A stretch of DNA of 31,938 nucleotides from positions 1-31,938 of IMG/VR virus record IMGVR_UViG_3300034521_000387; one strand, written 5' to 3'. Made by a program: the position numbers and the translations under genes. This document shows, in pieces, positions 1-31,938 of the stretch (positions are counted from its first letter, which is position 1; every line of letters starts with the position of its first letter). The notes under the pieces were generated by a model. That model was not told the origin of the DNA. It made no database searches and worked only from the letters and a program-made list of their open reading frames with translations. The DNA comes from a virus.

Positions 1-483
1 TCACCTGATCAGCGAATCGTACTGCTTTTCACAGAATCTTCCGGCTTCGGCGGCCCGATCAGCGTATTCTGCCAGTTGTCGGTTTCGCTCGAGAGATTTG
101 CTGAGCACGTCGGCAAGCAAAACTCCGGTGTCTGCGGCTGACGGCCCAGCGCCGATAGTGGCGTTATACTGCCTGAGCTGCTCACGGATGGCAACGAGCT
201 GTTGCTGCAACCTGCCAGCGCGAGCGGCAGCATCAAGAGCATCATTGCGCGCCCTGTCGAGTGCCCGCTGCGCTTCACGTTCATTGGTCGTTTTCTCCTG
301 TTCTTGAAGCGAACGCAATTTTGCGTCGGCCTGCTTCTGGTCCGCCTGTGACTGTGCATACCCGGCATCGTACTGGATGCTACCGTGAATATTCCAAGCA
401 ACCATGCCGCCGACCATCAGAGCAGCAAGCATCACCACGATAAGCAACTGTTTCCAGTATGCTTTGACGAATGCCCAGATCAT
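1..483 (-). CDS. Rz: Inner-membrane spanin Rz
   Basis: This is the inner-membrane subunit of the spanin complex, which with Rz1 fuses inner and outer membranes in the last step of lysis. The 160-residue protein has a short cytoplasmic N-terminus, one membrane segment at about residues 12-31 (rich in L, V, M and G), then a long charged periplasmic region predicted as coiled coil (about 45-105, many Q, R, A and E). This is the standard Rz layout. Its ATG overlaps the endolysin stop codon (ATGA), so translation is probably coupled. A second gene, Rz1, lies inside it in another frame. The gene is complete: its TGA stop is the first three bases of the window. The call rests on position and topology more than on conserved residues. 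Confidence 0.9.
9..284 (-). CDS. Rz1: Outer-membrane lipoprotein spanin Rz1, embedded in Rz
   Basis: This 91-residue reading frame lies wholly inside Rz in a different frame, as in lambda and many enterobacterial phages. The start MNVKRSG is chosen because an AGGAG sits about 9 nt upstream. A signal sequence (hydrophobic run [12 protein letters not shown]) ends in the lipobox LAGC, so Cys26 would be lipidated by the host, leaving a mature lipoprotein of about 66 residues anchored in the outer membrane. The mature part is rich in Ser and Pro and has two further cysteines. Rz1 binds the periplasmic end of Rz to complete lysis. The embedded position plus the lipobox make this call strong despite the lack of sequence conservation in the family. 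Confidence 0.88.
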   Translation of the reverse strand: MNVKRSGHSTGRAMMLLMLPLALAGCSNSSLPSVSSSGSITPLSALGRQPQTPEFCLPTCSANLSSETDNWQNTLIGPPKPEDSVKSSTIR

Positions 484-1106
484 AACAGCGCCTTACGGGC
501 TGCACCGTAACGCGCCCGCCGGTCATCGATACCGTTCTGACCACCATTGATAATCTGCGTGACGCGAACCAGATCACCTGTATATTTCATGCAGCCTTTG
601 GTGGCGAAGAACCACGCCGCGCTACGGGCCGCATACTCATCCTGCGCCAGCAGTTCAGGCTGCGCAACCAGCTCAATTTTGAGCCCGTTACCGCAATCAC
701 GGTAATTGTTCAGGCCGGTGATCTGGATAAGCCCGCGCCCACGGTAGCTCCATCCGTCGCCCGGGCCATTGTTGCCCATGCGCTTGCTGTACACCAGATT
801 GGCGATCGCGCGCTGGCGTTCCAGCGGAAGAGACTTCTCATACGTTTTACGGCCCAGCGCGTTGGCCTGGTCTGGAGTGATACGCCCGGCACGAATGAAA
901 CCTGACAGACCACTCACGCTGTAGTTGAAGTTTTCTTGCAACCGGGTAAACCCTCCGGACTCATGCCCGACCTGCGCAATAAACATCGCCTGATCATCTG
1001 GCTTGGTAATGCCAAATTCATTCATGGCAGCGGTGATATGTGAATACCAGCGCGTGGCCAGTTGTTCAGTGATGCCGGCAGAGCGCCGGAACTGGTTAAT
1101 GTCCAT
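480..1106 (-). CDS. Endolysin, glycoside hydrolase family 19 (chitinase-like)
   Basis: This enzyme cleaves the glycan backbone of peptidoglycan at lysis. The 208-residue protein closely resembles my recollection of the Salmonella phage SPN1S endolysin. GHESGGF carries Glu49 and the following RLQEN carries Glu58, the two acidic active-site residues described for SPN1S. The substrate-groove motif [15 protein letters not shown] lies near residues 120-134 and INGGQNG near 187-193. There is no signal peptide or membrane anchor, so export depends on a holin from the genes just upstream. Its start overlaps the end of the upstream holin-like gene by 11 bp and its stop overlaps the Rz start (ATGA), so the lysis genes form one coupled cassette. 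Confidence 0.95.
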
Positions 1107-1404
1107 GTTGAGACCTCGATATTTTGAATATCTGCACGACGTTACCGCGCGTCTTCATAACGGCGGCAAGCATGACAGCATTGATGATTACCTCTGATAA
1201 ATCAGCGGCCATTGGTGTGTGATACCAGATTGCATATGCGGCGCGGACGGGGATGCTGGCTGAGGCCACGATAAGGAAGTAGGCTATCCATCCACCCCAC
1301 CGGCGATGTTGCGATCCATTACGCCGGAAGGTTCCGACGCGGATTGCTATAGCGGAACAGATAACCGCATTGGCAATGAGTAAAAGCAGCTCATGAGTTG
1401 TCAT
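1096..1404 (-). CDS. Phage holin-like protein, three membrane segments
   Basis: This is a 102-residue hydrophobic protein with three probable membrane helices (about residues 3-23, 38-62 and 70-86) and basic stretches between them (FRRNG, HRRWGG). It ends in a short charged tail. Small three-helix proteins directly upstream of an endolysin are usually holins, which permeabilise the inner membrane and time lysis. It overlaps both the membrane gene upstream (1391-1795) and the endolysin downstream, so it is co-translated with them. A second membrane protein lies beside it, so one of the pair could be the antiholin. The sequence alone does not say which. Confidence 0.78.
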
Positions 1405-1795
1405 CGTCTTTTCTCCCCGGGATTAAATCGCGTGGATTGTCGGAACGGTGATAGAGCCAGATACCAATACGTACTGCGACGATTGCTGACACGAACGCGC
1501 CAGCAGAGAAGACGATCCCTTTCTCGAAAGAGTCCTGCGTGATAGTTGGGATCAGGCTGGCTACGCCGATAAGGATTGATGCAGTTGGTTTGTAGAAGAG
1601 AAGCCCGCAGAGAAAGCTAAGCATTGACAGGAGAACACGGCGGCGAATTGGATACTCAACAGCCGAGGTAATAAATATTACCGCACCTGATAAAGCGCCA
1701 AGAGCCACCTCTGGAGGAACCCCAGCGATAACCGCAGCCAGAGAACCCATGCTAAGCCACTGATTTAAAGACTCACTGGTTAGCTGGGCTGACAT
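1391..1795 (-). CDS. Second holin/antiholin candidate, about four membrane segments
   Basis: This protein of about 134 residues has probable membrane helices near residues 15-35, 37-50, 60-80 and 95-115, and ends in a very polar tail ([19 protein letters not shown]) that is probably cytoplasmic. It is the first gene of the lysis cassette and overlaps the next one by 14 bp. Two in-frame ATGs sit four codons apart (1807 and 1795). The downstream one is chosen because a GGTGG lies 5-6 nt before it, but a dual start as in lambda S is possible. A 12-codon frame with a strong Shine-Dalgarno runs across this start. The function is inferred from membrane topology and position; I do not recognise the family with certainty. 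Confidence 0.65.
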   Translation of the reverse strand: MSAQLTSESLNQWLSMGSLAAVIAGVPPEVALGALSGAVIFITSAVEYPIRRRVLLSMLSFLCGLLFYKPTASILIGVASLIPTITQDSFEKGIVFSAGAFVSAIVAVRIGIWLYHRSDNPRDLIPGRKDDDNS

Positions 1796-1853
1796 GACAA
1801 CCACCATTTACTGCGCATAATGAACCCCCTTAGTTGGTGGATTCATCATACAC

Positions 1854-1881
1854 AATAAACCGTATATGGTTTATTATTACC
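1854..1881. promoter_or_regulatory. Palindrome AACC-N6-GGTT plus ATTACC half-site, upstream of lysis genes
   Basis: The arms AATAAACC and GGTTTATT form a perfect 8-bp inverted repeat around a 6-nt centre (GTATAT), followed 4 nt later by ATTACC. The 24 bp from 1858 match 31630-31653 at 23 positions, though they lie about 30 kb apart and outside genes. The site sits just upstream of the leftward lysis cassette. It is most likely an operator or activator site for a phage regulator. I could not fix a -10/-35 pair with confidence. Confidence 0.6.
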
Positions 1882-1912
1882 GTAAAATAATACTAATATT
1901 CAATAAATTTAA

Positions 1913-2230
1913 CTATTTATACGAGAAAGATAGATTTGACTTCTGCATAACAAAAGAACGGGAAATTTTATCGCCGCTAAATGATGCACCGCTTATTAAG
2001 CCAGTTACCTCATAATCAGTGCTTCTAACTTCCGAAACGATGATCCCTTTGCTTGCATCGATTACTTTACTACAATCTTTGCCGCGAGAATCTTTAGCGC
2101 ACTGCTGCTGAGATGGAGAGGCTGCAATCCTGTCCTTCAAAATAGCAGAAACATTCTCATCAACTGACGCCGCGAAGATGCTGGTTGATGAGCAGATAAA
2201 AATCGATGTTATCAATACTTTAATTTTCAT
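1913..2230 (-). CDS. Small exported protein of unknown function
   Basis: This 105-residue protein has a clear signal peptide: a basic start MKIK, a hydrophobic core to about residue 19, and an Ala-containing cleavage site near residues 20-21. The mature product of about 84 residues should be periplasmic or secreted. Cys44 and Cys53 could form a small disulfide loop. I do not recognise a family. Base composition is AT-rich compared with the lysis and virion genes, as in the neighbouring conversion gene, which suggests a horizontally acquired add-on. It is transcribed divergently from the membrane protein at 2288-3706 across a 57-bp gap. Superinfection exclusion or envelope modification would fit the location, but nothing in the sequence proves either. 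Confidence 0.6.
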   Translation of the reverse strand: MKIKVLITSIFICSSTSIFAASVDENVSAILKDRIAASPSQQQCAKDSRGKDCSKVIDASKGIIVSEVRSTDYEVTGLISGASFSGDKISRSFVMQKSNLSFSYK

Positions 2231-2242
2231 TTACGCGTTTTT

Positions 2243-2272
2243 ATGGTGTGTGATTTTACGATGATACACCAT
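2243..2272. promoter_or_regulatory. Inverted repeat in the divergent promoter gap
   Basis: ATGGTGT (2243-2249) and ACACCAT (2266-2272) are perfect 7-bp arms in the short gap between the divergent exported-protein and membrane-protein genes. The position suits an operator controlling one or both. It is unrelated in sequence to the other palindromes in the window. Confidence 0.35.
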
Positions 2273-2287
2273 TGTATAGGGGTAGTC

Positions 2288-3706
2288 ATGGGACGTATTG
2301 AGCGAGGAACGGTCATTTTATATCTGATTGCAATGACTGTCATTGGCCTCTTTTTTGTATTTAAAAACACTCCGCTGACAGGGCTGGATGAACGATTTCA
2401 CTTTTTCAGGTCGTATCAGATAGCTCAGGGTGAAATTATTCCGAAACTAATCAATGGAGATAAAGGGGCCTGGGGCGGTTGTGTAGAGAGCAGGGCACTC
2501 AGATATGTGTGGCCATTTTTTGTGTCTCAGGATCAGAATCTTCCAGCAAGCAAAGAAGAAGCAGCTACTCGAGCTGCTGAAATTGATGCCACTGAAGACA
2601 CAAGCACTACCTGCTTTAATTTCGCTCCATCAGCAGCTTATTCTCCAATACTATATGCACCTTCAGCAATTGGAATAGCAATAGCAAAGTACACTGGCGC
2701 AGGGATAGATACGCAGATGTATGCTGGAAGGTTAATGAACTTAGCATTTTTCATCGCCATGGTTTATGTGGCAGTAATGATGATGCCGGTCATGCGCATT
2801 CCTACATTGATGATTTTATCCTTCCCTACCCTCATTAACCTTGCATCGTCATATAGTCCTGATCCTGTCACTAACATGATCACATTGATGTTTATCGCAT
2901 GCTGCTTACGGATGACCATCCTCAAAGAAAAGATACTCTGGCAGACGTTTACACTAGCTTGTCTGGTTGGACTTCTGAAAATGACGAACATCGCGTTCCT
3001 GCCATTCGTCCTACTAATCCCGTCATCACTGTTTTCAAATCGCAACAAATGGCTGGCATATATGGCTGGCAGCATTGTAGCGGGATGTATTGTCGCGTTG
3101 GCATGGAATGGATACTACTCATGGGTTCCGAGTGAATTTTGGCATTCAGGAGGAGATATTGTAGCAGCCAAGGCCTCCCTGATTGAAAGCCCGATAGGAA
3201 TATTTTTATTTATAATTAACAGCGTTATAATACAAACACCTGATATGTTTAAAGGAATGTTTGCTACATTCGGTGGCGGCCCTAAGTTGTATTCATTCAC
3301 TTCCGATGGTTTTTATTGCCTACTTTCGGTGGCAATTATAACTGCATCAGCAATTGTAAGTGCAGATAAAAATAAATCGACATTAAACTCAGCAAGATTA
3401 TATCTCTTACCTATTTTATGTATTGGAAGCATTATTCTTGTTTTTCTGGCACTATGGATAGGTTTTTCACCACTTGGTCTTGCAGGTGTGGCGGGGGTTC
3501 AAGGGCGTTACTTCATAATTTCATTCTTAACGCTTATGTTATTTATAATGTTCTTTGTGTCAGGATCAAAGACTTTTGAAGTGATTTCTGGGTCTGCATC
3601 ATCAATAAAACGAGATGTCCTTACTATTTTGGCTTTAAGTCACCTAGCGTTAATTGCTAATGTTAGTTACATGAGCATTGAGAGATATATTCCGCTTTAT
3701 AAATAA
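2288..3706 (+). CDS. DUF2142-type polytopic membrane protein, serotype-conversion candidate
   Basis: This 472-residue protein has about ten or more hydrophobic segments along its length. The stretch TGLDERFHFFRSYQIAQGE after the first membrane helix, containing an acidic residue followed by HFFR, is the hallmark I associate with DUF2142, a glycosyltransferase-like integral membrane family that includes phage O-antigen modifiers. The ATG at 2288 is chosen over an upstream in-frame ATG at 2243 because AGGGG lies 5 nt before it. The gene is AT-rich, reads against the late genes, has its own upstream gap and ends in its own terminator: the usual form of a lysogenic-conversion gene. It sits beside the tailspike gene, and prophage alteration of the O-antigen receptor would block superinfection. 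The sugar donor and linkage cannot be inferred. Confidence 0.75.
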   Translation: MGRIERGTVILYLIAMTVIGLFFVFKNTPLTGLDERFHFFRSYQIAQGEIIPKLINGDKGAWGGCVESRALRYVWPFFVSQDQNLPASKEEAATRAAEIDATEDTSTTCFNFAPSAAYSPILYAPSAIGIAIAKYTGAGIDTQMYAGRLMNLAFFIAMVYVAVMMMPVMRIPTLMILSFPTLINLASSYSPDPVTNMITLMFIACCLRMTILKEKILWQTFTLACLVGLLKMTNIAFLPFVLLIPSSLFSNRNKWLAYMAGSIVAGCIVALAWNGYYSWVPSEFWHSGGDIVAAKASLIESPIGIFLFIINSVIIQTPDMFKGMFATFGGGPKLYSFTSDGFYCLLSVAIITASAIVSADKNKSTLNSARLYLLPILCIGSIILVFLALWIGFSPLGLAGVAGVQGRYFIISFLTLMLFIMFFVSGSKTFEVISGSASSIKRDVLTILALSHLALIANVSYMSIERYIPLYK

Positions 3707-3711
3707 AAATT

Positions 3712-3737
3712 AAGCGCCCATGTAGGGCGCTTTTTTT
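3712..3737. terminator. Bidirectional intrinsic terminator
   Basis: Eight-base arms AAGCGCCC and GGGCGCTT flank a 5-nt loop and are followed by seven T on the plus strand. The minus strand also runs into TTAATTTTTATTT after the stem. It lies between the convergent ends of the DUF2142 gene and the tailspike gene, and the tailspike stop codon overlaps the T run. Confidence 0.9.
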
Positions 3738-5787
3738 AGTACCCGTAAACAGACATACCAATAGCCGTATAGCACAGGCGGTGATTACCTGTTGCTGGAG
3801 TTGTACCCTGAACAGAGAACACCAACTGAGTTAATGTGCTGGCGTCATGATTATAAACTAGCCTTGTAGTTGGTGCCGTCGACAATTGGCAATCAGCATA
3901 CACAGGCTGTTCACGGAACTTATGATCTGTAACATCGATTGTAATGCTAGTTACTCCTGATGCTAATGATTGAACTAATGTACCTGACGCTTGGTATCTC
4001 TGAATCTGAGCCTGACGTTCGGGAAATGAAACAGGAATTCCTCCTGTAGGAAGTAGGTACGTATTCCCCTGTACTTTAAAATTCTCGTAGTTTCCACCAG
4101 ATAGTTCAGCCCCAAAGAACATAGGAAACTTAACATCTTTAAAAGTATTGTTAGAAACCAATGAGTTGTTTACCACATGCGGGCCGTTAGGTATGACTCC
4201 ATATGTCGTTCCAGTATCAAGAACCCACCCTTTAAATGTATTTCCAGTAATTGTGATACTATCCATAACCCCAAGATTTGGGAGATTAATAAGTCGGCAA
4301 TTGTCTTTCATTGCTGCTATTGAATTACCTGAAATAACTCCGTTGTGCGTGATGTAATTGCTAAGTCCGTTTATTATTTCTACCGATGAATTATAACCAG
4401 TTATTTCACCATTATCAGAGATAACAAAACCCTGACACCCACTTAATCTAATAGGATCTAGATAATCAGATACCTGATTACCAACAATGGATACAGCAAT
4501 GCTCGCATCAATATATATACCTAATATACCATCACCCATTAAATTGTTTTCTATCCTTATACCTTCACATCTACCACCAGTAGGTACAGTCCTCGGGGGA
4601 ACCCAAAATGGTCGACTAATAGAAATGATAGAGCTACCAGCAACATGAATATTCATTACGCTAGAACTAATATCATCCTCAAGAAGCGCGCGAATTCCAT
4701 ATCCGGTATCATCCGTTTTTGCACTAAAACCTGACACAGAGAAAATGGTGGAGTTGATAAACCTAAGCCCAGTAATCCCGGTCATTAGCACAGATGTTTG
4801 ACGCCGTGCTCCATGAGTAAACGTGCACCCACTAATGACGAATGGCATACTACCACCATAATCAAATATAGAATGTAGATATAAGTATACCTGGTCATCC
4901 GTTACACCAGTAAAGTGTAAGTTACTAAATTTTACCGTATATCGCTTTCCATCTACTGTAGAGTTAGCACTCTTAGTCGTCTCAAGCAGAATGTGTGAAG
5001 TCCCTGTAATAATAGAGCTAGGACCTTCACCTACGATAGAGAAATTCTTAGCAGGAGATACACACTTACTAAGGAGGTTTACTTTAGTGCCGGCTGGAAT
5101 GCGAATGCCGCTATGTCCCGATGATAATGCAGCCTGAAAAGCAGCAGAATCATCAGCAATGCCATCGCCAATAACGCCAAAATCTTTCACGCTAACAATA
5201 TCTCTCATTTTATCCTGGAATGTGCGGTATACCGCACCAATACCGGATTGAAGAAACCATCCAAACCCACCAACAACACCAGCAATAGCTTTTTCAACAT
5301 ATGATTGCATGCTGCGATTATTAACAGCATCCAGGCTTGATAATGGATCAGCGAGATTCGATATTCTGTTGTTTAGTGCATCATACCAATTTGCAATGCT
5401 GGCAGGTTTGCGAAGAGCCAGACTTAACCAACTGCGTACCTGCTGAATCAGCATCGTCAGTTTATCAAACGCATTCTCATGAACCTCAGCAAAAAACTTT
5501 CCCTGGTTCCGTAGATCAGTTTCCTGTGTTACCGGCAGTTCACGCGATATTGAAATTTGGTATCCGCTTGTCAGTGCCGTTGACAGTATGACATTACCTC
5601 CCTGGTATCCTCCGGCACCTGTAACGGTGTAGTCGGTATCCAGAACCAGTTCGGTGATGTTTTCATCCAGGTCAACAACCTGCACCACCAAATCAGACTT
5701 ATGAAAAATTCGGAAGGTATAGGGGAATGATGTCGTGACCCCGTTCCCCGTGTAGTCATTGTGGTCAACTTCGGTTGAAACCGTCAT
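3736..5787 (-). CDS. Tailspike, probable O-antigen/capsule depolymerase with beta-helix
   Basis: This 683-residue protein binds and probably cleaves host surface polysaccharide. The N-terminal 120 residues (NDYTGNGVTTSFPYTFRIF, then LDTDYTVTGAGG) resemble virion-attachment domains of short-tailed phage spikes. An alpha-helical linker follows. At about residues 200-213, VKDFGVIGDGIADD marks the start of a pectate-lyase-type right-handed beta-helix that continues through repeated short N/S/G-rich turns. ATG 5787 is used because GGAG lies 8 nt upstream; an in-frame start at 5829 lacks this. The body is AT-richer than the virion genes, as expected for a receptor-specific domain that is exchanged. 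It is shorter than the epsilon15 spike (about 1,070 residues, recalled), so the specificity probably differs. Catalytic residues are not assignable. Confidence 0.88.
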   Translation of the reverse strand: MTVSTEVDHNDYTGNGVTTSFPYTFRIFHKSDLVVQVVDLDENITELVLDTDYTVTGAGGYQGGNVILSTALTSGYQISISRELPVTQETDLRNQGKFFAEVHENAFDKLTMLIQQVRSWLSLALRKPASIANWYDALNNRISNLADPLSSLDAVNNRSMQSYVEKAIAGVVGGFGWFLQSGIGAVYRTFQDKMRDIVSVKDFGVIGDGIADDSAAFQAALSSGHSGIRIPAGTKVNLLSKCVSPAKNFSIVGEGPSSIITGTSHILLETTKSANSTVDGKRYTVKFSNLHFTGVTDDQVYLYLHSIFDYGGSMPFVISGCTFTHGARRQTSVLMTGITGLRFINSTIFSVSGFSAKTDDTGYGIRALLEDDISSSVMNIHVAGSSIISISRPFWVPPRTVPTGGRCEGIRIENNLMGDGILGIYIDASIAVSIVGNQVSDYLDPIRLSGCQGFVISDNGEITGYNSSVEIINGLSNYITHNGVISGNSIAAMKDNCRLINLPNLGVMDSITITGNTFKGWVLDTGTTYGVIPNGPHVVNNSLVSNNTFKDVKFPMFFGAELSGGNYENFKVQGNTYLLPTGGIPVSFPERQAQIQRYQASGTLVQSLASGVTSITIDVTDHKFREQPVYADCQLSTAPTTRLVYNHDASTLTQLVFSVQGTTPATGNHRLCYTAIGMSVYGY

Positions 5788-5842
5788 GTCATTTTCTCCA
5801 GATTGCTTTTGCGCCCGGCGCGCATGCACTCTGGATCATTCT

Positions 5843-5868
5843 ATTACCCAAAAAAACCTTATATGAAT
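5843..5868. promoter_or_regulatory. ATTACC half-site plus degenerate AACC-N6-GGTT palindrome
   Basis: ATTACC (5843-5848) is followed after 6 nt by AACC-TTATAT-GAAT (5855-5868), a degraded version of the palindrome at 1858 and 31630. It lies in the leader of the tailspike gene, 26 bp from the stronger ATTACC-N5-GGTAAT site. A nearly parallel arrangement occurs at 22960-22984. Confidence 0.4.
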
Positions 5869-5893
5869 CGTTTATGTATTAATAAGTTATTTT

Positions 5894-5910
5894 ATTACCT
5901 TACAGGTAAT
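5894..5910. promoter_or_regulatory. Perfect operator-like palindrome ATTACC-N5-GGTAAT
   Basis: ATTACC-TTACA-GGTAAT is one of four perfect 17-bp copies in this window. It lies between the leftward tailspike gene and the rightward LexA-box gene, so it could control either. Its minus-strand continuation GGTAATAAAAT is also seen at the 29748 copy. Confidence 0.65.
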
Positions 5911-5946
5911 TTGCATTTCATGCTGGATAGTCCTGATATCTTCTGC

Positions 5947-5966
5947 TACTGTATGTTTATACAGTG
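5947..5966 (+). promoter_or_regulatory. LexA (SOS) box
   Basis: TACTGTATGTTTATACAGTG matches the enterobacterial LexA operator (CTG-N10-CAG with the preferred flanking TA and alternating AT core) at nearly every position. It sits 20 bp before the ATG of the rightward gene at 5986. The host LexA repressor would keep that gene off until DNA damage. A possible promoter is TTGCAT (5911-5916) with TGATAT 17 bp later, but I am unsure of it. Confidence 0.9.
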
Positions 5967-5985
5967 ATTGCATGGAGAAGAAGAG

Positions 5986-6246
5986 ATGCAACGGCAGTAT
6001 CACCATCCGCTGGAAGAAGGATTTGAGGAAAGAATACACACGCCGGTAGGCGTTAGGTCCCTGGTGGAGGACTCGCACCTGATGAAGTTACTGCGGGAAC
6101 TCGATAAAGATGGCTTCAATGTTGATGGGCCACTTGCTGAACTGGTTGCTCTTGTGAACTACGTCACAAGTTCTCAAATGACCATGCAGGATCTGCAAAC
6201 GCATCTCGATTACTGTGCGGAACAGTTACGCAGACAGATAACATGA
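5986..6246 (+). CDS. SOS-controlled small protein, candidate antirepressor
   Basis: This 86-residue protein starts MQRQYHHPLEE. The ATG at 5986 follows GGAGAAGAAGAG and lies 20 bp after a near-consensus LexA box, so the gene should be switched on by DNA damage. The protein is mostly helical and acidic in the middle (LLRELDKDGFNVDGPLAELVALVNYV) and has no membrane segment or signal peptide. In Gifsy, Fels-2 and 186-type phages, small LexA-controlled proteins (GfoA/GftA-type, Tum) bind the phage repressor and trigger induction. By analogy this is the best candidate for the SOS switch of this phage, since it is the only gene here with a LexA box. The function is inferred from regulation, not from recognised homology. 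Confidence 0.6.
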   Translation: MQRQYHHPLEEGFEERIHTPVGVRSLVEDSHLMKLLRELDKDGFNVDGPLAELVALVNYVTSSQMTMQDLQTHLDYCAEQLRRQIT

Positions 6247-6336
6247 GTGATTCTATAGGCTATGAGTAAATTAAAATGTAAACAGTGCTACACTAATTGG
6301 CGCCATAAATTAGTGGCCTACACATGGAAATAAGAA

Positions 6337-6489
6337 ATGAAAAAAGCATTAGCGATGCTATTTGTTCTGTTGTCTTTGGGTTTTGCTACACAGGCTTTTG
6401 CTGGAAACTGCCAGCACGACAGCGATACAGCTTCTGATGGATCGCGGTGCGGTGGTCGTTCTGCTGATTCTCGTCCTGGTGGGCGTTAA
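6337..6489 (+). CDS. Small exported protein, 50 residues
   Basis: This short gene encodes MKKALAMLFVLLSLGFATQAFA, a textbook signal peptide with an AFA cleavage site, followed by a mature peptide of about 28 residues rich in Gly, Ser, Asp and Arg with two cysteines (GNC...RCGG). The ATG at 6337 follows GGAAATAAG, a usable Shine-Dalgarno. Similar small exported proteins with a GNCQH...SDGSRCG pattern occur in enterobacterial phages and plasmids as I recall, with no known role. It lies downstream of the SOS gene in the same direction and ends 5 bp before a strong terminator. Whether it shares the SOS promoter or has its own in the 90-bp gap is not clear. Confidence 0.65.
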   Translation: MKKALAMLFVLLSLGFATQAFAGNCQHDSDTASDGSRCGGRSADSRPGGR

Positions 6490-6494
6490 AAATT

Positions 6495-6515
6495 AAGGCC
6501 GCTTCGGCGGCCTTT
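6495..6515. terminator. Bidirectional intrinsic terminator (UUCG loop)
   Basis: AAGGCCGC-TTCG-GCGGCCTT forms an 8-bp stem with a stable tetraloop. It is followed by T-rich sequence on the minus strand (TTAATTTTT) and a shorter T run on the plus strand. It closes both the rightward small-gene unit and the long leftward virion operon. Confidence 0.85.
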
Positions 6516-6527
6516 GTGACATGTCAC
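6516..6527. promoter_or_regulatory. GTGACATGTCAC palindrome between last gene and terminator (copy 1)
   Basis: This perfect 12-bp palindrome lies on the minus strand between the stop codon of the 46-residue membrane protein (6535) and the terminator. Identical copies at 24304 and 26668 occupy the same position, after the last stop and before a terminator, in two other units. Confidence 0.6.
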
Positions 6528-6534
6528 GCTCATT

Positions 6535-6675
6535 CTATGTAAGTCCGATGTACCCTGCTACACCAGATAATATTAAAACAACTGCGGCTGCAAACTCACC
6601 GTCTTCAATGATACCTTTACGGTTTATCAAGCCAAGTACGGAAATAACCAACACAACAAGAATGATAACAATCAT
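6535..6675 (-). CDS. Small membrane protein, 46 residues
   Basis: The frame encodes an N-terminal hydrophobic helix (MIVIILVVLVISVLGLI), a short polar turn (NRKGIIEDGE) and a second hydrophobic helix (AAAVVLILSGVAGYIGLT): a helical hairpin in the inner membrane. An AGGA lies 7 nt before the ATG. It is the last gene of the virion operon, 10 bp after the largest ejection protein, and is followed by the palindrome and terminator. I do not recognise it. A membrane role during DNA ejection or superinfection exclusion is conceivable but unsupported. Confidence 0.6.
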   Translation of the reverse strand: MIVIILVVLVISVLGLINRKGIIEDGEFAAAVVLILSGVAGYIGLT

Positions 6676-6685
6676 TTTCGCATCC

Positions 6686-9160
6686 TTATTGCGGAGTAAC
6701 ATCCTGAGGTCGCCACCAGTATGTCTGGTTAAATTCTTTCTTCGAACGCTGCTCCATCTTACGCAGATAGCCAGGGGAAAAATACTCCTGCATCTGGTTA
6801 AAGATCATATGATCAAGCGCAGCCTTTAGGTACCAGATGTTGGCACCAGGTGTCAGACCTTTTCCAAGCTTAACCAGATCACCACCAGTTTGCTCGCTCT
6901 TACCTTCTACCGCATTCAGCGGGATTCCCTGCCCGATCTTAATGACATCATCTACGAGACCAGCGACAGGCCCGAGCATTGAAGCCAGTGCGCCGCTTCC
7001 GTACCTGGTGTGATCCGACAGCAGGAAATCACCGTACAGGCCAAGACCACCGCCTTTCAGCAGAGCACCAAGCCAGAATTTAGCAGCATCTTCACCGGCC
7101 ATATCCCGCGGATTACGGCCTGATGCCATGTCATTTAGTTGCTGAGAAAGCGCGCCAAGTATTGTCGTGCTGGCTATAAACGTCGCGATATAAGCAGCCC
7201 GCCCACCAGCAGAAGGCATACCCATAGCCCGAGACCAGTGGCGCATCACAACAGAGATCGGGAATGACTTGAACAAGAATACGCTGCGGGTTAATTCACC
7301 TTTCCATGTTCCGCGCTGGATACCTGAACCGGTAACCATCTGCTCACGCGCACCCGGAGTTATCACAGCCATGTCAACTTCTTCGGTAACCGCTCCGAGT
7401 AACTTACGCATTGCTTCAAACTTCACGCGCTCCGGTGATCCGAGGTGCTCTACAGCAGCATCGGGTATACGCATGATGCTTTCCGGAGTCAGCATCGTAT
7501 CGTTGCCTTTCCCCCAGTCCTCCTGTTGCGCCAGCTTCCACACGCTCCAGTCGGTATCGGTGATTCCTTTGCTTTTCAGTATGCGGAAATCGTCATTAGA
7601 CAGGCTTTTCAGATCCGGTGTTCTGGTAACAACATCACCAAGACTGCCCATCATAGTGACACCGTAGGCACGCTTGTGCGCGTCGGACCACGCAGTTAAT
7701 CCACTGGCGCGCATAACCGCAGTTGCAGCCCACCGGGAGACAGACGGCCCCATATTATCCATCGCCCAGCGGTTAACGCTGCCGAGCAGTGATTCCATAG
7801 CCAAGCCAGCACGACGAGCCCTGGCCAATTCAGTGCGATTCGTTGGGTCCATAGCTTCAAGCTGGTTACGGAATAGCTGATTCATCGGAAGGTTGGTAAC
7901 CTTCGCTGACAGGTACATGGTTCCAAGATCAGAGAACGATGACAACAGCGCAGAACCGAGACGACTGGCAACCATCCAGTTGCGGATGTTATCCGACCAG
8001 CGCGCAATATGCGGGTTTGCAACAGGCTGAGTTTTACCAGAAATAAAGTTATACAGGTTCTCAGTATTGTTTGCCTGGCGCTCTATGCGACCGGTATCCT
8101 GCGGGTTAGCCGTAGCTGTCTCTGATTTTGTCTGATCCAGTAGTGAGTGGAACACATGATCCGGGTTTGGTCCGTAGGTTTCCACCAGCGCAATATCTTT
8201 ACTGATACCCTCCAGGTGCCCTACCATGATTTCCCAGAGTGATCGGTCGCCGTACATCTGCTGGTACTGGAGGTATGAATCAGCGTCTTTAAAGTGGATC
8301 TGGCGTGAGGCGTTGCCACGGTTTGCCCGCGCACCGGAAATACGCATACCGGTATCAGTGAGTTTATTCAGGCCACCTGTGGCAATCGTGTTATAGGCTT
8401 CACCGAGAAAAGCTGATAACTCAGTATCATTCATCAACTGGCCGTCGGCGCGTGTGTAATATTTGCGATCTAGTTTACCAATCACATCACTTACCCACTT
8501 ATCCTTCGATACTGCCCCAACCTTTTCCATAGAATGGTGCTGAGGTATACCCCAGTTTTCCAGATAGCCGATATCACCACCAGCATCATTAAACCTGCGG
8601 CGCAGTAGCTCAGTAACTTCGCCCCAGGCTTTCGCCCCTTTCATGGCTTTCGCATTTCCGGTTTTCTGGCCGCGCATCTCAAACACCAGATCACGGACTC
8701 CGGCTTCATCTTCAAACAGACCGAAGAAACGAGGATCAACAGCCTCGAACGCCTCCTGTAACTGGCTTAATGCGTAATCACGGGTCGCTTTCGTGCGTGA
8801 CTCAACAGAGAGAAAGTTTGATTTCCCGTCAGCGCTGAAGGCGATCGTGCGGTTGAGTGCTCCTAGCTTTCCGTCAGCACCCTGATAACTGTTAATGAAG
8901 TTGTCCAGGCGCTGACGCGCTGCGATGGTAAGCGCGACACGGCGTTTTTTCAGTGCCGCCTCTCGCTGCAACTCTTCAGCCGCCAGTTGCCCGGCTCGGC
9001 GCAGGCGTTCAGCGTCGTTAAGTTGACGCCATGACATCGGATCATCACGGGCAATAGACCGCATATTGCGGTAAATGCGGTCTTCTATATTCTGTATTTC
9101 TCGGGCTGTAAGAGTGCGCTGTGCTGCCTGTTGCACGGCCTGAATACATTCCTGTCTCAT
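6686..9160 (-). CDS. Large internal (ejection) protein, last of three
   Basis: This 824-residue protein is in the position of epsilon15 gp17, one of three proteins packed in the virion and ejected with the DNA to form a channel across the cell envelope. It is rich in Arg, Gln and Ala at the N-terminus, which looks helical and coiled. The middle is mixed, and a hydrophobic stretch occurs near residues 630-680 (AAYIATFIASTTILGALSQ, then FWLGALLKGGGLGLYGDFLL), which could enter the membrane. The start is supported by GAGAGGATAATTGA before the ATG. It follows the 600-residue ejection protein by 4 bp. The call is from gene order and size; I see no enzymatic motif. Confidence 0.75.
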   Translation of the reverse strand: MRQECIQAVQQAAQRTLTAREIQNIEDRIYRNMRSIARDDPMSWRQLNDAERLRRAGQLAAEELQREAALKKRRVALTIAARQRLDNFINSYQGADGKLGALNRTIAFSADGKSNFLSVESRTKATRDYALSQLQEAFEAVDPRFFGLFEDEAGVRDLVFEMRGQKTGNAKAMKGAKAWGEVTELLRRRFNDAGGDIGYLENWGIPQHHSMEKVGAVSKDKWVSDVIGKLDRKYYTRADGQLMNDTELSAFLGEAYNTIATGGLNKLTDTGMRISGARANRGNASRQIHFKDADSYLQYQQMYGDRSLWEIMVGHLEGISKDIALVETYGPNPDHVFHSLLDQTKSETATANPQDTGRIERQANNTENLYNFISGKTQPVANPHIARWSDNIRNWMVASRLGSALLSSFSDLGTMYLSAKVTNLPMNQLFRNQLEAMDPTNRTELARARRAGLAMESLLGSVNRWAMDNMGPSVSRWAATAVMRASGLTAWSDAHKRAYGVTMMGSLGDVVTRTPDLKSLSNDDFRILKSKGITDTDWSVWKLAQQEDWGKGNDTMLTPESIMRIPDAAVEHLGSPERVKFEAMRKLLGAVTEEVDMAVITPGAREQMVTGSGIQRGTWKGELTRSVFLFKSFPISVVMRHWSRAMGMPSAGGRAAYIATFIASTTILGALSQQLNDMASGRNPRDMAGEDAAKFWLGALLKGGGLGLYGDFLLSDHTRYGSGALASMLGPVAGLVDDVIKIGQGIPLNAVEGKSEQTGGDLVKLGKGLTPGANIWYLKAALDHMIFNQMQEYFSPGYLRKMEQRSKKEFNQTYWWRPQDVTPQ

Positions 9161-9164
9161 TCAA

Positions 9165-10967
9165 TTATCCTCTCAAGAAACACGCTACAGCCACGTCAAA
9201 AAGGCTGGAATCCTGTATTGCCTGCTCATTCTCTCTGCTCGCTTCGTCCAGCATTTCCCGAGCGCTTCTCGACTGCGGGTTTCCGTCATCATCCAGGACG
9301 GTGATAATCATGTCCGGAGACTCAACCAGTGAATCTTCAGCGATACGAAGATCCATATCTCCGGCCTGTTCAGCCGTTGGCCTTTGCTCTGCATGTCGCA
9401 ATACAGCACCAGGTTCAAAAGGTGCAGACTCGTCAGGAGTCCGTACTTCTGCTGTTTTATAGAATGATATGGCCTGTGCGTTAAGATCGCTTTCTGCCTG
9501 CTGGCGTCGTGCTAATTCCGCCCGCGCTTCAAAGTTAACCCCACCCTCAACATTCGCCGCCAGATTATCCTTTGCCGTCTGTAGTCTGACCGACTCGTCA
9601 TTGATACGCTGGTCAATATCACGCAGCCTTTCCTGACGCGCTACGCGTGCACGCGATAACTCGCGTCCGCTGCCTGAAGGTTGTTCGTTCATGACTCCTG
9701 AGCGTTCCTGGTTGAGTGTTTCAATGTATCGCTCAATACCGGCGATATCAGTCTGCAACTGATTAACCTGCTCAACGCCTAAAGCCTGAGCCGCTTGCTG
9801 TTCCAGCAATCTGGTATCAACAGCTATCTGAGTGCTTCCTTCTTCAGAGCGATACAGGGTTTCATCGATGGCCTGAGAAATAAGGTTTCTCCTCCCATGA
9901 ATATCGCTAAATGATGCTGGTTCGGCAATGCTGGACACATCAACTGCACGGCCCTGGCTTACGTCATTCATCGCCTTCTGTAGCGCCTGTATATGCGCAT
10001 CACGTGACAGGACATTAACAGGAACTCCAGGGGCTACATCAATCTCAGCGTGATGTGAGGCATTGGCTGCCAGCGCTGCATCCACCTCAGCCGGGGAAAA
10101 TTCAGGAGTTGCAGCGCTCTCACCGCGAGCGTTCAGGAACCTACCTACACCACCAAACGCCACACCAAGAACCGCATCGATGGCGATAGACTGGCGATCA
10201 AACACATCGTACTGAGCAGCCATTTCGTTATAACCGCCATCACGCAGCGTCTTTGCAGTAAGTCCGCGCTGCGCCATCCCAAAGGCAATGTTAGTTCCGG
10301 CTGCGTATGCGATATCTGGAGCTGCTCGAACAGCAGTAGCTGCAACATTACGCACAGCACTTTCACCTGTCCTCGCTAGTTGTGCGCCAACACTTTCTGC
10401 CAGCGCACCACCAGCGCGTAGACCGAGGCTCATAGGGATCAATGTGCCAGCGCCAGCAGTGACACCCTGCACCAGACCAGCTTCTTGAGCAGTCCTGAAA
10501 TCTACTCCCTGAGCAGTCAAGCGTTCAAACTCAGAGAAACCCTGCAACGCAGTGACGGCTGCAGCCCCGCCAGCAGGACCAGAAAGCAGTGTTCCTACTA
10601 CCGCCTGTCCGCCCATGTCGAACAGACCATGCAGAACCTGACCAGCAGTTCCTGTCGTAGCTGAGTCAGGCGTCAGGCGCTTTACCTGTTGCTCTGCGAG
10701 CTTACGTTGTTCGGCTATGTACTCAGCGGACGTGTCATTGATGGAAGTATTTTCGTTAACAAACTTCGCGATCGGTGAGACGATCTTATCCATTCCAGCC
10801 CAAAGAAGCTGGTCAGGTTTGGCAACCAGTCCAGAATACAGACCTGATACCGCAGCGGTACCTGAGTTATCGAAGAATCCGACATCGGTATTAAACCCTG
10901 CTGGGTTAGACGCTGCTTCATCCAGTTGCTGATTCTGGTTAACTGCGTTGAGACCAAAGTAACTCAT
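9165..10967 (-). CDS. Internal (ejection) protein, second of three
   Basis: This 600-residue protein matches the position of epsilon15 gp16. Residues of roughly 100-290 are very rich in Ala and Gly with long stretches of small hydrophobic residues (QAVVGTLLSGPAGGAAAVTAL), a pattern seen in ejection proteins that insert into membranes. Residues of about 380-500 are Gln/Glu/Arg-rich and probably coiled coil. Its ATG overlaps the stop of the upstream 836-residue protein (ATGA), so their synthesis is probably coupled. The role is inferred: part of the trans-envelope conduit during infection, carried inside the capsid. No catalytic motif is visible. Confidence 0.75.
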   Translation of the reverse strand: MSYFGLNAVNQNQQLDEAASNPAGFNTDVGFFDNSGTAAVSGLYSGLVAKPDQLLWAGMDKIVSPIAKFVNENTSINDTSAEYIAEQRKLAEQQVKRLTPDSATTGTAGQVLHGLFDMGGQAVVGTLLSGPAGGAAAVTALQGFSEFERLTAQGVDFRTAQEAGLVQGVTAGAGTLIPMSLGLRAGGALAESVGAQLARTGESAVRNVAATAVRAAPDIAYAAGTNIAFGMAQRGLTAKTLRDGGYNEMAAQYDVFDRQSIAIDAVLGVAFGGVGRFLNARGESAATPEFSPAEVDAALAANASHHAEIDVAPGVPVNVLSRDAHIQALQKAMNDVSQGRAVDVSSIAEPASFSDIHGRRNLISQAIDETLYRSEEGSTQIAVDTRLLEQQAAQALGVEQVNQLQTDIAGIERYIETLNQERSGVMNEQPSGSGRELSRARVARQERLRDIDQRINDESVRLQTAKDNLAANVEGGVNFEARAELARRQQAESDLNAQAISFYKTAEVRTPDESAPFEPGAVLRHAEQRPTAEQAGDMDLRIAEDSLVESPDMIITVLDDDGNPQSRSAREMLDEASRENEQAIQDSSLFDVAVACFLRG

Positions 10968-13474
10968 TGCGGGATCCCCTCTGAGAATCTCTGGCGCTGT
11001 TGGGTAAGATCAATGACGACAGGAGTTCCATCATCTTTCAGCAAATACCCAGTTCCTAGCTTCACAAGATACTGGCTATCTCCATAGCTTTGCAGACCAT
11101 ACTGCCCTGGTGGGGCCTTTATTCCAGCACCAGTCACCTGAGTTTTCCAGGCCTGATCAACTTGTTTATCAAATTGCTCGGCAGACATCCCCCACGGCAA
11201 CAGCACGCTGCCCATGCCGTTATAGTCATGTACGCCACCAGTAGCTACGTTAACAGCCTGCTTCCATGTGTCACTGTCAATCTCACCTGATACAACGCCC
11301 TTCTTCGCCATCACGCCAGCGTAATAATCCTTCGCTATCTCGTAGGCCATTGATGCGCCCTGCGCGTCACCGGCAAACGCATCCTTCACCATGTCAGAGA
11401 ACTCAAGACGAAGATCGTTATCTTTCGGCATTGGGATGCCTTTCACATCATCTGTACCTTTGCGAGCTGCTGCACCAGAAAGGATGGTTTGTGCTGCCGA
11501 TTCAGGTGATACAGAAACATCAGGGTTAAACCAGTTTTTCTCAGCCACAACACCGCCTGGCTTATCCATAAGGATCCCGGCGACAGCTGCCGATGGGGCA
11601 TTGGCGCTGATCTGCTGAAGCGCCGACATATATACCTGACCGCCTCCGGTGCTCTGCCGAATGGTGTCGAGATATGCAGACTGCTGAGAAACTGGTGCAT
11701 CGCGAAAGAAGGCACCTATTTGATTGGCTTCATCTTTGGAAAAGAACGTCAGCGGCGTGCCGTATGATTTAGCCAGATCTACAGCCTGAGACGCCCGAAG
11801 GGCAATCGTCTGGCTGAAATTGTTCTGGTTGGTCATATCGATAGGCTTTGTTTGCCCGGAAGAAAGTGAAAACTGAATTGGGTCTGCTTTACGTTGCGCG
11901 AGAACAGTACTGGCAGCAGAGACAACTGCGTCATAGGTTTTGGCGCGCGCTGCATATCCTTCACCAGTTTCACCGGTGTCTGGCTTCAGGTTTTCTACCG
12001 CAGCCTGAATGCTGCTGGTCGGCATATTGCGAAAGGATCCGATGTACTGCCCAGCTATCTGTGTGTTGCGAAACTCTGTGTAGCGGAGATTGCCTTCACG
12101 CACGCCGTAGGCAGCGAGGAAGTCGTTCTGCGTGGGGGCATCAGGGAAGTCAACGCCGCGCATGTATGCCGCGCTGGCATCGCGCACACGGCTGTCGATA
12201 TTGGTGCGATATTCCGCCTGTTGCTGCTTGCGGATCTGGTCAGCCTGGCGAAGGAACGTCGCCTGAGCCTCCGGAGATGCAGCGTCAAATGCCGCGTTGC
12301 CGGTATAGCGCTTTGTGCTGGTAGGAAGTTGTGATAGACCTATGGCCGCGCTAACGCCGGTAGCGAGCTGCTGATCGCTGTACGGCTGGCTGCCGTTCTC
12401 ATGTTGGATAATGGAGGCACACAAAGCCTTTAGCGTGTCAGGGTTTGATGCATCAAGCGGCTGATCAGGCGTTACGCCGAGCTGCGCACATACCGCCTGA
12501 ATATAGGCGTCGGTGTTATTATTGTCAGACGGCGGCGCCCAGCGGTTAATGATGTCGTTGACAGTATCAATGCCCTGCCTCTGGTACGACAGTAGATTGC
12601 GGCCCAGCGCTCGGATGCCGTGTTCTGGAGTTTCGAACTTGGCAAAGCGACCATCATCACCGGTCTGGCCTACCCACGGATTGGTTTTGCTGTACTCAAG
12701 GTTGCCTGGGTTATTATTGCGAATGCCACGGGCGCTATCACCAGAACCACCATCTGATACCGCACGGCGGGAGCCGGTAACTGTATCGCTTAACTCACCA
12801 TTGCTCTGAATGAACTCGATGGAGTTGTTGGCTGACCACTGCGACAGTGACGCGTCGGCGACCTTCTCCTTGAACTCGATCTTCTTGGCCTGAATCTGCT
12901 CAGTACTCCAGCCATGCGCGGCACCGTAATCTTCAATCTGCTGAAATGTCTGCTGGTTGTAGAGTACATAGTTGTCATTGTCGCCGTAGGCGGCGGCAGC
13001 CAGTTTACCGTTGTTCGCCAGCATCGCCTGGAACTGCCCTTCTTCATAGGCATTAAGTTGGCTTATCTCATGTCGTCCAGCCTGGGTAGTGAACTGAATG
13101 CGCTGCTGCTGCGCCTGCTGCATAAAACCAGCCCGGGCACCTTCCGGCAGTGTCATCGCGATCTGCTCTGCCTGAGCATCGAACTGTTGGGTGTACTCCT
13201 GACCTTTGCCGAGCGCATTTTTACCATGGAGATTCAGCAGCCCGGTATCCGGGTTAGTCAGCAGATCACTGGAAATCTGGCTGAGTTGCAATGAGGCATC
13301 CTGAGCCTGAGCAACATCTGCGCGCTGCTTTGCCTGTGCAAAAACATCGACATATTTATCCGCAACCCCACCTAAAACATCGCCCATCTGTGGAGTATTA
13401 AATGTTTGTAGGCCTGGAGACTGAAACCCGCGACTTTCAACCTGACGACCAGTGACTGTTGGTACTGTTGGCAT
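10964..13474 (-). CDS. Internal (ejection) protein with peptidoglycan-hydrolase-like domain, first of three
   Basis: This 836-residue protein is in the position of epsilon15 gp15. The N-terminal 240 residues are Gln/Ala-rich and helical. At about residues 249-258, RGIRNNNPGN begins a domain (to about 370) seen in phage structural proteins that open the murein layer. It includes the ...VGQTGDDGRFAKFETPEHGIRALGRNLLSYQ region and the C-terminal SIIQHENG, where the Glu may be catalytic. The remainder is helical with no motif I recognise. A strong Shine-Dalgarno (AGGAGATACCGAA) precedes the ATG. The likely job is local peptidoglycan digestion so that the other ejection proteins and DNA can pass. 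The enzymatic class is inferred. Confidence 0.78.
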   Translation of the reverse strand: MPTVPTVTGRQVESRGFQSPGLQTFNTPQMGDVLGGVADKYVDVFAQAKQRADVAQAQDASLQLSQISSDLLTNPDTGLLNLHGKNALGKGQEYTQQFDAQAEQIAMTLPEGARAGFMQQAQQQRIQFTTQAGRHEISQLNAYEEGQFQAMLANNGKLAAAAYGDNDNYVLYNQQTFQQIEDYGAAHGWSTEQIQAKKIEFKEKVADASLSQWSANNSIEFIQSNGELSDTVTGSRRAVSDGGSGDSARGIRNNNPGNLEYSKTNPWVGQTGDDGRFAKFETPEHGIRALGRNLLSYQRQGIDTVNDIINRWAPPSDNNNTDAYIQAVCAQLGVTPDQPLDASNPDTLKALCASIIQHENGSQPYSDQQLATGVSAAIGLSQLPTSTKRYTGNAAFDAASPEAQATFLRQADQIRKQQQAEYRTNIDSRVRDASAAYMRGVDFPDAPTQNDFLAAYGVREGNLRYTEFRNTQIAGQYIGSFRNMPTSSIQAAVENLKPDTGETGEGYAARAKTYDAVVSAASTVLAQRKADPIQFSLSSGQTKPIDMTNQNNFSQTIALRASQAVDLAKSYGTPLTFFSKDEANQIGAFFRDAPVSQQSAYLDTIRQSTGGGQVYMSALQQISANAPSAAVAGILMDKPGGVVAEKNWFNPDVSVSPESAAQTILSGAAARKGTDDVKGIPMPKDNDLRLEFSDMVKDAFAGDAQGASMAYEIAKDYYAGVMAKKGVVSGEIDSDTWKQAVNVATGGVHDYNGMGSVLLPWGMSAEQFDKQVDQAWKTQVTGAGIKAPPGQYGLQSYGDSQYLVKLGTGYLLKDDGTPVVIDLTQQRQRFSEGIPQ

Positions 13475-13486
13475 TTCGGTATCTCC

Positions 13487-14029
13487 TTATCGACCGGTTG
13501 GTGTGCCTATTGCGGCAGATATAGGGGCCGCTTTACTTTGCGAAAAAGGATTCCAAGTGCCCCCGCCCATCTGATAAGCCCCATATGCCTTCAGTGGCGC
13601 GGTTAGTAATGTCTGAGTCAAGCCTGCACTTCCTGCACTGCGCGCTGAATTTGCCTGAGACTGATAATTTGCCCCCTGAACACGAAAACCATATGCCTCT
13701 CTCTGGGCATTATTCACAGTAGTCAACGCATCGAGCGCACCGAATTGCGCAGTATCTCCGAAGATGTCCAGGGATGAACCGCTGCCCAATTCTGCGCCAG
13801 TTGCCGCCATGGTTGCCGCCTGCGTTCCCTGTCGTTGGCGCATTTCTCTGCGACGCTGATCTGCCTCTGCGTTACCTCTGTTTATGGAATCCTGAGCCTG
13901 AGCCTCTGCCACATCGGCATTTTTCTCTGCTACCGCAGAAGTGTATTTTGCCTGCTGGTTTTGGCTGTACATTGATGCGGCAGTTGATGCCACTGTGACT
14001 GCAACCATTGCTATAGCCGGGCTACACAT
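13487..14029 (-). CDS. T7 gp14-like internal virion protein
   Basis: This is a 180-residue protein. The N-terminus (MCSPAIAMVAVTVASTAASMYSQ) is a hydrophobic Ala/Val segment followed by a helical region rich in Gln, Ala, Glu and Arg, then a Gly/Ser/Ala-rich C-terminus. T7 gp14, an ejected protein that sits in the outer membrane, has this layout, as do small proteins at the same position in related podoviruses. It lies between the gp13-like acetyltransferase-fold protein (overlap TAATG) and the first large ejection protein, mirroring the T7 gp13-gp14-gp15-gp16 order. The call is from layout and order. Confidence 0.68.
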   Translation of the reverse strand: MCSPAIAMVAVTVASTAASMYSQNQQAKYTSAVAEKNADVAEAQAQDSINRGNAEADQRRREMRQRQGTQAATMAATGAELGSGSSLDIFGDTAQFGALDALTTVNNAQREAYGFRVQGANYQSQANSARSAGSAGLTQTLLTAPLKAYGAYQMGGGTWNPFSQSKAAPISAAIGTPTGR

Positions 14030-14493
14030 TATTTTCTCTCCATGTGGAATCGGTGAAACGGTAGGTTTTTAATGCCGTATGACTGAGGCTCATCGATGGT
14101 GAATCCCAACCAGTGAAGCCACGATTTGGCGACGTGGTTACGCGCATCAACATAATTTTCAAGATACGGATAAACGGTCAGCATTGCATTGACCACTTTT
14201 CCGCAGCGGCGAAGGAAGGTGCGCTGGTATTTCTCCAGCGCGTCAGTGCCCACCAGCCATGGAATTCCGCTGCCGCCGATCATCGATGCTGGTGCTACGC
14301 CAAAGACAGTCACCACTTCACCATTAATTAATCCGGCACAGCAAAATGTTGACGTGCGCAGACCGGTTTCCAGGACGCGGCGCGGACTCCATCCATTGGT
14401 TGCCAGAAATTCATCGATATCAGCCTGGCGAACAAGCGGAATAATGGTTTCTATATGCTCTGCGGTAGCGGGTACGATCTGAGCGTTAATCAT
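14029..14493 (-). CDS. T7 gp13-like protein, GNAT-fold
   Basis: This 154-residue protein has the compact alpha/beta layout of a small N-acetyltransferase-like fold (an IVPATAEHIETIIPLVRQADIDEF start, then VFGVAPA.....GIPWLVGTDALEKYQRTFLR). It matches my recollection of the phage T7 Gp13 family (DUF2833), which is needed for T7 particle morphogenesis but is not kept in the mature virion. The short motif that would bind acetyl-CoA is not clearly preserved, so an enzymatic role is doubtful. Both ends overlap neighbours by TAATG junctions, placing it in the coupled tail and ejection cluster. It probably helps install internal proteins. Confidence 0.72.
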   Translation of the reverse strand: MINAQIVPATAEHIETIIPLVRQADIDEFLATNGWSPRRVLETGLRTSTFCCAGLINGEVVTVFGVAPASMIGGSGIPWLVGTDALEKYQRTFLRRCGKVVNAMLTVYPYLENYVDARNHVAKSWLHWLGFTIDEPQSYGIKNLPFHRFHMERK

Positions 14494-16958
14494 TACTTGC
14501 CACCAACAGTAAGCCGAGGAATAACAGCCAGAACAGACAGCGGGAGAGGATCTTGCTGACGAACCTTAACGCGTCCGTTTTTATCCCAGTTACTGTCCAG
14601 GTTGACTTCTATTTTCCCTGTAGCGTCCTTAACAGGATCATCATAAAACTCATCATCACGCTGTGGGTATTCATACCAGGTTCCGCCAGGAGTTGTTGCC
14701 CATATGCCTCGGCTTGCGTTGACCACCATCGTGACAGTAGGAATGACCTGCTTTTTGTCCAGCAGCGTTTCCTGCCCGTTGATATTGATATCCAGAGTTT
14801 CGAATTCAGCGGTGATAGGCAGACCGATATGAACAACTGCGCCAGGTGATTCCAGCGTGACGGAGCCACCAGTTACAGTTTTTTGCGGCTCAACGCTGGC
14901 GTCTGACAGGATGTTTACCGTCTGACCTTCGAGGTGCGACAGTCCCCCGAACGTCTGGCGCGCCATCTGCCAGTTAGTTGTGGCCGCGTTACGCAGAACA
15001 GGTGGAACGTTGCGATTGAATCGGACGGTAACTGCGGTATTGCTGGTTACGGAGATGATATCGCCGCGCAGCTCTTTAGCCACCGGTTCGTTAGTGTCTG
15101 GATCCGTACCGGTATATGGGAACTGAATCTGAGAACCAACATCAGTATTAACGAAGTACGCTCCACCACTCACCGTAACCTGATAATCAACCTGATAGCT
15201 CCAGTCACCCGTGCCACCGCTGATGGTCATTGTGCGTGATGATGTGTTTCGTCCGTCGTAGCTCAGGCCGCAGTCGACAAAGAACGCATCTTCATCGTTG
15301 GTGAACAGGCGACTGGACAGGCGTTCGATGTAACGTTTTGTCTGCCCGTTGATGGTACGGTTAACCACGAAGTAAACAGCATCCTCGCTTCCTTCACTGA
15401 TAGAGCAGGTACTTTCGTACTTACCGGCGCTGGATTGTGGCGCCCATGCGAAAACCTGTTGATCGCGCAAATAGGTCAACACCAGCAATTTACCGTCATC
15501 CCGAATGCAGAACGCACTGCTGTACGGCACGATGCAGAATGACCAGTCGACAATGCTATGCTTCTGGAAAAGGTGGTTTGCCAGTATCGTCAGGTCCGTA
15601 CCCTGGTACCCGTCAACATCAAACGAATACGCCAGATCGCGCACAACGCTTCCCTTCTCCTGGATGAACAACGCGATGTTAGCCACGGCGATAGGCGGTA
15701 CGTTACTGGATCCGTTATTCCCCTGAGAGCTGAACGAGAACGCCGACGGCGTGAGAACCTTATTCTGGTCCCCGGATATCGTATATTCCCCTCCGGAAGT
15801 CAGCGCGACCAGGTTGCCAACGTCAATAAGATGGCGGATCTCATTTACCTGTCGCCCGGCGTAGGTGTAGATAATCCGATCGTCATCCTGAATCGGGTTG
15901 TTCTTGCCGAAGTCTTTGTAGTCGCCGGTTCGACTCGCCCAGATGGTTTGCGGGTACGCGGTAGACGCGGCAAAGTAAAGGCGCTGTTGATAGTAGACAA
16001 CGGTGCTCGGATAGCCGTTAACGCTGTTCCAGGCATATCTCGCCCATTTATAGCTGCTGTTAGCTGAGCCAACTACCTGTGATGGGATATAACTTACAAC
16101 TGTTGCTGTAGCGGTTAGTCCGTCACCAGCTACTGCTGTGATACGCGCAACGCCAAAACCACTGTGCAAATATTCCCACTGTATACCGGTATCACCGCCC
16201 CACCCATCCCAGGACATACCTTCAGTGTGAGATGGTCGCAGTGTGCCGGTTTTTCCGCCAGTATTGGCCCGGTAGTAGTTGCTGTCCGCACGGCGCACAT
16301 CATTGATGGTTGTGTCTTTGCTTGTTTCCCATACCGGTACGGAATCAATAGCAGGCTGCTCGAGATAGAACAATTTTCCGACCTGCTCAGCACCGAAGAT
16401 AGCAGAGCTGGCCGTCAGCGTAATGGTGCCGGTGCTGGCGCTGGCGTATACCTTCACTGTCTCATCAACGTTGATATCTTCGAACGGTCCGTTTTTGGTG
16501 GTGACGTCGACAATCTGCCAGTTGTCGTGCGCATAGCGGCGCAGTTCTTTCGGCGGGTAAGCAGGATGTACCAGCGTCAGAACATCGGCGCTCTGCGTGA
16601 ATTTGATGCGGAACAGGTCAGCCTCAGCATACGGCATCGCCAGTTCGTAGATCACATTGCTGCTGTTCAGCACATATGCACCGTCTTTGATAACGCGCAT
16701 GTAGCCGTCACCGAACTCCAGCGCATAGGTCTGTACAGTCGAGAACTGGAAAGGGATTAACCGGCACTGGCGATCAGGATATTTAGCTGGGCCAACAAAG
16801 CGCGTACCGGGTCGGTTCTCGACACCGCCATACTGACGAACAATGAAGTTATCACACTTGCGAAGCGCCACCTGATACTTTGACATATCAATGCGGCCAT
16901 ACAGTGACGGACCAATTTCACCGCCGGCAAAGCTCGGTTGAATCCAGCTAAAAGCCAT
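14493..16958 (-). CDS. Tail hub/nozzle protein (tubular protein B analogue)
   Basis: This 821-residue, beta-rich protein begins with a signature shared by many podovirus tail proteins: MAFSWIQPSFAGGEIGPSLYGRIDMSKYQVALRKCDNFIV..., in which a short peptide reads PSFAGGE, followed by a block containing GGVENRPGTRFV. The central part is a repetitive beta region (YYQQRLYFAAS, then a SGGEYTISGD block) like the propeller-type folds of nozzle proteins. It follows the adaptor protein by a TAATG overlap, the T7 gp11-gp12 and epsilon15 order. Its role is to form the tube below the portal and adaptor, to which the tailspikes attach and through which DNA passes. Confidence 0.8.
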   Translation of the reverse strand: MAFSWIQPSFAGGEIGPSLYGRIDMSKYQVALRKCDNFIVRQYGGVENRPGTRFVGPAKYPDRQCRLIPFQFSTVQTYALEFGDGYMRVIKDGAYVLNSSNVIYELAMPYAEADLFRIKFTQSADVLTLVHPAYPPKELRRYAHDNWQIVDVTTKNGPFEDINVDETVKVYASASTGTITLTASSAIFGAEQVGKLFYLEQPAIDSVPVWETSKDTTINDVRRADSNYYRANTGGKTGTLRPSHTEGMSWDGWGGDTGIQWEYLHSGFGVARITAVAGDGLTATATVVSYIPSQVVGSANSSYKWARYAWNSVNGYPSTVVYYQQRLYFAASTAYPQTIWASRTGDYKDFGKNNPIQDDDRIIYTYAGRQVNEIRHLIDVGNLVALTSGGEYTISGDQNKVLTPSAFSFSSQGNNGSSNVPPIAVANIALFIQEKGSVVRDLAYSFDVDGYQGTDLTILANHLFQKHSIVDWSFCIVPYSSAFCIRDDGKLLVLTYLRDQQVFAWAPQSSAGKYESTCSISEGSEDAVYFVVNRTINGQTKRYIERLSSRLFTNDEDAFFVDCGLSYDGRNTSSRTMTISGGTGDWSYQVDYQVTVSGGAYFVNTDVGSQIQFPYTGTDPDTNEPVAKELRGDIISVTSNTAVTVRFNRNVPPVLRNAATTNWQMARQTFGGLSHLEGQTVNILSDASVEPQKTVTGGSVTLESPGAVVHIGLPITAEFETLDININGQETLLDKKQVIPTVTMVVNASRGIWATTPGGTWYEYPQRDDEFYDDPVKDATGKIEVNLDSNWDKNGRVKVRQQDPLPLSVLAVIPRLTVGGK

Positions 16959-17563
16959 TATGACAACCTCGCTGCTGTAAACTCATCTACCGGTGGTTGT
17001 GGCTCCTGCGATTCGTTCTGGCTATGTGAGCCAGCACTCAGGATCACACGGTTGTACATCGTCAGTGCGTTGTTACCGAGATCTGCGCTACCGGTCAGCG
17101 CCATGTTGATGGCTGCAGCAAGACGCCAGGAAAGCGCCTCCATGAAAATGGCGTCATACATATTTACGTCAGTAACCCGCGCCACGTACTTCAACCACGC
17201 TTTCGGCTGATCGGTGTAAATGAGCTTACCTGTCAGGTCCTCATTGGAACCGACAACATACTCAATGCGCTGCGCAGCGGTGGGGTTGCGTATACCAGAC
17301 GGCATGATCTCGGTTATGCGAACACAATCAGATGGGTACTGGTAAGCGTATTGCCAGTCTGGAGGTGGATTATTGGTATCAGCCAGCGCCACGCGCTTGG
17401 TAGCAAAGTTCCAGTCAAAGTCAGCCAGTGCTGCATCACGGCAAGCATCGAAATGCAGCGAGCACTGCCCCGCCTCCTTACTGGCTTCATTCAGGCTGTT
17501 AATGCTGCGGCTGTTGCCGATATTGCTCAGCGCGCGGTTGCAAATCTCGATAACGGAGGCCAT
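16958..17563 (-). CDS. Head-tail adaptor (tubular protein A analogue)
   Basis: This 201-residue protein has the start MASVIEICNRALSNIGNSRSINSLNEASKEAGQC, a pattern I associate with podovirus tail-tube protein A/adaptors (helical N-terminus with ICNRALSNIG, then DFDWNFATKRVALA). It probably forms a ring between the portal and the hub. It overlaps the staple gene upstream and the hub gene downstream by TAATG, so stoichiometric production by translational coupling is likely. The C-terminal 25 residues are polar and probably flexible. Confidence 0.8.
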   Translation of the reverse strand: MASVIEICNRALSNIGNSRSINSLNEASKEAGQCSLHFDACRDAALADFDWNFATKRVALADTNNPPPDWQYAYQYPSDCVRITEIMPSGIRNPTAAQRIEYVVGSNEDLTGKLIYTDQPKAWLKYVARVTDVNMYDAIFMEALSWRLAAAINMALTGSADLGNNALTMYNRVILSAGSHSQNESQEPQPPVDEFTAARLS

Positions 17564-17886
17564 TAATCATCCTCCCCGCCGTAGAGAGTTTGCGCTGCTG
17601 ATTTAGGTTGCTCACCGGATACTGGGCTGAGTGCCATATCAGTGATCTGGAGACTGGCGTTATGCTGCATTCCATCTTCAGTTTCGCGGGTAGACGTTGA
17701 GCGAATAGTTGCCTTTGCGGTGATCATTACTTCAGTGCCAGCGGATTGAGGCGTTGCCTTGAGCTTGGAGAGCGTCTCGTTGTTTAACTCAATGCAAAGG
17801 CCCCACGGATAATCATCACGAGTCTGGGTTTTGCCATCCTCATCCTGATAGGTGTCGGTGCCGGTTTTGAGGTTTACCAGATCCAT
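17563..17886 (-). CDS. Capsid staple/decoration protein (epsilon15 gp10-like)
   Basis: This is a 107-residue protein. In epsilon15, gp10 (111 residues, recalled) is a beta-rich staple that clamps neighbouring gp7 capsid subunits. This product has similar length, a beta-type composition and the same position, a few genes after the capsid gene. The ATG at 17886 (MDLVNLKTGTDTY) is chosen because AGGAG lies 7 nt upstream; an in-frame TTG 15 bp earlier would include the Shine-Dalgarno itself. A GC-rich hairpin lies just upstream. The identity is inferred from size, order and composition. Confidence 0.68.
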   Translation of the reverse strand: MDLVNLKTGTDTYQDEDGKTQTRDDYPWGLCIELNNETLSKLKATPQSAGTEVMITAKATIRSTSTRETEDGMQHNASLQITDMALSPVSGEQPKSAAQTLYGGEDD

Positions 17887-17899
17887 AACGGACTCCTGC

Positions 17900-17920
17900 A
17901 AGAAGGGGGCCGAAGCCCCC
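17900..17920 (-). terminator. UUCG hairpin, possible attenuator
   Basis: GGGGGC-TTCG-GCCCCC on the minus strand is a very stable stem followed only by TTCTT, so it is an imperfect terminator. It lies between the head genes and the staple/tail genes. It could reduce transcription into the tail genes or protect the upstream mRNA end. Confidence 0.5.
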
Positions 17921-17937
17921 TGTTTGATTAGCGAGGC

Positions 17938-18519
17938 TTAGACGCCCAGTTCTGCACGCTTTTCGGCGATCTCTTTTGCCAGCGTTTCAGCCGTTTTATT
18001 ACCCGGCTTCTTGCCTAGCAAATCCTCATACTTCTGCCGAAGCAGAGTAAGGTCTTCGCTTACCGCACCTGTGCCATCAGATTTCAATTCTTCCACTACC
18101 GGCTGAACAGCAACGGAAACTGGAGCATTGACAACTGAAACCGCTGATTTGCCTTTACGCTTTTCGGCGATCTCTTTTGCCAGCGTTTCAGCCGTTTTAT
18201 TACCCGGCTTCTTGCCTAGCAAATCCTCATACTTCTGCCGAAGCAGAGTAAGGTCTTCGCTTACCGCACCTGTGCCATCAGATTTCAATTCTTCCACTAC
18301 CGGCTGAACAGCAACGGAAACTGGAGCATTGACAACTGAAACCGCTGATTTGCCTTTACGCTTTTCGGCGATCTCTTTTGCCAATTTCGCCGCATCGTTC
18401 AATGGTTCCAGCGCCGTTCCTGGTTCACCGTCATACTCAACTTCAGAACCTTCAGGCCAGAGGTTGTTATGAATGTGAGATAAGCGCAGGACGCGGTATC
18501 TTGCTTTTTCACCTGACAT
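17938..18519 (-). CDS. Head-module protein with a duplicated HeH/SAP-like segment
   Basis: This 193-residue protein has an N-terminal segment of about 45 residues (RYRVLRLSHIHNNLWPEGSEVEYDGE) of the small beta type found in phage head-completion genes. It is followed by two identical tandem 67-residue units. Each unit holds an acidic Ala/Val linker and then LLRQKYEDLLGKKPGNKTAETLAKEIAEKR, which looks like a helix-extension-helix (HeH/SAP-like) motif. The second ends the protein (AELGV). The 201-bp DNA repeat is perfect, so the duplication is recent. A single-unit ancestor would have about 126 residues. AGGGG precedes the start. It lies between the cement and staple genes, suggesting a capsid-associated or DNA-contacting role, which is not proven. 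Confidence 0.7.
   Translation of the reverse strand: MSGEKARYRVLRLSHIHNNLWPEGSEVEYDGEPGTALEPLNDAAKLAKEIAEKRKGKSAVSVVNAPVSVAVQPVVEELKSDGTGAVSEDLTLLRQKYEDLLGKKPGNKTAETLAKEIAEKRKGKSAVSVVNAPVSVAVQPVVEELKSDGTGAVSEDLTLLRQKYEDLLGKKPGNKTAETLAKEIAEKRAELGV
17956..18383. repeat. Perfect 201-bp tandem duplication plus 26-bp partial third copy
   Basis: Copy 1 is 17956-18156 and copy 2 is 18157-18357, identical by reading. 18358-18383 repeats the first 26 bp again before diverging. The 26-bp segment (encoding AKEIAEKR) therefore borders every unit, so unequal recombination or slippage between its copies in a single-unit ancestor explains the expansion. The unit keeps the reading frame (201 = 67 codons). 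Confidence 0.93.
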
Positions 18520-18529
18520 CGCTATCCCC

Positions 18530-18970
18530 TTAGCCAGTCACTTTTGAACGAGTCGGGTAGTACGGGCTGTTGTTATCAACATCCAGGTTAATTCCCGAGG
18601 TAAACGCGCCAGCCGTCAACGGACCGGTACCAACTGAATAGTTCACGCGCAGATAGCGCTGAACACCTGCCGGAACCTTTGCAGAGAACAGGCGCTTGCC
18701 AGCAGTCAGCGCAGCCAGTGCCAAAGCACCGCTGTCATAGATAGTTGTCCAGGTGGAGTTGTCAGGGCTGGTCTGTAGCTGAACGTTCAGGGTCGCAGCA
18801 CCAGCAGCAGTAGCAGTGGTATCAACGGTTGCCCAGAACTCCAGCGGATAACCAACGCCGATATCGCGGCGGGTGCCGTCGATAGGACCAAGGTCAATCA
18901 CATCCGTAGAAGCAGCAGAAACTGTAACCGCCTGCTTCTCGGAGAACATCAACAGTTTGTCGAGGATCAT
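18530..18970 (-). CDS. Bbp16-like capsid cement protein
   Basis: This 146-residue, beta-rich protein begins MILDKLLMFSEKQAVTVSAASTDVIDLGP, the pattern I recall for the Bbp16 family of capsid cement proteins (from Bordetella phage BPP-1). It continues with NVQLQTSPDNSTWTTIYDSG and ...RYLRVNYSVGTGPLTAGAFTSGI. Such proteins trimerise on the capsid surface to stabilise it. It is the gene immediately after the major capsid gene. GGAGA precedes the ATG. Both the family and the location support the call. Confidence 0.8.
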   Translation of the reverse strand: MILDKLLMFSEKQAVTVSAASTDVIDLGPIDGTRRDIGVGYPLEFWATVDTTATAAGAATLNVQLQTSPDNSTWTTIYDSGALALAALTAGKRLFSAKVPAGVQRYLRVNYSVGTGPLTAGAFTSGINLDVDNNSPYYPTRSKVTG

Positions 18971-19021
18971 TTTCTTTCTCCATTCATGGGCCGGTTAAGG
19001 CCCATTAGTTAATGACAGGCG

Positions 19022-20008
19022 TTAAACAACGCGCGCTTCTGTTTCCAGAATCGCATCGGTTTCACGGATTGGGATGCCACGGAAAGTGGTCCACCATTCG
19101 CCTTCAGTCTCTTTGACGGACAGAGCAAGAGAGGCTTTATCCAGAGATTGCAGGTCGAGTGCCTGGGCAACGGTACGGTTCATGTAGAAAGCCGCGCGGC
19201 CCATCTTCAGGTTAGGAACGCGGTGCAGCGCTTTAACCATCTGGGTAACGATGTTTGCAGCAGAAGCTGGAACAGACAGATCGCTCACATCGATATTGGC
19301 GATGCGAACAACGTAGCGCCAGTCACGCAGTGTCAGGCCGTTATCCCACTTGTAGTGAGTTCGGTAACCCTGATATTGACCACCAGCAGAATCACGCAGA
19401 GTCTGCTCACCGAGATCTTGCATCTGCAGACCGGCTTTCTGGCCTTTAGGGAAAATACCGTGAACAGTGTTTTCACCCCACACAACCAGCCAGATAGAAG
19501 TGTTATCAGTACCGGTGCCGCCAGCGTCGATAATGTTCTGACCGTTACCTGCTGATTTACTGGAATAACGGGATGCCAGCCCCATAAACTGCTGCGGGTT
19601 AACGCTGGTATCACCATAGAACAGGGTCTGAGCCATCTTCTGGTTCATTGCCTCAAGGAATGCCCGGTCTTCAGACAGACGGAATTCAGAGGTGTTACCA
19701 TTCAGATCTGCCAGAGACTTATCGATTTCAGCATAGGTTTCCAGCATACCCATGGTGTCAGTCACCTGAGCTGTGGTGCTTTTGCTGTTCGGTACGCCAT
19801 AGTTCAGGAGACGCCATGTCGCATCAGGAAGGCCAGTGCGTACAGTGGTTTTGTGACCGGTTGGAGAGTTACTCTCCATGATCATCATGTCCAGGAGAAT
19901 TGGGTTGGTCTGGGAAAGCAGTTCGATAATTTTATCGACTTTCCCGTTTGGGTCGATGCGCTTACCCCAGTCTGCCAGCGTCAGCGCAGTTAAGCCTTTA
20001 ACAGCCAT
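19022..20008 (-). CDS. Major capsid protein, epsilon15 gp7-like
   Basis: This 328-residue protein (epsilon15 gp7 is 335 residues as recalled) forms the icosahedral shell with an HK97-type fold. It starts MAVKGLTALTLADWGKRIDP and has the conserved core TGHKTTVRTGLPDATWRLLNYGVP (about 50-73), the block FYGDTSVNPQQFMGLASRY, and a C-terminal stretch ending FRGIPIRETDAILETEARVV. There is no visible N-terminal scaffold fusion. The separate acidic gene just upstream probably supplies scaffolding. The Shine-Dalgarno AGAGGAAA lies 6 nt from the ATG. A 52-bp gap without a hairpin separates it from the cement gene. Confidence 0.9.
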   Translation of the reverse strand: MAVKGLTALTLADWGKRIDPNGKVDKIIELLSQTNPILLDMMIMESNSPTGHKTTVRTGLPDATWRLLNYGVPNSKSTTAQVTDTMGMLETYAEIDKSLADLNGNTSEFRLSEDRAFLEAMNQKMAQTLFYGDTSVNPQQFMGLASRYSSKSAGNGQNIIDAGGTGTDNTSIWLVVWGENTVHGIFPKGQKAGLQMQDLGEQTLRDSAGGQYQGYRTHYKWDNGLTLRDWRYVVRIANIDVSDLSVPASAANIVTQMVKALHRVPNLKMGRAAFYMNRTVAQALDLQSLDKASLALSVKETEGEWWTTFRGIPIRETDAILETEARVV

Positions 20009-20022
20009 GGTTATTTCCTCTC

Positions 20023-20745
20023 TTATTTGCCATAGAGCACTTCGGCAGCACTACGCTGACCGCTTTCTTTCCCGGTTACCATGCCGTCTTCCGACATGGC
20101 TTTACCGATTTTCACGAACGCCTTGACCAGTTCAGGGTGATTACCCAGGCCAGTGCCTTCCAGATATTCTTTCAGTTCAGGCGTACCGAACTGAGCAAGA
20201 GCACGCTGTGCAGCACTCAGGTTACCGGTGAGCTTATCTCCGCCGATCTCCTTGTCTGCCTTAACGTCAGCAGCCCACTGCTCGGTGGTTTTCTGCCAGG
20301 CTTCAACCTGCTGCTGCTGGACCATTGGCATGATCTTGGTGCCGTACAGGTCGACCATCTTCTGTGCCTGCTCATTGGTCAGGTTAAGTTCACGGGCGAT
20401 AGGCTCGAACTGCTCCAGGGCAGCGGCATCAAGCTCTTGGCCTTCAGCTGGTTTGAACTCGTATTTCTCCGGCGCGCCTTCCTGCTTCTGGTCTTTTTCA
20501 GCCTTTTCTGCTTTGGCTTTATCAGCAGCAAGTTCTTCCTCAGTTTTCTGAGTTTCTGAACCTTTGTCAGAATCAGTACCCGTCGCGTTATCCTGCGTCT
20601 GGGTTTGCTCCTGAGTTTGTTGCTGCATTTCGCCAGCGCCTTGAGTTGTTTCAGTGGCACCAGTTGAAGCTGTATCTGCCTGACCACCTTCAGTGGATTG
20701 CTCATTGCAAAGACGGCGATGCAGCAAACGTTCAAATAAATTCAT
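20023..20745 (-). CDS. Capsid scaffolding protein candidate
   Basis: This 240-residue, highly acidic protein has a low-complexity N-terminal third made of Gln, Thr, Glu, Lys and Ala (QQQTQEQTQTQD, then KTEEELAADKAKAEKAEKD), a helical middle (about 110-170) and a C-terminal helix ending in a basic stretch (GQRSAAEVLYGK). Acidic, helical proteins located immediately before the major capsid gene are normally internal scaffolds that guide procapsid assembly and are lost later. GGAGTAACC precedes the ATG. The C-terminal basic segment would contact the capsid, as in other scaffolds. The family is not certain. Confidence 0.75.
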   Translation of the reverse strand: MNLFERLLHRRLCNEQSTEGGQADTASTGATETTQGAGEMQQQTQEQTQTQDNATGTDSDKGSETQKTEEELAADKAKAEKAEKDQKQEGAPEKYEFKPAEGQELDAAALEQFEPIARELNLTNEQAQKMVDLYGTKIMPMVQQQQVEAWQKTTEQWAADVKADKEIGGDKLTGNLSAAQRALAQFGTPELKEYLEGTGLGNHPELVKAFVKIGKAMSEDGMVTGKESGQRSAAEVLYGK

Positions 20746-20747
20746 GG

Positions 20748-21044
20748 TTACTCCTGTTCACTGGCCTCTGCGGCCATCTTCAGATACTGATCGGGGCAGT
20801 GCGCCATGACGCGCTGAAACAGAACCAGAGCCAGGTTGCGCTGCCCTTCGTTGAATGCTGTGATGTGCGGATCTACGTTGAAGCATGCGCCGAACACCTG
20901 ACCTTTCTCCAGCAGTGACCAGATCACGCGACGGCCCTGCTCGCTTCCCATAACGAACTGGATGTCGTCGATATCGCGCTGCGCCAGAAGTTGCTGTTTA
21001 GCGTCAAGCGCTGCTTTACGGCCTTCGTCGTCGATATCCATCAT
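20748..21044 (-). CDS. Bbp19-like small head protein
   Basis: This 98-residue protein is largely helical and matches the pattern of the Bbp19 family (BPP-1/epsilon15-like phages): a helical start with AKQQLLAQRD, then ...FVMGSEQGRRVIWSLLEKGQVFGACFNVD. The ATG overlaps the portal stop codon (ATGA). It lies between the portal and scaffold genes, as in related phages. The function is unknown; a role in head assembly is inferred from position. Confidence 0.72.
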   Translation of the reverse strand: MMDIDDEGRKAALDAKQQLLAQRDIDDIQFVMGSEQGRRVIWSLLEKGQVFGACFNVDPHITAFNEGQRNLALVLFQRVMAHCPDQYLKMAAEASEQE

Positions 21045-22711
21045 TGCTGCGGTGCTCCTGCTGCATTAGCGATAGCGGTTAATGCGCTAGGGTCAGTGGT
21101 CTGCGTTTCGCTGAGAGTCTTGGCTCCCTGCGCTGCGGCCTGCCCCATTGCCATTGCCTGTGCGGCTTGTTCCTGTTTGGCGCGTTCTTCTCGAATGCCC
21201 TGTACCTGCTCCTGCGGAACGATGACAGTTGGCGATACGCCTGACATTTCGGAGAACGCGTCGATAGCCTCATCAACATCGAGCTTGTCGAGTGCTTCAG
21301 GTTTGAACTGTGCCAGTTGACCGATGAAGCCAACGGTCTGCGACAGGCTGGTAAGGCCGATAGATTTCTGTGCCTGAGCCATCACGGAAATGTATTCGAT
21401 GCGCAACGGCATACCCTGCATAACGTCAGGCGGTGGTGGCAGCATGTTCTTGCGCGCCATGATGGAGAAAACGCGGTCAATAAGCGGGTTTAGCGCTTCG
21501 TCGTTCAGGCGCTCGAGCACCGGGCCCAACATCAGCAGTTTCTCTTCCTTCATTTCGATCACAGCTTCCACCGGCATTGAGCGGGTGTTGATGTTTTGCA
21601 GCATCATGAAGAGGTCGACGAAGTAGGCGCTGTTGATGGTCTGGCGGGTATCCTGAATGTCAGCGAGCAGATCTGCAGTATTCGGGTTTACCAGGTATGC
21701 AGGTTTGAAACCGTCCTGACCGGTCATTACGTCGAGATACGTCACATCACCAGGCAGCAGGGAAACACGCTTTGTTTTTAGCGATGTAGGAGCAACCATC
21801 GGCGGGTTAGTGGCCTTGTCGATCAGCTGAGCTTTACGCTTCTGCTCAACCTGAAGCGCTTTAACCTGACCGAGTGCCAGCATGCCAGGGCAAGATGAGG
21901 CGTAAACATCCTCTCCATTCACTTCCCAGCGCGGCGCGAGGATCGGGAATTCATCGAAGCCGGATTCACGCAGCAGCTTGTCAGCATCGCCGCCAGTCTC
22001 AAAATAGACAGAGCGGAATGGCTTGTTCTTGCTGTCCATCTTCCCAGTGTCGCGGTTAACGTTTGGCGTAATGCAGTGGTTAACCTCGATCCACGTTTCG
22101 TACGTGCCGTTCTCAAACATGCTTTTAACGGACGTGCTGACGTTATCCAGACCGAATTCCAGCACAAGCTGACGAACAGTCATGGAGAACTGACGGAAGG
22201 AAGTGTCGACGCTGCCACGCGGGCTGTTAGCCAGGTAGTAGCTGCCAATCGGGAATGGCATTGTGCGGATCACGTCCTGGTCATCTTCGAGCACAGCCAT
22301 TGCAGCGGTACCGAAAGTACCAAGGCTGGCGTACATGACAGGCAGTGACTGATACAGGTTCGATTTGTTGAAAACTTCGTTCATGCGGCGCTGCACAACT
22401 TCAAGCCAGACTTTCACCGGACCGTAATCCATCATGTCAGGGTCTGGCGTTGCCAGTTTGAACCATGGACGGGCCGGACTGGTGATACCAGACATCATGC
22501 CGCTGGACAAAATGCGCTGAGCCATTGAGCCAGTAGGATCAACAATCTTGGTGTTTCGACGATCATCACGGTTTACATCAGACGTCAGAAAGCGAGAACC
22601 GCGCGGATTGATGAAATCACTCAGGTCGCGCCAGTGCGACTCGAACGATGTGCGCTCATTCTTCAGCTGTGCAAGCTGCTTCAGCAGACGCTCTTTTTCG
22701 GTTTCCGCCAT
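21041..22711 (-). CDS. Portal protein (head-tail connector)
   Basis: This 556-residue protein forms the twelve-subunit ring at one vertex through which DNA is packaged and ejected. The N-terminus (KERLLKQLAQLKNERTSFESHWRDLSDFINPRGSRFL) is the typical start of podovirus head-tail connectors, with the conserved W/F...PRGSRF block. The centre includes GMMSGITSPARPWFKL and the clip/stem region. The Ala/Gln-rich C-terminus (about 510-556, REERAKQEQAAQAMAMGQAAAQGA) would form the barrel helices. Length equals the recalled epsilon15 portal (about 556). It is preceded by the small gene at 22726 and followed by the Bbp19-like gene with an ATGA overlap. Confidence 0.92.
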   Translation of the reverse strand: MAETEKERLLKQLAQLKNERTSFESHWRDLSDFINPRGSRFLTSDVNRDDRRNTKIVDPTGSMAQRILSSGMMSGITSPARPWFKLATPDPDMMDYGPVKVWLEVVQRRMNEVFNKSNLYQSLPVMYASLGTFGTAAMAVLEDDQDVIRTMPFPIGSYYLANSPRGSVDTSFRQFSMTVRQLVLEFGLDNVSTSVKSMFENGTYETWIEVNHCITPNVNRDTGKMDSKNKPFRSVYFETGGDADKLLRESGFDEFPILAPRWEVNGEDVYASSCPGMLALGQVKALQVEQKRKAQLIDKATNPPMVAPTSLKTKRVSLLPGDVTYLDVMTGQDGFKPAYLVNPNTADLLADIQDTRQTINSAYFVDLFMMLQNINTRSMPVEAVIEMKEEKLLMLGPVLERLNDEALNPLIDRVFSIMARKNMLPPPPDVMQGMPLRIEYISVMAQAQKSIGLTSLSQTVGFIGQLAQFKPEALDKLDVDEAIDAFSEMSGVSPTVIVPQEQVQGIREERAKQEQAAQAMAMGQAAAQGAKTLSETQTTDPSALTAIANAAGAPQQ

Positions 22712-22725
22712 CTCTGCCTACTCCG

Positions 22726-22932
22726 TTACTGACCGAGCAGCGTTTTACCGCTGGTGTTTGCGGTTGAGGTGTCGCCCTGCGCACCAGTCAGCAGAGTGGA
22801 ACTGCGGCCAGCTGCTGCACGGCGGCGGCGCTCTTCGTCGTCACGAGAACTGACAACTGCTGCATCCTGCTCCTGTGGCGCGGCCTGTACTTCTGGTGCT
22901 GCTGGCACTGATGGCTTGCTGCCGATACACAT
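22726..22932 (-). CDS. Small conserved podovirus protein upstream of portal
   Basis: This 68-residue protein starts MCIGSKPSVPAAPEV and continues with a Pro/Ala/Gln-rich stretch, a basic helical patch (SRDDEERRRRAAAGRSSTLLTG) and a TLLGQ ending. Small proteins with the ATLLTGA.../KTLLGQ pattern directly before the portal gene are common in podoviruses as I recall, with no established role. GGAG lies 10 nt before the ATG. It is the first gene of the head operon; its leader carries the palindrome pair at 22960-22984. Confidence 0.7.
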   Translation of the reverse strand: MCIGSKPSVPAAPEVQAAPQEQDAAVVSSRDDEERRRRAAAGRSSTLLTGAQGDTSTANTSGKTLLGQ

Positions 22933-22959
22933 AGCAATAGCTCCGTACGCAATTAAATT

Positions 22960-22984
22960 ATTACCAATTTAACCACATATGATT
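22960..22984. promoter_or_regulatory. ATTACC half-site plus AACC-N6-GATT palindrome before head operon
   Basis: ATTACC (22960-22965) and AACC-ACATAT-GATT (22971-22984) lie 28-52 bp upstream of the first head gene. The pair parallels 5843-5868. On the minus strand the half-site reads GGTAATAAT, which could overlap a -10 element of the leftward head-operon promoter. Confidence 0.42.
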
Positions 22985-23000
22985 TATTTAGCGTAGGCTA

Positions 23001-23038
23001 TTGACACTTATAACATCAGATATTACCTTTTAGGTAAT
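23001..23038 (+). promoter_or_regulatory. Candidate rightward promoter overlapped by operator palindrome
   Basis: A consensus -35 TTGACA (23001-23006) is followed by weak -10 candidates at 23021-23029, within or beside the perfect palindrome ATTACC-TTTTA-GGTAAT (23022-23038). A regulator bound there would occlude the promoter or replace -10 contacts. Transcription from here would run into the structured region that begins a few bases downstream. The -35 and palindrome are certain; their function is inferred. Confidence 0.55.
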
Positions 23039-23040
23039 TG

Positions 23041-23859
23041 ATGTTGATGTAACTCAGTGGTTGTACGGCATATGGCACATGTGCCGCAGCGGTCCGGATG
23101 GGTTCCCTTGATGCTACTTCCCCAGCCGGGTAGCCGGAATGTGCAAGCCAGTGTTAGGTAAGCACGGACAGGCGACTCACCATCGTGGCTATACGGTGTG
23201 ACACCTCGGAAGAGACGAGGATGTCAGCCATTCACGTTAAGCATCTAACCGGGTGCTTAGCGGGACTGGAAGAGTTACCACTTGGAGACGGTCCTTTTAA
23301 ATGTCCTGGACAGTGGCGCTGACGACGGAGCGATAACCGAAGGTTGCATGCCCAACTGAAGGCATTGACTACCAGGAAAGATTGGGAGCCTGAAAGAATC
23401 AAGAGGCAGCTCTTTCAGGGTGATCCTGCCTAGTTGGTGAAAAGTCGTTATGCGGCTTCATTCCAGCCACGCTGGCTGTAAGGTCAGCACAAAACAGGTA
23501 AGAGCATTGCGACAATGCCAGCATTACGACCTTGAAATCGTAATCGCTTCAGTGCTCTTTCCGTTGTGGTGAATAAGGCATTGGTCAAGCGACTACCCAC
23601 CGCTTGATTCTGAAAAAGCATCTGCGCAGAGTTGCTATGCCGAATAGACTGCGTACCACAACCCAATCACGCCTTAGGACCGTGATGAAGCGCCCATAAG
23701 AACGATGCTGTGTAGCTATTGGCGGTGGCAGTTTCCCTTGATGCTGACCACCGTCACTTTTACACCAGAACGCCATTGCGATGACGTTGCGCTGTAAACC
23801 CGTAAAGCCATGGAAGGCACCCTTGCTTCCAGTTCGCCCACTTCGGTGGGCATTTTTTT
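23041..23859 (+). ncRNA. Large structured phage non-coding RNA candidate (about 820 nt)
   Basis: No reading frame longer than about 60 codons is present, yet the region is packed with nested long complements: CCTCG/CGAGG extended by TGACA/TGTCA (23199-23226); a 9-bp stem at 23235-23262 with a T-G pair that works only in the plus-strand RNA; CCTGAAAGA/TCTTTCAGG (23389-23419) enclosed by CCAACT..AGGCA/TGCCT-AGTTGG (23352-23437); CAGCCA/TGGCTG (23464-23478); AAGAGCA/TGCTCTT (23500-23559) enclosing ATTACGA/TCGTAAT; GTTGTGGT/ACCACAAC (23563-23662) enclosing GGCAT/ATGCC and TCAAGCG/CGCTTGA as a multi-branch junction; ATCACG/CGTGAT; CGGTGG/CCACCG; TGGAAG/CTTCCA. A rho-independent terminator gives the 3' end and sets the strand. 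In size and setting it resembles GOLLD/ROOL-type giant phage RNAs, but I cannot assign it to a known family. Confidence 0.75.
23836..23859 (+). terminator. Strong intrinsic terminator at end of structured RNA
   Basis: GCCCAC-TTCG-GTGGGC followed by A and seven T. There is no T run on the minus strand after the stem, so it acts rightward. It ends only 11 nt before the next ATG. Confidence 0.92.
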
Positions 23860-23870
23860 AAGGTGAGATT

Positions 23871-24299
23871 ATGAAAACAGCTGATATGTTGGCTACGTAT
23901 TTAGACGCATGGCCAAGCAAATACATCAGAATCTTTCAGGGTAGTGACTCCATTTTTTATGGTGAAGAATCTATCGGCGAAACTGATTTAGTAATAACTA
24001 AGGCAATACCCGGTGAACAACTGGCAGGGTTAATGCTGAGTGAAGATGCTGGAACGTGCATCACCTGTCAGGAGTGGGTTGCTGCACGTATGTCGGCAAT
24101 GGAAAAGGGTGATGTGCCTGATATTTCTCGTGCCTACGTCAATAAAGAAAAAAGTGATGATGATTACATACGCGAACACTTATACAACATGAAGTTGCAA
24201 TGTCTGCATGCGGCGCTTATTCAGAATGGGCAATTCGATAAAACCACTGCCACCAACATTGCGGAAGCCATCAACGCTGGATTTGATGCCATCAAGTAA
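23871..24299 (+). CDS. Unrecognised 142-residue protein downstream of the structured RNA
   Basis: This soluble, acidic protein begins MKTADMLATYLDAWPSKYIRIFQGSD and has no signal peptide or membrane segment. A central CITCQEW carries two cysteines; the second half is helical (DDDYIREHLYNMKLQCLHAALIQNGQFDKTTATNIAEAINAGFDAI). I do not recognise a family. It has a good Shine-Dalgarno (AGGTGAG) placed directly after the T run of the RNA's terminator, so without a promoter in the gap its mRNA can arise only by read-through. It has its own palindrome and terminator at the 3' end. With the RNA it forms a rightward cassette inserted in the leftward terminase-portal order. A role tied to the RNA, for example as binding partner or regulator, is a guess from linkage. 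Confidence 0.72.
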   Translation: MKTADMLATYLDAWPSKYIRIFQGSDSIFYGEESIGETDLVITKAIPGEQLAGLMLSEDAGTCITCQEWVAARMSAMEKGDVPDISRAYVNKEKSDDDYIREHLYNMKLQCLHAALIQNGQFDKTTATNIAEAINAGFDAIK

Positions 24300-24303
24300 C
24301 GCC

Positions 24304-24315
24304 GTGACATGTCAC
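24304..24315. promoter_or_regulatory. GTGACATGTCAC palindrome between stop codon and terminator (copy 2)
   Basis: This is identical to 6516-6527 and 26668-26679. Here it follows the stop of the rightward 142-residue gene by 4 nt and precedes its terminator by 4 nt. Confidence 0.6.
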
Positions 24316-24319
24316 AATT

Positions 24320-24347
24320 AGCCCGCCGACTATGGCGGCTTTGTTTT
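24320..24347 (+). terminator. Intrinsic terminator of the RNA/142-residue cassette
   Basis: AGCC(C)GCC-GACTAT-GGCGGCT followed by TTGTTTT. From GCCGACTAT to the T run it matches the minus-strand terminator at 26618-26645, so the two are copies of one element. A second hairpin AACCCGC/GCGGGTT (24348-24369) follows. A third, GGCGC/GCGCC with a T-rich tail (24470-24495), lies just before the convergent end of the large terminase gene. The rest of the gap to 24500 shows nothing recognisable. Confidence 0.8.
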
Positions 24348-24500
24348 AACCCGCGAAAAGTTGCGGGTTCAAGCATATGATTTTGTTCCAAAATGCTAAA
24401 AGGCACTTTGGAAATTTCATCGACAAAAGCCGGTAATCCGTCTGAACCGATTAACTATCTGGTTAACCAGGCGCAATTTTGCGCCCATTTATTTTATTAA

Positions 24501-25982
24501 CTATTTCCACGGGTCATAATCAGTCAGCGCCTTACCCTGCTGGCTTTGCTGCTGCCCATAGTTGAACTGTTTTTTGGTGACCGGAGCGGCATAAGTCAGC
24601 ACATAGGCGTCGGCATTGTTCGGTGACCGGCCAAGCAATTCTTTCACCTCGTCCTTATCCTGTAAAATCTTCCTGCTGTCCTTCAGCCTGACTTTGTATT
24701 CAGGTGCGCTCAGTTCGTCGGCAAGTTCCTGGCTATCCAGTTGAGCCCCTAGCTTCAGCGCATCGCGGGCGGATTTGTACATCTCGCCGCGCTTATTGCC
24801 CATCTCGGGATCTGCCGTACCGCTGCCGAACATTATCAGCGTCCAGTTGCGCCCCCAGTTGTCGCCAACGGATTTTAGCCCTGTCCCATAGCCGTAATCG
24901 ATAAACACAGCATCAGCCTGGTACTGGTCCTCGAAGTCGGCAATCACTTTCGCAAACAGCACATCGTCGGTGGTACGCTGCCACTCCCCAAGTTTCTTGC
25001 AGTGCAGTCCCTGCCGCAGGTAGATAACTGCCGGGTCTTTCCCCTGGTGAGACGGGTCGACGCCAAGAACTACAGCAGCGTGCTGGACCTGTGCCGGAGT
25101 GATAACCCTGCCAACAGCTGGTTGCGTCAGGCCGGAAGGAATGAACTGGTTTTCAGAAGCGTCAGGAAAGATCCCGCGCACACGGACCTTCACGAAGTCG
25201 CTGTCCTCGCCGTAGTCGTCCACCCATTTTTGCATTTGCTCCTTGTTGGTGCCTTCAACGGTGCGGGAATCAATCTGCGCACACTTCCATCGGTGTTTAT
25301 ATTTACGGAAGCATTCACGGAAACGCCCGGTGTTACGTGTCGGGTTCCCGAACGCCACCCAGATAATCTCTGTGTCTTCGTCCGTCAGCGCCCCCTCTGC
25401 TACCTCCCACACCAGATCGGCAATGTTGGACGCTTCATCGAATACCACGATGATGCGCTTACGCTCGTTGTGCAGCCCGGCGAACGCCTCGGTGTTGTGT
25501 TCAGACCATGGGATAGCGTCAGCGCGCCAGCGTTTATCGTGACCGGGATCATTGCTGTACATCGCTGTGGCGGTGCAGGTGAACCACTCCTTAGTGATAG
25601 CCAGGTTCGACCATTTGATGATTTCCGGCCAGGTCTTGGTACGCAACTGATTGTCGGTGTTGGCGGTTACCACCACCTTGCAATCCTCGCAGGTGGACAT
25701 GCCCCAATTGATGAGCATCGAGATGAAAGCAGATTTACCGATGCCGTGACCGGATGCGCGGGCCAGCATCAGCGGCTGGTGACGGGTAGCAGGATTCTGT
25801 AGATGGTCGCGTATCTCGCGGAATGCATCAGCCTGCCATTTTCGCGGGCCGGTGGCATGCTCCAGTTCTGTCCCCTCTTCGCCCCACGGGAATGCATACA
25901 GCGAATATCCCAGCGGGTCATACGTGAACGAGGCGATATCTTCTACGAGCTGCTCTTCCGGCGACATGGCTTCGACTGTCAT
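24501..25982 (-). CDS. terL: Terminase large subunit
   Basis: This 493-residue ATPase-nuclease motor packages DNA into the procapsid. The Walker A motif GHGIGKS is at residues 78-84. Walker B VVFDEAS is at 179-185, with catalytic Glu183, and is followed by the coupling motif FGNPT (211-215). The C-terminal RNase H-like nuclease shows acidic residues in VLGVDPS (Asp309), VFIDYGYG (Asp362) and NADAYVLTY (Asp458). All key elements of both domains are present. The ATG overlaps the terS stop (ATGA). In many relatives the next gene is the small pre-portal protein; here a rightward RNA cassette of 1.5 kb intervenes. Confidence 0.95.
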   Translation of the reverse strand: MTVEAMSPEEQLVEDIASFTYDPLGYSLYAFPWGEEGTELEHATGPRKWQADAFREIRDHLQNPATRHQPLMLARASGHGIGKSAFISMLINWGMSTCEDCKVVVTANTDNQLRTKTWPEIIKWSNLAITKEWFTCTATAMYSNDPGHDKRWRADAIPWSEHNTEAFAGLHNERKRIIVVFDEASNIADLVWEVAEGALTDEDTEIIWVAFGNPTRNTGRFRECFRKYKHRWKCAQIDSRTVEGTNKEQMQKWVDDYGEDSDFVKVRVRGIFPDASENQFIPSGLTQPAVGRVITPAQVQHAAVVLGVDPSHQGKDPAVIYLRQGLHCKKLGEWQRTTDDVLFAKVIADFEDQYQADAVFIDYGYGTGLKSVGDNWGRNWTLIMFGSGTADPEMGNKRGEMYKSARDALKLGAQLDSQELADELSAPEYKVRLKDSRKILQDKDEVKELLGRSPNNADAYVLTYAAPVTKKQFNYGQQQSQQGKALTDYDPWK

Positions 25983-26572
25983 TCTTCACCACCAGCCTGC
26001 TCTTTCACGCGACGGCGGGCCTTCGCCATGCGGTCGGCAATGGTGACGGTGCCGGAAACCTCCAGGCGCTCTTTGAACGCGTTGACGTCGACGTGCTTAC
26101 CGATAAGCTCGAGATTCCTCACCTTGTCAGGCCATTTGATTTTTTTGAGGATTGTCTCTATCGATGTCTCATCCATGTTCATGATGGTCGATGACAGGTC
26201 GAAACCGCTCAGCGTGGTACGCCATATCTTGGGCCACTCGCGGATCGGCTTCAGCGTGCCGTCATCGTTGAGGATATCCAGCACATCCATCTGGTCTATT
26301 TCCACCAGGCGGAGCAGCACGTAATCAGCACTGACGCGTAAACGCTTGTTGCGCTCCTCCATCAGCTCGGCGATCCGTTTCTGGATGCGCTCATCTCGCA
26401 TCATGACACTGGCCTTGACCGCTGCCGTATTAGGTGAGAACCCTGCGTTAATCGCTGCCTGCGTCTGATTCTCAGGGCATTTGGTATATTCCTGCGCATA
26501 AGCCTCCTGCATCGCTGTCAGTGGCTTGTACTGCGTTGATTTGCGTTTTGGTGCTTTTGGTTCTGCGGGCAT
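25979..26572 (-). CDS. terS: Terminase small subunit
   Basis: This 197-residue protein recognises the packaging site on phage DNA. The start MPAEPKAPKRKSTQ at 26572 is chosen because the in-frame extension upstream runs through an operator palindrome and a terminator. The segment LTAMQEAYAQEYTKCPENQTQAAINAGFSPNTAAVKAS is the helix-turn-helix of Terminase_2-type small subunits. A helical oligomerisation region and a basic tail (RMAKARRRVKEQ) follow. The Shine-Dalgarno is poor (CGGTGG). It is the first gene after the terminator that separates the accessory/replication genes from the late genes. Confidence 0.88.
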   Translation of the reverse strand: MPAEPKAPKRKSTQYKPLTAMQEAYAQEYTKCPENQTQAAINAGFSPNTAAVKASVMMRDERIQKRIAELMEERNKRLRVSADYVLLRLVEIDQMDVLDILNDDGTLKPIREWPKIWRTTLSGFDLSSTIMNMDETSIETILKKIKWPDKVRNLELIGKHVDVNAFKERLEVSGTVTIADRMAKARRRVKEQAGGEE

Positions 26573-26591
26573 TGTTACCACCGAAGTAATA

Positions 26592-26608
26592 ATTACCGTT
26601 TTGGTAAT
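26592..26608. promoter_or_regulatory. Perfect operator-like palindrome ATTACC-N5-GGTAAT before terS
   Basis: ATTACC-GTTTT-GGTAAT sits 20 bp upstream of the terS start and just downstream of a terminator. This is where a leftward late promoter would be expected. Confidence 0.65.
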
Positions 26609-26617
26609 AGTAACACG

Positions 26618-26645
26618 CAAAACAAAGCCGCCATAGTCGGCGGCC
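26618..26645 (-). terminator. Intrinsic terminator separating early/accessory from late genes
   Basis: On the minus strand GCCGCC-GACTAT-GGCGGC is followed by TTTGTTTT. The loop, right arm and T run match the terminator at 24320-24347 on the opposite strand. It should stop transcription from the accessory genes before terS, unless an antiterminator or a promoter at 26592 acts. Confidence 0.85.
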
Positions 26646-26667
26646 ATTGCAATTTATTGTCGCTATC

Positions 26668-26679
26668 GTGACATGTCAC
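26668..26679. promoter_or_regulatory. GTGACATGTCAC palindrome overlapping a stop codon, before a terminator (copy 3)
   Basis: The TGA stop of the gene ending at 26676 is part of this palindrome. The terminator stem begins 23 bp downstream on the minus strand. It is the third copy of the end-of-unit element. Confidence 0.6.
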
Positions 26680-27014
26680 ACTGATAATTTAGTCTCATGC
26701 CAGCCACGCGTCACCCAACATGCCGAATCACCGTCGCACGGGCATGACTCAACCGGCAGCGAATCGCCGCACTTACCACAGCGGTTAGCACTGATTGACT
26801 TAATACGACCACTAGCGCGGGCATCATCCTGGCGGATAAGCAGCGCGATGTACTCGCTCATTTCATACGGCGCACGACCAGGGCGACGGGCGGCGCAGTT
26901 CCGCGCCAACATCTCCAGTTCCTGCTCATCTATCACGAGTTCAATCTTGCGCTCGCCAGCGGCAGACTGGCGGCCCCGCTGCGCTGCTTTGCGTTCTGCT
27001 GCGGACTTAGCCAT
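26676..27014 (-). CDS. Small basic protein with possible ribbon-helix-helix and Zn-ribbon
   Basis: This 112-residue protein starts MAKSAAERKAAQRGRQSAAGERKIELVIDEQELEMLARNCAARRP. The basic start followed by a short beta-like ELVIDEQELEMLARN segment resembles small DNA-binding proteins seen in enterobacterial phages. The C-terminal third holds RCGKCGDSLPVESCPCDGDSACW, with enough Cys pairs for a zinc site. It overlaps the preceding gene by TAATG. It is the last gene before the terminator and terS, so a regulatory role in the early-to-late switch would fit, but this is inference. Confidence 0.6.
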   Translation of the reverse strand: MAKSAAERKAAQRGRQSAAGERKIELVIDEQELEMLARNCAARRPGRAPYEMSEYIALLIRQDDARASGRIKSISANRCGKCGDSLPVESCPCDGDSACWVTRGWHETKLSV

Positions 27015-27241
27015 TACTCATCATCCTCATCCCAATCATCGTCGTTATCATCTACCGACCACAAAAGCGAATTAGTTGCCTTGCTAGCTTGTCTTGCATA
27101 TCCACTGCGCCCAAGACTTCTCAAAACGTTGTATATTTCAAACATTTCGGTTCGCTCATCGCCGATGTCTAGATCACAGGCCAGTTTGTGACATTCGGTA
27201 GCGAGCGATGCCACCTTCTGAAGGAGTTCGGATTTGTTCAC
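27014..27241 (-). CDS. Unknown 75-residue acidic-tailed protein
   Basis: It starts with GTG after the excellent Shine-Dalgarno AGGAGGTGA, overlapping the stop of the DUF551-type gene (GTGA). Residues 1-55 are helical (MNKSELLQKVASLATECHKLACDLDIGDERTEMFEIYNVLRSLG) and the last 13 residues are almost all Asp/Glu. I do not recognise it. Acidic tails of this kind occur in DNA-mimic and nucleoid-interacting proteins, but there is no further support here. Confidence 0.6.
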   Translation of the reverse strand: MNKSELLQKVASLATECHKLACDLDIGDERTEMFEIYNVLRSLGRSGYARQASKATNSLLWSVDDNDDDWDEDDE

Positions 27242-27999
27242 GACTTCACCTCCTGCTTAGGTTCTGCTGGAAGTGGCATCCAGTGAGTTGGTTTGCAATA
27301 AACGCCACCACCATTCGGAAGCGATGCAAACCTAAACCATCCCTCTGTTTCATTTCGTTCCATGTAGCCAACCATCTGCTCTTTCTTATCAGCGCAGTAA
27401 ACCTGCACATCAACATCGCGTTCCGGCATCCGCTCGCTTACCGGAATCCAACCATCAGGAATCACCGGAGAGTTGCCATCCTCATACGCAACGCGTAACC
27501 AGTGGAAAAACACCTCCGTCATTACGCATCCACACTCGACGTCAATGGTTCCTGTTTGCTGTGATAGCCACTGCTCGAATGGCAACTTGCAATCGCCCTT
27601 TTCGTTGGCATCACCAGAATGGTCTACCATGTCGAGGTGTTGCTCGGTATGGTTGCCAGCCTGAAGCATGGCGGCGCGGCAGGAGTTCCATCCATCAACA
27701 TAAGCTTGTGGTCTACCGAACTCACGCGGCCCTGTGTGCGCAGGCAATTCATCCGGCACCGTTGGCTGCGGCAACTGTGGTGCTGCGTAGAGTGCCCTTA
27801 CCTGTTCTCCATTTGCTCGAAGTGAAAATACCTCTCCAGGCTCTACATCCACCCATACGCCAGCCTCTTTGCAGGCCTGATACACAGGCTCCTGCTCCAT
27901 GCTGGCGAGTAGCTGGCGGGCCATGGCTGCGGCATCACAGCATTGAACGTGATCGGTTTCCACTATCTGCTGCAACTGCTCTTTGGTGAATTTGGCCAT
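27238..27999 (-). CDS. DUF551-containing accessory protein
   Basis: This 253-residue protein is a mosaic. Its N-terminus (MAKFTKEQLQQIVETD..., then ...LYAAPQ) and middle (YVDGWNSCRAAML) are typical of accessory proteins of lambdoid phages. The C-terminal 60 residues carry WIPVSERMPERDVDVQVYC ... THWMPLP, the DUF551 signature. None has a known biochemical function. Such genes sit in the nin-like/accessory region of many Salmonella and E. coli prophages and recombine as modules. AAGGAC precedes the ATG. Confidence 0.75.
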   Translation of the reverse strand: MAKFTKEQLQQIVETDHVQCCDAAAMARQLLASMEQEPVYQACKEAGVWVDVEPGEVFSLRANGEQVRALYAAPQLPQPTVPDELPAHTGPREFGRPQAYVDGWNSCRAAMLQAGNHTEQHLDMVDHSGDANEKGDCKLPFEQWLSQQTGTIDVECGCVMTEVFFHWLRVAYEDGNSPVIPDGWIPVSERMPERDVDVQVYCADKKEQMVGYMERNETEGWFRFASLPNGGGVYCKPTHWMPLPAEPKQEVKS

Positions 28000-28002
28000 G
28001 GG

Positions 28003-28191
28003 TTAGTCCTTACCGATAACTGCGTTAATTTGATTGAGAACGATATCTGTCATCAGGCCTTTACCGTTTACAGCAACGTGGGCCAGAATTTCACTGCGTG
28101 CGGCTTTGAGTGTTCCGACGCTCACCATGACAATTCTCTGATTATCTTTGCTTGCAGACTTCAAGCGCTCTAAAGGAGATTTGTCAGCCAT
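28003..28191 (-). CDS. Unknown 62-residue protein
   Basis: The ATG at 28191 is used because GGGGG lies just upstream; it overlaps the preceding stop as TGATG. The product (MADKSPLERLKSASKDNQRIVMVSVGTLKAARSEIL) is mixed helix and strand and has no motif. The compact overlap with neighbours makes it a probable true gene. I do not recognise the family. Confidence 0.5.
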   Translation of the reverse strand: MADKSPLERLKSASKDNQRIVMVSVGTLKAARSEILAHVAVNGKGLMTDIVLNQINAVIGKD

Positions 28192-28586
28192 CAATCCCCC
28201 TTCACGCCAATGCCAGCGTAGATCAGTTTGGTATTCACGTCGCCTTCAAAAATAGGCAGCACACCAATAGCAGCAGCCCAGTTTTTAGCTAACTCAGGGT
28301 CTGATGTCTCATCGGTGTAATCTGATGCCCGCCACCCAATCAGTCGTTTCTGACCAGGAATGTCAGAGTTTCGCTTCTCCGTTGCTTGCTCCAGAGCATT
28401 AAGAAGTGTCCGTATTTCCTGCTGCTGAGTAGAGATTGTTGAGTCTTTGGCTTCCAGTTCATCCAGCAGCGCCAGCACAACCTCTGGGGTTATAGCATCA
28501 TTGAATTCGTCGCGGTCATAACCCCAACTATCGGATGCTGCTCTCTCCGCCGCTTCACGCAGCGCCTGTTTGTTGAGTGCTGTCAT
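28191..28586 (-). CDS. Ead/Ea22-like accessory protein
   Basis: This 131-residue protein has the arrangement LREAAERAA...ITPEVVLALLDELEAKDSTISTQQQEIRTLLNALEQ, a helix with an Ala/Glu/Leu coiled coil, characteristic of Ead/Ea22-like proteins in lambdoid phages. The C-terminal AIGVLPIFEGDVNTKLIYAG is a frequent tail. The function is unknown. Its start overlaps the stop of the winged-helix gene upstream (ATGA). Confidence 0.62.
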   Translation of the reverse strand: MTALNKQALREAAERAASDSWGYDRDEFNDAITPEVVLALLDELEAKDSTISTQQQEIRTLLNALEQATEKRNSDIPGQKRLIGWRASDYTDETSDPELAKNWAAAIGVLPIFEGDVNTKLIYAGIGVKGD

Positions 28587-28795
28587 TGGGCTGCCTCCCA
28601 GCAGATTTGAACCGCATAACTGGTTTTAACGCGCTTAACCACGCCAATTGCCTCAAGCTTTTTCAGGCGGCGCAATACGTACGCAGTTTGAAGTGAGCGA
28701 TAGTCATCGCGAAGCCAGTTAGTAGCTACGTATGTCATGCATGGACCTCGACGCTTCAGTATCGCAATGATTTCTTCATCAGTTGGCTTGCTCAT
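28583..28795 (-). CDS. Small winged-helix DNA-binding protein candidate
   Basis: This 70-residue protein reads as one winged helix: helix (TDEEIIAILKRRGPCMTYVATNWL), recognition region (RSLQTAYVLRRLKKLEAIGVVKRV) and a beta-hairpin (KTSYAVQICWEA). It could be a transcriptional regulator or a replication accessory. It overlaps both neighbours by ATGA, so it is produced with them. The target is unknown. Confidence 0.6.
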   Translation of the reverse strand: MSKPTDEEIIAILKRRGPCMTYVATNWLRDDYRSLQTAYVLRRLKKLEAIGVVKRVKTSYAVQICWEAAQ

Positions 28796-29277
28796 AGCGC
28801 GGCTCCTTTGCGAAGTTGGGCGGCGAACTCGTTGGCCACCGCTGAATATGGATGCTCATTACCACCGACAACCTTCAGGCTAGCAGCGAACAGTTCCACA
28901 CCCTGCGCCCGCACTTCAGCCAGGAAAGCGTCTGTCGCAGTGGTTTTGACATCGCACATGAATTCAAGCGCATCGCTCCCATCAAGATTGCAGAACTCCC
29001 ATACAGACGAATAGAACTCGATACCAGGCCAGGTTGCGAGCTTATTCATTTTGTCATTCAGCGTTACATTCTCCGCCGCCAGCTCCCTGCACTTGCTCTC
29101 GGCGTTAGCGAGCTGTACTGCCATGTTGGTTGAGCGAACAAACTGCACTTCAAGCTGTGTAGCCAGATCGCTAATCAGTTGCGCCAGGCTGCGCACGTCG
29201 ACAGCACCGCATGATGCTTTCAGCTCAGCCGCGCGCTCATGTCCTAACTTCGCTAACTCAATGATATTGCTTCCCAT
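28792..29277 (-). CDS. Coiled-coil accessory protein
   Basis: This 161-residue protein starts MGSNIIELAKLGHERAAELKASCGAVD. A coiled coil of about 50 residues follows (LAQLISDLATQLEVQFVRSTNMAVQLANAESKCRELAAENVTL), then a region with DVKTTATDAFLAEVRAQGVE, common in accessory proteins of Salmonella and E. coli phages (Ead-like group). The function is unknown. The Shine-Dalgarno GAGGG is right before the ATG. It is the first of the overlapping accessory genes. Confidence 0.6.
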   Translation of the reverse strand: MGSNIIELAKLGHERAAELKASCGAVDVRSLAQLISDLATQLEVQFVRSTNMAVQLANAESKCRELAAENVTLNDKMNKLATWPGIEFYSSVWEFCNLDGSDALEFMCDVKTTATDAFLAEVRAQGVELFAASLKVVGGNEHPYSAVANEFAAQLRKGAAL

Positions 29278-29338
29278 TATTACCCTCGCTTACCCGTATA
29301 AGTTATTGATTAGGTTGATAACTAAAAGGATCGTCGAT

Positions 29339-29683
29339 TTAGAACTCTTCGACGCTCCACCCGCCACCCGCTTTCTTTGGCTTAACCGTTACCCCGATGA
29401 TGCGAAACGGGTACTGGTCTGCTGCGACTTTTGTTTTCACCCTGGCATCGTCGGTCCAGAAGCCTTTCACCTCATGCAGTTCCATCTCGCCGGTGGTTAG
29501 CATCACTGCGAAATCAGGCGTATAGAACGTGTTATCAGCCAAGCGCAACTTGATGCCTTCGAACCGATACCAGGCGATTTCCCCGGCATGCTTGCGTAAC
29601 TCCAGATGCTGGCAGTAAGCCGATTCGGTTTTATTCATCTGGCCAGTTTTGAGCCTTCCGAGTGCCTGCAACTGCCTTTTCAT
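29339..29683 (-). CDS. DUF1064 protein, predicted PD-(D/E)xK nuclease
   Basis: This 114-residue protein has the active-site pattern of restriction-endonuclease-like nucleases: Glu20 in the first helix, Pro56-Asp57 in YTPDF, and Glu71-Val-Lys73 in HEVKG. The family (DUF1064) is found near replication genes of phages and may act as a Holliday-junction or flap nuclease, like RusA in other phages. This is inference from fold and location. The gene lies after P and is preceded by two operator-like palindromes; the nearer one covers the Shine-Dalgarno region (GAGAGG). Confidence 0.75.
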   Translation of the reverse strand: MKRQLQALGRLKTGQMNKTESAYCQHLELRKHAGEIAWYRFEGIKLRLADNTFYTPDFAVMLTTGEMELHEVKGFWTDDARVKTKVAADQYPFRIIGVTVKPKKAGGGWSVEEF

Positions 29684-29685
29684 GA

Positions 29686-29702
29686 TTTACCTCTCAGGTA
29701 AT
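29686..29702. promoter_or_regulatory. Near-perfect ATTACC-type palindrome at the DUF1064 start
   Basis: TTTACC-TCTCA-GGTAAT differs from the family at one base and ends 2 bp before the ATG, overlapping the ribosome-binding region. It could block transcription and, at RNA level, hide the Shine-Dalgarno. Confidence 0.55.
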
Positions 29703-29747
29703 TTAAATCCACAAATGAGTTAATTTCAATAGCAATGCGCATATTTT

Positions 29748-29764
29748 ATTACCTTTTTGGTAAT
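29748..29764. promoter_or_regulatory. Perfect operator-like palindrome ATTACC-N5-GGTAAT
   Basis: ATTACC-TTTTT-GGTAAT lies in the 117-bp gap between the P-like gene and the DUF1064 gene, about 46 bp from the degenerate copy. A minus-strand TATAAT (29762-29767) overlaps its edge. A pair of sites here suggests a regulated internal promoter for the DUF1064 and accessory genes. Confidence 0.65.
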
Positions 29765-29800
29765 TATACGGATGTAAAAAAATGCGCTACTGCGCCGGTA

Positions 29801-30586
29801 TTACTTGATGAGTCCTGCCGCCCTCCCTCGCCTGTATTCCTCCATAAGCCACTGCGCCGGTGTTATCCCTCCCAGGGTAGCTGCGTTCGGCATACACCCG
29901 AAACTTCGCCCTGGTGGATGGTAGGCGCTACCTGAGCCTGTTGGTGGTGTGCTCATTGGTTCTGGCTTGGCCTGTATGCTGAGTATTGGATCTGGAATCT
30001 GGTGACCGGATGCCACTTTTGCCGACCATTCATCCAGCAGCTTGCGAGCATGCTTCTCAACTTCAGCCTCACTCAGTTGGCGCTGATACATCGCCCTGCG
30101 GGTATCACACACAATCCAGTACATGACCGGATGGCGCCACGGGAATCGCTCTGGTCCACCAGGCTGGAGGCTTTTCTCTTTGGCGTAACGGTGAAACTCA
30201 CCCATCACATCCTCGATGCTGATCCCCAGTACCATCTTGCTGTCTTTGCACCACTTGATGAATTGCCCTGGCGAAGGCCAGAATGGTGATTCACTGGCGC
30301 GGGCATGTCGCATCCCTGCCGATACCTGCTCACGGGTACGGATGCCACCTTCGGCGAATGCCGCGATCCACTGTTGCTTTGCTGCTGTCTCCTGCGCTGG
30401 AGTCTTCAGGTTGGTCTGCTCAGCCGCCGGGAATAGCTGCTTAAGCTGTTTAAACAGGGCGTCCACAAGGCGCTCTGCCGTGATGTTCACAACGTTGTCG
30501 CTACCTGCATATTGACGGTCTGAACCGGTTAAGCTGGCCATAGTCTCAGCGTCTCGGTTCTGGATGGCGGTAAATACGTTATTCAC
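29801..30586 (-). CDS. Replication protein P-like helicase loader
   Basis: This protein of about 261 residues resembles lambda P, which recruits host DnaB helicase to the origin-bound O protein. The N-terminal half has VFTAIQNRD and then a block ending SPFWPSPGQFIKWCK, which I recognise from lambda P-type proteins. The C-terminus ends ITPAQWLMEEYRRGRAAGLIK. It starts with GTG at 30586, preceded by GGAGG and overlapping the O-like stop codon (GTGA), as expected for stoichiometric O/P production. No ATPase motif is present, consistent with the family. Confidence 0.85.
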   Translation of the reverse strand: MNNVFTAIQNRDAETMASLTGSDRQYAGSDNVVNITAERLVDALFKQLKQLFPAAEQTNLKTPAQETAAKQQWIAAFAEGGIRTREQVSAGMRHARASESPFWPSPGQFIKWCKDSKMVLGISIEDVMGEFHRYAKEKSLQPGGPERFPWRHPVMYWIVCDTRRAMYQRQLSEAEVEKHARKLLDEWSAKVASGHQIPDPILSIQAKPEPMSTPPTGSGSAYHPPGRSFGCMPNAATLGGITPAQWLMEEYRRGRAAGLIK

Positions 30587-31353
30587 AGGAAATCCTCCCA
30601 CGCCTCTGGACTGTTCCAGTGCGGTACGTTGTTTTCAGGTGAGGTCAGTTTGTTCTGTCTGCTGATCTGCAGACGTCTGGCAAGTTTTTGCTCCCATTGC
30701 GCATGGTGGAAAGCCTTACCCTCGGCCATCCAGTAAACCCTGAACTCTGCAAGCTCCTGTGGTGTTGGCTGGCAATCCAGGTTAATGCCCTGCAATGAAG
30801 ACACCCGGAGGAAATCATCCGATGGTGACCAGTGCTCATGCATGACAAATTTCCCGAATTGCCCAAGTCCACCAGGAGGGACAAAGTTGTTAATCACTGC
30901 GTTGTTGGCGTCAGTCCTCTGAGGCACTAAACCCCCAGTTTTATCGCCCCTCTCCTTCTCTTGGTTATATGACTGGTTAACTGATAGGTTCTGCATCCCG
31001 TTTTTGGGATCATTCAACTTCCCGTTTTTGGGATCATTCAACTTCCCGTTTTTGGGTATATTCCCAATATTGGTAACATTACCGTTTTTTGGTATGTTTA
31101 AAGAGAAAACCCGGACCCTTCTTGTTGCCCCTTTTCTTTCTCCTGTATCTGAAATTAGTCCCATTCCGATGAGCGAAATAAGCCCCGACTGAACTGTTTT
31201 TTTATTCAGGCTTGTGTCGGTAACCAGGCGTTCGATGCTTGGGTAGCACAGGTTGTATTCATCGGCTCGATCAGCCATCGAGAGCAGGATGAGTTTCAGT
31301 GATGAGCTGCCCGGATTTGTTTTCCATGCCCACTCTGTTGCGTGTCTGCTCAT
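30583..31353 (-). CDS. Replication initiator, O-like (HTH plus DnaT-like domain)
   Basis: This is a 256-residue protein. Residues of about 10-85 form a winged helix of the HTH_36 type (SSSLKLILLSMADRADEYNLCYPSIERLV ... KKTVQSGLISLIGMGLI). A central linker has four PKNG repeats (90-120) encoded by the DNA iterons. The C-terminal part (about 165-235: EHWSPSDDFLRVSSLQGINLD ... EFRVYWMAEGKAFHHAQWEQKLARRL) matches the DnaT-like DNA-binding domain of primosome proteins. It should bind the origin within its own gene and recruit the P-like protein. The Shine-Dalgarno is weak (AGG). Confidence 0.85.
   Translation of the reverse strand: MSRHATEWAWKTNPGSSSLKLILLSMADRADEYNLCYPSIERLVTDTSLNKKTVQSGLISLIGMGLISDTGERKGATRRVRVFSLNIPKNGNVTNIGNIPKNGKLNDPKNGKLNDPKNGMQNLSVNQSYNQEKERGDKTGGLVPQRTDANNAVINNFVPPGGLGQFGKFVMHEHWSPSDDFLRVSSLQGINLDCQPTPQELAEFRVYWMAEGKAFHHAQWEQKLARRLQISRQNKLTSPENNVPHWNSPEAWEDFL
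30997..31093. repeat. Iterons inside the O-like gene, probable replication origin
   Basis: CCCGTTTTTGGG occurs at 30997, 31021 and 31045 (24-bp spacing, with identical ATCATTCAACTT between the first two pairs). A diverged fourth copy, ACCGTTTTTTGGT, is at 31081. The array is in frame and codes for repeated PKNG. In lambda and relatives the initiator binds iterons within its own gene, so this is the best origin candidate in the window. Confidence 0.75.
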
Positions 31354-31368
31354 GGTAAATACCTGTCG

Positions 31369-31569
31369 TCAGCTTGAGTGTTGCAGGCTGGCTTCGGCCA
31401 TGAGCTGCTTTATTTCTGCCTGGCGGCGCAGGCTCGTGTTGATGGCGCATGTAACGCAGTGCCCGTTGTAAACGTAGCGCTCACTGTCATGACCATGCTT
31501 ACACTGTTTTCCGGTGTAATAACGCTTAAGACCTGCCTTTGCAGCGTCAAGGCGAGTAATAATCTCCAT
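31369..31569 (-). CDS. Small Zn-finger-like phage protein
   Basis: This 66-residue protein contains YYTGKQCKHGHDSERYVYNGHCVTC: Cys, two His and two further Cys placed as in the zinc-binding N-terminal region of phage HNH endonucleases and related small proteins. No HNH catalytic domain follows, so it is either a stand-alone DNA- or RNA-binding finger or a remnant. GAGG precedes the ATG. It is the first gene after the regulatory region at 31630, upstream of O. Confidence 0.65.
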   Translation of the reverse strand: MEIITRLDAAKAGLKRYYTGKQCKHGHDSERYVYNGHCVTCAINTSLRRQAEIKQLMAEASLQHSS

Positions 31570-31629
31570 TGCACAACCTCATTAACGTTTACTATTACGA
31601 TGATTTTGATGCAGGAAGAAAAAAAGATC

Positions 31630-31664
31630 AACCGTATATGGTTTTTTATTACCAGAAAGGTGTT
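31630..31664. promoter_or_regulatory. AACC-N6-GGTT palindrome with ATTACC-N5-GGTGTT, early regulatory region
   Basis: AACCGTATATGGTT (31630-31643) is followed after 4 nt by ATTACC-AGAAA-GGTGTT, a degenerate member of the ATTACC family. The first 24 bp match 1858-1881 at 23 positions. It lies between the Cro-like gene and the Zn-finger/O genes. Nothing else is recognised between 31570 and 31716. Confidence 0.6.
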
Positions 31665-31716
31665 TTATGCAGGAAGGAGCCGCCAGGAGATGGCGGCATT
31701 GATGTGTTCAGGGGAA

Positions 31717-31938
31717 TTATCGGTCGTAGAAGAAGAGCACTAATTCAGGTTTAGACTTTGTCCATTCGCGGGAGCGACATGCTTTAAAAAGTCCGTCCAT
31801 CAGTCGCTTACCTGGCATCTTGCGGCGCCCGGTCAGGTGCGTCTGGATGTAATGACTGGTGGTTCCGGCTTCATCTGCAAATGCTTCACGCTCATCAGGA
31901 GACAGTCCCAGCCAGTGCTTTTTGAAATCAAATTTTTT
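31717..31938 (-). CDS. Cro/CI-type helix-turn-helix regulator, cut by window edge
   Basis: The open frame enters from the right edge and codes for at least 73 residues. WLGLSPDEREAFADEAGTT, followed by SHYIQTHLTGRRKMPGKRL, reads as a helix-turn-helix of the Cro/YdaS type: helix, AGTTSHYI turn and recognition helix, then the typical GRR-K/R-P ending. The C-terminus is KSKPELVLFFYDR. The start lies outside the window. In this position, at the head of the leftward replication genes, a Cro-like repressor is expected. It is a candidate binder of the dispersed palindromes. No upstream start can be chosen from this sequence. Confidence 0.72.
   Translation of the reverse strand, partial: KKFDFKKHWLGLSPDEREAFADEAGTTSHYIQTHLTGRRKMPGKRLMDGLFKACRSREWTKSKPELVLFFYDR

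Follow-up and report, generated by a model that had tools for sequence, protein, structure and literature searches.

The closest described system is the Rep-Ant switch of phage SPC32H (crystal structures 5d50 and 5d4z), in which Ant is the protein co-crystallised with the repressor Rep (5d50). PMC9638917 describes the DNA-binding form of SPC32H Rep as a tetramer, with weak binding by the dimer, and states that one tetramer is sufficient for repression by way of a trans dimer. A LexA-controlled induction route is known for the SPC32H ant gene (Kim and Ryu 2013, as cited in PMC7380047). In the related phage ZX5, overexpression of the repressor lowered the transcripts of holin and endolysin by over 99.9% (PMC9782041), a result that favours the Rep assignment made below but could be an indirect effect. 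For phage epsilon15, the GenBank record (AY150271) carries seven 'protein_bind, repressor, lysogeny' features. Operators of lambda-type CI repressors are confined to OL and OR. The c1 repressor of phage P1 has operators dispersed over many operons, as is proposed here, but its sites are asymmetric and the repressor is of another type, unlike the ATTACC-N5-GGTAAT system. Cluster A mycobacteriophages also combine one repressor with many dispersed sites, the stoperators, which stop elongation. These are asymmetric and, for the most part, share one orientation with respect to transcription (PMC6550527), and PMC9283540 likewise describes them as asymmetric and mostly oriented.

The window, which is the whole stretch of 31,938 nucleotides analysed here, is a 31.9-kb virus record and a fragment of an epsilon15-like phage (Uetakevirus). 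Its closest matches are SPN1S and SPC32H, with ~89% identity over 69% of the first 25 kb, followed by epsilon15, Tyrion, and phiV10. The end of the window falls inside the gp39 gene, adjoining the place of rep, and thus the repressor gene, OL, and OR lie outside this fragment; rep is present in all relatives that include its region. A pattern search for ATTACC-N5-GGTAAT, whose 12 fixed bases form a perfect inverted repeat, found four perfect 17-bp copies, one copy with a single mismatch (TTTACC...GGTAAT), and one with two mismatches, each in a gap and each at the position given in the first-pass annotation, together with one further degenerate copy. They are listed below, and here and in the later lists a strand is given where one was assigned.

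5894..5910: putative Rep operator in the tailspike/ant gap, perfect; its orthologue in epsilon15 (19895-19911) is annotated 'repressor'
23022..23038: perfect copy ahead of the head operon, putative Rep operator (epsilon15 2931-2947)
26592..26608: putative Rep operator overlapping the terminase promoter, perfect (epsilon15 11-27)
26574..26590: degenerate tandem copy with two mismatches, 18 bp from 26592; likewise a tandem copy in epsilon15 (29-45)
29748..29764: perfect copy ahead of the DUF1064 gene, putative Rep operator 1 (epsilon15 35906-35922)
29686..29702: putative Rep operator 2, one mismatch, 62 bp from operator 1, over the proposed -10/start
31648..31664: degenerate putative Rep operator with two mismatches in the gp39/gp40 gap (epsilon15 33728, SPN1S 34803, phiV10 33111)

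No perfect copy arose in 400 simulated sequences (Markov-1, with the dinucleotide composition of the window), in which copies with at most one mismatch had a mean of 0.035 and a maximum of 1, so that the earlier statement of a frequency far above chance is upheld. ATTACC is also the sole recurring 6-N5-6 inverted repeat within the window. The terminase copy is intergenic only with the TerS start at 26572, which is the start annotated in epsilon15; the mechanical open reading frame and the phiV10 and SPN1S annotations begin TerS further upstream, and the copy would then fall inside the gene. In epsilon15, all seven perfect sites and all 11 sites with at most one mismatch are fully intergenic, although only 6.6% of that genome is intergenic (binomial 1e-13). 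The label 'head operon/RNA' previously given to one gap stands for the head operon and has to be dropped for the RNA, since neither ARAGORN nor Rfam gave an RNA gene in the head gap or elsewhere in the window.

Collectively, the palindromes are very probably the operators of the epsilon15/SPC32H-type lysogeny repressor Rep (epsilon15 gp38), by which both early and late operons would be repressed. This assignment, made by sequence comparison, is favoured because the seven identical epsilon15 sites are annotated as repressor sites for lysogeny, and four of them are orthologous to the four perfect copies of the window. All seven read ATTACC-N5-GGTAAT, two being annotated one base short, and the two phages share the 17-bp consensus, the gene order, and the places of the sites at the terminase, head, tailspike, and DUF1064/RuvC genes. 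To the seven sites marked in the epsilon15 record we add those at 35968 (the partner of 35906), at 33340, 33357, and 33387, all three degenerate and within the rep-gp39 gap, and at 24703 before the lysis operon, as well as half-sites. The palindromes are thus a real operator family, but one already known in kind and annotation; what seems to be new is how the sites are arranged as pairs and half-sites, together with a second palindrome, and the motif strings, as text, did not occur in the literature searched.

The Rep assignment is also favoured because all loci in which a repressor was detected carry a Rep homologue, 36-100% identical to that of epsilon15, and the site consensus is unchanged even where Rep has ~36-45% overall identity. 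The putative recognition helix is conserved around NLV[NS]RW and reads TLISRW in the most distant Rep. Epsilon15 Rep matches both SPC32H Rep structures, 5d50_A over its full length. A search for an epsilon15-like locus with an unrelated repressor, which would serve as a natural test of co-change between site and repressor, found none, two Rep-less records being perhaps incomplete. In the collections searched, Rep invariably accompanies the epsilon15 late genes, and this co-occurrence therefore cannot separate Rep from other regulators conserved in these phages.

Conservation of the sites was examined in a set of 89 loci around terL, drawn from bacterial genomes and viral contigs, to which the window and five reference phages were added, a site being counted with at most two mismatches. 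This motif scan of related phages, already proposed in the first-pass annotation, found the head site in 87 of 87 testable sequences and the terminase site in 86 of 86, and it adds to the Rep assignment. The head site lies 327 bp before portal in 70 of the 87 loci. After removal of near-identical sequences, which left 24 for the head and 20 for the terminase site, the mean information content at the two sites was 1.82 and 1.90 bits for the 12 fixed bases, 1.28 and 0.80 bits for N5, and 0.81 and 0.79 bits for the flanks. At the head site the left side is unconserved, whereas the right side is an almost invariant block; this block, downstream of the operator at 22960-23006, hardly varies across genera.

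The sites overlap or flank promoters that are predicted from sequence, for which the features in the window are as follows.

5843..5848, minus strand: GGTAAT half-site on the downstream side of the tailspike operator, in a second-site register ~51 bp away; also in epsilon15, phiV10, and Tyrion (~50 bp)
22960..23006, minus strand: near-invariant block TGTCAATAGCCTACG...CATATGTGGTTAAATTGGTAATA, with a terminal GGTAAT half-site that keeps the 62-bp register to the operator (column conservation and sequence)
26607..26615, minus strand: extended -10 TGtTACTAT of a proposed terminase promoter, overlapped by the operator; TG.TA.TAT is conserved
29701..29729, minus strand: proposed sigma70 promoter TTGAAA-17-TTAAAT between both DUF1064 operators, its geometry conserved in relatives
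29339..29683, minus strand: DUF1064-type gene (phrog_190, Holliday junction resolvase family)

The commonest site-to-site distance is by far 62 bp, for which the 123 counted cases are not independent because many of the sequences are related. Such pairs are found at OL, where a spacing of 63-64 bp is tolerated through A-tract length, and before the DUF1064/RuvC gene. Both pairs enclose a CTATTGA... -35, with the downstream site starting 21 nt after it, over the -10/start, and this bracketing is a further reason for regarding the palindromes as Rep operators. The head gap has only a GGTAAT half where the downstream full site would stand, in the same 62-bp register; the GGTAAT half at the tailspike lies at 50-51 bp. 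The terminase site overlaps the extended -10 just past a terminator-like hairpin. The block at 22960..23006 is probably the head late promoter, and likely an unusual one without a -35 consensus. A conserved TTGACA on the other strand suggested a promoter pointing away from the head operon, which was rejected for want of a fitting -10 at 15-18 bp. The operator at 29686-29702 contains a Shine-Dalgarno-like GAGAGG by the DUF1064 start, so that operator and ribosome site overlap. A 12-bp palindrome, GTGACATGTCAC, has three exact copies in gaps (starts 6516, 24304, and 26668), each within ~40 bp of a GC-rich terminator-like hairpin.

In the proposed mechanism, Rep would occupy sites at the PL, PR, DUF1064, terminase, head, and tailspike promoters, silencing early and late operons in the lysogen instead of repressing PL and PR alone. 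This differs from lambda-type CI operators, since the present sites are not confined to OL and OR. At the terminase promoter the Rep site would cover the -10/start region, and at PL and DUF1064 the two sites 62 bp apart (~six turns) would bracket the promoter, which would fit a small loop or binding by a single bivalent tetramer. At the head and tailspike promoters the second site would have shrunk to a GGTAAT half. What the analysis shows is where the sites lie, how well they are conserved, that they overlap predicted promoters, and that an ant gene is present, whereas occupancy by Rep, looping, and direct repression of each operon are what we infer; the trans-dimer tetramer may instead mean one palindrome per tetramer, not a 62-bp bridge.

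A second dispersed palindrome, AACC-ATATRT-GGTT, which is unannotated in epsilon15, lies at fixed distances from most operators. The copies in the window are listed with the genes of two proteins that are candidates for reading it.

31630..31643: second palindrome AACCATATACGGTT, 21 bp from the operator, in the gp39/gp40 gap
22971..22984: copy AATCATATGTGGTT of the second palindrome, 54 bp from the operator and within the head promoter block
5855..5868: second palindrome, degenerate (three mismatches), 42 bp from the tailspike operator
1858..1871: second palindrome AACCATATACGGTT, at the lysis operon promoter, where the Rep operator is cut down to a GGTAAT half-site
31717..31938, minus strand: Cro-like gp39 gene, 3' part, its start beyond the window; its relative has a predicted helix-turn-helix fold
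26676..27014, minus strand: gp49 homologue, phrog_536 transcriptional regulator, placed as a late regulator gene would be; candidate for reading the second palindrome

Across several phages, the distances to Rep sites are 21 bp (gp39/gp40 gap and OL), 42 bp (tailspike), 45 bp (lysis), and 54 bp (head), and the palindrome also occurs in the -35/-10 spacer of PL (phiV10 and Tyrion) and of the DUF1064 promoter. Among 156 matches with at most two mismatches across loci, 127 lie within 80 bp of a Rep site, compared to 0-2 for shuffled palindromes, although 78 of the 127 belong to the shared head block, which limits their independence. The palindrome is absent from epsilon15 OL and degenerate at several places, as at the tailspike of the window. 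The gp49 gene is conserved and lies just before terminase, and its homologue in the window is a candidate late regulator. Its helix arrangement might be that of a ribbon-helix-helix region, and the conserved cysteines that follow (CGKCG...C) suggest a zinc ribbon. A structure search with a gp49 model of middling confidence gave no clear fold match, and assignment to the Mor/C type was discarded, there being no sequence support in Pfam, NCBIfam, or PDB. It is a tentative and rather doubtful proposal that two dispersed systems, Rep sites and AACC-ATATRT-GGTT, are superimposed at early and late promoters, the second at constant and roughly helix-phased spacing from the first, and that gp49 or gp39 reads the second, turning early promoters off and late promoters on after removal of Rep.

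The Cro-like gp39 might also bind the ATTACC-N5-GGTAAT sites themselves, so that one set would serve both regulators, as lambda Cro shares the CI operators. We regard such sharing as a real possibility, though not the expected outcome: gp39 is a predicted lambda-repressor-like helix-turn-helix protein and adjoins the three degenerate sites in the epsilon15 rep-gp39 gap, but AACC-ATATRT-GGTT is available as another target for it, and the present results tie neither motif to gp39. Binding of a late-promoter activator, a comparison drawn in the first-pass annotation, would fit sites that precede the terminase, head, and tailspike operons but is very unlikely, because the same sites flank the early PL and DUF1064/RuvC promoters and occur in the rep/gp39 gap, and because the terminase site covers the -10/start, which is the place of a repressor. 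Its other comparison was to mycobacteriophage stoperators. Sites halting elongating RNA polymerase genome-wide would fit one repressor with many dispersed sites, as in cluster A mycobacteriophages, but this reading is hardly credible and was ruled out on symmetry and position, the present sites being symmetric and at promoters in gaps. A host transcription factor, for which a 12-base palindrome would be a typical bacterial operator, has a negligible probability and was ruled out, because the 25 perfect copies in six bacterial genomes with such a prophage (3.9-5.7 Mb) lie almost all in or beside it. This clustering in the prophage and not in the host chromosome is also a reason for the Rep assignment, and the earlier view of a regulon-wide operator set is supported by it, by the same sites at orthologous promoters in relatives, and by their annotation as repressor sites in epsilon15.

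The Rep assignment is finally favoured because the window encodes the Ant partner seen in 5d50 behind a LexA-like box.

5986..6246, plus strand: ant, an 86-aa antirepressor homologous to SPC32H Ant (5d50_E, E 1.3e-53)
5947..5966: LexA-like box CACTGTATAAACATACAGTA, near-consensus, in front of ant (sequence)

SPC32H carries ant at the same place. As for the Rep operators of epsilon15 and SPC32H, the palindrome lies at orthologous annotated positions, is conserved in relatives with a Rep homologue, and is accompanied by a cognate Ant gene. An induction route of the SPC32H type is likely in this phage because the ant homologue sits behind the near-consensus LexA box; DNA damage would free ant from LexA, and Ant would then take Rep off all sites together.

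In this temperate phage, one and the same repressor appears to occupy late structural promoters in addition to early ones. If true, this would explain the need of such prophages for an antirepressor that empties all sites simultaneously. The 62-bp pair spacing provides a direct prediction for how the tetrameric repressor engages DNA, and the second palindrome gives a concrete handle on late-gene control in epsilon15-like phages.

Follow-up and report, generated by a model that had tools for sequence, protein, structure and literature searches.

Several described RNAs of phages and prophages bear on the region reported here. The dicBF operon of the Qin prophage of E. coli K-12 is repressed by DicA and gives transcripts of 1,146 and 1,608 nt (PMC10448788). 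DicF exists as a 190-nt form, whose 5' end RNase III generates, and as a 53-nt form produced by RNase E (PMC10448788). PasD and STnc100 are reported to have a common origin and to be located in lambdoid prophages (PMC13192938), in passages that describe no core RNA of the kind presented below. Finally, the put RNA of phage HK022 lies at the 5' end of the early operon, ahead of terminators (PMC9378689).

A non-coding region between two head genes

The window, a virus record of 31,938 bases, has its nearest kin among the epsilon15-like phages (Uetakevirus). A preliminary description had proposed a large structured RNA, transcribed from the + strand, in a podovirus. Between positions 23041 and 23859 the longest stop-free run on that strand is 54 codons and no + strand ORF of at least 60 amino acids was found, in agreement with the claim that no coding frame is present. 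The region lies between the portal and terminase genes as had been said, except that an additional small gene separates it from terminase (Table 1). The individual elements named in the preliminary description are also present. The two arms of the 8-bp closing stem match exactly (GTTGTGGT at 23563-23570 with ACCACAAC at 23655-23662), the stem at 23235-23262 reads as claimed, and the terminator placed at 23836 is located at 23832-23851 plus a U-tract. The region has no Rfam match at gathering scores. We conclude that this non-coding RNA region of about 800 bases between two head genes is a real patchwork of parts.

Table 1. Coordinates of genes, predicted signals and RNA elements in and around the region.
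Feature	Position	Strand	Description
Portal/head-tail connector gene	21041-22711		
Small gene after portal	22726-22932		
Predicted promoter	23001-23029	+	TTGACA, 17-nt spacer, weak -10 TACCTT; absent from the consensus scan list
Operator-like palindrome	23023-23037		TTACC-N5-GGTAA; covers the -10
Conserved core RNA	23065-23221	+	~157 nt; model R1, 157.8 bits; covariation
Core 5' hairpin			CGGCATATG-GCA-CATGTGCCG; variable stem next
Core pseudoknot	~23178-23181 with ~23195-23198		hairpin loop CACC pairs with downstream GGTG
Core terminal hairpin			CCTCG-GAAGAGA-CGAGG
Block M3	23222-23489	+	more hairpins, e.g. 23235-23262
H-module	23490-23568	+	hairpin AAGAGCATT...AGTGCTCTT, variable payload, flanks CAAAAC/GTTGTG
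T-module	23563-23662	+	tRNA-like slot, 8-bp closing stem; Methylophilales-1-like variant
Conserved hairpin	23666-23686	+	ATCACG...CGTGAT; alignment A2
T1, terminator-like hairpin and U-tract	23721-23763	+	DicF-like; compensatory changes in A2
Conserved hairpin	23759-23798	+	TTTACA...TGTAAA, inner CAT-TGCG-ATG; A2, mostly invariant
T2, intrinsic terminator	23832-23858	+	terminator scan; compensatory changes in A2
Small gene between RNA and terminase	23871-24299	+	142 aa
Terminase large subunit	24501-25982		

The assignment to the + strand rests on the terminators, the downstream gene and G-U pairs. Folding energy (z of -2.74 on the + strand and -2.55 on the - strand, from 20 shuffles) is weak evidence and cannot pick the strand. 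As the minimum-energy fold improves just modestly on shuffled sequences on either strand, folding energy was rejected as proof of structure or of strand, and the argument for structure is a comparative one. Covariation among relatives, which the preliminary description had proposed as a check, bears the structure out, with compensatory changes above those in shuffled alignments for both the core and the tail.

The relatives are numerous. Salmonella PAT1, 65FD and 66FD contain 94% of the RNA region at 93% identity, and blastn identified relatives in at least 88 phage records. Among 5,426 complete E. coli genomes, 1,417 also contain matches, which mostly cover part of the core.

The palindrome that overlaps the predicted promoter occurs five times in the window, always with a 5-base gap (at 5895, 23023, 26593, 29687 and 29749), and the same site is annotated as a repressor site in the epsilon15 record. 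Elsewhere in the window, a 45-base string starting TTGACAACTGAAACC is present twice (at 18128 and 18329, 201 bases apart) inside the gene at 17938-18519.

A conserved core RNA

The first element of the region is the core, which we examined in an alignment of 40 diverse copies. Its six scored helices show 93.6% standard pairs and 123 cells with two-sided change, compared with 36.7 in shuffled alignments. Covariation scores 0.338 in the alignment and 0.139 after shuffling, and the signal is lost when the partners are slid. The pseudoknot reads AACC/GGTT in three aligned sequences, a change from C-G to an A-U pair, and the corresponding positions in Serratia phage Eta, which lies outside the alignment, read AGCC/GGCT and represent a third compensated state. 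In that phage the covariance model matches only the second half of the core (23.5 bits). RNAalifold favors a long-range GCACAT/ATGTGC pairing that could compete with the 5' hairpin; these bases are invariant, and covariation therefore cannot judge the alternative. The core also contains a long invariant stretch, CCGGAATGTGCAAG.

No Rfam covariance model matches the core significantly, and we found no description of it in the literature. The core-bearing phage records examined, whose carriers include P1, P7, phiV10 and mEp460, contain no RNA annotation for it. The novelty suggested in the preliminary description applies to part of the region: the core is new, but some of the modules behind it belong to or resemble tRNA, STnc100, DicF and perhaps Methylophilales-1. 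As judged by comparison of sequences, the new part is conserved, predicted to be pseudoknotted, and has no catalogued match.

A pattern search for the core identified at least 120 stretches of viral sequence. In data with one genome per species the pattern yielded 21 stretches, 19 of which are real, and all 19 are from Enterobacteriaceae. The other two, L146 (Verrucomicrobiota) and L152 (uncultured), were rejected as chance matches because they contain the pattern without the core. In a sample of 295 genomes from a single family, the covariance model detected the core in 6.

The podovirus setting is correct for the window, but the core is not confined to it. P1, P7, RCS47 and D6 all carry it, as do the Klebsiella Lastavirus SopranoGao and epsilon15-like phages; in lambdoid phages it lies downstream of the repressor. 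In P1 the core stands alone between trnI and ban, and no terminator separates it from ban. Stenotrophomonas phage BUCT708 (L011) carries a core and modules close to the enterobacterial ones, and its host label is possibly questionable. In phage epsilon15 itself (L001), most of the core is missing, as are the modules that follow it, but T2 and a downstream gene are retained; the RNA is consequently dispensable in that phage. At 3746-3918 of this locus, the initial portion of the core runs directly into the central portion of T1, with the intervening sequence missing, and T2 and the gene follow.

The core recurs near transcript starts. At several loci no more than a few bases separate its beginning from the predicted transcript start or from the -10 that precedes it, and the leftward operon of mEp460 opens with a core, an array and a terminator. 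No N is annotated in mEp460, and the first seven genes of this operon match no N family. Separately, matches to C4 antisense RNA and isrK occur at 129-317 of this locus (L006), in the Rha/antirepressor region. Like HK022 put, the core is placed at the 5' end of a transcript, before terminators. However, put consists of about 70 nt in two stem-loops, compared with the pseudoknotted core of about 157 nt. The HK022 early region, searched as a whole with the R1 model and BLAST, has no similarity to the core, and homology between the two was rejected.

The loci with a core near the transcript start and the mEp460 operon suggest that the core may act on transcriptional read-through. As a put-like antiterminator the core is a tentative candidate, with the role proposed from its position. 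The P1 arrangement, with no terminator between core and ban, fits such a role less well, and a pure antiterminator would not call for the conservation that is seen in the structures separating the core from the terminators. Alternatively, the core could be a self-contained RNA that acts in trans or binds a protein, its 5' placement simply securing expression and the terminators being ordinary. The invariant stretch would then suggest a candidate binding site, and the solitary core of P1 and the half-core of Serratia phage Eta are consistent with an independent unit. However, a trans role does not require the recurrent position 5' of terminators and genes, and we consider this explanation rather doubtful.

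Exchangeable modules and a terminator tail

Behind the core, relatives contain differing combinations of the same parts, which are independently gained, lost and swapped. Block M3 is common to Salmonella PAT1, Kosakonia, Phytobacter and Pseudescherichia; it is 98.5% identical in L002 and 89% in L137, and is partial in 16 other matches. The H-module of the window is 88.6% identical in Serratia phage Eta and has approximately 97 distinct relatives, which form long hairpins with varying payloads and ends resembling ACAAC/GTTGTG. Covariation was counted for the H-modules, but because they were selected by the pairing of their arms the count is not independent evidence.

Certain H-module payloads recur among phages. 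The hairpin GACGGGCTCATAACCCAATC, with variants, is found in the mEp460 array (655 nt into the stretch) and others, including the H-modules of L025, L033, L076, L079, L140 and L153. It includes the 13-mer GGGCTCATAACCC of the initiator-tRNA anticodon arm, and the stems that flank it vary among phages. The payloads of L018, L083 and L135 include hairpins that resemble tRNA T-arms, for example GGTTCGATTCC, with two in L018.

T-modules run from GTTGTGG to CCACAAC. The sequence GTTGTG is common to the closing stems of the H- and T-modules of the window, so that the two stems are mutually exclusive. Among relatives, the slot contains tRNA-Arg, forms that score as tRNA, or STnc100-like forms. Arms resembling the D and T arms occur at the tRNA positions in 23 of 48 distinct T-modules, compared with 1.6 ± 1.2 in shuffled sequences. 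In several phages, including O157 phages, a genuine tRNA-Arg(UCU) occupies the slot, and the T-modules of L079 and L013 (approximately 125 nt) pass the Rfam tRNA cut-off (43.9 and 37.4 versus 29 bits). While the acceptor, D and T layout of tRNA (RF00005) recurs, T-modules carry a long variable sequence instead of the anticodon domain. The T-module of L019 has GCGGA-CTTTTAA-TCCGT at the position of the anticodon arm, which is the tRNA-Lys(UUU) loop. Neither RF00005 (at 29 bits) nor ARAGORN identified a tRNA in the window.

Several T-modules of relatives match the STnc100 model (RF02076), reaching 45.8 (E 5.7e-7), 43.2 and 34.4 bits against a cut-off of 47. The T-module of the window is another variant, and STnc100 has no match there at gathering scores or at E<=5. 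Instead, it matches Methylophilales-1 (RF03011) weakly over the full length (17.1 bits, with 28.2 bits for L115), both values falling short of the 79.9-bit cut-off for membership. The two RNAs have the same closing stem and the motif GAAUAAGGCA...UGCCGA, and the window T-module may share common descent with Methylophilales-1.

The resemblance to tRNA raises the question of whether the array, by mimicking the anticodon arms of the host, could serve as a decoy against defense enzymes that cut tRNA (anticodon nucleases, VapC, PARIS, PrrC). The true tRNA-Arg(UCU) of the O157 phages, the tRNA-Lys(UUU) loop in one T-module, the recurring initiator-tRNA payload, and the paired D-like and T-like arms are all in keeping with such a function. 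However, host anticodon loops on short stems number 10 in the arrays and 10 on the reverse complement, and with longer stems 4 versus 3. Anticodon-loop hairpins being equally frequent on the complementary strand, the decoy is unsupported and we regard it as improbable.

The tail was compared in an alignment (A2) of 30 sequences. Its helices show 97.3% standard pairs and 42 cells with two-sided change compared with 15.6 after shuffling, concentrated in T1 and T2. T1 is a DicF-like hairpin with a short U-tract, and T2 is a standard terminator. The DicF model (RF00039) matches positions 23707-23756 over its full length with 12.6 bits, which is below the 48 bits that define membership. Weak window matches to models such as isrB, RyhB and Sphinx_2 do not reach the respective cut-offs and were attributed to chance or to terminator similarity.

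The gene that follows T2 belongs to phrog_4846, which has no assigned function, and its product has no Pfam match. The ribosome binding site of this gene, AAGGTGAG, lies immediately 3' of the T2 U-tract. Most epsilon15-like relatives are arranged in the same way, with the last U-tract followed by a ribosome binding site (AAGGTGA) and the ATG of small genes from unrelated families (GGGCATTTTTTTAAGGTGAnATTATG). With no room for a promoter after T2, the downstream genes need read-through, unless the terminator hairpin itself contains a promoter. The genes behind the RNA in relatives are diverse and mostly of unassigned function; one is Phage_gp49_66.

The order of promoter, structured RNA and terminator abutting an ORF matches that of a type III toxin-antitoxin system, in which the RNA would be the antitoxin and the gene the toxin. 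However, the downstream genes are diverse and none of those tested is ToxN-like, including the one behind the window terminator, and the short tandem repeats of such antitoxins are not seen, which leaves this reading very improbable. A single giant RNA with one global fold, as in GOLLD or ROOL, was raised by the preliminary description on account of the size, phage setting and nested helices, but the Rfam covariance models give neither family even at E<=5, and a chain of independently shuffled modules contradicts the one conserved fold of those RNAs, so that this can hardly be maintained.

A proposed processed, repressor-controlled leader

The organization of the modules is shared with the dicBF leader. 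Downstream of dicA, the K-12 Qin prophage has an H-module, a T-module, DicF, a second T-module and dicB. Over 123 nt, a T-module of this leader shares 92.7% identity with the T-module of a prophage that carries the core. As in the window, homologous H- and T-modules precede the DicF hairpin and terminator. The Qin leader is repressor-controlled and adjoins the repressor gene. However, dicBF has no core, the gene behind it is dicB, and DicF scores 76.7 bits in Qin compared with 12.6 bits for T1 of the window. Counting 190 nt back from the end of DicF leads to the 3' arm of the Qin H-module, which indicates that the 190-nt species is T-module plus DicF. Since RNase III cuts a homologous H-module in Qin, homology provides a processing route for the array of the window, and by this analogy the H-module is likely an RNase III substrate.

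We propose, with a probability of roughly one half, that the region is a repressor-controlled leader that is processed into small RNAs and gates the downstream gene by terminator read-through. What we observe in this region is structural conservation, a modular build, repeated operators, a pair of terminators and the junction of terminator and ribosome binding site. Work on the homologous Qin dicBF leader has established repressor control, processing by both RNase III and RNase E, and the existence of a longer transcript besides the terminated one (PMC10448788). The rightward, untranslated leader would be expressed once phage repression is lifted, and most transcripts would stop at T1 or T2. 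Cleavage by RNase III, at least in the H-modules, would release stable, folded fragments that combine the T-module with the DicF-like tail, and in this phage these fragments may function as small RNAs of the DicF, STnc100 and PasD kind. A minority of transcripts would pass T2 into the gene at 23871, which has no space for its own promoter. The core, as the 5' element, would set in cis how often RNA polymerase passes the terminators, in a way comparable to HK022 put. The weak -10, a promoter missed by the scan, the low-scoring DicF-like hairpin, and the loss of most of the region in epsilon15 are counterpoints to this leader model.

More speculatively, the core may represent a widespread new class of pseudoknotted, put-like processive antiterminators that act on RNA polymerase in cis, accompanied by a kit of shuffled tRNA-like small-RNA cassettes, with STnc100, PasD, the DicF leader and Methylophilales-1 as scattered representatives of it; we do not think this broader reading probable. 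Whatever the function of the core, P1, P7, phiV10 and mEp460 are model phages that carry it, and yet it has no Rfam match. Comparison of the modules connects several orphan small-RNA families and accounts for the position of the RNase III cut in the dicBF leader. Some tRNA-like modules are intermediate between a genuine tRNA and STnc100, which suggests that small RNAs can arise from phage tRNAs. Finally, the core offers a testable account of how some lambdoid phages without a recognized N gene express an operon behind a terminator.
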